Source of the DNA: an uncultured Bacteroidota bacterium
GTDB taxonomy: Bacteria > Bacteroidota > Bacteroidia > Chitinophagales > Chitinophagaceae
Reading direction: 5' to 3'
Length of the DNA stretch: 64,000 nucleotides
Assembly: GCA_903839875.1 (NCBI GenBank)
Contig: CAIMDZ010000066.1
Location: forward strand, 1-64,000
Shown here: positions 1 through 64,000 of the stretch, in pieces
Numbering within the stretch: the first letter of the stretch is position 1
Layout: the number at the start of each line of letters is the position of its first letter
Notes under the pieces: model-generated
The model's database searches: none
The model's input: the letters and a program-made list of their open reading frames with translations, nothing else
What the model was told of the DNA's origin: nothing
Program-made: the position numbers and the translations under genes

Positions 1-202
1 GTCAAATTGGCCGGGCAAGTGCCTTTTTATCTAGTAAAACGAATTTATATATATTATACTTATATGCAAAAATTAACGTGACTTAACCAGCAGGCCCTAA
101 ATAAAGGCCGCAAAGGTGTCGTTTAAAAAAATCAATTTTAGTTGCTGCAAGGCAGCTTAATTGCAATTGTAAACAGAAAAGACCGGCAATGTGAAAATTC
201 GC

Positions 203-1315
203 CTATCTGCGGTGGAATACCACGATTTTTTTGATTTCGGGCCTGTTATTTAGTTTCCCTTGTGGTTTACTGGTTATAAGTGCATAAAGCGTAATGGTAA
301 ACGAAGCGCCTTTATTCAAACCTTCGCTTTGGGCAATTAATGTTCCGCCATGTTTTTCTATTATTTTCTTACTCAGGTACAGGCCTAAACCGGTTGAAGT
401 CTCACCATGTGTTCCTCTTTTGCCGGCTGAAGTAAAGCGATCAAATAATTTTTGGATATCGAGCAGCTTAAACCCCATTCCCTCATCCCGGATGGAAAAG
501 GATACTTTATCAAGATTCTTTTTTCCTTCAATAAAGATGGATTTGCCATCGGGGGAGAATTTAATAGCATTGCCCAGCAGGTTACGCACAGCCTGGGTAA
601 ATAATTGCCGCTGAACATGTATGCAGATCGTATCGTCTATAGTGACATTTATTTTTAAATCTTTTTCTGAAATTGCGAAGTTGTAAAACTTCAGGGTGTC
701 TGAAATTAGTTTTTTCAGGTTTACTTTTTCCAATCTGAATTCCTGGCTATCCTCTTTTAGCGTGAGTAACAGATTTTCAAGCATACTCAGCAGACTCCGG
801 CATTCATTATTGATATAATCCACATAGATTTCTTTATCTGTTTCCGGATCTTCTTTAATAAGGCTGCTCAGGCTTAATATCCTGCTGACAGGGCTTCTCA
901 GGTCATGGGATAAAAGATCTATCATATCGCTCTTTTCAACAATCAGGTCATTCAATTGTTTTATAGTTGATTGAATATTTTTGAGCAACACGCCCGCCTC
1001 ATCTTCATATTGTACAGGCAGGTCTGGAATTATACCATTAAGGATATAGTCATCTAAAGCCTGTTTCCCCAGATTTAGCGGCGCCAAAAGGCTGTTGAAA
1101 ATTTTCAACATCAGGAATGCAGAAAGAATAGTTAATGCAGTAATAATGATACAAGCGTACACTAATGGTTTCCCTGAATGGTCTTTACTAATTGATATAA
1201 TTATAAGCGGCCCTGCCAGGGCAATAGAAATAAGTGGCAGCACGGCCAGGAAAAATTTTAAGGCATATTTCCTTTTGGCTACAACACTCCTTGAAAGATA
1301 TCCATAAACCTTCAT
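203..1315 (-). CDS. Orphan membrane sensor histidine kinase
   Basis: A 370-residue two-component sensor kinase that would autophosphorylate on histidine and pass phosphate to a response regulator. Two hydrophobic segments lie near residues 19-43 and 52-72, with only a very short loop between them, so there is essentially no extracellular sensor domain. A HAMP-like linker follows. The dimerisation box SHDLRSP puts the phospho-acceptor at about His137. The N box (NLLGNAIKFSP), G1 box (RDEGMGF) and G2 box (TGLGLYLSKKIIEKHGG) of the ATPase domain are all present. No response regulator is adjacent inside the window, although the left edge is only 200 bases from its stop codon. The ligand is unknown. 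Confidence 0.93.
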   Translation of the reverse strand: MKVYGYLSRSVVAKRKYALKFFLAVLPLISIALAGPLIIISISKDHSGKPLVYACIIITALTILSAFLMLKIFNSLLAPLNLGKQALDDYILNGIIPDLPVQYEDEAGVLLKNIQSTIKQLNDLIVEKSDMIDLLSHDLRSPVSRILSLSSLIKEDPETDKEIYVDYINNECRSLLSMLENLLLTLKEDSQEFRLEKVNLKKLISDTLKFYNFAISEKDLKINVTIDDTICIHVQRQLFTQAVRNLLGNAIKFSPDGKSIFIEGKKNLDKVSFSIRDEGMGFKLLDIQKLFDRFTSAGKRGTHGETSTGLGLYLSKKIIEKHGGTLIAQSEGLNKGASFTITLYALITSKPQGKLNNRPEIKKIVVFHRR

Positions 1316-1506
1316 AAGAGAATGGCTTAAATTTAGCTGATTTTTTTCATTAACAACTGTTTCACAACAAATAAACCAAAATATTGTTAATAAACGACAT
1401 TATCAGCAATTTATTTATAATAGCAATTAATATAAACCGGAATCAAGCTGTTAAATACGGTCGCCTGAAATATTATGTAGCTTGCGGTCAAAATAGCGAT
1501 TAAGAA

Positions 1507-2442
1507 ATGCACCACCACGACCATGGTCATGAACATAGTCACGCAGGGCACCATCACCATCATGTACATCCGGGTGATGTGGCTAACAGTGCATTTATTG
1601 CAGGCATAGCGCTCAATAGTGTATATGTTATTGTGCAGGCCGTTGCGGGGTTTATGACCAACTCGATGGCTTTGTTGTCGGATGCAGGCCACAACCTGAG
1701 TGACGTGGCCAGCCTGGCATTATCCTTAATGGCCTTCAGGCTGGCGCGGGTGAAACCTACACAGTCATTTACCTATGGCTACAAGAAAACAACCATACTG
1801 GCTGCCCTTATAAATGCTGTAGTTTTATTCATTACAATAGGTGTGCTGGGCTATGAATCTCTGAACAGGCTTTTCCATCCGAGACCCGTAGAGGGCGGAG
1901 TAGTGGCCATTGTAGCAGGTATTGGCATAGTTATCAACCTGGCGTCTGCATTTCTTTTCTTCAGGAATAAAGACCACGATCTGAATACGAAGGGTGCATA
2001 TCTTCACCTGCTTACCGATGCCTTGGTTTCACTTGGGGTTGTAGTTGCAGGTGTGATTATCCGGTTTACCAATTGGTTTTGGCTGGATGGCGCTGTGAGC
2101 ATCATTGTGCTTTTAATTATTTTATTAGGTACATGGTCGTTGCTTACGGCAAGCCTTCGTATGACGATGGATGCAGTACCTGCCAATATAGACAGGGAAA
2201 AAATTGAAAAAATCATATTGAAGATAACCGGCGTTGAAAGTTTTCATCATATGCATATCTGGTCTATGAGCACAACTGAAAACGCGCTGACGGCACACCT
2301 GGTGCTCAGTGAACAACTAAGTTTTGATGAAAAAATGAAACTGGTACAAAATATAAAGCATGAATTGCTCCACAACAATATACATCATGCGACATTAGAG
2401 CTGGAGTCGGCGGAGATACCCTGTGATGATGAGGAGTGCTAA
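1507..2442 (+). CDS. czcD: CDF-family cation (Zn2+/Co2+/Cd2+) efflux transporter
   Basis: A 311-residue cation diffusion facilitator, an inner-membrane proton antiporter that exports divalent metals, most often zinc. The first 22 residues are extremely His-rich (MHHHDHGHEHSH...), as in many zinc CDFs, and would bind cytosolic metal. Transport-site motifs are visible: HNLSD in TM2 and HLLTD in TM5 (HxxxD pairs). Six hydrophobic segments are followed by the cytoplasmic ferredoxin-like domain containing HHMHIWSM. The gene stands alone, converging with 2516-2992. ZitB or CzcD are equally good names; the metal cannot be decided from sequence alone. Confidence 0.93.
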   Translation: MHHHDHGHEHSHAGHHHHHVHPGDVANSAFIAGIALNSVYVIVQAVAGFMTNSMALLSDAGHNLSDVASLALSLMAFRLARVKPTQSFTYGYKKTTILAALINAVVLFITIGVLGYESLNRLFHPRPVEGGVVAIVAGIGIVINLASAFLFFRNKDHDLNTKGAYLHLLTDALVSLGVVVAGVIIRFTNWFWLDGAVSIIVLLIILLGTWSLLTASLRMTMDAVPANIDREKIEKIILKITGVESFHHMHIWSMSTTENALTAHLVLSEQLSFDEKMKLVQNIKHELLHNNIHHATLELESAEIPCDDEEC

Positions 2443-2473
2443 GAATCCAACTGTAATACCGGCAATAAAAAAA

Positions 2474-2494
2474 GCCCCGCAAAAATTGCAGGGC
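2474..2494 (-). terminator. Rho-independent terminator for the 2516-2992 gene
   Basis: GCCCCGCAA at 2474-2482 pairs with TTGCAGGGC at 2486-2494 with one mismatch. The A-run at 2467-2473 becomes a T-run on the minus strand, so it ends minus-strand transcription between the convergent genes. Confidence 0.75.
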
Positions 2495-2515
2495 GTAAAT
2501 ATTATTTTCCAATGA

Positions 2516-2992
2516 TTAAGGAGCTATTGCATAGGAAATATTGCATTTATCGCCTTCATCTGTTCTGATAAGTGTGAGGTGGTTGGCTTCAACCATAGGG
2601 ATAACATACTTTGCTGTAGTATGGGTTTTGTTTCTCTTCAGGGTAAGTACCACATTCCCATTCTCGTCAGTAGTAAGCGCATAAGTGCCGGTTTCCCTGG
2701 GATTATCGCTCATATCCTTGTTAACTTTCACATATGTGCCATAATTGATATTATTGACGTTGCTATAATTGAGCCTTAAGGTCATAAAATAGTGGATCTG
2801 GTGTGTTTCAGACCCGATCTTATCAGGGCATTTCATTGCAACGAAATACCATGTTTTGTCGAGTAGCTCATACCTGTTGATAGGCCTTGAATTATCAGGC
2901 ACATGGTTTTCAGTCAGAATTTGAGCAAATGCACCTACCGGTAAAACCAACAGGCATACGAGTAGCATCTTTTTGAGCATATTTTTTATCAT
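2516..2992 (-). CDS. Secreted lipocalin-like hypothetical protein
   Basis: 158 residues with an N-terminal signal peptide (MLLVCLLVLPVGAFA, cleavage before Q). The mature part begins with a stretch found in lipocalin-like proteins of this phylum (ELLDKTWYFVAMKCPD), followed by alternating beta-strand-like sequence ending in an acidic loop and a strand with Cys. The family is my inference from the opening 'LxGxW'-type strand and the length; no catalytic residues are recognised. It is monocistronic, with a terminator directly behind it. Confidence 0.6.
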   Translation of the reverse strand: MIKNMLKKMLLVCLLVLPVGAFAQILTENHVPDNSRPINRYELLDKTWYFVAMKCPDKIGSETHQIHYFMTLRLNYSNVNNINYGTYVKVNKDMSDNPRETGTYALTTDENGNVVLTLKRNKTHTTAKYVIPMVEANHLTLIRTDEGDKCNISYAIAP

Positions 2993-3168
2993 AAAAAATT
3001 ATTTCTTCGGAGTAAAAGTAATAAATACTCTGATTAATTTTACTTACAGCATCGCAAAATAATCATTATTGTTTAAGTATACTAATAACCACAAAAAGAT
3101 TATTCATTTCTGAGGTAAGTATAAAATATTATATATTTCCGAATAAAACAGAAACAGGATTCTGATAT

Positions 3169-3867
3169 TTACTCCTCATCATGTACCAGCGTTTCAACTT
3201 TTGACCCGAAAAAGTTGAGGAACAGCACGATAAAGACAACTACCATTATGGCCTGAATACAAACCATTATTTTACCAAACTCGCCTACCGGGTGAAAATC
3301 ACCATAGCCTATGGTTGTAGATGTTACCACACTAAAATAAATATAATCGAAAGTTGACTTTGGCTGGTCGCCCAGCAAATGCAGCCCGGCATACACTACT
3401 GCAAAGCACAGAGATATTTCTATGTAATTAAGAAACAGCATAAGAATGTTTCTGCGGTAAGACCTTGGCTTTACAAACATATCGGCAACAAAGATGAGGG
3501 ATGAGACGTAGCAAATGGTTTCAAATAGTAAATAGGATGAAATGATAACGGTGATCTTGTAATGATATAATCCGGAGTACAAAAAAAATACGGGGAGACA
3601 GGTTTTAAGGAAAACATAAAATTCAATGGCAACATTCCGTTTAATTATGCCAAACTTTCCAAAAAAATTCCTGACATGGATGCCGGGGAAAATAAACTGA
3701 ATGGCAACAAGAAATAAACGGAGTATTTTTTCAAAACCAATATCATGATGACGTTCATTATTCCAAATCCTGAGGAAATTCTTCCGGTGGGACATGTAAG
3801 CTGAATCCCTGATCGGTTTGTTATACTCTGGTTTTCCGAAAAATAATTTGTAAATAAAATCTTTCAT
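3169..3867 (-). CDS. Two-pore-type potassium channel family protein
   Basis: Reading from the Met at 3867 gives 232 residues (an upstream Met at 3900 would add 11 unlikely residues, including two Cys). Several hydrophobic helices are visible. The last two flank a pore loop with the K+ selectivity signature TSTTIGYGDFHPVG, so this is an ion-channel (Ion_trans_2) protein of the inner membrane that should pass potassium. A cytoplasmic gating domain such as TrkA-N/RCK is absent; the protein stops about 35 residues after the filter, just past the final helix. The N-terminal cytosolic segment is basic and aromatic. Gating is unknown. Confidence 0.85.
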   Translation of the reverse strand: MKDFIYKLFFGKPEYNKPIRDSAYMSHRKNFLRIWNNERHHDIGFEKILRLFLVAIQFIFPGIHVRNFFGKFGIIKRNVAIEFYVFLKTCLPVFFLYSGLYHYKITVIISSYLLFETICYVSSLIFVADMFVKPRSYRRNILMLFLNYIEISLCFAVVYAGLHLLGDQPKSTFDYIYFSVVTSTTIGYGDFHPVGEFGKIMVCIQAIMVVVFIVLFLNFFGSKVETLVHDEE

Positions 3868-3910
3868 GACATCATTGCAAAGGTAGCAACCAAACTGCAA
3901 CTTAGTATAC

Positions 3911-4609
3911 CTACTTCACAATTTTGCAGCGTTGGAGTTCCAGCACGCGATGCACGGAACTATGGGGATGGTTGAATACAAGCTTTACTATTCCGGCATT
4001 TTCGTTGACGTAAAAAAGGTCGTTGTAGTAATAATTTCCGATACTGTCGTTCAAAGTATGTGTGGACCGTGCAGCATTTGAATAGACCTGGTTGCCCACT
4101 GACACTTCGGGAATGATATCGGTAAAACCGCGTGAACCGCCGCCAACGCAACCTGCGAAGTAGGAGGCATCGCCCTTGGCCAGCGGATAATGGAACAATG
4201 TAAGCGCCAGCCTGGACTCAACACTATCGCGGTTGTTGCTGAGACTAATTGTAAAAGTGGAATCCTCCATATGAAAGTACCACTTTTCAGCAACCACAGG
4301 GTCGATATGGCTAACGGTAACCGTCATAGCCATTTCCTGGAACCGGGGCATTTGATTAGACAGAAGGCAACCCGGTTGGTCCGTATAGACGTTCGCATCT
4401 GAGACCCAGGCACTGTCAATTTCGCCGCTCACCGAGTCGCGGTAAATCCAGTAGGTGCCGGTCTTGTATCCAAAATCAGCCATCATGCCGGCGTTAATTT
4501 GAATAACCGGTGTATTGTATTTGTCCCGTTTGCAGGCAGATGTAACCAAAAGGCAAAAAAATGTGATGCTTATTAAACTTGCAGTTATTAGCGTGTATGT
4601 TTTTTTCAT
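3911..4609 (-). CDS. Lipoprotein of unknown function
   Basis: 232 residues with a lipoprotein signal: hydrophobic core then LVTSAC (lipobox, Cys26). The mature region contains GYKTGTYWIYRDSVSGEIDSAWV, a pattern common in small Bacteroidota outer-membrane lipoproteins annotated only as hypothetical. It is followed by mostly beta sequence. No enzyme motif is seen. It sits 43 bases upstream of the channel gene on the same strand, so the two may be cotranscribed. Confidence 0.7.
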   Translation of the reverse strand: MKKTYTLITASLISITFFCLLVTSACKRDKYNTPVIQINAGMMADFGYKTGTYWIYRDSVSGEIDSAWVSDANVYTDQPGCLLSNQMPRFQEMAMTVTVSHIDPVVAEKWYFHMEDSTFTISLSNNRDSVESRLALTLFHYPLAKGDASYFAGCVGGGSRGFTDIIPEVSVGNQVYSNAARSTHTLNDSIGNYYYNDLFYVNENAGIVKLVFNHPHSSVHRVLELQRCKIVK

Positions 4610-4675
4610 AAGAAATTATTTGGTTCGGTAATGCGCTTTTAAATTAACGTAAAAAGCGACTGTATATTGTTGTGT

Positions 4676-5191
4676 TTATGGGTTAATTTCTATTGGAGTG
4701 CCCACTGGAGTGTGCTCATAAAGTTCATCCATTTCTTCGTTGGTAACAGCGATGCAGCCCGCTGTCCAGTCAACAAACCGGTGGAATTTGCCCCAATAGT
4801 CCTGCCCGTTCAGCATACCATGTATTTTGATATCGCCCCCTGGTCGCTGGCCTGTTTTCCTGCATCGCTCCAGATCATCGGCATTGGGATAAGAAATTCC
4901 GAGATTTTTATAACAGGTACTTTGGGGGTTATTTTGGTAGATAGTATACTGGCCCTCAGGTGTTTTCCTGTCACCTTCGAATTCTTTAGGACCAATAGGG
5001 TGGCGGCCAAGGGATACCTTGTAGGTTTTCAGAAGAACGCCGTGTGAATAGACGGCTAATTTTCGTTCGCTTTTGGTCACAACTATCTTTTCTATGACTG
5101 AGTTCTCCGGCAATTTTTTTTCGGGGTAAAAATAGTAGATGGCTGCACTGAGGAGCAGGATGCAAGGCAATATGAAAATTATTTTTTTCAT
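4676..5191 (-). CDS. L,D-transpeptidase (YkuD domain), membrane-anchored
   Basis: 171 residues from the Met at 5191 (MKKIIFILPC...). The longer reading from 5227 adds 12 residues and is less likely. An N-terminal membrane anchor or signal precedes a YkuD domain. It opens with the strand 'KIVVTKSERKLAVYSHG', continues with the conserved G-P..F-GDRKTPEG segment, and ends with the catalytic signature KIHGM...DWTAGCIAVTNEEM; the Cys in AGCIA is the nucleophile and the upstream His the base. Such enzymes make 3-3 cross-links in peptidoglycan or attach proteins to it in the periplasm. The usual S-x-G-C is T-A-G-C here, a modest deviation. Confidence 0.9.
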   Translation of the reverse strand: MKKIIFILPCILLLSAAIYYFYPEKKLPENSVIEKIVVTKSERKLAVYSHGVLLKTYKVSLGRHPIGPKEFEGDRKTPEGQYTIYQNNPQSTCYKNLGISYPNADDLERCRKTGQRPGGDIKIHGMLNGQDYWGKFHRFVDWTAGCIAVTNEEMDELYEHTPVGTPIEINP

Positions 5192-5271
5192 CAGGGCAGA
5201 TAAACCGGGGTTGAAATTACAGAACATCCGTTGAATGATTGAGAAAGAACACCACTAACCGAAGCTGTCGC

Positions 5272-6708
5272 TTATTTTTCAAACAATGCCTGCATGGTCA
5301 CCTCGCTTTGAATGAGCCCCGGATAACTATCAGTTTTCCTGACCCCATAAGTAGTGATCATAGTTAAAAACAGCGCTTTCCTGGGTTTTGTTCTTTCTCT
5401 GAATATTTCCAGTTTCTGCCGAAGGTTTGCCGCATAGGTTTTATCAATAGTGAACTCAGCCGGTGCAAATTTTATCTCGCAAAGGTTGATACATCGGTCT
5501 GTTCTGTCTATCACAAGGTCAATCTGAACACCCTGCCCCTCATTGCCGGCCACATACCGCCATGCCGATTCCACTGTCAATACCCCTGCTATGCCGAGTG
5601 CCTTCTTTATCTGTGTCACATGCTTGAGGCAAATACTTTCAAAGGCGACGCCACTCCAGCTTTTCCAGGATGCGGTTTCCGAAATACTTTGCCAGGTGCC
5701 TTTTCCCTGTCCTTTTGCCTTAGCCATGAATTTTAAATAGAAAAGCGAATATTCGTCCGAAAGTCTATAAATAGTATCCTTTGTATTTTTATCAAATGGT
5801 ATGTAAGGTGTTATAAAGCCGGATTCAACGAGTTCGTCCAGCAATTTCGTTGTTGTTCCCCCCGATGAGAGTTTGCAATTTTTGATGATCTCAGTGCGTG
5901 TCAGTCCTTTTCCCCTGGCTGATAATGCGCGTATCACTGCAATATGGTTCTCAGGCTTATCGAATAATGAGCTGTAGAGCGTATTAAATTCTCCCTTGAG
6001 CAGGCCGTCTTTCGCAAAACATAAATTATCAATGATCTGCGCGGCGCTTTGGCCGGGTTTTACATCCTTTAAATATTGCGGAATGCCGCCCAATGCCATG
6101 TAAAGCTGCGTAACCTGGTATTGGTCAAGCACCACTTTTCTGTTGAGGAGGTAGTCTTCGGTTTCCCCGATCGTAAAAGGCATCAACCTTATTCTTTTAC
6201 TGATCCGGTTGTGCAGCCCGCCCCTGTTTTTTACTATATTCCGGATCATCCAGGCTGCCGCCGACCCGCAAATAACCACCACCAGGTTTTTCTGCCGGGA
6301 AGCCCACATATTCCAAAAATGTCCGAAGGCTTCTACAAACCCTGACCTGGGCGTATTTATCCAGGGAAATTCATCAAAAAAAATTACTGACTTCCGATGG
6401 CTGAGTTTTGTACTCAGGTAGCCTTGAAGTATGTGAAAAGCCTCTATCCAGCCACCAGGTGTTGCGGGCTGTATGACGCTTCCAGATGCTTTCATCAGCG
6501 CCAGGCTGAAATTCAGTAGTTGTCCTTCCTGGTCAGCCTCATGGATACCTGAAAATTCAAAAAGCATATGCTCTGCATAAACCGAGCGTATAAGAAAGGT
6601 TTTGCCTACACGTCTTCTGCCGTACATGGCTACCAGCTCGGCTTCGGGCGAATGCAATGCATCAGTTAATATTCTGATCTCATCCTTCCTTCCAACTATG
6701 CTTTCCAT
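5272..6708 (-). CDS. AAA+ ATPase with C-terminal DUF234/PD-(D/E)xK domain
   Basis: 478 residues of the 'archaeal-type' STAND-like ATPase group. Walker A is YGRRRVGKTFLI (residues about 29-40); Walker B is SVIFFDEFPWI. A winged-helix region around residues 265-330 (LTRTEIIKNCKLSSGGTTTKLLDEL) precedes a C-terminal nuclease-like segment IDLVIDRTD..NLCEIKF, which fits a PD-(D/E)xK D...ExK core. Members are widespread in accessory DNA and their biochemical role is unsettled. Its start codon lies directly beside three palindromic tandem repeats (6721-6882), suggesting self-regulation. It points away from the Wadjet operon and borders the same accessory interval. Confidence 0.85.
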   Translation of the reverse strand: MESIVGRKDEIRILTDALHSPEAELVAMYGRRRVGKTFLIRSVYAEHMLFEFSGIHEADQEGQLLNFSLALMKASGSVIQPATPGGWIEAFHILQGYLSTKLSHRKSVIFFDEFPWINTPRSGFVEAFGHFWNMWASRQKNLVVVICGSAAAWMIRNIVKNRGGLHNRISKRIRLMPFTIGETEDYLLNRKVVLDQYQVTQLYMALGGIPQYLKDVKPGQSAAQIIDNLCFAKDGLLKGEFNTLYSSLFDKPENHIAVIRALSARGKGLTRTEIIKNCKLSSGGTTTKLLDELVESGFITPYIPFDKNTKDTIYRLSDEYSLFYLKFMAKAKGQGKGTWQSISETASWKSWSGVAFESICLKHVTQIKKALGIAGVLTVESAWRYVAGNEGQGVQIDLVIDRTDRCINLCEIKFAPAEFTIDKTYAANLRQKLEIFRERTKPRKALFLTMITTYGVRKTDSYPGLIQSEVTMQALFEK

Positions 6709-6720
6709 TGAAGGTTATTT

Positions 6721-6882
6721 TATAATCAGCCAAAAGTACTAAAAAAAGTGTGTTATGGCTGGGTATAGGAAATTATAATCAGCCAAAAGTGGTATAAAAA
6801 AGTGAGTTTTGGCTGATTATAGGAATTTATAATCAGCTAAAAGTGGTATAAAAAAGTGAGTTTTGGCTGGATATAGGTGTTT
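6721..6882. repeat. Three tandem 53-54 bp palindromic repeats upstream of the AAA ATPase
   Basis: Copies begin at 6721, 6774 and 6828 (each at TATAATCAGC). Within each copy TATAATCAGCCAAAA is followed, after about 20 bases, by its reverse complement TTTTGGCTGATTATA. The arms are perfect in copy 2 and slightly diverged in copies 1 and 3. The array starts 12 bases from the ATPase start codon, so it lies in that gene's promoter/leader. It could be an operator array or a transcribed hairpin series. Confidence 0.9.
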
Positions 6883-7200
6883 TAAACGGCATTGCCTGAG
6901 CTCTCAGTGTTGGAAGATATGCCCTAAACCATAACCCACGGTTCAGCAATGAGGAAACAGAAAATGGCGGATTCAACCGTCTCAACGGTTTACATCACGC
7001 GAGTGGGAAACGGTTAAAACCATTACGTAAGTAAAGGCATAAATTCCTACATTTGAAACCGTGGGCTTTGGTGAAAATAATCGAATATCGGAACGAGAAA
7101 CAATAATATTTAAATCAATAAATATTCAAAAACTTGGTAATAAATACCGTCTGTAACCTGAATTGAACCTGTTGAATATCAATTTTTTTATCATTCCGTA
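6883..7200. repeat. Intergenic dispersed-repeat remnant, no gene
   Basis: No credible ORF. CCCACGGTT (6935-6943) is repeated inverted as AACCGTGGG (7057-7065), enclosing the smaller dyad AACCGT-CTCA-ACGGTT (6975-6990) and a further AACGGTT at 7009-7015. This style of nested ACCGT/ACGGT dyad resembles the dispersed intergenic repeats common in this phylum. Function unknown. Confidence 0.5.
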
Positions 7201-7208
7201 ACTGGTGT

Positions 7209-7237
7209 TTGAGGGCATGGGTATTCCCTTATATTTG
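7209..7237 (+). promoter_or_regulatory. Promoter of the Wadjet operon
   Basis: TTG (7209-7211), 18 nt, then TATATTTG (7230-7237), an exact Bacteroidota TTG/TAnnTTTG promoter. The ATG of jetA is only 12 nt further on, so the mRNA leader should be a few bases long. Confidence 0.8.
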
Positions 7238-7248
7238 CGCTCCGAATT

Positions 7249-8448
7249 ATGAAAACCTTTTCATCCATTCAGCAATTATTAGCTACACTAAGCCGTGAGC
7301 AGAAACTGCTTAGTGAACTATTTGAAAAAAGGAAACTCCTTTCTTTCAATTATGACTATGCGCTGGAACTGGTGGACTTTGACGCGGATAAGATCACTTC
7401 GCTGATAGACCATGCCGTTGTGCGGCAGAACGGCAACAACCTGGAGCTCGATGACTTGTTCCTGCAGTTCTTTGAGCAGGTGATGGAGGTGAATGAAGAG
7501 ATCAATGTTTCGTACATCAACGAGCATATTCTCAACATTAAGCAAAACATCGTTTACTACCTGCAGGAGAACAACGAATCGAGGAAGTATGGGTACCTGC
7601 GGCAGATAAAGCACGCGATGCGCAAAATTGGGGTGATAGCCCTGCGCAATGTGGTGGACCTGAACAGGAACATAGACAATACCTTTAAGAATGAGCCTAA
7701 CTACAAGGTAAAAAAAACAAAGCTGGAGCACCTGGACGAGAAGCGCAACACCATCTATGTGCTCATTAACCAGACAGACCACCTGGTATCGGGCGAGGAG
7801 GAGATGACATTTTTCAAGGTAGCGTCGGATGAAGAACTGAACAGGATCATTATATTGCTGAAACTGCAACTGAATGAGTGCAGGCATAACCTGATAGACA
7901 TTCAGAAGCAGATAATAGAATACCTGAACCGGATAAAACACCAGAGCGGTGTAATAGAAAAACTGAGGCAGCTGAAATACCTGAAGGACCAGTTTGAGCT
8001 GAGGAGTAAGACAGATATCAGGGAACTACTGGAAAATAATACTGCTGTAATTTTTGAGCCCAACCCTGTCTATCCGCTCAGCGTTTCGTTGGACCAATTG
8101 CAGACACAGGAAGATGCACGCGAGGTGATACAGAAAGTAGCGAAGCGAATTAAGACCAATGTGAAATCAAGCATGCCGCTGCTGGGTGGAATATCTGATG
8201 AGTACCTGGAAACGCAGATACAGGAAGAGATACAGATAAACCTGGATGAAGTGAAGAACGGATTTCTTGCAGGAGGAAATGACCTCTTTAATTTCATTTG
8301 CAATTATGATTTCGGCAAGGAGGCTACTTTTGATGAGTGCGTGACCATTTATTGCCAGATGATATCGCAGTTTGATGTATTATTTAAGATCACGGATAGC
8401 TACAACAGAAAGGATGATGTAGAATTCGCAATGGTTTATCCAAAATAA
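7249..8448 (+). CDS. jetA: Wadjet protein JetA (MukF/MksF-like kleisin)
   Basis: 399 residues, highly charged and helical, first gene of a four-gene operon whose order and sizes (399, 185, 1221, 284 aa) match JetA-JetB-JetC-JetD. JetA is the kleisin subunit that links the SMC heads. The N-terminal part (residues about 1-110) looks like a winged-helix domain, followed by long helices (about 120-290) and a C-terminal segment (about 330-399) that should contact the ATPase head. No catalytic motif is expected or seen. Wadjet complexes extrude and cleave small circular DNA such as plasmids. Assignment rests mainly on operon architecture; similarity of this subunit to known JetA is weak by eye. Confidence 0.82.
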   Translation: MKTFSSIQQLLATLSREQKLLSELFEKRKLLSFNYDYALELVDFDADKITSLIDHAVVRQNGNNLELDDLFLQFFEQVMEVNEEINVSYINEHILNIKQNIVYYLQENNESRKYGYLRQIKHAMRKIGVIALRNVVDLNRNIDNTFKNEPNYKVKKTKLEHLDEKRNTIYVLINQTDHLVSGEEEMTFFKVASDEELNRIIILLKLQLNECRHNLIDIQKQIIEYLNRIKHQSGVIEKLRQLKYLKDQFELRSKTDIRELLENNTAVIFEPNPVYPLSVSLDQLQTQEDAREVIQKVAKRIKTNVKSSMPLLGGISDEYLETQIQEEIQINLDEVKNGFLAGGNDLFNFICNYDFGKEATFDECVTIYCQMISQFDVLFKITDSYNRKDDVEFAMVYPK

Positions 8449-8453
8449 AAAAA

Positions 8454-9011
8454 ATGCCAGTACCTAAACATACATCCGACATATTTGAGATACTGAGTAA
8501 GGGGCAGTTTATCTGCTCCAACAGCAGTAAAGACAGCATCCGGAAACTGTACAATATTATTGATGAGAATTTTGAAGACCTGCTCGAGTACTTCAGCAAC
8601 ATAAACCTGATACTGGAGAAAGGGGATGAGTACTATATGTTTACCAGGGTGGAAAACAAAACCGATCTGGAGCGTAAGCTGGAGGCTGCTTTCAAATGGA
8701 TTGACATACTAGACTTCTTTAAGACCGTGGACCAGTCTTTTGGTGCAGGTTATCGCTTTACCCCATCTGATATTCTGATAAAACTGTCGGTGGACGTGGA
8801 TCTGAAGAACAAACTGGAGGGACTGAAAAAATACGCATCCGGAAAGGAAAAGCATGCAGAAATTCTGGACAAGGTGCTGGACCAGCTGCGGAGGGATAAC
8901 TTCATAGAGCTGGAAAATGAAATTACCAATAGTTACAAAACCCTGTCATCATTTCATTACATGGAGCGCCTGGTGCTCTCAATTAATATCGCGGAATCGG
9001 CACAAAAATGA
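8454..9011 (+). CDS. jetB: Wadjet protein JetB (MukE/MksE-like)
   Basis: 185 residues starting 5 nt after the jetA stop. The size and position match the small KITE subunit that binds the JetA kleisin and regulates the SMC ATPase. The sequence is two winged-helix-like halves: residues about 1-65 contain the segment IFEILSKGQFICSNSS, and residues about 70-185 are helical and acidic. The last four bases overlap the start of jetC (ATGA), indicating translational coupling. Identification depends on context. Confidence 0.8.
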   Translation: MPVPKHTSDIFEILSKGQFICSNSSKDSIRKLYNIIDENFEDLLEYFSNINLILEKGDEYYMFTRVENKTDLERKLEAAFKWIDILDFFKTVDQSFGAGYRFTPSDILIKLSVDVDLKNKLEGLKKYASGKEKHAEILDKVLDQLRRDNFIELENEITNSYKTLSSFHYMERLVLSINIAESAQK

Positions 9012-12000
9012 GATACTTAAACAGAATATTTTTTATAAACAGCGCCAACGTTAAATACGCCGAAATAGCTATAGACGGGAATGTGCACTTTATAGGCACG
9101 CAGGGTGTGGGTAAGAGTACGTTGCTGCGCGCCATACTTTTCTTTTACAATGCCGATAAACTGAAGCTGGGGATTGAAAAAGGTAAAAAGACTTTTGATG
9201 AATATTATTTTCCGGGCGGGGATTCTTATATTATATATGAGGTAGTAAGAGAGACCGGGCCTTATTGTATCATGGCTTTCAAATCGCAGGGCAGGGCGTG
9301 CTTCCGTTTTATAAACAGTGAATACAACCTGGACTACTTTGTTGAAAATGGCAAAGTGAAAAGCTGGGATGCCATACGGGAAGGTTTTGGCAAGAAAATA
9401 AGCTACACAAGAAAGATAGACCGCTACGAAGAGTACCGCGACATATTATATGGTAACAATGCCGGTATAGAAAAAGAGTTCAGGAAATATTCGCTCATAG
9501 AAAGCCGTCAGTACCAGAACCTGCCACGTACCATACAGAATGTATTCCTGAATTCGAAGCTGGATGCGGAGTTCATAAAGCAGACGATCATCATGTCGCT
9601 GAATGAAGAGGATGTGAAGATAGAGCTGGACAAGTATGCACTGCACCTGAAGAACTTTGACACCGAGCTGGCCGACATCAACAAATGGACTGAGGTGAAT
9701 AAATCGGGGGAAATTCCGGTGCGGAAGATGGCGGAGAATATAGCACGCATTCATGCCGCTATTCAATCTCTGAACAGGGAAAAACAGGAAACTGCCATTC
9801 AATTGTTCCGATCCTTCGAAGCAACCCTAAAGGAGCTGCCACAGGCAGAGCGGAAACTGGAGCAACACCAGAAACAGCGGCAGGCAGCGCAATTGAAGTC
9901 GGACGACCTCAAAGGGAAATTCCAGGTAAAGAGGGATGAAGTTCAAAAGCTGATCAACATCCTGGATAACGATTTGAAACGTGCGAAGACAAAGGGTGAA
10001 TACTACGAAGGCATCAACATAGCATCCATCATCCAGCGTGTAGAGAAGAAAGATAATAACGACGAAGAACGGGAAAGACTGCTGGCTGAAAAGGTGTTGC
10101 TAAATGCGAAGTTTACCGAGATCAACAGCCGGTATCAGGCGTTGATACAGCAACTGCAGAATGGGTTTGCGGGGTTTGAAAATGCGCATGTGTCGCGTAA
10201 GAATAAACTACGTGAGGAATTCCTGCAATTCAAAAGCGAGACCAACGAACAATATTATAAGGCGTTTGCAGAAATAAGAAAGCAACACCAGGATGCGATA
10301 GAGGTGGCACGAAATGCAACAGCCCAGAAGAAAGACAACATACACGACCTGAAGCTTAAAAAGCAGAAGGGTCAGATGGAGCGGTACTTTGAGCAGGATA
10401 TTGAGCTGGTAAAAGCTGATATAAGTGCGCTGCACCAGAAACTGAAAAGTGCCGAAATAGATATATCCGACCATAGGAAGCAGGCGGAAACGTTGCAGAC
10501 ACAATGGGAGCTGGAACAGGAAAAAGCAACTGCCGGCTATGACCGAAAGGTGGAGAAGATGTGGGACGATAACAAGCAATTCAGCAGTGCAATTGCTTCT
10601 ATTGATGACAAACTGCAGAAGAACAAAGATTCACTTTATGGCTGGCTGAGTGAATATGTGCCGGGCTGGGAGAATAATATAGGGAAGGTGCTGGATGAGG
10701 ACCAGGTGTTGTTCCAATCCGGGTTGTCGCCGCAGTTTTTGCGAGGCGACAGCGAGACCGTTTATGGCCTGAAACTGGACCTGGAAGAGATAACGAGAAA
10801 GGTAAAAACCGTAGCCGACTATGAACAGGAAAAAGCGGAATGGCTGCAAAAGGCAGAGGCAAACAAAGCCAGCATTGCAAAACTGATAGCAGAAAGAGAT
10901 GCTGAAGCCGGGAAACTGAAATCGAGATTCCAGGTAAAAATTAAAGACCTGAACAATACGCGCCGGCAGATGGAATATGAACTGCAACGCTACAAAGGCC
11001 AACTGCAGGTGAATGAAGTGAAGCATGCTGACCTGGTAAGGAAAGCTGCCGAGGAGAAAGAGAAATTCCTGGTGCAGATAACGCATGAGATAGAAGCGGC
11101 ATCGGAAGAGCTGATCAAAGAAGAGAAGAATTTATCGGATATCGAAGCCGGTATTCAAAAGCAACTGGAGAATAAAGAAAAAGAACAAAACAGGAAGATA
11201 AAGGCGGAGGATCAAAGGATAAAAGAAGCTGCCGCCACCCTTGAGGAAGAACTACAAAAAAGAAAGCAGGAAACGCATGAACGCGTTGAAGAAATAATAC
11301 TACAACAAACAACTGACCTGAGGAGCGAGGGCGCCGATGTGCTTCGCCTGGCAGAGATTGATAAGGCGCTAGGGGCGATTCAAAGGGAACTGGATTATAT
11401 AAATGAAAACAGCTCAAAAGTATCGGACTATAATAAAGATAAGCGGGAACTGCTGGATCATGTGGATGCATATAAAACAGATAAGCGCCTGAAGGAAAAC
11501 CAGTTGGAAAATGAGCAGGAAAAATATAGCCTGCAGAAGCAAAAGATAAACCAGGAAATAGAACTGCTGACGGAAGCGACTGAAGAGTTGAATTCGCGTC
11601 TGGCGACATTGAATGAAGGTCTGAGCATATTTGAAAGCTTTAAGCAAACTGACCATTACCGGCAGATTGCTGAATTTGAAGGGCAGAAAGCCGAGACCAT
11701 TGAAAACGGCCCTGGCCTGAAAACGCTCATTGAAGCGCTGAATGGCAAGATATACACCATACTGGAGCGTTACAACGACCTGCAGGCGGCAATCAACAAA
11801 TTCCTGGGTAACTTCTCTTCGCAGAATGTGTTTAATTTCAAAACAAACCTCTCTGAGAGAAATGAATTCATCGAATTTGCGGAGATGCTGTATGAATTCC
11901 TGGAAGAGGATAAGATACTGCAATATGAAAAGCGTGTGAACGAACGCTTTGCAACACTCATCCGCCAGATAGGGAAGGAGACAACAGAACTTACATCAAA

Positions 12001-12673
12001 GGGTGGAGAGATACAGAAAGTGATCACTGAAATTAACCGTGATTTTGAAGAACGGAATTTTGCCGGTGTTATCAGGAGCATAAGGCTGCAGCTATCTGAA
12101 AGCAAGAATAACATAGTATCGCTGCTGCAGGCCATCAAGCAATTTAATGACCAGAATAGCATGGGGCTGGGTGTGGTAGATCTTTTCTCAACAGGTGACA
12201 ATGAGGCGAAGAACAGGAAGGCAATATCGCTGCTGAAGGAATTTGCCAAAGAGATCAATGCGCGAAAAGAAAAAGAGATAGGCCTGCCTGATTCATTCGA
12301 ACTTCAGTTCAGGATAGTGGAGAATGAGAATGACAGCGGTTGGGTGGAAAAACTCACCAATGTGGGCTCTGAAGGTACCGATATACTTGTGAAGGCAATG
12401 ATCAACATTATGTTGCTGAATGTATTCAAGGACAGCGCTTCCAAGCGCTTTAAGGAATTCAGGCTGCATTGTATGATGGATGAGATAGGCAAGCTGCACC
12501 CGAACAATGTAAAGGGAATTCTTAAATTTGCCAACGACAGGAACATATTGTTGATCAATAGTTCGCCCACGTCTTATAATGCTACCGATTACCGTTATAC
12601 CTACCTGCTGTCGAAAGACGCCAAGCACGTGACCACGGTAAAACGACTGATAAAAAAAGGAGTTGAAGTATGA
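9008..12673 (+). CDS. jetC: Wadjet SMC-like ATPase JetC (MukB/MksB-like)
   Basis: 1221 residues. The N-terminal head has Walker A GTQGVGKST with Lys36. Residues about 250-1000 form a long heptad-rich coiled coil with a central hinge-like interruption (around residues 530-590, YGWLSEYVPGW...). The C-terminal head carries a signature-like segment NVGSEGTDILVKAMINI and Walker B LHCMMDE (Asp1158, Glu1159), followed by the switch-like region NILLINSSP. This is the loop-extruding motor of the complex. It overlaps jetB and jetD by four bases each. Length and layout match JetC/MksB, not a DNA-repair SbcC or RecN. Confidence 0.93.
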   Translation: MRYLNRIFFINSANVKYAEIAIDGNVHFIGTQGVGKSTLLRAILFFYNADKLKLGIEKGKKTFDEYYFPGGDSYIIYEVVRETGPYCIMAFKSQGRACFRFINSEYNLDYFVENGKVKSWDAIREGFGKKISYTRKIDRYEEYRDILYGNNAGIEKEFRKYSLIESRQYQNLPRTIQNVFLNSKLDAEFIKQTIIMSLNEEDVKIELDKYALHLKNFDTELADINKWTEVNKSGEIPVRKMAENIARIHAAIQSLNREKQETAIQLFRSFEATLKELPQAERKLEQHQKQRQAAQLKSDDLKGKFQVKRDEVQKLINILDNDLKRAKTKGEYYEGINIASIIQRVEKKDNNDEERERLLAEKVLLNAKFTEINSRYQALIQQLQNGFAGFENAHVSRKNKLREEFLQFKSETNEQYYKAFAEIRKQHQDAIEVARNATAQKKDNIHDLKLKKQKGQMERYFEQDIELVKADISALHQKLKSAEIDISDHRKQAETLQTQWELEQEKATAGYDRKVEKMWDDNKQFSSAIASIDDKLQKNKDSLYGWLSEYVPGWENNIGKVLDEDQVLFQSGLSPQFLRGDSETVYGLKLDLEEITRKVKTVADYEQEKAEWLQKAEANKASIAKLIAERDAEAGKLKSRFQVKIKDLNNTRRQMEYELQRYKGQLQVNEVKHADLVRKAAEEKEKFLVQITHEIEAASEELIKEEKNLSDIEAGIQKQLENKEKEQNRKIKAEDQRIKEAAATLEEELQKRKQETHERVEEIILQQTTDLRSEGADVLRLAEIDKALGAIQRELDYINENSSKVSDYNKDKRELLDHVDAYKTDKRLKENQLENEQEKYSLQKQKINQEIELLTEATEELNSRLATLNEGLSIFESFKQTDHYRQIAEFEGQKAETIENGPGLKTLIEALNGKIYTILERYNDLQAAINKFLGNFSSQNVFNFKTNLSERNEFIEFAEMLYEFLEEDKILQYEKRVNERFATLIRQIGKETTELTSKGGEIQKVITEINRDFEERNFAGVIRSIRLQLSESKNNIVSLLQAIKQFNDQNSMGLGVVDLFSTGDNEAKNRKAISLLKEFAKEINARKEKEIGLPDSFELQFRIVENENDSGWVEKLTNVGSEGTDILVKAMINIMLLNVFKDSASKRFKEFRLHCMMDEIGKLHPNNVKGILKFANDRNILLINSSPTSYNATDYRYTYLLSKDAKHVTTVKRLIKKGVEV

Positions 12674-13524
12674 TGATGCCGCTTTCTTTAGCCGATAAAC
12701 TGCAGCTGCTCATTGAGGAAGGGCAGATGCAGGCGAGTAAGCTGAAGCATCCGATCGTTACGGAGCTTGTACAGGAAGGAATCATTACGGATGTCAGATC
12801 CGGTCGTACCAAAAGCACATTGGTTCTAAGTAATGCAACGGCACTTCACAATTACCTGTTTAATAAGTGCGGCATTACCGACCTGAAGGATTATATACTT
12901 ACTTTAAAAAATGCTGACGCTCTGCGTGCGGATATTATAGAGGTCAGCAGTAATTCCAAATCAGTATCCAGACGAACATTTAAAGGTTTCCTTATAAACA
13001 GTTATCTGCCCATTGAGTGTACACTAAACGGGCAACCGTTTCTTGTTCATCCTGATGAAGGCACTTTCCAGTTCGTGAGTAATTACGAGCAGTTTATCCC
13101 GGCGCATGATGTGGTTATTGTTGGCGTTGAGAATGCGGAATTGTTTACCCACATCAGCCGGGTTAGTGATTTATTCAATGAGATGAAACCGCTTTTTATC
13201 TGCCGTTATCCGCAGGAGCAAAGCAAGGATGTAATGAAGTGGCTGCAGCTAATGCCAAACCGATATTTGCACTTTGGTGATTTTGACTTTGCGGGCATCA
13301 ATATTTACATGCAGGAGTACAAAAAGCACTTAGGCGAAAGAGCATCATTTCTTATTCCCGATGGCATTGAAGTACTTTTTGAAAAGCACGGTAACAGGAA
13401 ATTGTACGACGGCCAGCACCTGAATGATAACCTAATTGACGAGTCTGCTGTGAAAGAGCTTATTTCTAAGATACACAAACACAAAAAAGGCCTTGAACAG
13501 GAAGCTTTGCTGATAGGGCATTGA
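12670..13524 (+). CDS. jetD: Wadjet nuclease JetD (TOPRIM), compact form
   Basis: 284 residues. Residues about 20-65 resemble a winged helix (HPIVTELVQEGIITDVRSGRT...). The C-terminal half is a TOPRIM fold: VGVENAELF supplies Glu154 and HFGDFDFAG supplies the DxD pair Asp204/Asp206 that binds metal for DNA cleavage, as in JetD and topoisomerase VI A subunits. It is shorter than the JetD proteins I know (about 380-400 aa), lacking part of the N-terminal arm. It is the plasmid-cutting subunit and is translationally coupled to jetC (ATGA overlap). All active-site residues appear intact. Confidence 0.9.
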   Translation: MMMPLSLADKLQLLIEEGQMQASKLKHPIVTELVQEGIITDVRSGRTKSTLVLSNATALHNYLFNKCGITDLKDYILTLKNADALRADIIEVSSNSKSVSRRTFKGFLINSYLPIECTLNGQPFLVHPDEGTFQFVSNYEQFIPAHDVVIVGVENAELFTHISRVSDLFNEMKPLFICRYPQEQSKDVMKWLQLMPNRYLHFGDFDFAGINIYMQEYKKHLGERASFLIPDGIEVLFEKHGNRKLYDGQHLNDNLIDESAVKELISKIHKHKKGLEQEALLIGH

Positions 13525-13546
13525 CGGACCGCGCAGGCACGTTCGC

Positions 13547-13582
13547 CACGCCGTTGTTGGTGAGGACACCAACAACGGCGTG
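13547..13582. repeat. Perfect 16-bp-stem hairpin after jetD
   Basis: CACGCCGTTGTTGGTG (13547-13562) pairs perfectly with CACCAACAACGGCGTG (13567-13582) around the loop AGGA. It has no T-run, so it is a dispersed intergenic repeat more than a classical terminator. A related copy lies at 14839-14873, on the far side of the hipA/DUF3037 pair. Confidence 0.85.
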
Positions 13583-13678
13583 TTGCGTTTGCTTTAAAAT
13601 TGTACCACAAATTAGGAATTAGCCGTCCCCCAACTGTTTTTGTATTAATTTGCCCCCGATTATACTTTATGGATACCG

Positions 13679-14464
13679 ATGCGTGAGATAAGAACTGTAA
13701 ATGTGACCCGGTATGTGACGCCACTGCGCGAAGGAGGCTCTATGCCCGCTATTGCGGAAGCGGATGACCAGTTCCTTTATGTCCTTAAATTCAGGGGTGC
13801 CGGTCAAGGTAGAAAGGCGTTGATAGCCGAACTGATAGGAGGGGAAATAGCGAGAGCGATTGGTTTAAAGGTACCCGAGATAGTTTTTGCTAACCTCGAT
13901 ACTGCTTTTGGACGCACTGAGCCTGATGAAGAGATACAGGATTTGCTCAAAGCAAGCGTGGGACTTAACCTTGCGCTGCATTACCTTTCAGGGTCAATCA
14001 CATTCGATCCCACAGTTACATTCGTTGATGCAAAACTAGCGTCAACTATCGTGTGGCTGGATTGCCTGCTGCTGAATGTGGATCGTACCTGCCGGAACAC
14101 GAACATGCTGCTGTGGTATAAGGAGCTTTGGCTCATAGACCATGGTGCTGCATTGTACTTTCATCATTCCTGGCAAAATTGGATGGAGAAAGCGGTGCAG
14201 CCCTTTGCACAGGCTAAAGATCATGTTCTGCTGCCATGGGCTGCAGAACTGGAAGCCGTGGATAAAGAGATACGGAAGGTACTTACAGATGAAGTGATTC
14301 ATGCAATTGTGAACTTATTGCCGGAAGTATGGCTGGAAGGAGATGCACCATTTGCTTCATCACAGGAACATAAACAGGCTTACATACAATTCTTAACTTC
14401 ACGGATCGCCAATTCAGAAATCTTTGTAAAAGCAGCAAACGATGCCAGAGCAACACTTATTTGA
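13679..14464 (+). CDS. HipA-like kinase domain protein
   Basis: 261 residues of the HipA-family kinase type ('HipA family kinase') that accompanies DUF3037 proteins. It lacks the N-terminal HipA domain and starts directly in the kinase fold. The ATP-binding lysine is in LYVLKFRGAG; the catalytic loop NVDRTCRNTN retains D-R-x3-N (Asp135, Asn140); the metal-binding motif is WLIDHG (Asp154). All core residues needed for phosphotransfer are present, so it is probably an active Ser/Thr or small-molecule kinase. No HipB antitoxin lies upstream. The 3' end overlaps the next gene by 23 bases. Substrate unknown. Confidence 0.87.
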   Translation: MREIRTVNVTRYVTPLREGGSMPAIAEADDQFLYVLKFRGAGQGRKALIAELIGGEIARAIGLKVPEIVFANLDTAFGRTEPDEEIQDLLKASVGLNLALHYLSGSITFDPTVTFVDAKLASTIVWLDCLLLNVDRTCRNTNMLLWYKELWLIDHGAALYFHHSWQNWMEKAVQPFAQAKDHVLLPWAAELEAVDKEIRKVLTDEVIHAIVNLLPEVWLEGDAPFASSQEHKQAYIQFLTSRIANSEIFVKAANDARATLI

Positions 14465-14825
14465 GTATGCAATAATTCGCATTGTACCGCAGGTAGAACG
14501 GGAAGAATTCCTGAACGTGGGGGTTGTGTTGTATTGTGCTAAGCCGAAATTCTTACAGGTTAAGTACTCATTGGATAAACAAAGGCTGGCCGCCTTTTCT
14601 GAAAAGTTGGATATTGCTGAAATAGAAACCTACCTGCAGGCGTTTGAAAGGATAAGTGCAGGCAGTACAGAAGGTGGGTCAATAGCAAAGTTGCCTATAG
14701 CCGATCGTTTTCGCTGGCTGACTGCGACCCGGAGTACGGTAGTTCAATCCTCAAAAGTGCATCCGGGATTATGCGATAATGCAGGTGAAATGCTGGAGCA
14801 CCTGTACAGGCAAATGGTGTTATAG
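14442..14825 (+). CDS. DUF3037 family protein
   Basis: 127 residues matching DUF3037: opening FEYAIIRIVPQVEREEFLNVGVVLYC, then a helical body with FRWLTATRSTVVQSSKVHPG. The function is unknown. It is a recurrent partner of the short HipA-like kinase, and here the genes overlap by 23 bases, implying coupled translation and probably a complex, antitoxin or substrate relationship; that last point is inference. A related hairpin follows its stop. Confidence 0.88.
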   Translation: MPEQHLFEYAIIRIVPQVEREEFLNVGVVLYCAKPKFLQVKYSLDKQRLAAFSEKLDIAEIETYLQAFERISAGSTEGGSIAKLPIADRFRWLTATRSTVVQSSKVHPGLCDNAGEMLEHLYRQMVL

Positions 14826-14838
14826 GACATTGATGTTC

Positions 14839-14873
14839 CGCCGTTGTTCGTTGGTGAGACTCCAACGACGGCG
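14839..14873. repeat. Hairpin repeat, second copy, after the DUF3037 gene
   Basis: CGCCGTTGTTCGTTGG and CCAACGACGGCG fold into an imperfect stem with a four-base bulge. The sequence is related to the hairpin at 13547-13582 (shared CCGTTGTT.GTGAG...CCAAC.ACGGCGTG). Confidence 0.7.
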
Positions 14874-14932
14874 TGGAAAACTTGTCATTGGCAGGGCCGT
14901 TGAAAAAAATTGATTATATTGAGATTTGTTTT

Positions 14933-15487
14933 ATGGAAAGATCGTCAAGTAAGGTTAAGTCAGTCATTATAATTCTCCTGTGTGTCTTCTTGGTCGACAC
15001 TATTATAAGTTCATTCTGGGTAAGTTATATAAACCCCGACGCCAGCGTATCCATTTATCTCATCTATCTGGTGCCGCTACTTGTAATTATTAACTTAGTA
15101 CTTGCCGGCATTTTTTTTCTTTTCCGTTCGAAAAATATTTCGCTAGTCTTTATAATTAATACAATTGTTGCACCGTTAATTTTTGTCGCCTTTTTTGACA
15201 GAGCCGCTGACAAAAGTTATTCCGACCATGTAAGACTATACCGGTTTTCGGTTTCAGACAAAAATTATGAATTAATGCTGCTTGTTGAAAATGGAAACTT
15301 AGTCGAAAACGGGGACTTCCATCTCTCTCGTAAAATAAATGAAAATACGTATGATGGAGTATTATGGGGTAAATACAAGACTGTCTTGGACACAATATTA
15401 TTGATAAACGATAGCGTACATATTCGGATATTCAACAAAACGCTTTGTGGTTTTCCTATGGCCGCTGACAAAATAAAAATATACTGA
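14933..15487 (+). CDS. Three-helix membrane protein of unknown function
   Basis: 184 residues from the Met at 14933; a Met at 14873 would put the hairpin repeat inside the leader of the protein and is rejected. Three hydrophobic segments lie at about residues 10-30, 40-65 and 70-90. A soluble C-terminal part of about 95 residues (YRFSVSDKNYELMLLVENGN...) follows. I recognise no family. The gene is noticeably AT-richer than its neighbours, consistent with recent acquisition together with the hipA/DUF3037 pair, although this is impressionistic. Confidence 0.6.
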   Translation: MERSSSKVKSVIIILLCVFLVDTIISSFWVSYINPDASVSIYLIYLVPLLVIINLVLAGIFFLFRSKNISLVFIINTIVAPLIFVAFFDRAADKSYSDHVRLYRFSVSDKNYELMLLVENGNLVENGDFHLSRKINENTYDGVLWGKYKTVLDTILLINDSVHIRIFNKTLCGFPMAADKIKIY

Positions 15488-15688
15488 AAAAGGAATTTAA
15501 GTTTGCAAACATAAATGATGAAACTTGATACAGTGGATATTTTGTAACAGTATTAACACTGTACAGGTGTTACAGCTCAAACACTCCAAACCAATTTTCT
15601 CCTCACCCATGCTGAATTAAACTTAATTTTGCCCGCCGCTTCAAAACAATGCTGCACCGGTTGCCAAACGTTTCCGTGTTTATCAATA

Positions 15689-17596
15689 ATGGACTATTTC
15701 AAAAAACTTCTTGAATTACTTAAGATAGAGCGCGACGAAGATATGCGCCAATACAGGGAATTGACGCAGTCGGCATCTGTTACCACGCGCAGGGCTAATG
15801 GCCTTACGTGGTATCCTGTGGCTATAAGGGGTACAGAGCTGAGCAAGGCGGAGTATATTACTGTAGAGGTGGAGCGAACGACCAACACTGATGTTGTCCA
15901 TCAATTGCGATTTGGAGTATCGGCAAATTTGTTCTCTAATCACAATCCGGATAGCGATCATGTGGCGGGCACTATCACATTTGTAGGCGGCAACAGGCTG
16001 AAGATATCGCTGCGCACCGATGAACTACCCGACTGGGCCAGCAACGGCAAGCTGGGCATAGACCTGCTGTTTGACGACAACAGCTACGACGAAATGCAGA
16101 ATGCGTTGAAGCTGGCAATGACGCTGAGTGAGAAACGTGAGGAAGGCCGATTAATACAAGTACTTACCGGCAACACTGCTCCCACTTTTGATACCACAAT
16201 CCCTGTTTATACAAATCCGCGTTTAAACGCTGTGCAGCAACTGGCTGTAAATAAAATTGTGCAGGCAAATGATCTGGCGGTGGTGCATGGTCCGCCCGGC
16301 ACGGGCAAGACTACCACACTGGTGCAGGCTATAAAGACATTGCTAAAGGATAAGGATAGAAAAATACTGGTGGTCGCGCCCAGCAATACAGCCGTTGATC
16401 TGCTGAGCGAGAAGCTGTCGGAAGAAGGATTGAATGTGCTGAGGGTAGGTAACCCTGCGCGCGTTTCCGAGCGGTTGATGGCATTGACACTGGACGACAA
16501 GATGTCGAAACACAGCTCCACGAAGGACATCAAGCGGTTAAAGAAACAGGCATCTGACTTTAAAGACATGGCCCACAAGTATAAACGGAGTTTTGGCCGG
16601 GCTGAGCGGGAGCAGCGCAAGGCTTTGTTTGATGAGGCCTACAAAATAATGAAGGATGTGGACAAGCTGGAACAATATATTATTAACGATGTGGTTGCTA
16701 AAGCACAGGTAATAGCTGCTACACCCGTAGGCGCAAACCACTATACGGTCCGGGGGCTGAAATATGATACAGTAGTAATAGACGAAGCAGGCCAGGCGCT
16801 GGAACCCGCCTGCTGGATTCCAATACTAAAAGCTAAGAAAGTAATACTTGCCGGCGACCATTGCCAGTTGCCGCCAACTATCAAATCGGATGAAGCTGCG
16901 AAGAAAGGGCTGAATATTACCTTGTTCGAAAAGTGTATCAAACTGCATCCGGAAACTGTTGTGCAACTGGAGGTGCAGTACCGGATGAATGAGCTGATCA
17001 TGGGTTATTCCTCGAAGGTATTCTATGGTGATAAACTGATGGCGCATGAGTCGGTGGCAAAACACCTGCTGCACCCGGCTGATGTAGCGCTCGCATTTGT
17101 AGATACTGCCGGATGCGGATTTGAGGAAAAGAATGAGAATACTAGTATTTCCAATCCAGAAGAGGCAGCACTGTTATTCAAACATCTCACACAACTGGTT
17201 GCCGAACTGGGTACGCATTACAAACCGGGTAATTTCCCTTCCATTGCTGTCATCTCTCCCTATAGAGAGCAGATATATGTACTGAAAGATCAATTGCTGC
17301 ATTCGCCTGAATTGCAGGTATATGGCAGCAAAATAGCTGTGAATACCATAGACAGCTTCCAGGGTCAGGAGCGCGATGTGGTGTACATAAGCATGACGCG
17401 CAGCAACGCCAACGGCATCATAGGCTTCCTCTCCGACATACGCCGCATGAATGTGGCCATGACCCGCGCACGCAAAAAGCTGGTAATAGTAGGTGATAGC
17501 GCCACGCTTTCCCGCTTGCCCTTCTATGCTGATTTTATTGCTTATGCCGAGGCTAACGATGCTTATAAGAGCGCGTGGGAGTATACAGAATTGTGA
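15689..17596 (+). CDS. SF1 helicase, Upf1/IGHMBP2-like
   Basis: 635 residues from the Met at 15689 (MDYFKKLLELLKIE); the reading frame extends upstream but those 20 residues are Cys-rich and implausible. Motifs in order: Walker A HGPPGTGKTTT, motif II VVIDEAGQALEP, motif III GDHCQLPPT, motif IV-like VQYRMNE, motif V NTIDSFQGQERDVVYIS, motif VI NVAMTRARKKLVIVGD. This is the Upf1-like family of 5'-3' RNA/DNA helicases, common in Bacteroidota as a cytosolic housekeeping gene. A TAATTTTG box at 15626-15633 could be its -7 element. Confidence 0.92.
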   Translation: MDYFKKLLELLKIERDEDMRQYRELTQSASVTTRRANGLTWYPVAIRGTELSKAEYITVEVERTTNTDVVHQLRFGVSANLFSNHNPDSDHVAGTITFVGGNRLKISLRTDELPDWASNGKLGIDLLFDDNSYDEMQNALKLAMTLSEKREEGRLIQVLTGNTAPTFDTTIPVYTNPRLNAVQQLAVNKIVQANDLAVVHGPPGTGKTTTLVQAIKTLLKDKDRKILVVAPSNTAVDLLSEKLSEEGLNVLRVGNPARVSERLMALTLDDKMSKHSSTKDIKRLKKQASDFKDMAHKYKRSFGRAEREQRKALFDEAYKIMKDVDKLEQYIINDVVAKAQVIAATPVGANHYTVRGLKYDTVVIDEAGQALEPACWIPILKAKKVILAGDHCQLPPTIKSDEAAKKGLNITLFEKCIKLHPETVVQLEVQYRMNELIMGYSSKVFYGDKLMAHESVAKHLLHPADVALAFVDTAGCGFEEKNENTSISNPEEAALLFKHLTQLVAELGTHYKPGNFPSIAVISPYREQIYVLKDQLLHSPELQVYGSKIAVNTIDSFQGQERDVVYISMTRSNANGIIGFLSDIRRMNVAMTRARKKLVIVGDSATLSRLPFYADFIAYAEANDAYKSAWEYTEL

Positions 17597-17635
17597 TGCC
17601 TATTGAGCTATAATCCCCATCCTTTCAAACTTCCG

Positions 17636-17643
17636 TACTTTTG
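17636..17643 (+). promoter_or_regulatory. -7 box of the DEAD-box helicase gene
   Basis: TACTTTTG matches TAnnTTTG and ends 5 nt before the ATG at 17649, predicting an almost leaderless mRNA. I see no good TTG at -33. Confidence 0.55.
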
Positions 17644-17648
17644 CCGGA

Positions 17649-18977
17649 ATGCAACAGTCGAAATTTTCTACAGAAAAAATTCTTTCCGGGTTAAAGATTA
17701 AGGAACTCAATGAGATGCAGGTAGCTGCCATTGAGGCTATCGGACAACATAATGAAGTAATACTGCTATCTGCAACAGGGTCGGGCAAGACGCTGGCGTT
17801 TTTGCTGCCCACGCTGGAATTGCTGGATACGGATAATAAAAGTACACAGGTACTCATCATTGTACCTTCGCGGGAATTGGCGCAGCAGATAGAAGATGTA
17901 TTCAGATCAATGGTCACAGGATTGAAAATAACCAGTTGCTATGGCGGACACCTCAGGGAAACTGAAGAAAACAACCTTGTGCAGCCACCCGCCGTTATTG
18001 TAGGGACACCAGGACGCCTTTGCGACCACATTCGCAGAGGGAACATTACTGTTGATTCCATCACCACACTTATACTGGATGAATTTGATAAATCATTGGA
18101 ATTAGGATTTGAAGAGGAGATGTCCTTTATTATTAGTTCTTTGCCTAATGTGAATAAAAAGATACTCACTTCGGCTACCGAAGCTTTGGAAATGCCTGTT
18201 TTTATCGGGTTGAACGGCCCGGTGCGGTTGAATTTTTTGCCGGAACACAGTGCACCTGCCGAAAAGCTGGCTATTAAAACGGTACTGTCTGACGAAAACG
18301 ACAAGCTGGAAACTTTGTTTAAGCTCATCTGCTACCTGGGTAACAGGCCCACCATCGTATTTTGTAATCACCGGGAATCGGTGGAAAGGACTAGTAAGCA
18401 TCTTTCAGAAAAGGGAATCATCAATACGTTTTACCACGGTGGCATGGAGCAGCAACAGCGCGACAGCGCCTTATGCAAGTTCAGGAATGGTACAGTAAGC
18501 TTTCTCGTCACAACCGATCTTGCGGCCCGTGGACTGGATATTCCCGATATCAGGTATATAGTACATTACCACCTGCCGCTCAATGAAGAAAGCTTCATAC
18601 ACCGCAACGGCCGCACCGCGCGCATGGACGCAACAGGCACAGCTATACTCATACTGTCGCCTGAGGAGACCTTGCCTGCCTATATAGATACCGAAGTGGA
18701 ACAAATCATCATGCCGGAAGAACAAACCATACCGGAAGCGCCTAAATGGATCACACTATTTGTTGCGGCGGGCAAAAAGGATAAAATAAATAAGGTAGAT
18801 ATTGTTGGGTTCCTCGCTCAAAAGGGTGAACTGAAGAAAGAGGATATAGGCCTGATAGATGTAAAGGACTTTTTCTCATTTGTCGCTATCAGGAAATCGA
18901 AGGCCACCAATACGATACACCTGATAAAGAACGAAAAAATCAAGAATAAGAAAGTACTGATTGCGGTAGCGAAGTAA
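17649..18977 (+). CDS. DEAD-box RNA helicase with DbpA-type RNA-binding tail
   Basis: 442 residues. The Q-motif region leads to Walker A ATGSGKT, Ia PSRELAQQ, Ib TPGRL, and motif II with the sequence LDEFD instead of DEAD. SAT and motif VI HRNGRTARM follow. The C-terminal approximately 75 residues (WITLFVAAGKKDKINKVDIVGFL...) have the pattern of the DbpA RNA-binding domain that targets 23S rRNA helix 92, so a role in large-subunit assembly is likely. The E-F substitution in motif II is uncommon but keeps the catalytic D-E pair. Cytosolic, monocistronic. Confidence 0.92.
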   Translation: MQQSKFSTEKILSGLKIKELNEMQVAAIEAIGQHNEVILLSATGSGKTLAFLLPTLELLDTDNKSTQVLIIVPSRELAQQIEDVFRSMVTGLKITSCYGGHLRETEENNLVQPPAVIVGTPGRLCDHIRRGNITVDSITTLILDEFDKSLELGFEEEMSFIISSLPNVNKKILTSATEALEMPVFIGLNGPVRLNFLPEHSAPAEKLAIKTVLSDENDKLETLFKLICYLGNRPTIVFCNHRESVERTSKHLSEKGIINTFYHGGMEQQQRDSALCKFRNGTVSFLVTTDLAARGLDIPDIRYIVHYHLPLNEESFIHRNGRTARMDATGTAILILSPEETLPAYIDTEVEQIIMPEEQTIPEAPKWITLFVAAGKKDKINKVDIVGFLAQKGELKKEDIGLIDVKDFFSFVAIRKSKATNTIHLIKNEKIKNKKVLIAVAK

Positions 18978-19018
18978 TATCGACGGTATTACCTAAGCTG
19001 CCCTTAGCCATGATTGTG

Positions 19019-19050
19019 TAGTAGAGACAGCATGCATGCTGTCTCTACTA
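19019..19050. repeat. 32-bp perfect palindrome
   Basis: TAGTAGAGACAGCATG followed immediately by its reverse complement CATGCTGTCTCTACTA. This form (GTAGAGACAGCATGC...) looks like a dispersed intergenic palindrome. It may act as a terminator between the helicase gene and the following minus-strand gene, but has only a short T-rich flank. Nothing else is visible in 18978-19236. Confidence 0.85.
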
Positions 19051-19236
19051 TTCCTCGTGGAAATACAGGGCGGGAAAAATAGGCGACGTCTCGCAATGGC
19101 GGCCAGGGAGTACGTTACACCTCCCTTCAGGGCCGGGGTTTATAGGCAAATGAGTACTTAGAGTTCGGAATCAACTTCCCCCCTAAAACAACAAACCGCC
19201 CGAAGGCGATCTGATGTTGCCGATATTAGTGTACTG

Positions 19237-20028
19237 TTATTTCTTAGCTGCTTCTTCCATAATCACATCAAAGAAGTAGCCATAACCAAGGTCTTTATTT
19301 AAGCCTATCTTTCCTTCCATTGTTACCACATCGCCTACTTTAGCATCGGCGTCAGTGGTTATGGTCAGGTCGAATTTTCCGCTAAAGTCTGTGCCGTCCT
19401 GGATGTGTATCCAGTTTTTGTTCATTACCATAGGTGTGAATTTTGTTACCTGGCCCTTTATCTTTACGGTTTTTCCTGCATAGGTATCTTTTTTGGAAAA
19501 TAGCTGAGCAATGGTTATCCCCCCTTTTGCTGCTTCAATTTTCACTTCTTTTTTCTCAATAACCGGTGCTGTTCTGGTATATTGCTCAGAAGTGGCAGAA
19601 GTACCGGTGTTGCCGGGTGTGGTTGAATTGGAGTTGTCGGCTGTAGAAGCTGAGGTATTCACATTATTTGTAGCCGCAATAGCGGATGCTTTTGGCTCTG
19701 TGTTGATTTTTTCCAGTAAGATGATTGATTCGAACACTTTTTTTAATTCCTTACTTTCGAATTTTGTCATCTGCAGGCCGCCTTCATAATAATAGGTATC
19801 TCCTGCTTTTGCAGGCATGGAGGGAACTGCAAGCCATACGTCATTACTGTTTTCTTTTGCACGCAGGTAAGTATATTCGGTAGCCTGCAGCACTTCCTGA
19901 ACTACTACCTTGTGAAAGTTTGATTGCCCTTTCGATTGGTCCGCATTATTTGTAGTTTGTCCGGATTCGCAGGCGGAGAATAATGCCGCCATTCCGATAA
20001 AAATTGTCCAAAGACGATTACTGTTCAT
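19237..20028 (-). CDS. Lipoprotein with OB-fold domain, paralogue A
   Basis: 263 residues. The signal ends in ALFSAC (lipobox). An N-terminal domain (YTYLRAKENSNDVWLAVPSMPAKAGDTYYYEGGLQM...FESKEL) precedes a Ser/Thr/Asn-rich linker (residues about 115-155). The C-terminal OB-fold is of the nucleic-acid-binding/tRNA-anticodon-like type (GKTVKIKGQVTKFTPMVMNKNWIHIQDGT...GDVVTMEGKI). It is paralogous to 30297-31058. Both are divergent from an NHL gene that starts a cytochrome operon, so a role connected with electron transfer or cytochrome maturation is an inference from context only. Confidence 0.8.
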   Translation of the reverse strand: MNSNRLWTIFIGMAALFSACESGQTTNNADQSKGQSNFHKVVVQEVLQATEYTYLRAKENSNDVWLAVPSMPAKAGDTYYYEGGLQMTKFESKELKKVFESIILLEKINTEPKASAIAATNNVNTSASTADNSNSTTPGNTGTSATSEQYTRTAPVIEKKEVKIEAAKGGITIAQLFSKKDTYAGKTVKIKGQVTKFTPMVMNKNWIHIQDGTDFSGKFDLTITTDADAKVGDVVTMEGKIGLNKDLGYGYFFDVIMEEAAKK

Positions 20029-20117
20029 AAAATTATTTTTAGATTAGAAAATTTGGTTTTCAATGCAATATTAGATTACTGCTACATTATATCTAATGAG
20101 GAATATCATTCATAAGT

Positions 20118-20161
20118 ATGACTATTGTCATGATTTTTCATTTGCCATGGGAATAGTTTTG
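20118..20161 (+). promoter_or_regulatory. FNR-type operator plus -7 box, operon 1
   Basis: ATGAC-TATT-GTCAT (20118-20131), a perfect dyad with the FNR/CRP core TGA-N6-TCA, lies exactly 36 nt (start to start) before TAGTTTTG (20154-20161, TAnnTTTG). The expected transcript start is near 20165, placing the dyad centre at about -41. Being symmetric it could also act on the divergent OB-fold gene, where the mirror position holds only a weak TAGATATA. Confidence 0.72.
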
Positions 20162-20288
20162 CCTTTAATACCAGGTTGTTTATGGTTATTTATCATTAAC
20201 CAATATAATTCTAAAACTGGCAGTTGTGTGAAGAAGTATATTCAAAATCATTACACAATTTGTCAGAATTTGTTATTTGATCAACAAA

Positions 20289-21308
20289 ATGAATAGTAGA
20301 TTTTTTTCAGGATTAACGTTGATGTTTTACTTTGTCTTCACTGTTTTTGCAGGCAGGGCACAGGATTCAGCATTTGTGAAACCAACTGAAAAGTCTGACC
20401 AGCCTTACATTTCATGGGTGAGCCAATATCCTGTGCATAAAGAAAAAGTAAAGCAAAATGTTTTCAGGCGAACGTATGAATTTTTGGTTGGGAAGGGTAA
20501 AGAGAATGAATTAATGAGGCCGGTAGGGGTATTGGCAACCAACCCCGGTTCATTTTGGGTACTTGATCAGGGTAAGGAAACTATATACGAGGTATTGAAA
20601 AATAAGGGGGAAATACCAAGGTCAATAAAAAAGAAAGAGAATTATTTTACCTCCCTTGTTGGTTCATGCAGTATTCCTGGTGATGGTTTGCTGTTTACCG
20701 ATTCACGGCTGAATAAGGTATTCAGGGTGAGTGGTGAAGACCGAAAGCTGGAAGTAGTTAATGACTCATTGCAATTGCTGCAACCCACAGGTATAGCCTG
20801 GTCGGCAGTAACCAATGAGATCTGGGTGGTAGAGACCGGGGGGCACAGGATTTCGGTATTGGATGAAAAAGGGGTCTTGAAAAGAAGGATTGGCAGCAGG
20901 GGTGATGACAAGGGGAAATTTAATTTCCCTACATCAATATGCATTGATAAAAACGGGGATGTCTACGTTGTAGATGCCATGAATTTCAGGGTCCAGATTT
21001 TTGATAAGAACGGTGTTTTCCTATCCATGTTTGGAGAGGCAGGTGATGTGATGGGTTCGCTTGCAAGGCCCAAGGGAATAGCGATTGACAGTTATGGAGA
21101 TATTTATATCGCAGATGCGCTGTTACATTCGGTTCAGATATTCGATAAAGAAGGAAGACTATTGTACAGTTTTGGAAAAAGGGGGCGGGACAGAGAGGAG
21201 TTCTGGATGCCCTCAGGAATATATATTGACAGCAAAAATTACATTTATGTTGCTGACAGTTATAATTCCAGGATACAAATATTTCAACTAATTAACGGAG
21301 GAGGTTAA
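20289..21308 (+). CDS. Secreted NHL-repeat beta-propeller protein
   Basis: 339 residues from the Met at 20289 (MNSRFFSGLT), with a signal peptide ending at about GRAQ. The mature protein is a six-bladed NHL propeller: repeats of the type 'RPxGIAxDxxGDIYIADxxxxxVQIFDKxGxxLxxFGxxG' are clear at residues about 190-335 (e.g. FPTSICIDKNGDVYVVDAMNFRVQIFDKNG). It is periplasmic or exported. It is separated by 1 nt from the dodecahaem cytochrome gene and is therefore cotranscribed. NHL propellers recur beside multihaem cytochromes and are often proposed as assembly or docking factors; the exact role is unknown. Confidence 0.87.
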   Translation: MNSRFFSGLTLMFYFVFTVFAGRAQDSAFVKPTEKSDQPYISWVSQYPVHKEKVKQNVFRRTYEFLVGKGKENELMRPVGVLATNPGSFWVLDQGKETIYEVLKNKGEIPRSIKKKENYFTSLVGSCSIPGDGLLFTDSRLNKVFRVSGEDRKLEVVNDSLQLLQPTGIAWSAVTNEIWVVETGGHRISVLDEKGVLKRRIGSRGDDKGKFNFPTSICIDKNGDVYVVDAMNFRVQIFDKNGVFLSMFGEAGDVMGSLARPKGIAIDSYGDIYIADALLHSVQIFDKEGRLLYSFGKRGRDREEFWMPSGIYIDSKNYIYVADSYNSRIQIFQLINGGG

Positions 21309-21309
21309 G

Positions 21310-23046
21310 ATGAAAATTCAGATAAAATTTGCTTTTATTACATTATTATTAAGCCTGCCGCTGGTTGCAGGCTCCCAGTCTATAATAAACTCAAAACATA
21401 ATTTGTCAGTTAGTGGCCCTGGTACAATAAAGTCTACTACTGAAAATGAGGTTTGTGTTTTTTGTCATGCGCCGCACAGTGCCAGAACTACAGGGCCATT
21501 ATGGAACAAGAGGGATCCAATTGCTACTTATACACCTTACGCCAGTTCTACGATGAAAGCGGTTGTAGGCCAGCCGGATGGCAGCTCCATCATGTGTCTT
21601 TCCTGCCATGACGGAACAATAGCTTTAGGCAGTATCGTCAGCTCCCCTTACCAGATAAGCTTTGGTGGCATTAGTACGATGCCTGCCGGGAAAACAAACC
21701 TGGGAACCAATTTATCAGACGACCATCCTGTTTCTTTTGTATATAATTCGGCATTAGCTACTACAAACGGGCAGCTAAGGCCTCCTGCAAGCATAATCGC
21801 GCCTGTTTCATTAGATACCGGCAGCAGGATGCAATGTACCTCCTGCCATGATGCTCATGATGATACTTACTCTAAATTCCTTGTCATGTCAAACCAGGGT
21901 TCTGCATTATGCTATAGCTGCCATGACAAGACCTACTGGGGCGGAAGCAGCCACAGTACATCTACAAAAACTTGGAATGGCAGCGGCACAAACCCATGGT
22001 TCCATTCTACCTATACCACTGTTGCCGATAACGCATGCGAAAACTGCCATGCACCCCATACTGCAGGCGGGCCTGCAAGGATCATGAATTTTCAGAATGA
22101 AGAAGATAACTGCCTTTACTGCCATAATGGAAATGTTGCAGCGAAAAATATACAGTCACAGCTCACAAAAACCTTTAAGCATAACGTTTACGGGTATACC
22201 GGCATACATGATGAAAACGAGCTTGCCGCACCTGCTGCAAAGCATGTTGAGTGCGAGGATTGCCACAATCCGCATGCGGTAAACAATACCACTGCCACAG
22301 CGCCGTTTGTGAAAGGAAGCAACGTTGGTGTAAAAGGTGTTGACCTGAATGGAACCCCTGTAAACCCTGCCCAGTACGAATACCAGATCTGTTTCAGGTG
22401 CCATGCCGACAACCAGGTAGTGCAGCGCTATACCCAGCGGTACCGCGGTGTGGGCAATAGCCGCCTTGATTTTTCCAGTACTAATGTTTCGTACCACCCG
22501 GTAGAGGCTGCCGGCCAGAATACCAGCATGACCAGCCTTTTGGCGCCTTTAAGCGTGACCAGCAAAATATATTGCAGCGACTGCCATGCCAGTGATGGCT
22601 CCGGATCGCCTGCAGGGCCGCACGGATCATCGAATGTGGGCATATTAAAATTCGCCTATGATACTGCCAGATTCCCTATGTTAGGTACAGGATGGACAGG
22701 GGCAGACCTTAATATGCACTGGCCGCTTTGTTTCTCCTGCCATAATCTTTCTAATGTTACCACTGTACACAATAATATTTCCGGAGGTCACTTCCTGAAA
22801 TATGTGGGTTGTAACACCTGCCACGATCCGCATGGATATGATGGAAACCTGGGGATCAATGGCGGTAATTCGGCGTCGGCATTTGAGAAGCTCCTTAACT
22901 TCGACACTACGGTGATCAGGCCCAACCTGGTGAACGGGAAAATGATAGATATTCAAAACCGTAAATGCTACTTTGTTTGCCACCAAAACCCTTCTGGAAC
23001 AAGTGGTGTATACCATGAACATCTGAGCGCCGGGTCAGGGTTTTAA
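21310..23046 (+). CDS. Dodecahaem c-type cytochrome
   Basis: 578 residues with a signal peptide (LLLSLPLVAGSQS). I count eleven CxxCH motifs (CVFCH, CLSCH, CTSCH, CYSCH, CENCH, CLYCH, CEDCH, CFRCH, CSDCH, CFSCH, CNTCH) plus one CX3CH (CYFVCH) near the C-terminus. The first four, residues about 25-205, form the same module as the two tetrahaem proteins downstream (HAPH..PLWN / PDGSS.MCLSCHDGT / DDHPVSF / QCTSCHDAHD / GSALCYSCH). The remaining eight haems form a different extension. Extracellular or periplasmic electron carrier. It is followed by a terminator (23110-23146). Confidence 0.93.
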   Translation: MKIQIKFAFITLLLSLPLVAGSQSIINSKHNLSVSGPGTIKSTTENEVCVFCHAPHSARTTGPLWNKRDPIATYTPYASSTMKAVVGQPDGSSIMCLSCHDGTIALGSIVSSPYQISFGGISTMPAGKTNLGTNLSDDHPVSFVYNSALATTNGQLRPPASIIAPVSLDTGSRMQCTSCHDAHDDTYSKFLVMSNQGSALCYSCHDKTYWGGSSHSTSTKTWNGSGTNPWFHSTYTTVADNACENCHAPHTAGGPARIMNFQNEEDNCLYCHNGNVAAKNIQSQLTKTFKHNVYGYTGIHDENELAAPAAKHVECEDCHNPHAVNNTTATAPFVKGSNVGVKGVDLNGTPVNPAQYEYQICFRCHADNQVVQRYTQRYRGVGNSRLDFSSTNVSYHPVEAAGQNTSMTSLLAPLSVTSKIYCSDCHASDGSGSPAGPHGSSNVGILKFAYDTARFPMLGTGWTGADLNMHWPLCFSCHNLSNVTTVHNNISGGHFLKYVGCNTCHDPHGYDGNLGINGGNSASAFEKLLNFDTTVIRPNLVNGKMIDIQNRKCYFVCHQNPSGTSGVYHEHLSAGSGF

Positions 23047-23109
23047 CACATTTGCCGACCGGCGCCAGGGCAATGGAATGAACCTGATATCATGCGCCTT
23101 TTGAATATT

Positions 23110-23146
23110 AAATGACCGCTTTTTAAAAAAAATTGCGGTCATTTTT
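23110..23146 (+). terminator. Rho-independent terminator of operon 1
   Basis: AAATGACCGC (23110-23119) pairs with GCGGTCATTT (23135-23144), followed by T residues. It separates the dodecahaem gene from the tetrahaem operon. The rest of 23047-23375 contains only the operon-2 promoter. Confidence 0.8.
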
Positions 23147-23294
23147 ATTACTGGTAAACAGGCCTGTATCAACAAATATCTGTCAAAGGTTATGAATATT
23201 TATGACCAAAATCATTTTTATATCGGGTTGTTTCATTCAAATCCGGAAACTTGCGAAAACGCAGAAAATCAGGTAATCAGAGTCATAAAGCGGA

Positions 23295-23338
23295 CTGATG
23301 TTTGTCATTCGGATGTCACTGGGGTGCATCTACTTTTG
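23295..23338 (+). promoter_or_regulatory. FNR-type operator plus -7 box, operon 2
   Basis: CTGAT-GTTT-GTCAT (23295-23308) with core TGA-N6-TCA, exactly 36 nt before TACTTTTG (23331-23338). Same geometry as the promoters at 20118, 31108 and 37837. The gene starts at 23376, giving a leader of roughly 34 nt. Confidence 0.72.
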
Positions 23339-23375
23339 TGTAATTGATTTATTCTTAACAACAAAAATACATATT

Positions 23376-24011
23376 ATGAAATTTAAAAAATTAGTATTGT
23401 TAGGCTCAATTGTCCTGGGGCTTACACCGCTATGTAATGCGCAGCTGATTCTTGGATCATCTCATGATTTTTCCAATAGTACAACAAGAAATTTAACAGG
23501 AGAACTTTGTATCGTATGCCACGCACCGCACGGTACTGATGCCACCCAGGTGCCTCTGTGGAACCATGCTACCACACAGCAGATTTTTAGCACTTATACA
23601 GGGTATAAATTTCAAGGTATAGCTACCATAACTCAGCCGGACGGGGCTTCGAAATTGTGCCTTAGCTGCCATGATGGTATTACAGCCATGAACCAGTTTG
23701 GCGGTAAAATGCAGGGTAGTACAGGTACTCCGGCGCTTATGAACGGATTTCGTGTATTAGGAACTAACCTGACCAATGACCATCCTATTTCCTTTAAGTA
23801 TGATGCGAATCTTGCCAGTTTAGATGGACGCCTGAAAGACCCGACAATTGCTTTGAGTGGCCTGGGTGGTACAATTGCAGATGACTTGCTGGATATACAA
23901 GGTAAGGTACAATGCCCTACATGCCATGAAGTTCATGACCCAACTATCTACAAATTCGGAAAGATGAGTAATGCCGGAAGTGCACTATGTCTGACATGCC
24001 ATAATAAATAA
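23376..24011 (+). CDS. Tetrahaem c-type cytochrome, OmcE-like (nanowire candidate)
   Basis: 211 residues from the Met at 23376 (MKFKKLVLLGS); the signal peptide ends at about CNAQ. Four CxxCH motifs: CIVCH, CLSCH, CPTCH, CLTCH. The order of landmarks (HDFS, CIVCHAPH, PLWN, PDGASKLCLSCHDG, LTNDHPISFKYD, QCPTCHEVHD, SNAGSALCLTCHNK) agrees with what I remember of OmcE-type tetrahaem filament subunits, as does the size. Extra His residues (HDFS, HAPH, DHP, EVHD) could be distal haem ligands. First gene of operon 2. The filament role is inference. Confidence 0.88.
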   Translation: MKFKKLVLLGSIVLGLTPLCNAQLILGSSHDFSNSTTRNLTGELCIVCHAPHGTDATQVPLWNHATTQQIFSTYTGYKFQGIATITQPDGASKLCLSCHDGITAMNQFGGKMQGSTGTPALMNGFRVLGTNLTNDHPISFKYDANLASLDGRLKDPTIALSGLGGTIADDLLDIQGKVQCPTCHEVHDPTIYKFGKMSNAGSALCLTCHNK

Positions 24012-24087
24012 TTTAAATCACAGAATCAATTCAAATTGATCGAAAAAAGTCAATAAAAATTATTAACAAAATAAAATAAAAATATTT

Positions 24088-24804
24088 ATGAGATTCAAAT
24101 CATTTTTTATCGCAAGTTCCATAGTCCTGGGTCTTACACAATTATGTAACGGGCAAACCGGAACTATAGTAGGTTCCAAACACGATTTTTCATTATCAAA
24201 TAATACCTGGAACTTTTCTTCACCAATTTCAGCGCAATTACAGGGCCAGATATGCCGCCCTTGCCATGCACCGCACAATAGCAATGGCGGGGAGCCTGGT
24301 TTTCTGGGTGTTACAAATTCAGGTTCATACGGGCCATTGTGGGACCATAGTTTATCTAATGCCACTTATTCCATTTATTCAAAAGGGTATAATTTCTGGA
24401 GGGAAGGCGCTTCAACAATCGGTAACCCGGACGGTAGCTCTAAATTATGTTTAAGCTGTCATGATGGTACCGTAGCGCTGGCTAATTTCAGAACGTTTAC
24501 TACAGGAACAACCACTATGGCCAATTTTAACGGCGGGGCCTCTAACCTGGGCACTGACCTGAGCACTTCGCACCCTATCTCCTTTACTTATGACGCAGCA
24601 CTTGCGAGTAAAGATAAAAAGATATGGTCTCCTACAACAACTCCTTCAGGTGTTCATAGCGGAACAATTGACCAGGATATGCTGGAGAATGGAAAAGTAC
24701 AATGTATTTCCTGCCACGATGCACACAATGGCGCAGGTGTAAATCGCCTGTTGATAAAGAGCAATGTTGGAAGCGCACTTTGTTTTACTTGTCATAAATT
24801 ATAG
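24088..24804 (+). CDS. Tetrahaem c-type cytochrome, OmcE-like, paralogue
   Basis: 238 residues, signal peptide ending at CNGQ, four CxxCH motifs (CRPCH, CLSCH, CISCH, CFTCH). It is a close paralogue of the preceding gene, with the same landmarks: KHDFS, CRPCHAPH, PLWDH, PDGSSKLCLSCHDGT, TSHPISFTYD, QCISCHDAHN, SNVGSALCFTCHK. An insertion of about 25 residues separates haem 1 from PLWD. It is 76 bases from the first copy with no promoter or terminator between, so cotranscribed. Two subunits of this type could co-assemble or be expressed as alternatives. Confidence 0.88.
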   Translation: MRFKSFFIASSIVLGLTQLCNGQTGTIVGSKHDFSLSNNTWNFSSPISAQLQGQICRPCHAPHNSNGGEPGFLGVTNSGSYGPLWDHSLSNATYSIYSKGYNFWREGASTIGNPDGSSKLCLSCHDGTVALANFRTFTTGTTTMANFNGGASNLGTDLSTSHPISFTYDAALASKDKKIWSPTTTPSGVHSGTIDQDMLENGKVQCISCHDAHNGAGVNRLLIKSNVGSALCFTCHKL

Positions 24805-24847
24805 TATCCGGCAAACGCATTATTTATAAAAAATAAAAAAGACAATC

Positions 24848-27800
24848 ATGATAAAATCAAATAAAAGATGGTTACTAACGGCATCCCCATGGATGAAGCA
24901 TAGCCTCAGGCTATCATCGTTAGCAATCGGAGGATTATTCTTTACTGCTTTGCTCGTATTCACATTTGGAACAAGTAAGGCACAGACCGGTGGGGTTAAG
25001 ACAGTCAAGGGTGGATCTGTTCGTACAGGTGATCTGACTGTAGGCACTCCTGCAGGTGGTGCACCTTCCATGCCGGTTATTACAGGCGCTACCACAACAA
25101 CTTGTGTTGGCACCGACATTACATTATACAACACTCTTTCAGGCGGGACATGGAGTGCAAGCAACGGAAATGTTACACTTACTCCAAGCGATGCAATCGT
25201 AACAGTTCATGGGAATACCCCTGGTTATACGGTTGTTACTTATACAGTCGGACCAAATTCCATAGCTACCAACGTTACTATTATGGCTCCTATCAGCGGG
25301 CCTGCCGCTGTGTGTATTGGTAACTTCATTAATTTAACTGATGCTACCCCAACAGGTATCTGGACCACCAGTAACCCTGCAGTAGCCATTGTTAACGTTA
25401 CCGGCACTGTTACTGGAATCGGAAATGGTACGGCTACCATTTCTTATCAAAGGATTTCTGACCATGCTACATGCGCGGTATCTACAAATGTTACTGTAAG
25501 TAATAATGCACTGGTAATTACTCCCGCAGTTCCTGCAGTATGTGTGGGAAGCTCAGTTACATTAACCGGTACACCAACCGGCGGGTCATGGGCCAGCAAC
25601 ACTACTACTTTGGCAACCATTGGATCAGCAACAGGTATTGCTAACGGACTGGCAGTAGGTAATCCTACCATTACATATACACAGGGTACTTGCTATGCAA
25701 CCAAAACCCTTATAGTAAGTAATACATTACCTGCAGGCATTTCAGGCGCAACTACTGTTTGCTTAGGCAATACAACTACACTGTTCGATGCTACTTTGGG
25801 TGGAACATGGACGACCAATGATCCTACCATTGCAAACGTTAACTCAGTGGGTATAGTGACAGGTGTTGCCGCAGGTACAACTACTATTACCTATTCTAAA
25901 CTGGGATGCTACAGAACACAGAGTATGACAGTGGGTGCTAACACTACAGCAGCAATAACAGGTAATACGAACATTTGTGTTAGCGGAAGTACTACTTTAT
26001 CTGATACCACTACAGGAGGAACATGGACTACGACCAGCGCTCTTGTTACGCTTACAGGCACCGCTACCACAACAGTTACAGTTACTGCCGGCGTTTCAAC
26101 AGGAAGCGCTGCCATTACTTATAATGCACCAGGTGGTGGTTGCTACCAGGTTATGGTTGTGAATATTAACCCGACATCTGTTGTTGGCCCTATAGTAGGA
26201 CCAGGTACAGTTTGTAAAGGTTCAATAATTAACCTGACCGATCCTTCCAATCCGGGAGGTACATGGAGCACAGCGGATACAAATATTGCAAAAGTTGATG
26301 CCTATGGTCATGTAACTGGTATGGCAGTTGCAGGTGGTACGGTGAATATTATCTATACAAGATTGGGTTGCTCTATTCCGACAATCATTACAGTAAACCC
26401 GTTGCCAACCCTCACTGGTTCTGCATCTGTTTGTTACCGCGGTACTACAACCCTCACTCCGGCCCCGACAGGCGGATCATGGGCAACCAGCGATACAACA
26501 ATTGCTTCAGTTGCAGCGGGTGTCGTTACGGGCGTAGCAATGACCGGCGCGTTTAATATTACCTACACAAGTCCTGTAGGATGTAATGCAATAAAAGCAA
26601 TGACTGTCAATGGTCCTTCAGCGATAATACTCCCAGGTGGAAGTAATACAGCATGTTTGCCCCTGGTTACAGGTGGTGTAGGTACTTATTTATACTTATC
26701 CGACACAGTTTCAGGTGGTGCATGGTCAAGTAGTGCGACAACTGTTGCAACTGTTGGTGCATCTTCAGGTGTTGTTGCTCCTGTTGCTACAGGTACGGTT
26801 ACAATTACTTATACAAAATCGGGTTGTAGTGTTACACAAATGGTTTCTGTTAATCCGCTGCCTAAGATGATTCTGGGTAGTGCATCTGCATGCCAGGGTT
26901 CTACCTTGACATTATCTGATTCTACTTCCGGCGGAACATGGGCCAGCAGTAACACTGCAATAGGAACGATCAGCAGTGCAGGTGGTGTATTTGGTGGTGT
27001 TACCCCGGGTTCTGCGACTGTTTCTTATACAGTGAATGGTTGCGCACAAACAAAAAACATGACTGTTGGCGCTTCTTTGCCAGCCATAAAGAGCGCTTCA
27101 ATCTATGGTTTCACAGTATGTAGTAAAGAAGCTTATATTCTTATCACAGACTCTGCAAGGGGTGGAATGTGGAGCGCAAGCGGTTCTACTGTTTCGTTAG
27201 CTGGCGCGTCTACTTCAGGCTTTGATACAGTGAAAGTGACAGGGATTTCAAATAGTACAGTTACTATTACCTACACAAACGGCGGATGTTACGTTACCAA
27301 AGCTGTTACAGTAGCAGGTACAAGCGCAGCTGCTATCACCCCGGTTAACGGTTTAAATTACGGTTGTACAGGTATCCCTGCCAATTTAAAAAGCGGTGGT
27401 TCTGGTCCGGTGCCTACAGTGGGTACATGGACCAGCAGATATGGGAAAGTTTCTTTTGCTTATGTAAACGATACAACAACTGCTGTAACCGGTACATCAA
27501 CCGGTATAGATATTGTTACATTTACAAGAAATGATAATGGTTGTCTCGCGTATTATACATATGCCATTTATAAACAGCCAAGCGCTATTATCACGCCTTC
27601 AGTTTCTGTTTGTAATGGCACAAACATTACTATAAAGGATACCACAAGGGCCACCGGCAGCGCATGGTCAACAAGCAGCAGTTCAACGGCCACTGCTACC
27701 GTTGCTACCGACTCTACAGCAACCTTTAAGGGAATCACAGCTGGTCTGGTTACAGTAACCTATACTACACCCGGCGGTTGTGCAGTTTATCAGCCAATAC

Positions 27801-29782
27801 TGGTGAAGGAGACACCGGCAGCAATTGGTTCAATGAGGTCGCATACGGCAGCATTATGTACCAGTGGCTTTGGTACAACCGAGGTTTTATATGATTCATC
27901 CTATAATGGCGCCTGGACAACAAGCGGTCTTGGTAGAATTACCATTTCAGGAATGGGTGCACTGAATGACTCTGCAACTATTACATATGTAGGCACAGGT
28001 GCAGGTACAGAAAATGTTACCTACACCATTAACGGTTGTTATGTAACAAAGACAATAACAGTCAGCGCAACACATGCCACCTTCACTCCTTCAACAGATC
28101 TCTCCGTTTGTCTCGGCGGTACATTAGATACGGCATGGGTACCTTCAGTTGCGGGTGGTACCTGGTCAGTATTTAACCAGGGCTCTTATGCGATTGCCTC
28201 TACCATTGCTACCGTTTCCACTGTTTCAGCTAACGGTGCTGCAGTTATTGCAGGTATAGGTGCAGGTATAGCAACACTTACCTACAACCTGTTTGGTTGC
28301 AGGGATTCAGTGCATGTAACTGTAAATCCTAATACCGGCGGAGGTATCTCTGGTACCGGCTCAATATGTAATACAGGCCTTGGTCAGAAAACTACACTTA
28401 CTGATGCTACATCAGGTGGTGTCTGGTCAACAAGCAGTAAGACCATTGTGAACCTGGGTTCTACAGGTACAGGAAGTACAGCAGTTGATACTGGTTTAAC
28501 TGTAGGTTCAGCGGTTATTTATTATTCAATACCTAAAGGCGGTTGTATTGATGCATGGTCAGTAAATGTGTACAGTGTTGTTCCAACAGCTATCACAGGT
28601 ATTGATAGTGTATGTTTAGGCAGTAATGTAACACTTGCAAATGCAACCACTGGTGGTACATGGATCAGCGGTACTCCAGCCGTTGCCTCTGTCAGCCTTG
28701 GTGGTAATGTGTTAGGCTTGTCAGCTGGTATCACCAATATTACCTATAGCCTTAACGGTTGTTTCCCGGCTCCTGCTGCGTTCACCGTTAATCCTGTACC
28801 GGCTGCAATAACAGGTACCCTTACAGTATGTGCAGGAAGTGTTACTGCTCTTGCAGATGCTACTACAGGTGGTGCATGGACAAGTTCAGCGCCTACTAAA
28901 GGCTCCGTAGATGGATCTGGTAATGTTACCGGAGTAGCTGCAGGTTCTGCAACTATTTCCTATACATTATATGTCGGCGGTTGCAGGGCAACTGCAAGTG
29001 TTGCGATAGGCGATACCGGAAATATTGTTCTCGGCGGACCAACTCACCAATGTGGTGGTACCACTATTACAATGACTGCAACCAGAGGTACCGCAGTGAC
29101 TGGCACATGGTCGAGCTACAACACTGGAATCGCTACTAATGCGGGTGCGGTATTTAGCGGTGTAGGAAGTGGTATTGATACGGTCTATTTCTCAACTGCC
29201 GGATGTCCAACCGTTTATAAGAAGCTCGACACAGTTAACTTTGTTGGTCCAATTACCAGCTCATCATTTGTGGTTTGCTCTACAGGCGTAGCAGCAGTTA
29301 CAAATCTTGCAGATGTTACTGGTGGCGGTGTCTGGTCAATCAGCAATACCAATGCAGGTATTACAACAGGTGGTGTTGTTACCGGCTCTGTTCCTGGTTA
29401 TGATACAGTTACCTACAAGGTTCATTTCATTGAACCCGGCGCGGATAGCTTCTGTAGTGTTACACAAATCATCACCATTATGCCATGCGGACCAAAAGAA
29501 AGCAATAATCCTGGCAGCAACGGTTCAGTTGATCAGAAATTCACAGTGTTCCCTAACCCAAGCAACGGGGTCATCAACTTCACACAAAGTGAACCAAGTG
29601 ACGGAGCAATGAGTGTTAACGTAATCAACTACGTTGGTGCATCAGTTCTGAATGGTAATATTGATTTTGCAGGAGGAAAAGGCCAGCTTAATTTATCTCA
29701 CGTAGTTCCGGGTATGTACCTGGTAATGCTGAAAGATAATAAGGGCGCGGTCCAGACCTTTAAAGTGCTTATTGAAAAATAA
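24848..29782 (+). CDS. Giant T9SS-secreted protein of 19 Ig-like repeats
   Basis: 1644 residues. A signal sequence (about 1-45) is followed by 19 repeats of about 75-85 residues related to bacterial Ig-like group 2 (Big_2) domains, with the consensus C-x-G-x-(T/S)-x-x-L-x-(D/x)...GG-T-W-(S/T)...G-x-V-T-G...T-I-(T/S)-Y-(T)...GC. Each repeat carries one Cys near its start, a 'GGxW' aromatic and a Cys near its end. Residues about 1560-1644 are a type A T9SS sorting domain (FTVFPNPSNGVINF ... MYLVMLKDNKGAVQTFKV). There is no haem motif. It is probably a cell-surface scaffold or adhesin. It sits in operon 2 directly behind the tetrahaem genes. Confidence 0.9.
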   Translation: MIKSNKRWLLTASPWMKHSLRLSSLAIGGLFFTALLVFTFGTSKAQTGGVKTVKGGSVRTGDLTVGTPAGGAPSMPVITGATTTTCVGTDITLYNTLSGGTWSASNGNVTLTPSDAIVTVHGNTPGYTVVTYTVGPNSIATNVTIMAPISGPAAVCIGNFINLTDATPTGIWTTSNPAVAIVNVTGTVTGIGNGTATISYQRISDHATCAVSTNVTVSNNALVITPAVPAVCVGSSVTLTGTPTGGSWASNTTTLATIGSATGIANGLAVGNPTITYTQGTCYATKTLIVSNTLPAGISGATTVCLGNTTTLFDATLGGTWTTNDPTIANVNSVGIVTGVAAGTTTITYSKLGCYRTQSMTVGANTTAAITGNTNICVSGSTTLSDTTTGGTWTTTSALVTLTGTATTTVTVTAGVSTGSAAITYNAPGGGCYQVMVVNINPTSVVGPIVGPGTVCKGSIINLTDPSNPGGTWSTADTNIAKVDAYGHVTGMAVAGGTVNIIYTRLGCSIPTIITVNPLPTLTGSASVCYRGTTTLTPAPTGGSWATSDTTIASVAAGVVTGVAMTGAFNITYTSPVGCNAIKAMTVNGPSAIILPGGSNTACLPLVTGGVGTYLYLSDTVSGGAWSSSATTVATVGASSGVVAPVATGTVTITYTKSGCSVTQMVSVNPLPKMILGSASACQGSTLTLSDSTSGGTWASSNTAIGTISSAGGVFGGVTPGSATVSYTVNGCAQTKNMTVGASLPAIKSASIYGFTVCSKEAYILITDSARGGMWSASGSTVSLAGASTSGFDTVKVTGISNSTVTITYTNGGCYVTKAVTVAGTSAAAITPVNGLNYGCTGIPANLKSGGSGPVPTVGTWTSRYGKVSFAYVNDTTTAVTGTSTGIDIVTFTRNDNGCLAYYTYAIYKQPSAIITPSVSVCNGTNITIKDTTRATGSAWSTSSSSTATATVATDSTATFKGITAGLVTVTYTTPGGCAVYQPILVKETPAAIGSMRSHTAALCTSGFGTTEVLYDSSYNGAWTTSGLGRITISGMGALNDSATITYVGTGAGTENVTYTINGCYVTKTITVSATHATFTPSTDLSVCLGGTLDTAWVPSVAGGTWSVFNQGSYAIASTIATVSTVSANGAAVIAGIGAGIATLTYNLFGCRDSVHVTVNPNTGGGISGTGSICNTGLGQKTTLTDATSGGVWSTSSKTIVNLGSTGTGSTAVDTGLTVGSAVIYYSIPKGGCIDAWSVNVYSVVPTAITGIDSVCLGSNVTLANATTGGTWISGTPAVASVSLGGNVLGLSAGITNITYSLNGCFPAPAAFTVNPVPAAITGTLTVCAGSVTALADATTGGAWTSSAPTKGSVDGSGNVTGVAAGSATISYTLYVGGCRATASVAIGDTGNIVLGGPTHQCGGTTITMTATRGTAVTGTWSSYNTGIATNAGAVFSGVGSGIDTVYFSTAGCPTVYKKLDTVNFVGPITSSSFVVCSTGVAAVTNLADVTGGGVWSISNTNAGITTGGVVTGSVPGYDTVTYKVHFIEPGADSFCSVTQIITIMPCGPKESNNPGSNGSVDQKFTVFPNPSNGVINFTQSEPSDGAMSVNVINYVGASVLNGNIDFAGGKGQLNLSHVVPGMYLVMLKDNKGAVQTFKVLIEK

Positions 29783-29807
29783 GGATTGGATTCATTGGTT
29801 TTTCATA

Positions 29808-29837
29808 CAGGCTCCGGATTTCCGGAGCCTGTTTTTT
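29808..29837 (+). terminator. Rho-independent terminator of operon 2
   Basis: CAGGCTCCGGA (29808-29818) pairs with TCCGGAGCCTG (29821-29831), followed by six T. It ends the tetrahaem / Ig-repeat operon. In the remaining 29838-30296 I see only small dyads (GGTATG-TAT-CATACC near 30013) and no gene. Confidence 0.92.
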
Positions 29838-30296
29838 GTATTTTATTGCTGAATTATATAGTGCGGATTAGGCTTCAAAAACCAGGATTGGGATAGAATA
29901 ACATTGAGTCCATGCAGATCGTGGCAAGGATTCGAAAAGAAGCTGCAAAGAATCAAAGGATGCATGTGATGCCAATTATTGTTATGCCGTTTATTGAAAT
30001 AAGGTATGTATCATACCAAATGGCTATCGAAGTCATACATGAATGTATAACTGTGGCCTCACTGATTGCCAACTGGCAATAAAGCAGGGAAAGAACCGGA
30101 AGGATTAGTTTTTTGTGCCGGGTGATTTGATAAAGTTTTTGAAGGGCAGCTGGTATTATCTCAACTTTTCTACGACGTAGAAAAATAACAGACCAGGACG
30201 GTTGTCAATAACCTGATGGAGATAGTAAAAAGTATGTTCTGATTGAGTTTTTGTAAAAATCCTTATAGATATTGGGGCTGTATTGAAAGCTATAAA

Positions 30297-31058
30297 TTAT
30301 TTTATAACCGCTTCTTCCATCATCGCTTCAAATTTATATCCATACCCAAAGTCTTTATTCAGCGTGATCTTACCTTCAAGTACCACAATATCCCCGACTT
30401 TTACTGCCACTGAAGATGTAACCACAAAATCAAACTTTCCATTACTTTCAGTTCCGTCCTGAATGTGAATCCAGTTTTTATCCATAATTGCAGGACTGTA
30501 TCTGGTAACCTGGCCTTTTATCTTCACCGTTTTACCGGCAAATGCTTCTTTCTTAGAAAATAAATTGGCAATAGTGATGCAATCTGCCGGAGTTTCAATT
30601 TTTATTTCTTTTTTTACTTCGGGGTTTGCTTTCCGTGCATACGACTCTGAACCATTTTTGTTACCATTTGCTGCCATAGGCTCAGTAGTCACACCACCCA
30701 GGAATAAAACCTCATCAAATTTTCTGTGCAACTCTTTACTTTCAAATTCCTTCATTGGCATAGCGCCGGTATAGTAATAAGTTTCTCCCGGCTTTGCATT
30801 AATTGTAGGCAAGGCCAGCCATTTCAATGTGTCATTTTCTTTCACGTGGAGGTAAGTGTAGGATGTAGTTTGTATGACCTCCTCTACAACCACTTTATGA
30901 TCCTTTTTAGATTTATCATCATAGGCTTTCGGGCATGGTCTGGAATAGCACACAGGTATTATTGAAAACAGCGCGAAAGCAATCGGAATAATTTTCATTT
31001 TTGTTGATTTTAAGACGAAAAAAAGGTCTTTGAAAAACTCATAATTTCTAATATGCAA
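30297..31058 (-). CDS. OB-fold secreted protein, paralogue B
   Basis: 253 residues as read; an internal Met (MKIIPIAFALFSIIPVCYS, about residue 21, base 30998) is the better start because it opens a signal peptide. The rest mirrors the protein at 19237-20028: YTYLHVKENDTLKWLALPTINAKPGETYYYTGAMPM...FESKEL, a shorter linker, then the OB-fold GKTVKIKGQVTRYSPAIMDKNWIHIQDGT...GDIVVLEGKI. Unlike copy A it lacks a lipobox. It is again divergent from an NHL gene. Function unknown; association with the cytochrome locus is positional. Confidence 0.78.
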   Translation of the reverse strand: MHIRNYEFFKDLFFVLKSTKMKIIPIAFALFSIIPVCYSRPCPKAYDDKSKKDHKVVVEEVIQTTSYTYLHVKENDTLKWLALPTINAKPGETYYYTGAMPMKEFESKELHRKFDEVLFLGGVTTEPMAANGNKNGSESYARKANPEVKKEIKIETPADCITIANLFSKKEAFAGKTVKIKGQVTRYSPAIMDKNWIHIQDGTESNGKFDFVVTSSVAVKVGDIVVLEGKITLNKDFGYGYKFEAMMEEAVIK

Positions 31059-31104
31059 TGTTATGCTGTAATTTCTTCAAAATGTATGAATAAAGTCATG
31101 TTTT

Positions 31105-31151
31105 TTGATGATCACGGTCATCAAATTTTGATCATCCTGAGGCTACTTTTA
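31105..31151 (+). promoter_or_regulatory. FNR-type operator plus -7 box, operon 3
   Basis: ATGAT-CACG-GTCAT (31108-31121), embedded in the longer perfect dyad TTGATGA TCACGG TCATCAA (31105-31124), lies exactly 36 nt before TACTTTTA (31144-31151). The gene begins at 31182. On the other strand the mirror position reads ACATTTTG, a weak -7 candidate for the divergent OB-fold gene. Confidence 0.7.
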
Positions 31152-31181
31152 CAGGCAGTTTCAAAACCAAAAATTTTCAAA

Positions 31182-32261
31182 ATGAAGTCTGGAAAATATT
31201 TTGTCATTTTTATGATCGCAGCGGGTTCATTGCTACTGAATTCCTGCGCTCAATTTCTACACAAACATAATAAAATTGTGCGCAAAGAAAGTGTTCTTTA
31301 TCCCCCTCCGCCTGATACTGCAAGGTTTCAATATCTTACCAGTATCAGCGGTTCTGATTTTCTTGGTGGCCGGTCAAAATTCGGCACTTTTATCATGGGT
31401 GTTGAAGAGGTATCTCAAATGAGCAAGCCTTATGGGATTAGTATGCGTAATGGAAAGTTGTACATATGCGATCCCGGAATTGGCGGACTTGAGATCATAG
31501 ATCTGGCTGCAAAAGAGTATACCAATTTTACACCCGGTGGTCCCGGCCAGTTGAAGTCGGCGCTCAATTGCTACACAGATGAAAACGAATACCTCTACAT
31601 TGCAGATGTTGGCAGACATGAGGTCGTGATCTTTGATAGCATGTTGAACTATGTCACTAAAATTTCCGATACCGGTAATTTTAAACCTACTGATGTTTTT
31701 GTTTTTGAAAATGAGATTTGGGTAACGAATCCTGATAACCATCGTTTGAATGTTTATGACAGGAAATCACACCAGTTAATACGATACTTTGCTGAACAGT
31801 ATGGGGTAGGTGACGATGGGTTTTTATATTCCCCGTTTAATGTATTCGTAACCGATGAAATTATTTATGTAACAGACTTCGGAGATGCCAAGATCAAACA
31901 ATATGACCGTAAGGGGAAATTTATTACTTCAATTGGTAGTTATGGAACAGGACCCGGACAATTTGTAAGACCCAAGGGGATAGCGATAGATCATGAGGCC
32001 AACCTCTTTGTCGTGGACGCCGGATTTGAAAATACACAGATATTCAATAAGAAAGGCCAGTTGCTAATGTTTTTCGGCGGACCCTACAAAGGCCCCGGCG
32101 ATATGTGGCTGCCTGCAAAAGTTATTGTTGACTATGATAACTTAAAGTATTTCCAAAAATATATTGACCCGAAGTATAAACTGAACTACCTGGTTATTGT
32201 TTCTAACCAGTATGGTCCGGATAAAATAAATATTTACGGTTCGATTACACCACTGAATTAA
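31182..32261 (+). CDS. NHL-repeat beta-propeller lipoprotein
   Basis: 359 residues from the Met at 31182 (MKSGKYFVIFM); the lipobox LLNSC gives an acylated Cys. Six-bladed NHL propeller: 'KPYGISMRNGKLYICDPGIGGLEIIDL', 'LNCYTDENEYLYIADVGRHEVVIFD', 'RPKGIAIDHEANLFVVDAGFENTQIFNKKG' are individual blades. First gene of operon 3 and counterpart of the soluble NHL protein at 20289. The membrane anchor suggests periplasmic or surface attachment next to the haem conduit. The exact role is unknown. Confidence 0.85.
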   Translation: MKSGKYFVIFMIAAGSLLLNSCAQFLHKHNKIVRKESVLYPPPPDTARFQYLTSISGSDFLGGRSKFGTFIMGVEEVSQMSKPYGISMRNGKLYICDPGIGGLEIIDLAAKEYTNFTPGGPGQLKSALNCYTDENEYLYIADVGRHEVVIFDSMLNYVTKISDTGNFKPTDVFVFENEIWVTNPDNHRLNVYDRKSHQLIRYFAEQYGVGDDGFLYSPFNVFVTDEIIYVTDFGDAKIKQYDRKGKFITSIGSYGTGPGQFVRPKGIAIDHEANLFVVDAGFENTQIFNKKGQLLMFFGGPYKGPGDMWLPAKVIVDYDNLKYFQKYIDPKYKLNYLVIVSNQYGPDKINIYGSITPLN

Positions 32262-32274
32262 CACATAATTCCTT

Positions 32275-34413
32275 ATGAAGAGCAGGCAGAATAATAATGT
32301 TGTTTATTATGTAAGTGTAATAATCATTGTGTTATTTTTCGGATGCTCTGTAGAACAAACACACAAAACGTTTACTTTTTTCTTTGATGGTGTTGACAAG
32401 GTTATATTTTTTAATGATTATTTATCTAAGGATTCTTTAAGCAAGGATGCAATTGCGAAACGCGAAGGTTTACTAAAGAAAGTGCGGCCCGAACAATTCG
32501 TTCATTTACCTTATAAAGAAAAGAAGTGTGAAAAATGCCACACGCCGGATAAGCGGCTTATAATGGCCATGCCGGATCTTTGTTTTCAATGCCATAAAAA
32601 CTTTGCAGAAAGTTATACCACTCTGCATGGACCTGTAGCTTCTGGTAATTGCACTAAATGCCATAACCAGCACTCATCAAAATACCCTAAACTACTTACC
32701 CGACAAGGCCAGCAGGTATGTACCTATTGTCATAGTCCTTCTTTAATTTTTGCCAACAAAGTTCACCGTGATATAGAAGATGCCGAGTGTACGCTGTGTC
32801 ATAATCCGCATGGAGGAAACAGAAGGTTCATGGTAAAGAATAATATTCCAACTGATCCTAACAGGATCGCATTAATGACTGAGTTAACTTCGCGGCGTTT
32901 ATGCGGTCAGATATTCTGTAAGGAACCGGGAGATGTGACATCCGCTGTGGAAATTAAAATTTATGATGGTAGTAGTAAGGTTGTTGCCACTGTACGTCCG
33001 GATAATACCGGAAAATTCTACCTGACGAATATGCATCCGGGTCAGAACTATACATTTGACATAAAAGGTATGATACCTGAATGTAAAGTGAATATTATGG
33101 ACTGTAACGGCTCGGTTTTGATTGTCGTGGAACGAAACAAGAAAGGAAAGTATGTCTTAGATAAGTCAGCATATGAAACCGTACACGAAGCACTGAATAC
33201 TGCAAACGCGGGTGGCAACTATCTGGGTGAAACATCTGTAAGAATAAATTTGGACAAGCCATTAAGGAAAGATTCCGCCAAAACTCAGGAAGTGATTGTT
33301 GCACCTGCAGAACCGGAGAAAATAATGGAGCCTCCCGTCATAAATAACGTACCCGATCCTTCAAAAGAAAAGGGGAAGATACACGTTAAGGAATTGCCGG
33401 AAAATGTAAGCTTAAAGGATCTGGTTGATGAAAATAAAAAGCTTGATACTAAAGAGACAACAGGAATAGCTGCAGATAATAAGCCGGCAGATTCGGTGAA
33501 ATATAAGGGTAAGATCGTTGTAAAAACAATTCCTGGCAATGTGAAAACCAGTGATCTTATTGAGCACAACAAAGATGACAAACAGAATGACGCAGGAAAG
33601 AGACCTTCCGAACCCAGGCCGTATAAGGGGAAAATAGTTGTCGGCGACGAACCTGGTAATACAAAAGAAATAAATGGTAAACTGAAAAATAATGCAGGCG
33701 GAACAGAGGCAATCAGAAAATATGAAAGGGATAATATTACACTCGTTGACCTGGCTAACCAAATAAACAGGTTGTACGATGGTAATACCATTTGTGTATT
33801 GAATGACTCTGCAGATTATATTGATATTGCACGTGTGGATAAGAAAGGCCGCTTCTTACTTTTTGATTTCCTTGCATACAGGCTCACATTGCCGGACAAA
33901 TCCAGTGGAATAATATCGCAGACAATATTCCTGAATGATAAAATGGAGATCATTGAAACGGTTAATAAGCGGGTGAAAAATGGCCGGTATATTTACGTGT
34001 CTAATTCAAAGGAATATGCTGCCTCACGGGCCGATGTGAAGATAATAGCTGAAAAAGAAAACGCTGCATTGTTCTCCACCATTTATTATGAACAGGCAAA
34101 GGCGTCTATATCTGATATTGGAATTACAGAGCTCGACAAAGTGGTTAATTACCTGAAAGACCATCCTGCAGCAAAAGTGTACCTGGCTGCACATACCGAT
34201 TCCAGAGGTTCGATAGGATACAACCTGCGGCTATCTGAAGACAGGGCAAAAGCTGCAATAAAATACCTTAATACAAAGGGAATAAATAGTAACAGAATTT
34301 CGGGCAAAGGTTATGGTAAAGAGAAACCACTGGATACTTATGTTCCTGCATCGGCAACGGAAGAGGAACAACAGAAAAACAGGAGAGTAGAGATTTATAT
34401 TAAGGACAAATAA
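32275..34413 (+). CDS. Pentahaem cytochrome-OmpA fusion lipoprotein
   Basis: 712 residues with a lipobox-like end of signal (LFFGC). Five CxxCH motifs occur in residues about 80-185: CEKCH, CFQCH, CTKCH, CTYCH, CTLCH. Then comes a carboxypeptidase-regulatory/CNA-B-like beta module (AVEIKIYDGSSKVVATVRPDNTGKF). Three copies of a basic 'KGKI(H/V)V...(E/G)N' repeat lie at about 360-460, then a second beta module. Residues about 595-712 are an OmpA C-terminal domain (AHTDSRG...LSEDRAKAAIKYLNTKGI...GYG...NRRVEI) that binds peptidoglycan. The protein would hold haems at the inner face of the outer membrane, clamped to the cell wall. Confidence 0.9.
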   Translation: MKSRQNNNVVYYVSVIIIVLFFGCSVEQTHKTFTFFFDGVDKVIFFNDYLSKDSLSKDAIAKREGLLKKVRPEQFVHLPYKEKKCEKCHTPDKRLIMAMPDLCFQCHKNFAESYTTLHGPVASGNCTKCHNQHSSKYPKLLTRQGQQVCTYCHSPSLIFANKVHRDIEDAECTLCHNPHGGNRRFMVKNNIPTDPNRIALMTELTSRRLCGQIFCKEPGDVTSAVEIKIYDGSSKVVATVRPDNTGKFYLTNMHPGQNYTFDIKGMIPECKVNIMDCNGSVLIVVERNKKGKYVLDKSAYETVHEALNTANAGGNYLGETSVRINLDKPLRKDSAKTQEVIVAPAEPEKIMEPPVINNVPDPSKEKGKIHVKELPENVSLKDLVDENKKLDTKETTGIAADNKPADSVKYKGKIVVKTIPGNVKTSDLIEHNKDDKQNDAGKRPSEPRPYKGKIVVGDEPGNTKEINGKLKNNAGGTEAIRKYERDNITLVDLANQINRLYDGNTICVLNDSADYIDIARVDKKGRFLLFDFLAYRLTLPDKSSGIISQTIFLNDKMEIIETVNKRVKNGRYIYVSNSKEYAASRADVKIIAEKENAALFSTIYYEQAKASISDIGITELDKVVNYLKDHPAAKVYLAAHTDSRGSIGYNLRLSEDRAKAAIKYLNTKGINSNRISGKGYGKEKPLDTYVPASATEEEQQKNRRVEIYIKDK

Positions 34414-34443
34414 AGTAATTAATGTGATAAAAAATAATTGGCA

Positions 34444-36420
34444 ATGCGCTTTATAAAGGTATTAATACTATATGCCGTTTTATTTCTTCCGGTAAGCGGC
34501 TATGCACAGCAAAGCCTGCTTTCGCTGGGGGCTTGGAATATTTCTGCGTTGTCCGGTGAATTGAAAGTAGGTGGATTATATGGAGCAGGTGAGATACACA
34601 CATACAATATCAGGAACGATTATGTCACATCAAATTATTATGGCGGTTTCATGGTGAAATCGAGCAGTTTTATCTGGAATCCCAATTTTTTGGTTATTGA
34701 TATTGATGGTGGATATTATCCCGAATCCCGGCAGGACCTTTATCTTGTATCCCCAAATGTGTACAATGCTATAAATACTGAAAAGTTGCACCTGGGAGCC
34801 ACATTTTTTCCGAAAAAAATGGTTACACTTAGTACCTACCTGAATTTTGATAACAGTTATGACAGCAGGGAAAATTTATCAGATATCAGAACGAACAGTA
34901 AAGGTTATGGCGGAACATTTTCGTTCCGGAATAAATTTCTCCCCTTAACAGTTACATATAACGAGAGTAATTGGGTTAGCAAGGAATTACTGGATACATC
35001 ACGAGCCAGGGAATTTTCGTATGAGCAGAAAAATTTAGAGGCAAGAGTCTACAAAAGTTTCGGAACGCAGGATAAGAACGAACTGATCTATACCCATCAT
35101 GATTACCTGCGCCGCGATTATAATTTATACTCGATCAGGAATATTTCAGATAATCTCGAACTTCAAAATGGTCTGTTTCTTGATTCGGCAAGAAATTCCC
35201 GTTTTAACTCTGTAATATTTGGCACGGTACAGAAGGGTAATGATAGTTTCAAACAATTCCGCGTTAGCGAGAATGTTTATTTCAAATTGCCGCATCACAT
35301 GACGTGGAACAATAATTACGGGTTCTACTACATTGAACGGGTACCTGAAATCCTGCAACAGCATTCATTCACATCTATGCTGGGGCACCAGTTATTTGAA
35401 AGCTTTCATTCAAGCCTGTTCTATGAATACAACAACGCGCTCGAAACTTCTTACCATGAATTTAGTAACAAGGTTGGTATTGATTTGAGTTATACCAAAA
35501 AAACATTTGCAGACGGGCAAATTTCCATTCAGTTCAATTACAGCAAAATGCGGCAGAACCGGACAAGCAGTGATCTTATGTTGCAAATAATGAATGAGGA
35601 ATACACCTTATCAGACAACAAAGTAGTAATGATAAAAAGGCCTTATGTAGATATTGCAAGTGTTGTTGTAAAGGATGCTACCGGAACGATTATATACCAG
35701 CCTTATTTTGATTACATTTTGGTTGCCAGGAATAATTTTATTGAAATTCTGCGCGTTCCCGGTGGGCAAATACCTGATAATTCGAATGTTTTCCTGTTTT
35801 ATACTGCAACGCAACCGGGGTCTTTCCGGTACGATATTGATCTTGAATATCTTTACGTAAACTGGTCAATGTTTAATAACCTGCTTTCAGTTTATTTCAA
35901 ATCGAACAGGAATGATTTTTCGAATATTCATAATGCCGATAACCTGCTGTTGAATTATCTCACAGAAAACGTTTATGGTATTGGTTTTAAGTATAAGGCA
36001 GCTAATGCCGGTGTGGAATATGATGATTATCAAAGTAGTATTGTGCCATATAAAATGATGAGATACTATTTTATGTGGCAGGGTAATTTCAGGCAGAACC
36101 TTGTTTATTCATTGAATGTAAACTGGCGTGATTATAAAATTCCTACAGAAGATGAGGATAGAATATACAAGGATGTGAACGCAATGGTTGCATACTCTTT
36201 TAACAGGAAGACAAGGGTAGACCTGACTGTCGGATACCAATCCCAGCGAGGCCGTCAAATCAATCTTGACCTGTTTACTTCCAGGCTGAAGGTAACAACC
36301 ATTTATAGAAAATTATTCTTTGTCGCCGGGTTCGATATGTACGACAGGGTATACCTTGAAAATCAGAGAATGACCTATATGGGCGCCTATATTCAAGTAA
36401 TTAAAAAGTTTAAATATTGA
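34444..36420 (+). CDS. Outer-membrane beta-barrel, candidate porin of an electron conduit
   Basis: 658 residues from the ATG at 34444; signal peptide ending GYAQ. The whole mature chain alternates hydrophobic and polar residues with many aromatics and ends in ...YIQVIKKFKY, as outer-membrane barrels do. The size is close to MtrB/PioB-type porins (about 650-700 aa), and the gene lies between two multihaem cytochromes, so a porin-cytochrome arrangement is a natural inference. I see no cysteine at all in it. Residues about 400-460 contain a non-barrel beta module (DYILVARNNFIEIL..). Homology to MtrB cannot be judged by eye. The stop overlaps the next start. Confidence 0.8.
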   Translation: MRFIKVLILYAVLFLPVSGYAQQSLLSLGAWNISALSGELKVGGLYGAGEIHTYNIRNDYVTSNYYGGFMVKSSSFIWNPNFLVIDIDGGYYPESRQDLYLVSPNVYNAINTEKLHLGATFFPKKMVTLSTYLNFDNSYDSRENLSDIRTNSKGYGGTFSFRNKFLPLTVTYNESNWVSKELLDTSRAREFSYEQKNLEARVYKSFGTQDKNELIYTHHDYLRRDYNLYSIRNISDNLELQNGLFLDSARNSRFNSVIFGTVQKGNDSFKQFRVSENVYFKLPHHMTWNNNYGFYYIERVPEILQQHSFTSMLGHQLFESFHSSLFYEYNNALETSYHEFSNKVGIDLSYTKKTFADGQISIQFNYSKMRQNRTSSDLMLQIMNEEYTLSDNKVVMIKRPYVDIASVVVKDATGTIIYQPYFDYILVARNNFIEILRVPGGQIPDNSNVFLFYTATQPGSFRYDIDLEYLYVNWSMFNNLLSVYFKSNRNDFSNIHNADNLLLNYLTENVYGIGFKYKAANAGVEYDDYQSSIVPYKMMRYYFMWQGNFRQNLVYSLNVNWRDYKIPTEDEDRIYKDVNAMVAYSFNRKTRVDLTVGYQSQRGRQINLDLFTSRLKVTTIYRKLFFVAGFDMYDRVYLENQRMTYMGAYIQVIKKFKY

Positions 36421-37745
36421 TATTTATGTGGAATAAAATAGTTTTATTGCTGACCATTTTATCAGTTTCAGTTTTGAAGGTTTCAGCTCAGAATGATACC
36501 AGTAAAACCGGCTGTGCAAGTATATCCTGCCATGGAAATCTGGTGAGTCAGGAAGTTGTGCACCATCCTGTAAAAAGCGGTTGTGATAAATGTCATACGC
36601 CTACCGGCCAGCAGCATCCGCAGAAGAATGTACCTGGTTATAGACTGGCGGATAACATACCTGCATTGTGTTATAAATGTCACGACGAGAATAATACAAT
36701 GAATGTAGTACACTCTCCTGTACAAAAGGGAAATTGTCTTGAATGCCATACTCCGCACAGCTCACCTGAAAGCTATTTATTGAAAAAGAACCCGACCGGT
36801 GCCGTATGTGCGCAATGTCACACATTAGAGTCGGCAAAGAAAAAATATAAACACGACCCGGTTAGCAAAGGTGAATGTGCCAAATGCCATGATCCGCACC
36901 AATCCGACATAAAGAGGCTATTGATAAAGGAACCTCCGGCATTGTGTTTAAAATGCCACAAACAGCAGGCTGAAGAAATCAAAATGGAAAATGTACACCC
37001 GCCTTTCCAGAACAATTGCCTGAACTGTCATAACCAGCATAGTTCGAATGAAGAAAAATTATTGGACCTTACCCCGCAAAACCTGTGTGTTTATTGCCAT
37101 GACGATATTCAGAAGAAGATTGATAAGGCAACAACTGTGCATGGAGCTATCAATGATAAACGGTCATGTATCAACTGCCATAATCCTCATGCTTCAAACC
37201 AAAAGAATTTTTTGGTTAAAGATGCTAAAACCTTATGCTTAAGTTGCCATGACAGAACTTATACAACAGGCCCCAGGAAAATTGATAATATCAGCCAGAC
37301 ATTGCAGAAGAGTAAAGTAGTGCATCAGGCAATTGATAAGGTAGGTTGCGTAGGTTGCCATGATCCTCATGCTTCCAGCAATCCGTTCCTGTTATCAAAA
37401 GCATTCCCATCGGGTTCATATGCTGCGGCAAACAAAGATAATTTTGCGGCCTGCTTTAGTTGTCATAAAAGTGAAATGATCGAGAAACCAACCACAACCG
37501 CCACCGGTTTCAGAAACGGGGATAAAAATCTTCACTTTGTTCACGTTAACGGTGAAAAGGGAAGAAGCTGTACCATCTGTCATAATCCTCATGGGTCTGT
37601 TAACGAACACCTTATAAATGAAAAGACACAATTTGGTAGCTGGGAAATGCCGTTAAGGTTCAAGCCTCTTGAAAATGGCGGCTCATGCTCTCCAGGTTGT
37701 CATGTGGAAAGAAAGTACGAAAGGGTTAACGCTATAACGCATTGA
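36417..37745 (+). CDS. Pentadecahaem c-type cytochrome with doubled CxxCH motifs
   Basis: 442 residues, signal peptide ending at VSAQ; the start ATGA overlaps the previous stop (an alternative ATG lies at 36426). Thirteen CxxCH motifs are seen (CDKCH, CYKCH, CLECH, CAQCH, CAKCH, CLKCH, CLNCH, CVYCH, CINCH, CLSCH, CVGCH, CFSCH, CTICH). A CX4CH (CASISCH) lies at the N-terminus and a CX3CH (CSPGCH) near the C-terminus, giving up to 15 haems in about 420 residues. The repeating pattern 'C..CH.PH......L......LC..CH' is the doubled-CxxCH family seen in DmsE/MtrA-like electron carriers, typically inserted into the barrel. Last gene of operon 3. Confidence 0.92.
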   Translation: MIFMWNKIVLLLTILSVSVLKVSAQNDTSKTGCASISCHGNLVSQEVVHHPVKSGCDKCHTPTGQQHPQKNVPGYRLADNIPALCYKCHDENNTMNVVHSPVQKGNCLECHTPHSSPESYLLKKNPTGAVCAQCHTLESAKKKYKHDPVSKGECAKCHDPHQSDIKRLLIKEPPALCLKCHKQQAEEIKMENVHPPFQNNCLNCHNQHSSNEEKLLDLTPQNLCVYCHDDIQKKIDKATTVHGAINDKRSCINCHNPHASNQKNFLVKDAKTLCLSCHDRTYTTGPRKIDNISQTLQKSKVVHQAIDKVGCVGCHDPHASSNPFLLSKAFPSGSYAAANKDNFAACFSCHKSEMIEKPTTTATGFRNGDKNLHFVHVNGEKGRSCTICHNPHGSVNEHLINEKTQFGSWEMPLRFKPLENGGSCSPGCHVERKYERVNAITH

Positions 37746-37768
37746 TCACCAAAGCTATTGGAAATATT

Positions 37769-37799
37769 GCCTCTGCAAACTCTTTTGCAGGGGCTTTTT
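37769..37799 (+). terminator. Rho-independent terminator of operon 3
   Basis: GCCTCTGCAAA (37769-37779) pairs with TTTGCAGGGGC (37784-37794, one G-T pair), followed by T residues. Confidence 0.88.
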
Positions 37800-37814
37800 G
37801 GTGTAATCATTTGC

Positions 37815-37880
37815 CTGACGATACTCATAAATTAACATGACATTACTCATATTTTTTAATGTATCAGACAGATACTTTTG
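37815..37880 (+). promoter_or_regulatory. Two FNR-type operators plus -7 box upstream of the FNR-like gene
   Basis: CTGAC-GATA-CTCAT (37815-37828) and ATGAC-ATTA-CTCAT (37837-37850) both contain TGA-N6-TCA and are 22 nt apart, about two helical turns. The second is exactly 36 nt before TACTTTTG (37873-37880). The gene would therefore be controlled by its own product. Confidence 0.72.
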
Positions 37881-37944
37881 TGTCTTGCTAAATACCCATA
37901 AAGACAATAATATAATTTTAATATAAATTATTTAACTGTTAAAA

Positions 37945-38646
37945 ATTAAGTGTACGAAAAAGATAAGCTGCGATATATGCCACAATAACAGTTGTCCTGT
38001 CAGGAAGAATTTTTTTCCTGAATGGGCGGCTAAAATTGAAAAGGAGAAAAGCCAGGCATTATACAGGAAGGGTTACTCGATATTCGAGCCGGGCAAACCT
38101 GCAAATGGATTATTTTTTATACAAAAAGGAATTATTAAGGAATATTTATCCGGTCGGGGACATAATGTTGAATTATTCCGGTTTGTAAAATCAGGTCAGT
38201 TTTTTGGACACATATTAAAAAACAATAGCTATTCAATTGGTGCTGAAGCAAAGACGGATACGGTTGTGTGCTTTTTTGAAAATTACACCCTGATGGCATT
38301 AGCACAACTCAATCCAAAAGCAGTATTCGATTTTATTAATCATTATTCAAATGACTTCAGCGAAACGATACACAGATTAATGAGTATCATGAATATGGAC
38401 CTGCGCAATAAGGTGGCCAACGTGCTGTATAGTTTATATCGCCAGTTTGGTGTAAACAGCGAAAAAGAGTTGCCTGATTGCTTTAACAGGGAAGATATAG
38501 CAGGGCTTGCATCAACAACAACAGAACAAGTGTCGAGGCAACTTTCTGATTTTCATGAAGAAAAAATAATAGAAAAAAGGGCAAGAAGAATTGCAATCGT
38601 TCAACCATCAAAACTAAAATCAATAACCAGGGATCAGTTGATCTGA
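37945..38646 (+). CDS. FNR-type Crp-family transcription regulator with Fe-S cysteines
   Basis: The frame is open from 37936. No ATG precedes the conserved region, so the start is unresolved: ATT at 37945 (MKCTKKISC..., 233 aa), or GTG at 37950 if one A is removed from the A-run at 37957. The frame shows Cys3, Cys9, Cys12 and Cys17 (C-x2-C-x4-C) and an internal Cys109, the FNR pattern for an O2-labile [4Fe-4S] cluster. A cNMP-type beta-roll follows (FEPGKPANGLFFIQKGIIKEY), then a winged helix whose recognition helix contains ExxSR (Glu194, Ser197, Arg198), the FNR signature. It probably activates the four operons of this locus when oxygen is low. Confidence 0.85.
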   Translation: MKCTKKISCDICHNNSCPVRKNFFPEWAAKIEKEKSQALYRKGYSIFEPGKPANGLFFIQKGIIKEYLSGRGHNVELFRFVKSGQFFGHILKNNSYSIGAEAKTDTVVCFFENYTLMALAQLNPKAVFDFINHYSNDFSETIHRLMSIMNMDLRNKVANVLYSLYRQFGVNSEKELPDCFNREDIAGLASTTTEQVSRQLSDFHEEKIIEKRARRIAIVQPSKLKSITRDQLI

Positions 38647-38726
38647 AAAAAAGAATTCAATTAATAAAGACAAAAAATAATACTACACATTCAAATCTAT
38701 TCAAAAACCTGATTAAAGTAAAAAAA

Positions 38727-41700
38727 ATGAAAAAGCTATTAGATCTGGTATTCTCATCAAGAACGACAATTTTATTATTACTCATTTTTGCCATTGGCAT
38801 TGGTGCTGCAACTTTTATTGAGGATAAATATGACACCGAAACCGCGCAGCATGTTGTGTATAATGCCAGGTGGTTTGAATTCCTGCTGGTGCTTATGGTA
38901 CTTAATTTTTTTGGAAGCATCAAAAAACACAACCTGCTGAGTAAGAAGAAAGCGGCGGCATTGTTATTCCACTGTGCGTTTATTGTTATTATTATCGGCG
39001 CTGGTATAACCAGGTATACCGGGTATACAGGTACCATGCACATCCGCCAGGGAGAAGCATCCAGCTTTTTCTATAGCTCATCCAGCTATCTGAGCATTCT
39101 TACTCTTGAAAAATCAGGCAAAAGCAACTACGACCATCCTGTTCATATCAGTAAGATCGGCAGCAATGCATTTAGTATGCATATTGATACAAAAGAGAAT
39201 GGCCCTGTTGATATCAATTTCAAGGGCATATTACGCAATACTAAAGATTCAGTAATCGAGAATGTTGCGGGTGGGGTGAAGATACTTCAATTGGTTGTTC
39301 CGGGTGATAACGGAAGAGTAACTGTTCTGATCAAAGAAGGAGAAATAAAAGACCTTGGAAAATTTACAATATCATTTAATAACGATAGCAGGACTGATGC
39401 AATAAAAATAGTGTCAAAGGATGACAAAATATCCATCCTCACTCCATTTGAAATTAAGCGTACACAGATGGCTGGCATGTTAATTGATACTATTCAGAGT
39501 AACATTGCGGGTGAGTTTAAGGAGCGTTGTTTATATGAAACCCCAATGGGTGTATTCGTGTGTAAAAAAATATATAATAATGCAAAGGATGAATTGGTGG
39601 AAGGCAATGATGAGGATAAAGGTTCAGGCCCTGATGCACTGCTTTTAGAGGTAGTGAGCAAAGGAAAGAAACATGATGTTAAGGTATTAGGCGGCTCCGG
39701 GTATATCTATAATTACCAGGACTTCGATATTGAGGGCAACACGATTAAGATGGCTTATGGTGAAAAAGAAATTGAGTTGCCATTTTCCCTGTACCTGGAT
39801 AAATTTATTCTCGAAAGGTATGCTGGCTCTATGAGTCCGTCATCCTTTGCAAGTGAGGTAACCTTAATTGATAATAAAAAGGGGTTAAAAGAACCGCACC
39901 GGATATTTATGAATAATGTGTTGGATTATGGAGGGTATAGATTTTTTCAAACCTCTTACGATCCGGACGAAAGAGGAACGATCTTATCCGTGAACCATGA
40001 CTTTTACGGAACATGGGTTACCTATATCGGTTACTTCCTATTAGGACTTGGCTTTTTAATTACGTTGTTCAGCAAAAATTCCAGGTTCTATGTTCTGGGT
40101 AGAAGTATCAGGAAAAACGGGGCTGCAAAAGCAGTTGCAATGGTGATAGCTTTATGGTTCTGTTCTGTCGGAAATTCATTCTCACAAACCCAGACCATCA
40201 ACCACGTTAGTAAAGACCAGGCAGATAAGTTCGGCCAGCTGATAGTGCAAACATACGATGGCCGCTTTGAGCCCGTTCATACCATGGCATTCGATGTTAT
40301 GCATAAATTGTCGAGGAAAGATGTGTTCCAGGTGGAGGGAGCGGGTGAAATGGATGCCATGCAGGTATTTGTGGACATGATGCTGAATGGAGAATTCTGG
40401 AAAACACAGAAAATAATTTATGTGCGTGAAAAATCAGTTCAGGATCTGCTTGGCACCACAGGGAGTTATGCATCTTTCAATGATTTTTTCGATGCTAAGT
40501 CTGAATATAAGCTTAAAGATGTTGCCGAAACCTCGTTCAGAAAAAAACAATCAGAGCAAAATACATTTGATAAAGAAATAATAAAGGTAGATGAGCGCGC
40601 CAATGTATGCATGATGGTTATAAACGGCAATATGCTCAAAATATTTCCGGTTCAGGGTTCGGTAAATAATATATGGACAGCATGGAATGATTCCCTGGCT
40701 CATCTGCCGCTTACCGGCAGCCTGAAAATGCTCAATGAGGACCTGCAGTTAAGAGAATTCAGTTACAGCAGTATTATGGGTGTTTATCTGCAGGAAGTAT
40801 TCAAAGGAACAAAATCAGGTGATTATACAAGAGCAGATAAAATACGCTCCTATATCAGCAGTATTCAGCGTCAAAGCACTGCCGCTGCTATTATTCCTTC
40901 TGAAAGAATGGTTAATTATGAAATCAGGTATAACAAGGCCCAGATATTCATCAGGTTGAAAAACTGGTATGCAATGCTGAGCCTCGTCTTGCTGGTGCTT
41001 TCTTTTATTGATGTTTTAAGGGAAAAGAAAAGTAAGGTGCTGACTATTCTGCTGAATACATTTATTGTACTTCTGGGAGCCGCATTCCTCTTTCATACCT
41101 ATGGAATGATACTCAGGTGGTATCTCACCGGCCATGCCCCGTGGAGCACAGGCTACGAAGCGCTTTTGCTGATTGCGTGGGGGGCATTGCTTGCAGGTTT
41201 TGCGTTCGTTCGAAGTTCTAAAATTGCTTTGGCGGCAACTGCACTACTGGCTTTTTTCATTCTTATGACCGCAGGGCACAGCAATTATGATCCACAGCTT
41301 ACCAATTTGCAGCCCGTCCTGAAGTCCTATTGGTTGGTGATACATGTGGCTACTCTTACCATCAGTTATGGATTTTTGGGATTAGGTTTTATACTCGGAC
41401 TCATGAACCTGGTTATTTACATCTTCATGAATCAAAAAAATTATCAACGCCTCAACCAGGTCACACACCAGCTTACCAATATCAATGAAATGAATCTTAC
41501 CATAGGGTTATTCCTGGCTACTATTGGTACATTCCTGGGCGGCATTTGGGCAAATGAATCCTGGGGTAAATACTGGGGCTGGGATGCCAAGGAAACCTGG
41601 GCCCTGGTTATTGTTATTACCTATACAGTTGTGTTGCACCTGAGGCTTGTATCAAAAATGAAAGGAGAATATTTTTTCAACATAGGCTCCGTATTGGGCT

Positions 41701-41885
41701 ATGGAAGCGTTATGATGACCTTCTTTGGTGTGAATTATTATTTGTCAAAAGGATTGCATAGCTATGCAGCCGGTGAGAAACAGGTGTTCCCGGGTTGGGC
41801 CTGGATATCAATACTCTCCATTATACTTGTAATCATAGTGGCAGGAATAAAACACAGGAAATTGAGGAAGGAAAAGGTTGCCTGA
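38727..41885 (+). CDS. Fused cytochrome c synthase CcsBA (ResB-ResC)
   Basis: 1052 residues. The N-terminal part is ResB/CcsB: three TM helices in residues 1-110 and another near 430-450, with the large periplasmic domain between. The C-terminal third is CcsA/ResC with eight or so TM helices and the haem-handling WGxxWxWD motif (WGKYWGWD, residues 946-953). A periplasmic region of about 220 residues lies between the halves. System II cytochrome c synthases attach haem to CxxCH in the periplasm. Presence in the locus, 80 bases behind the regulator with no promoter between, suggests it is dedicated to these cytochromes, perhaps including the CX3CH and CX4CH sites. Confidence 0.93.
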   Translation: MKKLLDLVFSSRTTILLLLIFAIGIGAATFIEDKYDTETAQHVVYNARWFEFLLVLMVLNFFGSIKKHNLLSKKKAAALLFHCAFIVIIIGAGITRYTGYTGTMHIRQGEASSFFYSSSSYLSILTLEKSGKSNYDHPVHISKIGSNAFSMHIDTKENGPVDINFKGILRNTKDSVIENVAGGVKILQLVVPGDNGRVTVLIKEGEIKDLGKFTISFNNDSRTDAIKIVSKDDKISILTPFEIKRTQMAGMLIDTIQSNIAGEFKERCLYETPMGVFVCKKIYNNAKDELVEGNDEDKGSGPDALLLEVVSKGKKHDVKVLGGSGYIYNYQDFDIEGNTIKMAYGEKEIELPFSLYLDKFILERYAGSMSPSSFASEVTLIDNKKGLKEPHRIFMNNVLDYGGYRFFQTSYDPDERGTILSVNHDFYGTWVTYIGYFLLGLGFLITLFSKNSRFYVLGRSIRKNGAAKAVAMVIALWFCSVGNSFSQTQTINHVSKDQADKFGQLIVQTYDGRFEPVHTMAFDVMHKLSRKDVFQVEGAGEMDAMQVFVDMMLNGEFWKTQKIIYVREKSVQDLLGTTGSYASFNDFFDAKSEYKLKDVAETSFRKKQSEQNTFDKEIIKVDERANVCMMVINGNMLKIFPVQGSVNNIWTAWNDSLAHLPLTGSLKMLNEDLQLREFSYSSIMGVYLQEVFKGTKSGDYTRADKIRSYISSIQRQSTAAAIIPSERMVNYEIRYNKAQIFIRLKNWYAMLSLVLLVLSFIDVLREKKSKVLTILLNTFIVLLGAAFLFHTYGMILRWYLTGHAPWSTGYEALLLIAWGALLAGFAFVRSSKIALAATALLAFFILMTAGHSNYDPQLTNLQPVLKSYWLVIHVATLTISYGFLGLGFILGLMNLVIYIFMNQKNYQRLNQVTHQLTNINEMNLTIGLFLATIGTFLGGIWANESWGKYWGWDAKETWALVIVITYTVVLHLRLVSKMKGEYFFNIGSVLGYGSVMMTFFGVNYYLSKGLHSYAAGEKQVFPGWAWISILSIILVIIVAGIKHRKLRKEKVA

Positions 41886-41908
41886 TCACGGTTTAGCTTA
41901 TTAAGCTT

Positions 41909-42988
41909 ATGAAAAATTATTTAATCATTGGGTTGTTGTTTTTCATCTGTATGGCCCGGGCTTTTGCACAAGAGGATAAGAACGAGCGGAAATTGAAAGC
42001 GGCCATTGATAAGGAAGAACAAAAATTTCTGAAGAAAAAAGAAAATAATCCCGATGATCCCGGTATTTACTGGGACCATGCAAACAAAGTTGCGGAGTTC
42101 AATAGTGAATATAAAAGAGCATTGAATTTTTATCAGAAGGCCGTTGATCTGGATTCTGTAAACGGAGCTATTTACCGGGATTATGGGAAATATCTTTTTG
42201 ACAGAATGTTTGCTTTAGATGAAGCCCAGATCATTTTGACTAAAGGCTTGCACTATTCAGGTAATGATGATGAAATAAAAAAATACCTGGTATCTGTTAA
42301 TACATCTATTGCAAAAAGAGATGAAGAATTGAAATTAAGAGATATCGGTAAAACGGACGCAGCGGAATTGAACCCTGATGGAAATTATGCTTCGATGGTC
42401 AATTTTGATTCCCTGAAAATGGTGATTACCGATGCCGGGAACAATAAATCGTATATAAAGTTACTTAACAGGTTTTTGGAAAATGACAAACACCTTACAC
42501 CGGAGGAAATGTACATTCTGATTATCGGGTATTCAAGAGATAAATATTACAACCCGTTTAATTATAATGACATTAATACAATGAAACAATTGGTTGCCTA
42601 CAGCCTGGATTCCGCCATCAGCAAAGGCCTTGAAATCATAAATACTAACCCCCTCAACCCTTCTTTGAACAGGGAATTGATGTATTGTTACCGGAAAAAG
42701 AATGATCCTGTCTCAGCCGAAAATTATCTTATCAGGGTAAAACAGTTTTATTCAGGTATGCTTTACTCAGGCAATGGTACCTGCGAAAGGCCCTATATCA
42801 TACTCTGGTCAAAGGAGGATAACAATTTTATTAACTATCTTGGTTATAAATCTACTAATACCCATTCAATGGGAACATGTGCCTCGCAGATGGCTGAAAT
42901 CGCCGATATGATTGACCCGGTTTCAGGAAAAACAAGGAAAATCTGCTTCAACTTACAGCTTATTTACCAGCAAACAACTGGCAGGTAA
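41909..42988 (+). CDS. Secreted TPR protein with DUF4919-like C-terminus
   Basis: 359 residues, signal peptide ending AFAQ. Residues about 45-140 contain TPR-like helices (YWDHANKVAEFNSEYKRALNFYQKAVDLDSVNGAIYRDYGKYLF). The C-terminal half resembles DUF4919 (PEEMYILIIGYSRDKYYNPF...GNGTCERPYIILWSKEDNNFINYLG). It follows CcsBA by 23 bases and is the last gene of operon 4. A TPR partner is common near cytochrome maturation genes, but DUF4919 has no known function, so any role in maturation is conjecture. Confidence 0.75.
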   Translation: MKNYLIIGLLFFICMARAFAQEDKNERKLKAAIDKEEQKFLKKKENNPDDPGIYWDHANKVAEFNSEYKRALNFYQKAVDLDSVNGAIYRDYGKYLFDRMFALDEAQIILTKGLHYSGNDDEIKKYLVSVNTSIAKRDEELKLRDIGKTDAAELNPDGNYASMVNFDSLKMVITDAGNNKSYIKLLNRFLENDKHLTPEEMYILIIGYSRDKYYNPFNYNDINTMKQLVAYSLDSAISKGLEIINTNPLNPSLNRELMYCYRKKNDPVSAENYLIRVKQFYSGMLYSGNGTCERPYIILWSKEDNNFINYLGYKSTNTHSMGTCASQMAEIADMIDPVSGKTRKICFNLQLIYQQTTGR

Positions 42989-43396
42989 AAAAGACCTCTC
43001 CCCGGCCTTCTCCAAGGGATAGTGGCACTAACTTTCTATGTGTATAATAAGGATATTCTTATTGACAAAACAGGAAGAATATATAACAGATGGCCCACGG
43101 GTCGTAAACGAACTACGACGGTCTATGCTCACAACGATGCTCCCAAAACGAAAACCGAACAGGCAATATGAAAGGCGAACCAAACAGGGGAAATACAATA
43201 AATATAAATTGCTAAGTTAGAGCCATTACTCTGGAGAGGGGTTATGGGTGTGTTTTTTACACGCATCGTATCGCCGCGCATAGCCCGGAGTTGACAGGAA
43301 TTGTTAAAACCCCTTCATTTTTACAATAATTAACTATCTGGCAATTCTAAATACTCCTAATTTGTATCATCGTTCTATTCATTAAACACCACTTTT
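42989..43396. other. Intergenic region with broken repeat ends, no gene
   Basis: CCTCTCC-rich sequence at 42992-43013 and GGAGAGGGG at 43230-43242 are the kind of inverted CTCTCC/GGAGAG ends that form dispersed repeats. The 220 bases between contain only a basic 60-codon frame that I do not credit. No promoter for the next gene is obvious. Confidence 0.4.
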
Positions 43397-44371
43397 ATGT
43401 TCAGAAAAGCATTGCTTTGCGTGATATGCATACTGTTCTCTTTTGCGGTATCGGCGCAGTTTTCGGATGAGTATACCCACACTGCGCAAAAAGGTGATTC
43501 GTTACTGCTGGCTAAAGACTATGAAGCGGCAGGTAAGACATATGCTCTTGCCTTTGCTATAAATGGTGGCAGGGGCATGTGGAATGACCACTACAATGCG
43601 GCATGCGCCTGGTCGCGCGCCGGCAATAAAGACTCGGCATTCGCGCAGTTGGAAATATTGGTAGCGCGAAAATTCAGCGACCTTGTCCATTTGGCCGGTG
43701 ATGAAGACTTCGAAAGTCTGCACACCGATGCACGCTGGGAAATGATTTTTGCCAAAGTAAGAGCGAATAAGGAAAAGGCTGAAGCCAGCCTCGATAAAAA
43801 ACTGGTAGCTATCCTTGATACTGTATTTGAAAATGACCAGAAGTACAGGAATCAGTTTGATGCCATCGAAAAGAAATATGGCCAACGGTCGAAAGAGATG
43901 ACAGACCTTTGGAAAACCATTAACTATTACGATTCCGCAGACCTTGAAATAGTAGTTGCGATCTTGGATAAATACGGCTGGGTCGGTCCTGATGTCGTTG
44001 GCGGCCGCGGAAGTTCCGCTATTTTCCTCGTCATCCAGCATTCTGATATTGCTATTCAGGATAAATACCTGCCACTGATGTGCGATGCAGTAAAGAACAA
44101 AAAAGCAGACCCGTCCTCGCTTGCTTTGCTGGAAGACAGGGTAGCCCTCAGGCATGGTAAAAAGCAGATTTACGGCAGCCAGATAGGCAGGGATGCGGAA
44201 GGGAATTATTTTGTTGATAAACTCGAAGACCCCGACAATGTGGATAAGCGCCGTGCAGAAGTAGGACTGGGCCCGCTAGCTGAATATGTCGGGACATGGA
44301 ATATCAAATGGGACCCCGCTGCGTACAAAAAGGAATTAGCGGAAAAAGAGAAGAAGGAAAAAAAGAAATAA
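43397..44371 (+). CDS. Secreted DUF6624-like protein
   Basis: 324 residues, signal peptide ending VSAQ. Residues about 25-110 are TPR-like (AGKTYALAFAINGGRGMWNDHYNAACAWSRAG). The C-terminal half carries the conserved pattern 'IVVAILDKYGWVGPDVVGGRGSSAIFLVIQHSD...YLPLM...ALLEDRVALRHGKKQIYGSQI', which I associate with DUF6624. Function unknown; a periplasmic location is expected. The C-terminus is a Lys/Glu tail. It is followed 6 nt later by the next gene, so the two are cotranscribed. Confidence 0.75.
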   Translation: MFRKALLCVICILFSFAVSAQFSDEYTHTAQKGDSLLLAKDYEAAGKTYALAFAINGGRGMWNDHYNAACAWSRAGNKDSAFAQLEILVARKFSDLVHLAGDEDFESLHTDARWEMIFAKVRANKEKAEASLDKKLVAILDTVFENDQKYRNQFDAIEKKYGQRSKEMTDLWKTINYYDSADLEIVVAILDKYGWVGPDVVGGRGSSAIFLVIQHSDIAIQDKYLPLMCDAVKNKKADPSSLALLEDRVALRHGKKQIYGSQIGRDAEGNYFVDKLEDPDNVDKRRAEVGLGPLAEYVGTWNIKWDPAAYKKELAEKEKKEKKK

Positions 44372-44377
44372 CTCTTT

Positions 44378-45280
44378 ATGAAACCAGTTGCAGTAATAAA
44401 CCCGCGGATACTAAAGTTGCCCTTGCTGTTATTGGGCATTTGCATGCTTTGCTATTCTGCAAACACTTTTGCGCAAGACACTAAAAGAAACCATAAAAAA
44501 ACAATCACTTTCCGTGGTAATAAATTCGAGTTAAAGAATCTGCCCGATGAAAATGGAGGGCATCATGGTAGCTGTTTTTTGGCTTATGCCTATAGTTTTT
44601 ATTGGGTGCCGGTGAAAATAAACGGAGAGAAGATATTTAACGAAGAGGATCTCGATAATGATGGGAACGGCCCGATTTATGTAAATGACAGTGAGATGGA
44701 ACCTTTATTGCTGGGTCGTCTGAACAACATCTGGAAGCAACTGCCCGATGGTGATTACTACCTGGATGTACGGAATATTGTTACGGATAAACGTGGAAGA
44801 ATATGCTACTTTGAATACGAGACTCTTTTGGCTGAACCGCTTGACACTGCGGCCAGACGTGATTCCTACGGAAACTACGGCATACGGTTTTGGAATACTA
44901 CGGATTTCCCCCTGGTTCCACCGGCTTTTTATAAGAACCTGGAAAAGAAAGTAGCAGCCGTATTCCTGAATGGAAGGGTGGTGGTACCTGGCAAGGTCAA
45001 TGGAAGGAAAGTGATTACCAGGCGTGATGGTTTTCTAAGTGACTGGAGAGTACGGGTGATCAATCATGAGGTTGTAAATATTTATTGTGCGTATTGTCCC
45101 GTTTTTGTGTGCGGGTATGGTATGAATCATGATTATTTGAATCCAATAGTGTTGCCAGTGCCGGCTAAGGCGTCACGGATTGCGACTGATACCTTGCGCA
45201 GCGGAATCCGGCAAAATGAAATGCAGCCGCCACGGGATTCCGTGAGACACCCCGATGTAGAAAGCAAAGAGAAAAAATAG
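44378..45280 (+). CDS. Secreted protein of unknown function
   Basis: 300 residues with a signal peptide (LPLLLLGICMLCYSANTFAQ). The mature region includes KTITFRGNKFELKNLPDENGG, VPVKINGEKIF and KQLPDGDYYLDVRNIVTDKRGRICYFEYE. The pattern of a repeated 'LPDGDYY...RDIV.D..GR' strand suggests a small beta domain. No family recognised. The following 680 bases hold a frameshifted second copy. Confidence 0.7.
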   Translation: MKPVAVINPRILKLPLLLLGICMLCYSANTFAQDTKRNHKKTITFRGNKFELKNLPDENGGHHGSCFLAYAYSFYWVPVKINGEKIFNEEDLDNDGNGPIYVNDSEMEPLLLGRLNNIWKQLPDGDYYLDVRNIVTDKRGRICYFEYETLLAEPLDTAARRDSYGNYGIRFWNTTDFPLVPPAFYKNLEKKVAAVFLNGRVVVPGKVNGRKVITRRDGFLSDWRVRVINHEVVNIYCAYCPVFVCGYGMNHDYLNPIVLPVPAKASRIATDTLRSGIRQNEMQPPRDSVRHPDVESKEKK

Positions 45281-45287
45281 AGGCTTA

Positions 45288-45967
45288 TGCAAATGAACCT
45301 ATTTTCCGAACGGAGAAAATTCTCAGCAGCCGCTTTGCTGCGATGTAAACACACTTGCCCAAACAACTAAGAAGCACAGAAAAACAATCACTTTCCACGG
45401 CAACAAATTTGAGATGGCAATAGTGGCTGATGACGATACCCGTCAGCATGGGCCAACGGCTTGGTTTGCTGCATCACCTGTATACGTCCAAAGAAAATGA
45501 ATGGCCATAAGATTTACGACAACGACGAAACTACGGATCCACCCCGGCCTTTAAAAGATCAGGGTCTGGAAGATTATTTGCTGGAGCAACTAACCAAATC
45601 GTTTGAAAAACTGCCCGATGGCGATTACTACCTTATAATCCGTGACCTCGTTGCAGACAGGAATGGGAGAATTGTTTATTACAAATTTTTTGGGGTCGAA
45701 GGTGAAGAAGCCGGTAGCAGATATGGGGATCGCATTTCAATTTTCGGTTTCAGGGATACGCCCATAGATGTGCCGGTAAGATTCGTTACTGCAATAAAAA
45801 ACAGGGTTGACGGTTTACTAAGGAATACGAGGCTGATGAAACCCGCAAGGATAGACGGCAAAACTGTACTATCCTTTTGCGATTTTAGTCCTGACAATTA
45901 CATGATTGAAGTCAGAAATCACCAGGTGACAATCGTTAACCGCACCGGCGAAGGTAATTCTTGTTGA
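45288..45967 (+). pseudogene. Frameshifted paralogue of the preceding secreted protein
   Basis: Translation in three frames reconstructs a copy of 44378-45280: signal-like LCCDVNTLAQ, then KTITFHGNKFEMA, then VYVQRK, then after a -1 shift MNGHKIYDNDE, and KLPDGDYYLIIRDLVADRNGRIVYYKFF to the end at 45967. One break is at the A-run near 45482-45485, where one extra A would restore the frame; another lies near 45345. The downstream 168-codon frame (from about 45497) is therefore the 3' half of a broken gene. A homopolymer sequencing error cannot be excluded for the first break. Confidence 0.75.
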
Positions 45968-46026
45968 ACGGTTGCCCATGCAATTACTTTATCCGGGAAC
46001 GTTCCCACAAAAAAAATGTCAGGCAA

Positions 46027-46803
46027 CTATTGCCTCTTCAGCAGGTATAAATTGCCCTCCACCAGCGACTGAATCGTATCAATGGTAGTGGGCGTGTATG
46101 CGGAGGCATAACTGTTGATGGGTGTATTCGTTAGGAACATATTTAGCGCAGTCTGATCTACGATGACAATGAAAACAGGGTAGTTGGTAACATCCTGGAA
46201 GGTGAAATTGTTATAATAATTACTTCCGCCGCTGGTGAAATAATAGGTTCCGGTATGATCCTTATTAACAACTATCTTCATGTTTTGCTGGTCAGGCGTA
46301 AGCATGTCCCATATGCTGTTGTTGCTGGTGAGTTCCAGTGCGTCATAAGCGATCCAGGTGCTGCCGGGCTGGTTGTTTTTCAACAGGCATAACCGCGAGG
46401 TAGTCTGCTGACAGGCAAGCATAAAGTCGTCGTCGTTTGCACCGGTGCTATACTTAAATCTTCTGAGCGAAAACGAATCCTGGCCTATGATGTCGGGATT
46501 GTCATCATCTACCCAGTTAGTGACATTATAGTCTTCGCTGTAGGCATCCACGTAATACCAGTTGCCAACGGTGAGTTTGGAAGCAGGAAAAGTGAAAGTG
46601 CCGCGCGCATCGGCCGTGCCATGGATGTAAACGTTGGTGCTGTTCTTAAAGTCACTCAAAGACTTGTAAATATCAATGTTCATTTTTGTTGTGCCGTTTT
46701 GGTTATTAACCGTAAACATGTTTACAACCTGAGCCGGCTTCTTGCACCCGTCGGCAAGCAGTACCAAAAGCACAAACAGAGACCATGAGCATAACTTTTT
46801 CAT
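46027..46803 (-). CDS. Lipoprotein of unknown function
   Basis: 258 residues. The lipobox VLLADGC gives an acylated Cys. The mature chain begins with a carboxypeptidase-regulatory-like beta segment (YIHGTADARGTFTFPASKLTVGNWYYVDAYSEDYNVTNW) and ends with QSLVEGNLYLLKRQ. A Thr/Asn-rich beta protein of the Bacteroidota outer-membrane lipoprotein type. No function can be proposed. Confidence 0.65.
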   Translation of the reverse strand: MKKLCSWSLFVLLVLLADGCKKPAQVVNMFTVNNQNGTTKMNIDIYKSLSDFKNSTNVYIHGTADARGTFTFPASKLTVGNWYYVDAYSEDYNVTNWVDDDNPDIIGQDSFSLRRFKYSTGANDDDFMLACQQTTSRLCLLKNNQPGSTWIAYDALELTSNNSIWDMLTPDQQNMKIVVNKDHTGTYYFTSGGSNYYNNFTFQDVTNYPVFIVIVDQTALNMFLTNTPINSYASAYTPTTIDTIQSLVEGNLYLLKRQ

Positions 46804-46930
46804 AAGAGGACCTTTTTTGCCTGCAAATTAATTAGTTTTTGCTATAATTCGTCAGCTAATCCTTGTTACTGATATTCCCCACAACATTCCACGCATTCAC
46901 CCAACATCCCCAAATTCCTGCAATAATAAT

Positions 46931-46964
46931 TTGTATTTTACGTTTTACAACGTATATTTACGTT
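46931..46964 (+). promoter_or_regulatory. blaI promoter overlapped by a three-half-site operator
   Basis: TTG (46931-46933), 19 nt, TATATTTA (46953-46960) is a good promoter, with the ATG at 46965, so the mRNA should be leaderless. Over it lie TACGTT (46939), AACGTA (46949) and TACGTT (46959): three alternating half-sites exactly 10 bp apart, forming two dyads with 4-bp spacers. Confidence 0.75.
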
Positions 46965-47348
46965 ATGAAACGGAACAATCAACTACCTACACTTACTAAA
47001 GCCGAAGAGGAAGTAATGCATATCATCTGGCAACTGGAGCGTTGCCTGGTACGGGATATAATAGACAAACTTGGTGACCCGGATATGCCGCACAGCACCA
47101 TTTCTTCAGTAGTCAGGATACTGGAAAAGAAAGGGTTTGTTGACCACAAGGCATATGGCAAAACACATGAGTACTTTCCAATAGTACCGAAGGAGGAATA
47201 TGCGCAGCATGGTATAAAAAGCCTGGTGGAAAAGTATTTCAGCGGTTCGCCAAAGAAATTAGTCAGCTACCTGGTGCAGAGAGAAGACATGAACCTGAAG
47301 GAATTAAATGATCTGCTGAAAACAATTGACAATCCGAAGAAGAAGTAA
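46965..47348 (+). CDS. BlaI/MecI/CopY-family repressor
   Basis: 127 residues from the ATG at 46965 (MKRNNQLPTLTKAEEEVM). A winged-helix DNA-binding domain (residues about 10-80, AEEEVMHIIWQLERCLVRDIIDKL...HSTISSVVRILEKKGFVDHKA) precedes a dimerisation region; this is the whole family layout. BlaI repressors are cleaved when their partner M56 membrane peptidase senses a signal; that partner lies 500 bases downstream, frameshifted. The operator overlapping the promoter supports autorepression. Confidence 0.92.
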   Translation: MKRNNQLPTLTKAEEEVMHIIWQLERCLVRDIIDKLGDPDMPHSTISSVVRILEKKGFVDHKAYGKTHEYFPIVPKEEYAQHGIKSLVEKYFSGSPKKLVSYLVQREDMNLKELNDLLKTIDNPKKK

Positions 47349-47373
47349 TACAATATTAGTTCACCCCTAAAGA

Positions 47374-47835
47374 ATGCTTTTTATGAACACACAAAAGCTG
47401 GCCCCAATGGCAAAAAGTAAATTACAGATCATCACCGCGCTGGCGGTGCTGTGCCTGATGGTAATCGCACACAGCAGCAATGCACAAAACCGTGTAAGCG
47501 AAGCGGGTATTGTAGCCCCGTTCGGGATAACCTATAAGAACACTTCTACCGGCATTACCCTGGACGAAATGCTCAAAAATCCCGCAATGTTATGCCGGCA
47601 GGGTTACGAACTGGTTGAGTTCTCCATATCTTTTCTGCCGGAGGGAAAGGACTACAGGGGGCCGTTCACAATCAATGGATCACCCAGACTGCAGGGCCTT
47701 GCGCTTGAAACCCTTCAGACGATGAAAGACAACGGTGATAAGAAAATACGTGTCTTCATAGAGAACATAAAGGTAAAAGGCTCCGACGGTATGATAAGAA
47801 CCATCGCACCAATGATGTTTACAAGCAACAACTGA
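47374..47835 (+). CDS. Secreted protein with GldM C-terminal-like domain
   Basis: 153 residues as read; alternative Met codons lie at 47383 and 47407, and the last (MAKSKLQIITALAVLCLM) gives a textbook signal peptide. The mature region VEFSISFLPEGKDYRGPFTINGSPRLQGLALETLQTM...VFIENIKVKGSDGMIRTIAP has the pattern of the C-terminal periplasmic domain of GldM (a T9SS motor component). This standalone domain sits between the repressor and the sensor peptidase. It may be a periplasmic sensory adaptor; this role is inferred from position. Confidence 0.72.
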   Translation: MLFMNTQKLAPMAKSKLQIITALAVLCLMVIAHSSNAQNRVSEAGIVAPFGITYKNTSTGITLDEMLKNPAMLCRQGYELVEFSISFLPEGKDYRGPFTINGSPRLQGLALETLQTMKDNGDKKIRVFIENIKVKGSDGMIRTIAPMMFTSNN

Positions 47836-47861
47836 TTTCATCACTTTTTAAACCGTGAGTT

Positions 47862-49246
47862 ATGCTCCAATACCTAATCAACACCACCGCTGTCTGGCTC
47901 ATCAGCCTCGTGCTGTTCGATCTGTTCCTGAAAAAGGAAAGCTACCATAGCTACAACAGGTTTTACCTGTTGTTTACCTTTTCGCTGGGTGCGTTGCTGC
48001 CCTTGTGGGAGTTTGTTGCCGGCAAGAGCAGTGTATCGCTTGATACACTGGTTACGTCACGACCGCAGCTGATGCAATGGCTCGTCATCGGTTACCTATG
48101 CGGGGCACTGGTCGCGTTTGGACTACTCATCATCGACATTGCCAAACTGGTAGTATTCTATCATCGTGGCGAAAAGACAAAACAGGATGGCTGGACAATT
48201 GTATCTACCGGAAAAGACCACCCGCCATTTTCCTACCTCGACGTACTCTATATCCCCGGCCGGGACCAGTATTCCGAAACTGAATGGGCACTGGTCCTTG
48301 CACACGAGCAGCGCCACAGCACATTGTTGCACCTTGTAGATATGCTGCTAATGCAGCTGGCACGCATTGCATTGTGGTTCCCCCGCTGGTGTACATTTAC
48401 CAGGCACGCCTGCTGCTGGTGCACGAATACCAGGCCGACAAAGCCGGCGAAAATCAACCTCAGCTCTATGGCAAATTCCTCGTAGAGCAGGCCATGCTCA
48501 GGCCTGCTCCTTACCTCTCTCATTCATTTAATCGTTTACCCATAAAAAACAGAATCGTTATGCTCGCAAAAAATTTGTTACCCCGCACAGGCACTTCCAA
48601 TCTGAAATTGTTACTGATAGTGCCGCTTACATTTGTTTGCATTTTCTTTTTTGCAAATACCGGATACTCGCTGAAACCTGCAGGCGCTGTCTGGAAAAAG
48701 CAGGTGACCAGGATCATTGACTTCCGGCAGCCGGATGATACCGTGATCCATCACCTACGCGATGCCAGCCCTGACACTACGTTGCTGGAAATGTTGATCA
48801 CTTCTGTGCTTGCAGGTAAGCTAACAGCCTATTCAAACTTTGACCACCAGTTCACCACAAAACTCACGCCCAAAGAGTTAACGGAACAAATCATCCCGAG
48901 GCCTGATACCATGATTCTGACAGACCCTGTAACCGGCAAGGAAATAACGAAAGTTGTTAAACATGACTTCGACTATAGCGTAGTACATAAATACCGCGTA
49001 CTTGAAGAATGGACCTACGATCAGCGCACCCGCAAAACGGAGATCGTCATCCTTGGCATAGCGCCCATAAAGGATATATTTGTTGAAAATGTATTCCGGG
49101 GTACCCAAGCTATGTTCTGGTTCCGATACAACGATATACAGGGCATCCTTGCACGCTACGAATTGTTCCATCCCACTAATACTATGAGTGAACTCATCTG
49201 GAAGGACAACTTTGATCCGAATTTATTAAGTGCTACGCATCCTTAA
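47862..49246 (+). pseudogene. M56 (BlaR1-type) peptidase with GldN-like tail, frameshifted
   Basis: The 5' part (47862-48380) gives TM helices, FSYLDVLYIPG, and the zinc motif HEQRH (residues 148-152). The chain then continues in the +1-shifted frame: PPLVYIYQARLLLVHEYQAD (third zinc ligand), then a fourth TM and a C-terminal domain VLEEWTYDQRTRKTEIVILGIAPI...RYNDIQGILARYELFHP...IWKDNF resembling GldN. The shift is at the run of five C (48380-48384); a sixth C would restore one frame of about 460 codons. Either a sequence error or a recent pseudogene. As an intact protein it would sense a signal and cleave the BlaI repressor. Confidence 0.8.
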
Positions 49247-49267
49247 CGCCCGGTTTTTAAAAACCTA

Positions 49268-49297
49268 AGAGCGTCCCGGTTGTCCGGGACGCTCTTT
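49268..49297. terminator. Bidirectional terminator hairpin
   Basis: AGAGCGTCCCGG (49268-49279) pairs perfectly with CCGGGACGCTCT (49284-49295) around TTGT. It lies between the convergent M56 and zinc-ribbon genes. Confidence 0.85.
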
Positions 49298-49327
49298 AAA
49301 TAATATCCCGTAAATACTGTTTTTTAT

Positions 49328-50086
49328 TTACTTCGCGTTGTTCACCTTATCATTCATGTCTGAGTCAACCAATATGCGGCCGCAATGTTCGCATACAATA
49401 ATCTTCTTGTGCTGGCGTATTTCGCTCTGGCGTTGTGGGGGAATAACATTGAAGCAACCACCGCATGAATCGCGCAGGATCGGCACTACAGCCAGCCCGT
49501 TACGGTAACTGACGCGGATGCGGTCGTAAGCGATAAGCAAACGCGGGTCAACTTTTTCTTTTGCTTCTTCCGATTTTTTAGCCAGTATCTTTTCTTCCTT
49601 TTCAGTATCGGCAGTAATTTTTTCCAGCTCCTTGCGTTTTAATTTCAGGGCTTCCTCTACATCCTTTACCTTTTCTTCAGTTTTCAGGCGTGCGTTGGTT
49701 CTGTCCTTCTGCTCGTAAGCAGCATCCTTCACATGCTTCTCGTTCAGCTTCACCTCAAGTTCCTGCATTTCAATTTCTTTATTGATCGCTTCGAACTCAC
49801 GGTTGTTCTTTACATTATCCTGCTGCTTTTCGTATTTTTTAATTAAAGCCTGCGCTTCTTTCCTGGCGTTTGTCTTATTCTCAACGAAGGTATTGATACT
49901 GGTAATTTCCGCATCTATGTTATTGATACGTGTTTGCAGCCCTTCGATCTCGTCTTCCAGGTCTTTTACCTCCATTGGTAATTCGCCCTTCATGGTTTTG
50001 ATCTCATCAATCTTGGAATCAATCTTTTGTAGTGCGAGAACGGCAGTGAGTTTTTCCTCAACCGAAAAGTCTTTTACTGTAGCCAT
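49328..50086 (-). CDS. C4-type zinc-ribbon, coiled-coil protein (CT398-like)
   Basis: 252 residues. Residues about 20-180 are coiled coil. The C-terminal zinc ribbon has four cysteines, CGGC...CEHC (DSCGGCFNVIP ... IIVCEHCGRIL). This is the small zinc ribbon protein family that accompanies Nif3 in Bacteroidota and others. Proposed partners include sigma-54 or secretion components in chlamydiae, but the role here is unknown. It starts one base inside the stop of the Nif3 gene, so they are cotranscribed. Confidence 0.88.
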   Translation of the reverse strand: MATVKDFSVEEKLTAVLALQKIDSKIDEIKTMKGELPMEVKDLEDEIEGLQTRINNIDAEITSINTFVENKTNARKEAQALIKKYEKQQDNVKNNREFEAINKEIEMQELEVKLNEKHVKDAAYEQKDRTNARLKTEEKVKDVEEALKLKRKELEKITADTEKEEKILAKKSEEAKEKVDPRLLIAYDRIRVSYRNGLAVVPILRDSCGGCFNVIPPQRQSEIRQHKKIIVCEHCGRILVDSDMNDKVNNAK

Positions 50087-51186
50087 TAATAATAATATTT
50101 TACCGGATTTGTATTTGAATTTGCTAAAAGGACTGCAAATGTAGGAAATTTTTCGTTAAGTATTCGTTTAAATATTTCCACCGTATATTGCTCGCTTTCG
50201 TAGTGTCCTATATCCGCGATTATGATCTTACCCTCCGCATCAAAGAACTGGTGATATTTAAAATCTCCTGTTATGAATATGTCCGCTTTTGCTTTAATAG
50301 CGTCACTTAATAAGAAACTACCTGCGCCGCCACATATGGCAACTCTTTTTATTGGACTGTTCTTTAATTCGGTATAGCGTATGCAATCTGTCTTCATTTG
50401 TTTTTTCAAAAACGCAAGGAAAGCCGTTTCCTCCATCGCTTCAGGCAGATTGCCCACCATGCCGGCGCCAATATGCTGGTTGGGATTGGTCAGGGGTATT
50501 AATTCATAGGCAACTTCCTCATAAGTGTGATGCTCAAATAAAGCCTTCAATACGCGGCTCTCCGCATGTTTTTCTACAATTACCTCAATTTTCACCTCCT
50601 CCACCAATTCCCTGCTGCCACCCGCCATGCCTATCGTGGGGTTTGTACCCTCCTGCGCCCTGAATGTGCCGGTACCAATGGTATTAAAGCTGCACTCTTT
50701 GTAATTACTTATATGCCCTGCCCCGGCAGCAAAAAGGGCATCCCGAACCCTGTCTGCCACATCAGCTGGTGCATAAGTGTATAGCTTACTCAGGGTATTG
50801 GTTTTGGGCTGTAATATAGTTGTATCCTTCAGTCCCAATTTCCGGGCGATCATAGTGTTTACACCAGACTGCATATTATCCATGTTGGTGTGGGCTGAGT
50901 AAATGCTTATATCGTTTTTTATAGCTTTTTGCACCACGCGCTCCACATAATTGCGCCCGGTAATACTTTTCAAACCGGAGAAAAGCAGGGGATGGTGGGA
51001 TACTATCATATTGCAACCGCGGTTCAGCGCCTCGTCTACTATTGCCTCTGTTACATCCAGCGATATGAGTACACTCTTTACCTCATCAGCGGCATTGCCT
51101 ACCTGCAGGCCGCAATTATCGTAGCTTTCCTGGTAAACCACGGGGGCTTCCTGTTCTATGGCGGTTATTATGTCTTTTACTGTCAT
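50086..51186 (-). CDS. Nif3-like dinuclear metal centre protein
   Basis: 366 residues from the Met at 51186 (MTVKDIITAIEQEAP). A longer frame to 51285 consists of translated 8-bp tandem repeats and is not real protein. The family motifs are clear: NCGLQVG, SHHPLLFSGLK (metal His residues), AHTNMDNMQSG, and near the end ICGGAGS and DIGHYESEQ. A central PII/CutA-like insertion domain (YAPADVADRVRDALFAAGAG...) gives the long two-domain form. A cytosolic, probably hexameric metalloprotein of uncertain hydrolase activity; it was once called GTP cyclohydrolase type 2. Confidence 0.9.
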   Translation of the reverse strand: MTVKDIITAIEQEAPVVYQESYDNCGLQVGNAADEVKSVLISLDVTEAIVDEALNRGCNMIVSHHPLLFSGLKSITGRNYVERVVQKAIKNDISIYSAHTNMDNMQSGVNTMIARKLGLKDTTILQPKTNTLSKLYTYAPADVADRVRDALFAAGAGHISNYKECSFNTIGTGTFRAQEGTNPTIGMAGGSRELVEEVKIEVIVEKHAESRVLKALFEHHTYEEVAYELIPLTNPNQHIGAGMVGNLPEAMEETAFLAFLKKQMKTDCIRYTELKNSPIKRVAICGGAGSFLLSDAIKAKADIFITGDFKYHQFFDAEGKIIIADIGHYESEQYTVEIFKRILNEKFPTFAVLLANSNTNPVKYYY

Positions 51187-51193
51187 TGGTTGG

Positions 51194-51271
51194 TAGTTGA
51201 TTGGTTGATTGGTTGACAGGTTGATAAGTTGATAGGTTGATAGGTTGACAGGTTGATAGGTTGATAAGTTG
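51194..51271. repeat. Tandem 8-bp repeat just upstream of the Nif3 gene
   Basis: About 9.75 copies of an 8-bp unit of consensus (A/T)(A/G)GTTGA(T/C) between the promoter side and the start codon of the Nif3 gene (start at 51186, minus strand). Copy-number change could alter leader length or promoter spacing. It reads through as an in-frame peptide, which explains the long apparent ORF. Confidence 0.9.
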
Positions 51272-51523
51272 CCGTTCGACGGCACTCACGGAGACAAGTT
51301 TCCGGTAAATTTATGGTAAAAGGTAAAAAGTATTGCATAAAGTGAGCAGTTTTTACCTTTTTGGTTTTAACAGTTTGATAATCAATTTTATGACTGAATT
51401 TAAAATGTAAAAAGGTAATAATTTACTTCCAAAAAAGGTAAAAAAAAGGTAAAATATGGTAAATAATTAATGTGTTGCACTCCGACGAATCGGGAAACTG
51501 CGGTTTGCGCTTCAGTAATAACG

Positions 51524-51817
51524 ATGGCACCTTTATTAGCTGACAAGGACGGAGTAAATATTATTATTCAGAGCATAGAACATCTGCCACCGCATATACA
51601 TGCCCGCTATGGTGACGATGAAGCATTGGTAGCTATCAGAACCGGCAAAGTTTTTAAAGGATACATACCGGCAAAGAAGCTGAAAATAGTGCAGCAGTGG
51701 CTTGCAGAAGGAACTACCAGGGCAATAGCAGAAGAGAACTTCTACGAGTTGAATCCAGGGCTAAGACCAGTGAAAACAACTGAGACAAAAAAGGAGAAAA
51801 GAAAAGGAGACAAATAA
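51524..51817 (+). CDS. DUF4160 protein
   Basis: 97 residues from the Met at 51524 (MAPLLADKDGVNIIIQS). It contains the DUF4160 core: EHLPPHIHARYGDDEALVAIRTGKVFKGYIPAKKLKIVQQWL. The family pairs with DUF2442 proteins, as here, where the partner gene starts 1 nt after the stop. Such pairs have been suspected of toxin-antitoxin-like behaviour but no activity is established to my knowledge. Cytosolic. Confidence 0.85.
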   Translation: MAPLLADKDGVNIIIQSIEHLPPHIHARYGDDEALVAIRTGKVFKGYIPAKKLKIVQQWLAEGTTRAIAEENFYELNPGLRPVKTTETKKEKRKGDK

Positions 51818-51818
51818 A

Positions 51819-52352
51819 ATGAAGGAGAAAATTCAGAAGCGATTACCGAAAATTCTAAAGATCAATCGTATAGACAAGAAGCAGTTGCGGATATCGGTGT
51901 TATTCAGTAACGGCGAGGACAGGGTACTTGATTTTGACCGGATATTTAAGGATGAATGGAAGGTGACAAAGGATAATGCGGAGTATGTATTGCTCAATCC
52001 ATCTGAGTTTGCCAGGGTAACCGTAGCCAACCACACATTGTCGTGGAGCAATGTAGCTATGCATATTACCGGCCCTGACGGTAAGAAAATGAAAGTGCCT
52101 TACGAAGTGGGCGCCGATACTTTGTATGATCTGAGTGAAGTGGATGAACAATTATTTATCCCGCTTGGCCTGATGCTGAAAAATGCGAGGGTATCTGCGC
52201 ATCTATCGCAGCAGGCCGTTGCCGAACTTTCAGGAACTTCAAGGACTTACATCACCAGGCTTGAAAACGGCAAGCAGGATATAGAAATGATGACGCTGAA
52301 GAAGATTGTGGAGGCGGGCTTGTGGAAGCGGCTGGTGGTGGGGATTGAGTGA
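51819..52352 (+). CDS. DUF2442 plus XRE-type HTH protein
   Basis: 177 residues. Residues about 15-95 match DUF2442 (LFSNGEDRVLDFDRIFKDEW...YEVGADTLYDLS). Residues about 115-170 are an XRE/Cro helix-turn-helix (RVSAHLSQQAVAELSGTSRTYITRLENGKQDIEMMTL). The fusion of a DUF2442 domain to an HTH means this protein can both bind the DUF4160 partner and regulate the operon, as antitoxins do. That interpretation is inference. Confidence 0.87.
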   Translation: MKEKIQKRLPKILKINRIDKKQLRISVLFSNGEDRVLDFDRIFKDEWKVTKDNAEYVLLNPSEFARVTVANHTLSWSNVAMHITGPDGKKMKVPYEVGADTLYDLSEVDEQLFIPLGLMLKNARVSAHLSQQAVAELSGTSRTYITRLENGKQDIEMMTLKKIVEAGLWKRLVVGIE

Positions 52353-52737
52353 AGGCTATGGTTGTTATTTCAGCTTCAGTTCTCCTGATGCCGCTGGGGC
52401 CTCGCTGAACTTAGGGTGTTGCTTTGACCCGCTGCGGATGAATGGGTAAAATGTTTTCGGCGAAGTCAAAAACCATTGGGCTGCTGTTCGTTGAATGCCA
52501 TCGCAGATGGAGTTTTATCTGTAGTTCCGGATGCGCTTCGCTAACATGTTTTCGGCGAAGTCAAAAACCATTGGGCTGCTGTTCGTTGAATGCCATCGCA
52601 GATGGAGTTTTATCTGTAGTTCCGGATGCGCTTCGCTAACATCAGGGAACAACGGTTCAGTTCCCTGGTGCCGCCGAATCTTCCACCTCCGCGCAGGCTA
52701 TGCTTTGCACATACCTACCACGGACAGAATATTTATG
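52353..52737. repeat. Perfect 95-bp tandem duplication in an intergenic region
   Basis: The 95 bases at 52451-52545 are repeated exactly at 52546-52640 (beginning ATGTTTTCGGCGAAGTC, ending CTAAC). Two small ORF calls run through both copies and merely translate the repeat. The rest of 52353-52737 holds no gene. An identical direct repeat suggests very recent slippage or recombination, or an assembly artefact. Confidence 0.92.
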
Positions 52738-52745
52738 TATATTTG
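52738..52745 (+). promoter_or_regulatory. -7 box of the 52762 gene
   Basis: TATATTTG, an exact TAnnTTTG, lies 16 nt before the ATG. No TTG at -33. Confidence 0.5.
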
Positions 52746-52761
52746 AAAATAAATTTTTTGT

Positions 52762-53682
52762 ATGAGGTTTTCTTATAGGTATGCTATTGCCGCACTGTTT
52801 GTAATGACAATTTTTGCAAGCTGCAATTTATCGAAATTCCCCATTGATGACCCTGCTATCGTCAAAATAGATGAACATATGATAGGGAAGTGGCGGGAAG
52901 ACCGGGATAGCACTATATTTACAATTACCCGTCAGGACAACTTGCATTATTTCATTAATTACAGGAACAGGAAAAAAAAGATGTCTGAAATACTACCTGC
53001 CTTCCTGTCGGAGGTGGATAACAATTGGTTTCTGAATATTCAATACAAAGAAAAAGAGGTCAAAGGATATTTGTTTCTGAAAATAATAAATGTAAATGCG
53101 GCTTATGATCTTTTAACCATCGCAATGGTAAAAGATACCATGCTTCAACATCTGAAAAGTGCATCTGAAGTGCGCGAATATGTAAAGACGAATCTGAACA
53201 AACCATCGTTTTATGGAGATACGATAAAGCTGCGTAAGCTGATACAAAGCAATTTATCAATTTACCCAATAAATGATCCGGCAAAAATTAAGGTAGATGC
53301 CCGCCTGGCCGGCAAATGGAAAGTTAAAGAAAAAGAGGGCAGTAACGCAATATATACTTTCGCAATAAAAGATAATTATCATTATTCAGTTTCTATAGGT
53401 AACGACAAAAAGAAAAATGCGGAAAAGCATACAGCCTTTTTATCAGAAGTGAATTATTCCTGGTTCATGAATTTTTATAGTGAAACATATGATGATGAAG
53501 GCTATAAATTCTATAGATTTGTCGGGGCCGACCCATCGTACAACAAGGTTACGATGGTTACTGTTAAAGACACCTCTTTCAAGTATTTGAACAGTGTAAA
53601 TGACGTTCGGAGCCTCGTCATAAAATATTTAAATGATCCTGAATTTTATGGTGACACTCTATTGATGAACAGAGCTAAGTGA
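52762..53682 (+). CDS. Lipoprotein with two tandem copies of an unknown domain
   Basis: 306 residues. The lipobox IFASC is acylated. The body is an internal duplication: residues about 25-165 and 170-306 share the order DPA-x-(V/I)-K-(I/V)-D...GKW..., YH-x-x-x-x-(I/S), PAFLSEV/TAFLSEV-x-x-(N/S)-W-F-(L/M)-N, NAAYD/DPSYN, MVKDT/TVKDT and FYGDT. Each domain seems to be a small beta fold. No known family. Probably an outer-membrane or periplasmic lipoprotein. Confidence 0.75.
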   Translation: MRFSYRYAIAALFVMTIFASCNLSKFPIDDPAIVKIDEHMIGKWREDRDSTIFTITRQDNLHYFINYRNRKKKMSEILPAFLSEVDNNWFLNIQYKEKEVKGYLFLKIINVNAAYDLLTIAMVKDTMLQHLKSASEVREYVKTNLNKPSFYGDTIKLRKLIQSNLSIYPINDPAKIKVDARLAGKWKVKEKEGSNAIYTFAIKDNYHYSVSIGNDKKKNAEKHTAFLSEVNYSWFMNFYSETYDDEGYKFYRFVGADPSYNKVTMVTVKDTSFKYLNSVNDVRSLVIKYLNDPEFYGDTLLMNRAK

Positions 53683-53758
53683 GACTTCGACCAGTGGTTT
53701 TTTTGTTGGTTTTTTTCAATCCTGGGAATAGTGTTATTTTTGTATAAACACCTGTAGT

Positions 53759-53992
53759 ATGCAAGCAAAAGGAATAGAACAGGAGATGAACAACTACTTT
53801 ATGCAACTAAGCCTTGCTGAAAAAAAATCGGTTGTGCAAATGATAAAAACGTTGTTGCAGCGAAGTAAAAAAGAAGCAGCAATGGTGAGCCTGGCAGAAT
53901 ATAATAATGATATTGATGAGGCAATGGCAGAGGTGGCGCGCGGAGAAGGGGTAGCACATGAGGACGTAGTGAAAATGGCAAAGAACTGGTGA
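53759..53992 (+). CDS. Small helical protein, orphan antitoxin-like
   Basis: 77 residues. N-terminal helix MNNYFMQLSLAEKKSVVQMIKTLLQRSK, then a helical acidic C-terminus NNDIDEAMAEVARGEGVAHEDVVKMAKNW, a pattern found in RelB-like antitoxins of this phylum that precede a ParE/RelE toxin. No toxin gene follows here; the next 360 bases contain no ORF of that type. A TATTTTTG -7 box at 53735-53742 precedes it. Family assignment by eye only. Confidence 0.6.
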   Translation: MQAKGIEQEMNNYFMQLSLAEKKSVVQMIKTLLQRSKKEAAMVSLAEYNNDIDEAMAEVARGEGVAHEDVVKMAKNW

Positions 53993-54354
53993 GAAAAGGT
54001 GAGAGCGGGTGCGGGAAGCGAAGAGCGGGATGGCGGGGTTTCTAATGGTAAAACTTCAGTGCCTTGATGTCGGTCTCCGTTACACACAAGGCTATGCAAT
54101 GGAAGACCCGCCGAGGACTTAGGTGCATTTTTCCCATCTGCCCGATAGTAATTTAAGCAAAGAGTGTTGATGAGGAACAACAACAAGGGCGGGCAAGTTT
54201 CGGAAGCGGACGCTTCCTGCATTTCAGGACGAAGTGAGTCTTCGGCCAGTGGATATATAAAAATATTATCTTCAATAAAGCGTTAACCTTAATTAACCGA
54301 AGGATTAACATTATTTTATTTTTTCTTTCATTAATATTGCTGTCCGTTTAAACT
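53993..54354. other. Intergenic region without a gene
   Basis: No ORF, terminator or repeat that I can support. The expected position of a toxin partner for the preceding antitoxin-like protein is empty. Confidence 0.5.
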
Positions 54355-54729
54355 ATGTTAAACACACGTTTATTAATAGTACAGCTTTTGGGCATCTTAT
54401 TGCTTTTATGCGGTTACTTTTTAAGTGACGAGCCTGATAGCTTATCGGTTATGCATTTCGACCCAAACCCGGCATGCCCGTCGGTGTTTACAAAGTCAAC
54501 AAAATCAATACCGAATAGCGCTTCTTTGCATACATCTGTCACCCAGCAAAATAGCAGCGAGCGCAAAACCAACCTTCCAAAACATATTTCTTTTGAGGTA
54601 ATAATGCCAGTCGAAAAAGGTTACCACTTTCACGAAAACATGAATGTTGTTAATACTTATTCTTTGCCCGATGACTATAGTTATTTATTTTATGAGGAAA
54701 TTAATCCTCCACCTCCGAAGTGTTGCTAA
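54355..54729 (+). CDS. Small membrane-anchored protein before the metal efflux operon
   Basis: 124 residues: a hydrophobic segment (LLIVQLLGILLLLCGYFL) then a hydrophilic tail ending in PPPPKCC. Cys, His and Met residues (MHFDPNPACPS, YHFHENMNVV) hint at metal binding, which would suit its place 62 bases ahead of a CzcCBA operon. I recognise no family. Metal-related function is a guess. Confidence 0.6.
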   Translation: MLNTRLLIVQLLGILLLLCGYFLSDEPDSLSVMHFDPNPACPSVFTKSTKSIPNSASLHTSVTQQNSSERKTNLPKHISFEVIMPVEKGYHFHENMNVVNTYSLPDDYSYLFYEEINPPPPKCC

Positions 54730-54791
54730 ACACGATTACCCGCTGCGGGTACATTTTTATTATAGAAATAATCAATTAAATAGTTATTTGC

Positions 54792-56099
54792 ATGCTACAT
54801 AAAAAGCTTGCAAAAAGTATATGCATTTTATGCTGCATTTGCTTTCTGCAGACAAAAATATCCTACGCACAGGACAAAAATACGGTGCCTGCCTCAGACA
54901 CACTGCGACTGGATTTGAAACAGGCGGGAAAAATGTTCCTGGATAATAACCTGCAAATATTAGCACAGAAGTATAGTATTGACAGCGCTAAGGCTACTAT
55001 TATTACGGCAAGGCTGTTTGATAATCCGCAATTCGGACTTGCTACCGGTTTTTATCAACCAACAGCAAGCAGGTTCTTTGATTGGTCGAATGATAACAGG
55101 GAAATAAGTATGCAATTAAGCCAGCTTATTAAGACTGCCGGTAAACGGAACAAAAATATCCAGTTGGCAAAAACAGGGGCTACATTAACGGAATATCAAT
55201 TCTCTGACCTGATTCGCACCCTGGGATTTACCCTCCGAAATGATTTTTACAACATTTATTATTTAGAACAGACTCAAAAGGTTTATGATATCGAGATAAG
55301 CGCTCTGCAAAAGACCAGCGCTGCTTATGCGGAGCAGATAAAAAAAGGGAACGTTTCTGAAATGGACCTGCTGCGTATTCAATCACAGCTATATACATTG
55401 CAGGCCGAACTGGCTACGCTACAAAATAACATAGACGATGTACAAAGCGAATTCAAACTATTGCTCAGATCTAAGGCAGCAATCTATATTGTGCCGTTAG
55501 CGGATATGAAAGAGGACCGGCAATCTGTGCTGAATATACCCTACCAGGCTTTGGTTGACAGCGCTTATCAAAACCGGTATGATCTGAAAATTGCACGTAC
55601 CAATGTTACCTACAACCAGCAAAATCTTGCTTTACAGAAGTCTTTGGCAGTACCCGATATGAATATAAATCTGGGTTACGACCGCCTTGGCAGTTATGTG
55701 AGAGATTACAACAGCATAGGTATTGATTTCCCTCTGCCCTTCTTTAATCGTAACCAGGGAAATATCAAGCAGGCAAAACTGGGTATTAAATCGAGTGAGG
55801 TGCAATTGGAAAGTTTGCAGGACGCTTTGGAAAGCCAGGTAGCAAAAGCGTACCTGGAGGCATTGCGTGCTGAGAAATTGCTCAACTCATTTGATCCGAA
55901 GTTTGAAGAAAATATCAATCACCTGATCGGTGAAGTAACTAAAAACTTCCAGTCGCATAATATCACGCTTCTGGCATTTACTGATTTTTACGATTCTTAT
56001 AAGCAAAATGTTGTGCAGTTGAATAATCTCCGGTTTAACAGGATTAGCCAACTGGAACAACTCAATTTTACAACAGGAACACGAATATTTAATAAATAA
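54792..56099 (+). CDS. czcC: Outer-membrane factor of metal efflux, TolC/CzcC family
   Basis: 435 residues with a signal peptide (CILCCICFLQTKISYAQ). The two-repeat OEP fold is visible: QAGKMFLDNNLQILAQKYSIDSAKATIITARLFDNPQF in repeat 1 and YQALVDSAYQNRYDLKIARTNVTYNQQNLALQK in repeat 2, with long alpha-helical barrel segments. It forms the outer-membrane exit duct for the RND pump encoded downstream. The gene is 12 bases from the next. Confidence 0.92.
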   Translation: MLHKKLAKSICILCCICFLQTKISYAQDKNTVPASDTLRLDLKQAGKMFLDNNLQILAQKYSIDSAKATIITARLFDNPQFGLATGFYQPTASRFFDWSNDNREISMQLSQLIKTAGKRNKNIQLAKTGATLTEYQFSDLIRTLGFTLRNDFYNIYYLEQTQKVYDIEISALQKTSAAYAEQIKKGNVSEMDLLRIQSQLYTLQAELATLQNNIDDVQSEFKLLLRSKAAIYIVPLADMKEDRQSVLNIPYQALVDSAYQNRYDLKIARTNVTYNQQNLALQKSLAVPDMNINLGYDRLGSYVRDYNSIGIDFPLPFFNRNQGNIKQAKLGIKSSEVQLESLQDALESQVAKAYLEALRAEKLLNSFDPKFEENINHLIGEVTKNFQSHNITLLAFTDFYDSYKQNVVQLNNLRFNRISQLEQLNFTTGTRIFNK

Positions 56100-56111
56100 A
56101 CTATTTGCAAT

Positions 56112-57218
56112 ATGCTTTTTCGTCTGATTAAAATAAGTATTTACAGTATGCTGTTATTCTCCGGCATGATTGGTATTTCGTCCTGTGCGTCCAATAAAAC
56201 ATCCGAAGAAGAAAAAAGGAGCGCCTATGAGATACCGGATTCCGTTTTAAAAACACTGGAAATAGACACTGTGAAAATGTCGAACCTCACCAATTCTATT
56301 AAGTTTAACGGGGTAGTTGATTTCAATCCGGATAAGGTCGCAAATATTTTTCCGCTGATCAGCGGAATTGTTCAGGATGTAAGGGTGCAACTGGGTGATT
56401 ATGTAACAACCGGGCAGGTATTAGGGACCGTTAAAAGTTCTGAAGTTGCCAACTATAACGCGACATTGATTAATGCAGAGTCTAATGTAAAACTAAATGC
56501 CAGTCTTCTTGCCCGCCAGGAGGAGCTTGCAAAAAGCGGACTTGCATCACAGGTGGATGTCACCACGGCCAAAGTGAATTATGAACAGGCTTTAGCTGCC
56601 AAAACAGCCGCAGAGAAAATACTTAAGATCAACGGCAATAACCTGAATGGAGAATACCAGATCAAATCGCCCATTAGTGGTTTTATAGTACAAAAGAATA
56701 TTACCAACGGCATGGCGATAAGATCGGATAACGGGGGCAACCTGTTTACTGTCTCAGACCTGAAAGAAGTATGGGTGCAGGCAAATGTGTATGAAGCCAA
56801 TATCAACAGCGTGCATGAAGGTGATGAAGTCGAAGTGACTACGCTGACCGAACCCGATAAGATTTGCAAAGGGAAAATCAATAAGCTGATGAATACCCTT
56901 GACCCTACGAACCGGGTTATGAAAATGCGCGTGGTATTACCCAATCCTGATTATAAACTGAAGCCGCAGATGTTTGCTACCGTAACTGTAAATAATGACC
57001 TTGACCGGCAGGCTATCTCCGTGCCGCTTAGTGCGCTGATATTTGACCACAGCCAGTATTATGTAATTGTGTACAAGGGAAAGAAAGATGTGCAAATAAG
57101 GGCTGTAGAAATTATCAGCACTAATAACAAGACTGCCTTTATCAAAAGTGGTATTGAAACCGGCGAAAAAGTTATTGCCTCTCAGGCTATACTTATTTAT
57201 GGCGCATTGAACAGTTAA
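56112..57218 (+). CDS. czcB: RND periplasmic adaptor, CzcB family
   Basis: 368 residues. The lipobox GISSC indicates a lipid-anchored membrane-fusion protein. The order is the expected one: a barrel-sandwich hybrid half (VVDFNPDKVANIFPLISGIVQDVRVQLGDYVTTGQVLGTV), a coiled-coil hairpin (about 115-190), then beta-barrel and membrane-proximal domains (VWVQANVYEANINSVHEGDEVEV). It connects the inner-membrane pump to the CzcC duct. It lies between czcC and czcA. Confidence 0.93.
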   Translation: MLFRLIKISIYSMLLFSGMIGISSCASNKTSEEEKRSAYEIPDSVLKTLEIDTVKMSNLTNSIKFNGVVDFNPDKVANIFPLISGIVQDVRVQLGDYVTTGQVLGTVKSSEVANYNATLINAESNVKLNASLLARQEELAKSGLASQVDVTTAKVNYEQALAAKTAAEKILKINGNNLNGEYQIKSPISGFIVQKNITNGMAIRSDNGGNLFTVSDLKEVWVQANVYEANINSVHEGDEVEVTTLTEPDKICKGKINKLMNTLDPTNRVMKMRVVLPNPDYKLKPQMFATVTVNNDLDRQAISVPLSALIFDHSQYYVIVYKGKKDVQIRAVEIISTNNKTAFIKSGIETGEKVIASQAILIYGALNS

Positions 57219-57242
57219 AAGCATTTTAAAGAATTTAAAATA

Positions 57243-60200
57243 ATGAACAAGGTTCTTAAAGGCATTATAGGCTTTTCGCTTAAAAACAGGTTTTTCATTT
57301 TATTCTGTGCGCTGATATTGGTTGTGGCCGGTATCATTACGTATAAGAGTATGCCCATCGAAGCTTTCCCGGATGTAACGAATACCGAAATAAGCATCAT
57401 AACCCAATGGCCTGGCCGCAGCGCAGAGGAAGTGGAGAAGTTCATTACGATGCCCATTGAAATAGCAATGAACCCGGTGCAACGCAAAGTAAGCCTGCGC
57501 AGCACCAGTATTTTCGGGCTTTCCTACGTTAAGCTGATATTTGATGATGAAGTAAAAGACCCCGAGGCGCGGCAGCAGGTAATGAATTTATTGCCCAACG
57601 CAACCCTGCCCCCCAATGTGCTGCCTTCTGTGCAGCCACCTACAGGCCCAACCGGTGAGATCTTCCGCTATACATTAGAAAGCGATATGCGCGATGTGCG
57701 CGAACTGAAGACCATCCAGGACTGGGTAGTGGAGCGCCAGTTGAAATCGGTGCCGGGTGTGGGCGATGTGACCAGTTTCGGCGGCAAGACCAAGACATAC
57801 GAGATACAAGTGGACCCCGGGAAACTGACCTCTCTGAATATTACTCCGCTTGATGTGTTTACTGCTGTACAGAAAACCAACATCAACATTGGCGGCGACA
57901 TGATAGTGCAGAACAACCAGGCATTTGTGGTGCGTGGTATAGGCCTGCTAAATGATATCAACGAGATTGGCAACATCGTTATCAACAACACCAATGGTGT
58001 GCCGGTGCTGGTGAAAGATGTGGCGCAGGTGAAGATATCGAACCTGCCGAGGCTGGGCTGGGTAGCGAGGTCGAACGGGCTCATTGATTCGACCGGTAAA
58101 CGGGTAATCACCACCAGGCCGGATGTGGTGGAAGCCATAGTGGTAATGCGCAAAGGCGCCAACCCCACCGAAGTGGTAGATGCTATTAAGGCCAAAGTAG
58201 AGAAACTAAACAACGGCATACTGCCAAGGGACTGCCACATAGTTCCGTACTATGATCGCTCTGACCTGACTGAATATGCGACTCACACTGTGACGCATAA
58301 CCTTGCCGAGGGCATTATACTCCTGACACTGCTGGTGTCGTTGTTTATGTTCAACTGGCGCACCACGCTGATCGTATCTGTCATTATTCCGCTGGCGCTG
58401 CTCTTTGCATTTATCTGCCTGCACATGATGGGTATGTCGGCCAACCTGCTGTCGCTGGGCGCGGTGGACTTTGGTATCATTATAGATGGAGCCGTTGTGA
58501 TGGTGGAGGGCATGTTCGTGATACTCGATCATAAGGCCAAAGGTGTGGGTATGGACCGGTTTAATAAGCTGGCGAAATATGGCATGATCAGGAAAAACGG
58601 CGCCCAGCTGGGCAAGGCTATTTTCTTTGCCAAGCTCATTATCATTACCGGCTTGCTGCCCATATTTGCCTTCCAGAAGGTGGAGGGCAAGATGTTCTCG
58701 CCGCTTGCGTTTACACTCGGCTTTGCGCTGGTGGGTGCGCTGATCACCACGCTTACACTGGTGCCCGTGCTGATCAGCATGCTGCTGAACAAGAATGTGC
58801 GCGAGAAAGAGAATCCTGTGGTACAACATCTGACTACGTTTATGCTGGGTGGCTTCAAAAAGGCATACAGGCATAAGAAGGTCGTTATCCCGGTTTCTAT
58901 TATTATCATGATCGTTGGTTTGTTTTCATTTAAGTTTCTGGGTTCTGAATTTTTACCGGAGCTGAATGAGGGCTCTATCTGGCTGCGTGTGCAAATGCCA
59001 TACAGTATCTCATTGGAGAAATCGGTGGAGGTTTCCACGCAGATCAGGGAGAAGCTGATGACATTTCCGCAGGTGAAGTATGCGGTATCACAGACCGGCA
59101 GGCCGGATGACGGTACCGATGTGGCGGGCTTTTACAACAATGAATTTTCGGTGATGCTATACCCGGAGGCTGACTGGAACCCAAAGATCAGCAAAGAGGA
59201 ACTGATAGACTCGATGAATAAAAAGCTGTCTGTGATACCCGGTGCCGAGCTCAACTTCTCGCAGCCTATCATGGACAATGTGGAAGAGGCGGTATCAGGC
59301 GTTAAGGGATCCATTTGTGTGAAGGTGTATGGCGATTCACTGAATTATATGGAAGACAAGGTGAACGAAGTGTATGAGATACTGCGGGGCGTAAAGGGCA
59401 TCACCGATCTGGGTGTGATACACAATGTAGGGCAACCGGAACTGGACGTGAACCTTGACCAGCAGAAGATGGCTATATATGGCGTAGCTACTGCCGATGC
59501 AAATGCCGTAGTGGGCATGGCCATAGGCGGCCAGGCGGCCGCTATACTGTATGAGGGGGCAAGAACCTTTGATATAAGAATACGGCTACCCGAAGAATTC
59601 AGGAAGACCCCCGATGACATTGGTAACCTGCTGGTGCCCACTCAAGGCGGATCAAAGGTGCCGATAAAAGAGTTGGCTACTATAACACAGAAGACCGGTC
59701 CGTGCCTGATCTTCAGGGATGACAATGAGCGGTATTCGGCGCTGAAATTCTCGGTGCGCGACCGCGATATGGGCAGCACCATTGCCGAGGCGATGAAGAA
59801 GGTGAAAGAAAAAGTGAGCGTGAAGCAGGGGTACAGAATGGCCTGGCAGGGCGACTTTGAAAACCAGCAGCGCGCCACAGGGCGCCTGGCACAGGTAGTG
59901 CCCATAAGCCTGCTGCTCATCTTCCTTTTATTATTCACCATGTTCGGCAACTTTAAGGATGCACTGCTGGTGTTCCTGAATGTACCTTTTGCCATTGTTG
60001 GGGGTATCATAACGCTGATGATAACAGGCACCAACTTCAACATATCGGCGGGCATAGGTTTTATAGCGCTGTTTGGTATCTGCATCCAGAACGGGGTATT
60101 GCTCATCATAGTCTTTAAGCAAAACCTGGAAAAAATAAAGGGTGACGACGCTTCCAACTCACTATACCAGTCTATAAAAATGGGTGTGCTCTCCAAGATC

Positions 60201-60422
60201 CGCCCGGTGTTTATGACCGCTATGATGGCGGCCATAGGCCTGCTGCCCGCAGCAGTATCGCACGGCATAGGCTCCGAAAGCAGCCGCCCCCTGGCCAGGG
60301 TGGTAATAGGTGGTATTCTTTGTGCCATGATCTTCAGCCTCTGGGTATTCCCGCTCATCTACGCCTGGGCGTACAGGAATTTTGATAAGAAGCATATTGA
60401 TAAGAGTGGGGAGCAACCCTAA
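57243..60422 (+). CDS. czcA: RND heavy-metal efflux pump, CzcA family
   Basis: 1059 residues, the full length for the family. TM4 contains LGAVDFGIIIDGAVVMVEG (the proton-relay DFG..ID..VVM.E of heavy-metal efflux RND pumps). Other motifs: MPIEAFPDVTN near residue 38, FGLSYVKLIF, PTGPTGEIFRYTLES and LASLL-type TM helices. It exports divalent or monovalent metal ions (Co/Zn/Cd or Cu/Ag) using the proton gradient. Third gene of the operon. Specificity is not readable from the motif. Confidence 0.94.
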   Translation: MNKVLKGIIGFSLKNRFFILFCALILVVAGIITYKSMPIEAFPDVTNTEISIITQWPGRSAEEVEKFITMPIEIAMNPVQRKVSLRSTSIFGLSYVKLIFDDEVKDPEARQQVMNLLPNATLPPNVLPSVQPPTGPTGEIFRYTLESDMRDVRELKTIQDWVVERQLKSVPGVGDVTSFGGKTKTYEIQVDPGKLTSLNITPLDVFTAVQKTNINIGGDMIVQNNQAFVVRGIGLLNDINEIGNIVINNTNGVPVLVKDVAQVKISNLPRLGWVARSNGLIDSTGKRVITTRPDVVEAIVVMRKGANPTEVVDAIKAKVEKLNNGILPRDCHIVPYYDRSDLTEYATHTVTHNLAEGIILLTLLVSLFMFNWRTTLIVSVIIPLALLFAFICLHMMGMSANLLSLGAVDFGIIIDGAVVMVEGMFVILDHKAKGVGMDRFNKLAKYGMIRKNGAQLGKAIFFAKLIIITGLLPIFAFQKVEGKMFSPLAFTLGFALVGALITTLTLVPVLISMLLNKNVREKENPVVQHLTTFMLGGFKKAYRHKKVVIPVSIIIMIVGLFSFKFLGSEFLPELNEGSIWLRVQMPYSISLEKSVEVSTQIREKLMTFPQVKYAVSQTGRPDDGTDVAGFYNNEFSVMLYPEADWNPKISKEELIDSMNKKLSVIPGAELNFSQPIMDNVEEAVSGVKGSICVKVYGDSLNYMEDKVNEVYEILRGVKGITDLGVIHNVGQPELDVNLDQQKMAIYGVATADANAVVGMAIGGQAAAILYEGARTFDIRIRLPEEFRKTPDDIGNLLVPTQGGSKVPIKELATITQKTGPCLIFRDDNERYSALKFSVRDRDMGSTIAEAMKKVKEKVSVKQGYRMAWQGDFENQQRATGRLAQVVPISLLLIFLLLFTMFGNFKDALLVFLNVPFAIVGGIITLMITGTNFNISAGIGFIALFGICIQNGVLLIIVFKQNLEKIKGDDASNSLYQSIKMGVLSKIRPVFMTAMMAAIGLLPAAVSHGIGSESSRPLARVVIGGILCAMIFSLWVFPLIYAWAYRNFDKKHIDKSGEQP

Positions 60423-60427
60423 ATCCC

Positions 60428-60913
60428 TCCCGCTGAATAAGCGGGACCTTGTTCCGGGGCTTAGCTGGAGCATATAACATTGGGCTTTCTGCCGTTGCTT
60501 AGGGTTATGTATTGTTGAGTTAGCCCAACGGGCTTCCCCATGAACCTGCCTGCCGGCAGGCAGGTAGCCGTGGGTGCCAAACCACGGAAAAACAACAACA
60601 CGGCTCAACCCTAACGGGGTTTTCCGTAGAGTGGGATATGATGAAAGTACTTCACCTTGAAAGATTGTTGTCCCGGCTTGGTAGCAACTATTTGGTTTCA
60701 GTGGCGATAGCACCATTCGGCTGGGGATGGTTATTTAGCTTATAATGCAAATAATCGATCTTCATCGTGTTTCAGAAAGGCTTCCTTGGGTGATAAGGCA
60801 CTATAGTTGACGTGGTCTGGTTTAATATAAACGATATATGAAGATAATACCGGTATATGGGATAACAAATGTTTTTTTTATTTTACTTTTACAGCTAACA
60901 TCGTAAGTTAGCA
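60428..60913. repeat. Intergenic palindromes and dispersed repeat, no gene
   Basis: TCCCGCT-GAATA-AGCGGGA (60428-60446) is a weak hairpin behind czcA. 60544-60565 is a 22-bp perfect palindrome (ACCTGCCTGCC and its reverse complement). The surrounding 60500-60640 contains GAGTTAGCCC / GGCTCAACCC and AACGGGCTTCCCCA / AACGGGGTTTTCCG elements in inverted arrangement, typical dispersed repeats. No ORF is credible. Confidence 0.65.
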
Positions 60914-61393
60914 ATGCAAATACAGTCCGTCTCTTTTCAGAATTACAAGGCATTCTCAACAGAACAGAAAATTGAGATCAAACCGATAACAATATTAATT
61001 GGTAAAAATAGTTCAGGAAAAAGCGCTATTGCAAAACTGTTTACGCTGTTTGAGAATTCGTTAACAAGTGCAATAGATGAGCCACTGCACATATCGAATA
61101 ATGGCGTAAAGTTAGGAGGCGAGTTCAGAGATATAGTATATAATAATGATCCGAAAGGACCTGTTTATTTTTCTATTTCTTTCAATAATGGCCAAACGCT
61201 AAAAGTCGGGATAATTAAGGAAGATGATATCAATCCCACCCTTCGAATTTATTCGTGGCAATACAAGGATTATGATTTGACTTATTCTAACCCAGACAAG
61301 CTGTATATAAATAAAGATGGCACCAAGTTTTCAATTGAATTTATGGGGTTTATTCCAAATTGGCAATTCGGAGATTTTGTAACATTGCGGTAA
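60914..61393 (+). pseudogene. Truncated AAA ATPase (OLD/SMC-like N-terminus)
   Basis: 159 residues: opening MQIQSVSFQNYKAFSTEQKIEIKPITILIGKNSSGKSAIAKLF with a complete Walker A (GKNSSGKSA), then a beta-rich section, ending at LR before the signature, Walker B and D-loop. Full members of this AAA_15/21 family run to 400 or more residues, so the gene has lost its 3' part. Full-length relatives occur in defence systems. No continuation in other frames was seen in the 120 bases downstream. Confidence 0.75.
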
Positions 61394-61520
61394 AAAAATG
61401 AACCGTTGTCAATAGCCGCCTTTTGGAGGTAAATTCTGTATTTTTGTTTTTTTGTACGCTTTGCTTGAATTTACTTCCTGTTAACCTTTCAAAATTAATT
61501 ATATTTTAAATTATCACTAA

Positions 61521-62639
61521 ATGAAGTTATGCATAATAGTGGGCGCAAGGCCTAATTTTATCAAAGCCGCACCATTGGTTACCGCTATTAAAAAATACCA
61601 GAAAAAACATAAAGATCTTTCTTATTTTATTTTGCATACCGGCCAGCATTTCGATATCAATATGTCGGATGTGTTCTTTAATGAAATGAAAATACCCAAG
61701 CCCGACTACCAGCTTGATGTGAAAGATGGCACCACGCACGGCAGGCAAACCGGTGAAATGCTGATGAAAGTGGAAGAAGTGTTAATGAGCGAAAAACCGG
61801 ATATGGTCATTTCAATTGGCGATACCAATTCTACACTGGCGGGTGCGCTGGCTGCAGCAAAACTGAACATACCTATTTCGCACGTAGAAGCGGGTTTGCG
61901 TATGTATAATAAAACACTCGCTGAAGATGTGAACAGAGTAGTGACGGATCATATGTCTACGTTGTGCTTTACACCTTCAGCCGTTGGTACAAAAAACCTG
62001 GCAAAAGAAGGGTTTCCCAAAAGCGCAGTATGGCAGTATGGCGATGTGATGTATGATGCACTGCTGCAGTTTGATAAGATTGCAGAGAAGACAGGCAAGG
62101 TTTTCAAGGAATTCAAACTACAGAAAAAGGAGTTCGTACTGGTCACCATGCACCGTGTTGAAAATACATTCAGCATGGAGCGTGCAAGGTTTATACTGGA
62201 TGCATTGGTGGAGTTGTCGCACGAAATTAAAATAGTATTGCCGTTACATCCCCGTACACGCAACCTGCTTAAAGAGCACAACCTTTTTGATTATTATTCA
62301 GAACATCTGACCATAACGGATCCTATAGGATACCTCGATATGCTGGTACTCGAAAAACATGCAAAGCTGGTGGTTACAGATTCCGGCGGTGTGCAGAAAG
62401 AAGCGTTTTATCAACGAACGCCATGTGTGTTCCTGTTCGACGTTACCACATCCTGGCAGGAACTGGTAGAGTTGGGCTGGATGACAGAGATAGCCCCTAA
62501 ATCGGCAAAGCAGGTGTTTAAAGGATTGCAAAAAGCGCTGCATGCAAAACCCGGCAGAAAAGGTAATCCCTATGGAAAGGGAAATGCAGCCGAGTTGATG
62601 ATTGGAAAAATTATTTCGCATTTGAAAAAAACGAAGTAG
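61521..62639 (+). CDS. wecB: UDP-N-acetylglucosamine 2-epimerase
   Basis: 372 residues. The family motifs are all present: GARPNFIKAAPLV, HTGQHFD, GDTNSTLAGALAAAKLNIPISHVEAGLR, EDVNRVVTDHMS, TMHRVENTF, LPLHPRTR and TDSGGVQKEAF. It interconverts UDP-GlcNAc and UDP-ManNAc in the cytosol for surface polysaccharide. First gene of a sugar cluster continuing to the right edge. A TATTTTTG -7 box lies at 61439-61446. Confidence 0.95.
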   Translation: MKLCIIVGARPNFIKAAPLVTAIKKYQKKHKDLSYFILHTGQHFDINMSDVFFNEMKIPKPDYQLDVKDGTTHGRQTGEMLMKVEEVLMSEKPDMVISIGDTNSTLAGALAAAKLNIPISHVEAGLRMYNKTLAEDVNRVVTDHMSTLCFTPSAVGTKNLAKEGFPKSAVWQYGDVMYDALLQFDKIAEKTGKVFKEFKLQKKEFVLVTMHRVENTFSMERARFILDALVELSHEIKIVLPLHPRTRNLLKEHNLFDYYSEHLTITDPIGYLDMLVLEKHAKLVVTDSGGVQKEAFYQRTPCVFLFDVTTSWQELVELGWMTEIAPKSAKQVFKGLQKALHAKPGRKGNPYGKGNAAELMIGKIISHLKKTK

Positions 62640-62653
62640 ATTCAATATCCATT

Positions 62654-63289
62654 ATGATCAAACAATTTAATACCGCGCTCGTACTTGCACCACACACTGA
62701 TGATGGAGAATTTGGCTGCGGAGGAACAATCAACAGGCTTGTAGAAGAGGGCTGCGAGGTGTACTACGCCGCCTTCTCATCCTGCAGGCAATCGGTGCCG
62801 CCGCAATTTCCGCCGGATATATTGATCACCGAGGTGAAGGCCGCTACACAAGTGCTGGGCATTAAGCCGGAAAACCTTACGATTTTTGATTACGATGTCC
62901 GTATGTTCAGCTATCACCGGCAGGATATATTGGACGATATGCTGAAACTCAAAAAGCAGATCAGGCCCGACCTCGTGTTTATGCCTTCGGTAAATGATGT
63001 GCATCAGGACCACCAGACCATTACCAGCGAAGGTTTGCGGGCATTCAAAGGCACAACCATCTTCTGCTACGAATTGATGTGGAATAACAACAATTTCAAC
63101 ACCGCATGTTTTATAGCATTGGAAGAAAAGCATGTGGTTGCAAAAATTGAAGCAATAAACACTTACGAATCACAAGGCCACAGATCGTATTCCGATACTG
63201 ATTTTTTAAAAGGCCAGGCAAGAGCAAGGGGTGTGCAGTCAGGCAATGATTTTGCTGAAGCTTTTGAAGTTATCCGTTTGTGCCTGTAG
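62654..63289 (+). CDS. PIG-L/LmbE family deacetylase
   Basis: 211 residues. Zinc motif LAPHTDDGEFGCGG (variant of HPDDE) and downstream HQDHQT match the LmbE-like N-acetylglucosaminyl deacetylase fold. It probably deacetylates an N-acetyl sugar, in line with the epimerase before it. It starts 14 bases after wecB. Its terminal hairpin (63296-63325) follows. Confidence 0.9.
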   Translation: MIKQFNTALVLAPHTDDGEFGCGGTINRLVEEGCEVYYAAFSSCRQSVPPQFPPDILITEVKAATQVLGIKPENLTIFDYDVRMFSYHRQDILDDMLKLKKQIRPDLVFMPSVNDVHQDHQTITSEGLRAFKGTTIFCYELMWNNNNFNTACFIALEEKHVVAKIEAINTYESQGHRSYSDTDFLKGQARARGVQSGNDFAEAFEVIRLCL

Positions 63290-63295
63290 GTACAC

Positions 63296-63325
63296 GATGT
63301 GCCACACTTCCGAAGTGTGGCACAT
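63296..63325 (+). repeat. Hairpin between the PIG-L and GNAT genes
   Basis: GATGTGCCACACTTC (63296-63310) is followed by its reverse complement GAAGTGTGGCACATC. A 15-bp arm with a one-base centre and no clear T-run: a dispersed palindrome or a weak terminator inside the cluster. Confidence 0.8.
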
Positions 63326-63340
63326 CTAACTACAAAATAC

Positions 63341-63790
63341 ATGACTATGCTCCAACCCACTGTTGAAATAAAACCACTGACGCCCGAAGTTGTAAAGGAC
63401 AATATTGATGCCCTCATCGAAATGTCCACACAACTTAAAGGTGATTACTGGACACTGGAGCACTACCTGTCCGACATGAATAGAAAGTGGGAGTTGAGTT
63501 GGGCAGTATATACTAATGGTAGACTCTGTGGGTTTATAATAAATTCCGAAAAACCGGAATCGCTGCATGTACACAGGATAGTGATAGCAAAAGAGATGCA
63601 TGGCAAAGGCATTGGTAAATTACTTATCAGCAAAGCGATAGAAGATGCAAAACGCTTGGGAAAGGATGCAGTAACCTTGAAAGCAGAAGCCGATAATCCG
63701 CAGAGTTTAGGCTTTTACAAAGGGTTGAATTTCGAAATCACCGGTGAACAGGGTGACCTGGTATTAATGACCTTAAAAATAGCCCCATGA
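63341..63790 (+). CDS. GNAT-family N-acetyltransferase
   Basis: 149 residues from the Met at 63341 (MTMLQPTVEIKPL); the longer frame from 63299 runs through the hairpin. GNAT core: beta4 LHVHRIVIAKEMHGKGIGKLLISKAIEDAKRLG (the acetyl-CoA loop GKGIGK), then VTLKAEADNPQSLGFYKGLNFE. It would N- or O-acetylate a sugar or amine, such as a deacetylated nucleotide sugar made by the previous gene. Its stop overlaps the next ATG. Confidence 0.88.
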   Translation: MTMLQPTVEIKPLTPEVVKDNIDALIEMSTQLKGDYWTLEHYLSDMNRKWELSWAVYTNGRLCGFIINSEKPESLHVHRIVIAKEMHGKGIGKLLISKAIEDAKRLGKDAVTLKAEADNPQSLGFYKGLNFEITGEQGDLVLMTLKIAP

Positions 63791-64000
63791 TCGTAGCCAT
63801 ACACCAGCCAAATTTTATTCCATGGGTAGGCTATTTTAATAAAATAAGTAAGTGCGATGTTTTCGTACTGTTCGATGATGTGCAGTTTCCCCGCGCAAAA
63901 ACATTTGGTAACAGGGTGGAGATAAAAACTAACACCGGCCCCACATGGCTCACAGTGCCGGTTTTGCAGAGGGGCGAGATGAAGAACTTCAACGAGACGG
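63787..64000 (+). CDS. WbqC-like family protein, N-terminal part
   Basis: The start ATG is at 63787 (ATGA overlapping the GNAT stop). The visible 71 residues MIVAIHQPNFIPWVGYF..., CDVFVLFDDVQFPRAKTFGNRVEI, TWLTVPV carry the WbqC signature (HQP-(N/Y)-x-P-W-x-G-(Y/F) and D(D/N)VQ(F/Y)). WbqC proteins belong to O-antigen and glycan pathways. The gene runs off the right edge. Confidence 0.93.
   Translation, partial: MIVAIHQPNFIPWVGYFNKISKCDVFVLFDDVQFPRAKTFGNRVEIKTNTGPTWLTVPVLQRGEMKNFNET

Follow-up and report, generated by a model that had tools for sequence, protein, structure and literature searches.

Tandem CRP/FNR-type operators at four predicted class-II promoters of multihaem electron-transfer operons in a Chitinophagaceae genome

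Genes and promoters at the locus

The window, by which we mean the whole 64,000-nt stretch of contig CAIMDZ010000066.1 that was analysed, carries four operons on the forward strand. Operon 1 (20289..23046) encodes an NHL-repeat protein (20289-21308) and a Paired_CXXCH multihaem cytochrome (21310-23046). Operon 2 (23376..29782) encodes two Paired_CXXCH cytochromes (23376-24011 and 24088-24804), followed by an Ig-repeat protein of 1644 aa with a type 9 sorting tail (24848-29782). Operon 3 (31182..37745) consists of an NHL-type protein (31182-32261), an OmpA-multihaem protein (32275-34413), a putative barrel (34438-36420; the name is that of the preliminary description of this DNA, with no Pfam family scoring above cut-off) and a Paired_CXXCH many-haem cytochrome (36417-37745). 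Operon 4 starts with an FNR-like regulator (37945..38646) that has cNMP_binding and HTH_Crp_2 domains and an unusual start codon (ATT or CTG); its remainder (38727..42988) encodes a CcsB-like cytochrome biogenesis protein (38727-41885; 163.1 bits, below the model cut-off of 187.6) and a DUF4919 protein (41909-42988), which had earlier been labelled TPR. Two paralogous genes (46% identity) lie on the reverse strand, one divergent from operon 1 (19237..20028, 263 aa) and one from operon 3 (30297..30998, 233 aa), and a Pfam search gave no match for either.

Each operon is headed by the same promoter arrangement. Proximal dyads with a TGA-N6-TCA core are found at 20118..20131 (ATGACTATTGTCAT), 23295..23308 (CTGATGTTTGTCAT), 31108..31121 (ATGATCACGGTCAT) and 37837..37850 (ATGACATTACTCAT), and the corresponding TAnnTTT[G/A] -7 boxes at 20154..20161 (TAGTTTTG), 23331..23338 (TACTTTTG), 31144..31151 (TACTTTTA) and 37873..37880 (TACTTTTG), all on the forward strand and with a dyad-to-box distance of 36 nt, start to start, in every case. 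These eight coordinates, already given in the preliminary description, were all confirmed. The combined pattern of dyad, 36-nt distance and box matched four times in the window, only at the four promoters, against a mean of 0.06 and a maximum of 1 in 100 dinucleotide shuffles, in agreement with the earlier statement that the chance of such identical geometries is tiny.

The [AC]TGA[CT]-N4-[GC]TCAT dyad taken alone gave eight matches over both strands (20118 being counted twice) where 1.0 was expected, and this excess arises partly because there are second dyads that had gone unnoticed. Exactly 22 bp upstream of each proximal dyad lies another one, complete at 20096..20109 (ATGAGGAATATCAT), 31086..31099 (ATGAATAAAGTCAT) and 37815..37828 (CTGACGATACTCAT) and with five of the six core bases at 23273..23286 (GTAATCAGAGTCAT) in front of operon 2. 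The tandem pattern, with at most one mismatch, was found four times in the window versus 0.22 expected, which ruled out a single-dyad model for these promoters. At operons 1 and 3, a -7-like box is also present on the reverse strand, at 20066..20073 (TAATATTG) and 31056..31063 (TAACATTG), so that the distal dyad would be the proximal one for a divergent promoter; at operon 1 the spacing equals that of the forward side. Besides the dyad at -22, the preliminary description had missed that divergent genes share two of the operators (those of operons 1 and 3) and that the regulon extends beyond the window.

In Flavobacterium psychrophilum (PMC9723704), the -7 box lies at -12..-5 relative to mapped transcription starts. 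Calibrated in this way, that is on a box mapped in another genus, the predicted starts are 20166, 23343, 31156 and 37885, and the predicted dyad centres are at -41.5 (proximal) and -63.5 (distal), consistent with the class-II activator position proposed previously. The lack of a clear -33 element also held: across 76 sites of the genome, no column between dyad and box exceeded 50%. A core dyad together with the absence of a good -33/-35 element is what a class-II CRP/FNR-dependent promoter would have.

Conservation in relatives

The earlier proposal had been made to depend on the motif recurring upstream of homologous operons in relatives, and it does recur, before operon 3 in 9/9 relatives and, as to the dyads, before operon 4 in 8/8. 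At operon 3, dyads and box are kept while the spacers have diverged (core columns 0.99 identical versus 0.42 for the spacer over 10 rows), and the final A of the box is retained in 8/9 relatives. At operon 4, the core is likewise 0.99 identical versus 0.33 for the spacer (8 rows, G306 left out); the TAnnTTTG box is present in six of the eight relatives and degenerate in two. Here the proximal dyad reads CTCAT in 7/8 aligned promoter rows, with a C that occurs at that position in 5% of the 76 genome sites. Operons 1 and 2 were not found in the fetched stretches of the relatives.

The divergent side of operon 3 is conserved as well. A homologue of 30297..30998 is divergent from the operon in all nine relatives (the G270 copy being cut by a contig end), and the reverse box has 5/6 matches at the same place in each of them, with a gap of 23 in eight and 24 in one, and an initial C in three.

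Sites across the genome

A genome-wide scan with the operator pattern returned 76 sites versus 8 for the control, corresponding to about 70 promoters. The operator therefore does head all four operons, as had been claimed, but is not special to them, and a version in which it is private to these operons was ruled out by the scan. The invariance of the spacing similarly holds within the window but not beyond it: when a stricter pattern was scanned with the gap left to vary from 13 to 33, it gave 34 matches (control 2), 22 with gap 23 and 10 with gap 24, which excludes a strictly invariant spacing genome-wide. The offset of -22 stands out, since 26 of the 76 sites have at least five of six core bases there, against three at most at any other position between -50 and -14; the tandem form is thus limited to 26/76 of the genome's own sites. 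A reverse box at the right spacing accompanies 4/26 tandem sites and 3/50 non-tandem ones, compared with about 2% at control offsets, so bidirectional reading of all tandem sites is unsupported.

Among the 30 of the 76 sites scanned, which were chosen by hand, some lie upstream of genes for a cbb3 oxidase, HemN, two PFOR-type enzymes, NuoA, a cytochrome c, Usp, BON and Hsp20 proteins. In the class as a whole, the strict operator form was detected in 146/247 genomes.

Five units in an array of candidate small RNAs (locus L031), which succeed one another on one strand, are also preceded by the tandem operator. Neither this array nor its relatives matched an Rfam family at gathering score, and the window gave no Rfam match at all. 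Sub-threshold matches to FopS, STnc40 and FnrS were treated as chance; with FopS (RF04319) the score was 24.2 bits against a cut-off of 56, too low for membership. A DNA search with the array matched 59/60 genomes at E<=1, mostly by chance, and the loci fetched were the stronger-matching ones. Of these, L113 and L115-L118 were dropped because they lacked the operator.

Candidate regulators

The protein encoded at 37945-38646 has a CxxCx4C motif, a further cysteine and an E-QV-SR recognition helix, invariant in its own sequence and in 8/8 orthologues; an orthologue is present in 8/9 of the relatives that have operon 3. The fourth cysteine aligns to a cysteine of an FNR structure chain, at the position of a cluster ligand. 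The protein thus combines the cNMP-type domain, the CRP helix-turn-helix, the four cluster cysteines and the E-xx-SR helix of FNR, and is probably an iron-sulphur protein. It is not an Fnr in the strict sense of NCBIfam model NF008365 (45.5 bits, cut-off 228), and the PDB sequences it matches best belong to other Crp/Fnr proteins (2gau, 48.8 bits; 7ets, 46.9 bits), with FNR chains at 31-32 bits. The earlier view of it as FNR-like stands, whereas the claim that it is the regulator of this operator lacks support in that form, given the roughly 70 promoters, the breadth of the operator across the class and two site-bearing genomes whose single HTH_Crp_2 match is a different protein.

The latter is a receiver-CRP fusion. 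The genome's own two copies, C11 and C98, have receiver, cNMP and HTH_Crp domains, which places them among REC-CRP two-component regulators; Pfam gave the REC-cNMP-HTH_Crp order in four proteins, and the phospho-acceptor Asp motif is present in 12/13. Next to C11 is a histidine kinase (HATPase_c, HisKA and PAS by Pfam), and the C11 gene run is itself preceded by a class-II site. A kinase-like frame was recognized by eye beside 11/12 other fusion genes and was absent beside the fusion of G239. In 3/11 loci read in other genomes (G237, G013, G124), tandem sites come immediately after the fusion gene.

Co-occurrence was assessed, for the fusion alone, in 25 high-site and 25 zero-site genomes hand-picked from the 247 by strict-site count and irrespective of tandem counts, the zero-site ones also for family diversity. 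Tandem sites were found in 26/31 genomes with the fusion versus 1/19 without (Fisher p 3e-8), and the fusion in 22/25 high-site versus 9/25 zero-site genomes (p 3e-4), values that are overstated because the genomes are related. Fusion status was taken from the open-frame length of the best match (350 aa or more), with 11 loci translated from 10 genomes, all high-site. In two of the 13 genomes censused (G239 and G124), the fusion is the sole HTH_Crp_2 match, with 7 and 6 strict sites, respectively, and two tandem sites each. Conversely, 5/31 fusion-bearing genomes have neither kind of site, and three genomes that lack a fusion protein (G122, G020, G110) carry strict sites (7, 6 and 6, respectively), suggesting that the operator can be used by other members of the superfamily.

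Model and alternatives

The architecture, its conservation, the regulon and the co-occurrence with the fusion can be read from the sequences; from these we infer how the operators might be bound and transcription activated, what the signal might be and what phosphorylation might do. In our preferred reading, to which we give a probability of roughly 0.6, the four promoters are activator-dependent class-II promoters of a genome-wide low-oxygen/redox regulon that acts mainly via the receiver-CRP fusion, with the FNR-like 37945-38646 protein as a second member. A CRP/FNR-superfamily dimer on the proximal dyad would replace the -33 element in recruiting the housekeeping polymerase of Bacteroidota to the TAnnTTTG box. 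At tandem promoters, to which those of the window all belong, a second dimer centred at -63.5 could add a contact or cooperativity, and since 22 bp is about two helical turns it would lie on almost the same side of the helix as the first. At operons 1 and 3, one dyad pair would serve both directions, each dyad being proximal one way and distal the other. The main user would most likely be the fusion response regulator (C11, C98), driven by its PAS histidine kinase, with phosphorylation favouring paired dimers. The second, cluster-bound member would probably bind the same operators and tie the multihaem operons to oxygen lack.

Alternatively, the 37945-38646 protein alone could sense oxygen through an Fe-S cluster and activate the four operons, other genome sites belonging to members with the same preference. 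The invariance of its cysteines and helix, its orthologues in relatives with operon 3 and the CTCAT kept at its own promoter would all fit. We nevertheless hold this to be unlikely, because the same tandem operator heads many other promoters here and occurs in genomes without such a protein (as in G274, which has the small-RNA tandem promoter and no protein like it at E<=1e-30), and because its PDB matches favour other Crp/Fnr proteins. Even so, this regulator may act locally and, being tightly linked to operon 3 and having an FNR-type helix, may be the real user of the four window sites. Other CRP/FNR members are present, namely C24 (with four cysteines), C186 (CRP-like) and C84, and the helices of the last two, by eye, place E and R where the core would be contacted. 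For any of these to be the main user seems the least probable of the alternatives: the recognition helix of C24 (RQQVTQQ) has neither the E nor the R, and at E<=1e-10 C24 matches only a fusion in the high-site genomes G232, G048, G239, G013 and G124.

The distal dyad might also be a brake, or serve the divergent gene only, rather than forward activation. The divergent genes with correctly spaced boxes at operons 1 and 3, conserved at the latter, would agree with this. It is improbable nonetheless, given how few tandem sites have a reverse box, its presence in only 1/8 promoters at operon 4 and the one-strand succession of the array units. As for the signal, CRP/FNR members with such a core site serve nitric oxide, nitrate and cell redox state in other phyla, and one of these could take the place of oxygen while leaving the preferred reading intact. 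We consider this doubtful: the cbb3 oxidase, HemN and PFOR targets are the usual low-oxygen set, and F. psychrophilum has cbb3 oxidase and haem synthesis up when oxygen is short (PMC9723704).

Extended beyond this genome, the preferred reading would have the kinase and the phosphorylation-controlled receiver-CRP fusion govern the low-oxygen response, as master regulator, in much of this Bacteroidota class, through a symmetric double operator (-41.5/-63.5, 22 bp) able to drive transcription both ways. Its targets would include tandem small-RNA arrays and the multihaem operons for electron export, and at the paired sites of the latter an iron-sulphur FNR would be a second player, in competition or cooperation. 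This wider proposal is tentative, and we put it at somewhat below even odds. Low-oxygen switching in Bacteroidota seems poorly described, and no FNR-type low-oxygen operator for the phylum was named in the titles and abstract starts of the best matches listed in our searches, in which subscription journals are poorly covered. A fixed, searchable promoter grammar would allow the regulon to be listed in any such genome and would link electron-export cytochromes to a regulator. It also supplies testable candidates, namely the fusion in the part of master switch and the small-RNA row that it would control.

Comparison with known systems

Class-II promoters dependent on FNR or CRP are known from Escherichia coli, and the E. 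coli FNR consensus has a flanking T. The promoters described here share with them the TGA...TCA dyad, with its predicted centre near -41.5, in place of the upstream promoter element, but use a TAnnTTTG -7 box instead of TATAAT. A third of the sites carry another dyad at a fixed distance of 22 bp, and A or C rather than T is the flanking base in 70% of the 76 sites. In Herbaspirillum seropedicae, an Fnr site of fnr1 is centred at -42, and an additional Fnr site is reported absent in the promoter group concerned (PMC5934665).

With the FNR [4Fe-4S] oxygen sensor, the window regulator shares the cNMP and HTH_Crp_2 domains, the fourth cysteine and the E-xx-SR helix, and differs in its N-terminal CxxCx4C spacing and in that FNR chains are not its best PDB match. 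The structures compared were PDB 5cvr and 5e44, which we take to be FNR of Aliivibrio fischeri. The fusions have the same domain order, in the four proteins seen by Pfam, as REC-cNMP-HTH_Crp response regulators, an architecture for which no regulon or operator was found among the matches listed in our literature searches. FnrS is an FNR-activated small RNA of enterobacteria; it and the array have in common a small RNA under an FNR-type operator, without meaningful similarity (22.1 bits versus a cut-off of 60, in one relative). The multicopy FopS RNAs of Bacteroides resemble the array in being short, paralogous and from Bacteroidota, but the FopS promoters are described as canonical sigma-ABfr promoters (PMC11697453), whereas the array units each carry the tandem operator.

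Tandem operators at the four electron-transfer promoters

Each of the four electron-transfer operons of the window starts with a TGA-N6-TCA dyad (at 20118, 23295, 31108 and 37837) followed by a TAnnTTT[G/A] -7 box (at 20154, 23331, 31144 and 37873). Every dyad and box coordinate in the preliminary description proved correct at the four promoters, as did their common geometry: the combined pattern (TGA-N6-TCA, 23 bases, TAnnTTTR) has four matches in the window, located exactly at these operons, against 0.06 in shuffled sequences. What had been missed is a second dyad lying exactly 22 bp upstream of each proximal one (20096, 23273, 31086 and 37815), which is complete at operons 1, 3 and 4 and short by one base at operon 2. 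Four such tandem dyads with at most one mismatch were found in the window, where 0.22 would be expected. The textbook position of a class-II activator site is -41.5. In Flavobacterium psychrophilum, the TAnnTTTG box occupies -12 to -5 relative to mapped starts (PMC9723704), and applying this box position would put the window dyad centres at -41.5 (proximal) and -63.5 (distal), in agreement with the earlier proposal of a class-II dyad near -41. That the organism belongs to the Bacteroidota is suggested by the box type together with GldN and a type 9 sorting domain, both encoded in the window.

The operator across the genome

The genome carrying the window (226 contigs, 97% complete) was scanned with a loose form of the pattern at a gap of 23 bases between dyad and box, giving 76 sites versus 8 for the reversed control; the combined motif thus recovered the operator, and did so well beyond the four operons. 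Several columns that the pattern leaves free are conserved among the 76 sites, namely C/T after TGA (86%), A/G before TCA (90%), T after TCA (78%) and G after TTT (70%). At offset -22, at least five of the six core bases are present in 26 sites and all six in 18, while across the rest of the range -50 to -14 no offset reaches five bases in more than 3 of the 76. Between dyad and box no column is conserved above 50%, and the claimed absence of a -33 element therefore stands. With a stricter pattern allowing gaps of 13-33, 34 matches were obtained (control, 2), having gaps of 23 (22 matches), 24 (10), 30 (one) and 33 (one). The spacing described as invariant is so at the four window promoters but not genome-wide: since a gap of 24 is used beside 23, the operator-box distance has one base of play. 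We assign the promoter architecture a probability of roughly 0.93.

Conservation and probable bidirectional operators

Among 99 genomes searched, the operon 3 OmpA-haem protein was found (E<=1e-40) in nine besides our own, and a close orthologue of the regulator opening operon 4 (37945-38646, plus strand; hereafter the window protein) in eight, at 47-56% identity; G320 and L078 (uncultured Bacteroidetes Umea1_bin-0169) are evidently one genome and were counted once. The prediction that the motif precedes homologous operons held fully for operon 3, where dyads and box occur at exact spacing in 9/9 relatives (distal dyad 5/6 in G320), and in part for operon 4, where both dyads are kept in 8/8 but the TAnnTTTG box in only 6/8, the others being TTCCTTTG in G320 and, as read by eye, TAATATTG in G306. 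Core columns are 0.99 identical at both operons, against 0.42 for the 22-base spacer at operon 3 (10 rows) and 0.33 at operon 4 (8 rows, G306 excluded). Neither operon 1 nor operon 2 turned up in the relatives' stretches examined.

On the minus strand, a box lies 23 bases past the distal dyad at operon 1 (TAATATTG) and operon 3 (TAACATTG), facing divergent genes at 19237-20028 and 30297-30998, respectively. Both genes are on the minus strand, encode exported-looking products with no Pfam match and are paralogues (46% identity); we take their products to resemble neighbours of nitrite-reductase operons. The operon 3 reverse box is present at 5/6 matches in our genome and in 9/9 relatives (at a gap of 24 in G320, and starting with C in three), and the divergent gene is likewise kept in 9/9. 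Because of these reverse boxes and the conserved gene, operons 1 and 3 probably have shared, bidirectional operators. The operon 4 reverse box occurs in 1/8 promoters. As a general rule bidirectionality was not supported, a reverse box being found at only 4/26 tandem sites genome-wide, versus 3/50 other sites. Elsewhere, the full pattern occurs on both strands around one dyad pair, with a box on either side, at G195:C56:52439-52532, G061:C9:95761-95854, G182:C11:986316-986409 and G005:C94:14474-14567.

A probable low-oxygen or redox regulon

One protein (the longest same-strand frame starting at most 500 nt away) was scanned against Pfam for each of 30 sites out of the 76, none of which lies in the window; these sites are no fair sample, because they were picked mostly for good dyads and some for a recognised product. 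Four of the 30 proteins had no Pfam family. The others include the cbb3 oxidase CcoNO and the oxygen-independent coproporphyrinogen oxidase HemN (both also above the NCBIfam cut-off), two PFOR-type enzymes, NuoA, cytochrome c, Usp (2), BON (2), Hsp20, baeRF, Nramp, a P-type ATPase, MlaE and a haem-binding domain, which by established knowledge resembles a low-oxygen and stress set. In F. psychrophilum, cbb3 oxidase and haem synthesis are reported to be up under oxygen limitation (PMC9723704). The operator probably defines a low-oxygen or redox regulon.

Candidate regulators

Six HTH_Crp_2 matches were found in the genome: the window protein, a second four-cysteine protein on C24, a CRP-like protein on C186, a protein on C84, and two receiver-CRP fusions by Pfam (C11 and C98). 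At the level of the class, the operator tends to co-occur with the fusions. The strict motif is present in 146/247 class genomes, with a maximum of 38 in our own (control total, 2), and the tandem pattern in 100/247 (control, 0). In 25 high-site and 25 zero-site genomes, hand-picked and searched with the fusion DNA-binding half and the C24 protein (a fusion being called where the frame holding the best hit spans 350 aa or more), fusions occur in 22/25 versus 9/25 (p 3e-4, kinship ignored), and tandem sites in 26/31 genomes with a fusion versus 1/19 without (p 3e-8, kinship ignored). When 13 of the 25 high-site genomes were censused, the fusion proved to be the sole HTH_Crp_2 match in G239 and G124. 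Against this link, G122, G020 and G110 carry sites but lack a fusion, five genomes have a fusion yet neither site type, and no kinase frame adjoins the G239 fusion. The C11 fusion lies in a run (G000:C11:13000-19000) of BON, PAS histidine kinase, fusion and FtsH-like genes, with one class-II site upstream and a second directed towards a divergent Hsp20 gene. Of 11 fusion loci read in other genomes, three have class-II tandem sites immediately after the fusion gene; Usp and P-type ATPases are among the neighbours of this gene.

The window protein, for its part, has an orthologue in 8/9 relatives with operon 3, and CxxCx4C, the fourth-ligand cysteine and EQVSR are invariant in it and eight orthologues. 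Aligned to FNR chains, it shows a cysteine where the fourth ligand lies, and its E-QV-SR corresponds to E-TI-SR, but within the PDB it is matched best by other Crp/Fnr proteins. It is called FNR-like because it scores 45.5 bits with the NCBIfam Fnr model, below the cut-off of 228. Upstream of the first cluster cysteine its frame lacks ATG, GTG and TTG alike (37936-37953), and the start codon would have to be ATT at 37945 or CTG at 37936. In L151 (G275:C40), C24-type and window-type regulators (680-1348 and 19204-19890) lie ~18 kb apart with operon 3 between them.

Judged from sequence, the receiver-CRP fusion may well be the main user of the operator; it would act globally, with paired dimers occupying the double operator. 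The FNR-like window protein would then be a cluster-linked second user, and that it plays some role at the four window sites seems an even call.

A candidate small-RNA array

Five short units lie in series at G000:C221:4080-5100, and a separate tandem class-II promoter precedes every one; four of the five are among the 76 sites. In unit 1, the distal dyad reads at 4125, the proximal (5/6) at 4147 and the box at 4182. The sole frame in the stretch is 64 aa long, on the opposite strand, and every unit ends with a hairpin and then a T-rich stretch (fold z-scores -1.4 to -4.2). When 60 genomes, including our own, were searched at the DNA level, the unit-2 body was found (E <1e-3) in four same-genus genomes (L110, L111, L112 and L114), with two copies in one of them, and 5/5 copies carry the box and a pair of perfect dyads spaced by 22 bp. 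Dyads and box are absent from three loci that match the body more weakly (L116-L118) and from two that match outside it (L113, L115). Across ten aligned units, 6/9 pairs of the terminator stem show two-sided change; no Rfam family reached cut-off for the array or the relatives' units. We infer that the units would be transcribed RNAs. In G061 and G237 (one genus), several near-identical promoters TGATTAATATCATAGTTT...TATAAATAGTTTTG occur in different places and would be either a repeat that has dispersed or a further multicopy RNA.

Comparison with known systems

The literature compared includes PMC11697453, PMC9723704, PMC5934665, PMC9239204 and PMC12632263. Neither the double operator with a Bacteroidota box and its class-wide spread, nor the link to receiver-CRP fusions and the use in small-RNA arrays, is among the matches listed from a search that reached few subscription journals, which is weak evidence that the literature lacks them. 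Class-II FNR promoters are already known, and PMC5934665 places the site of one of them at -42.
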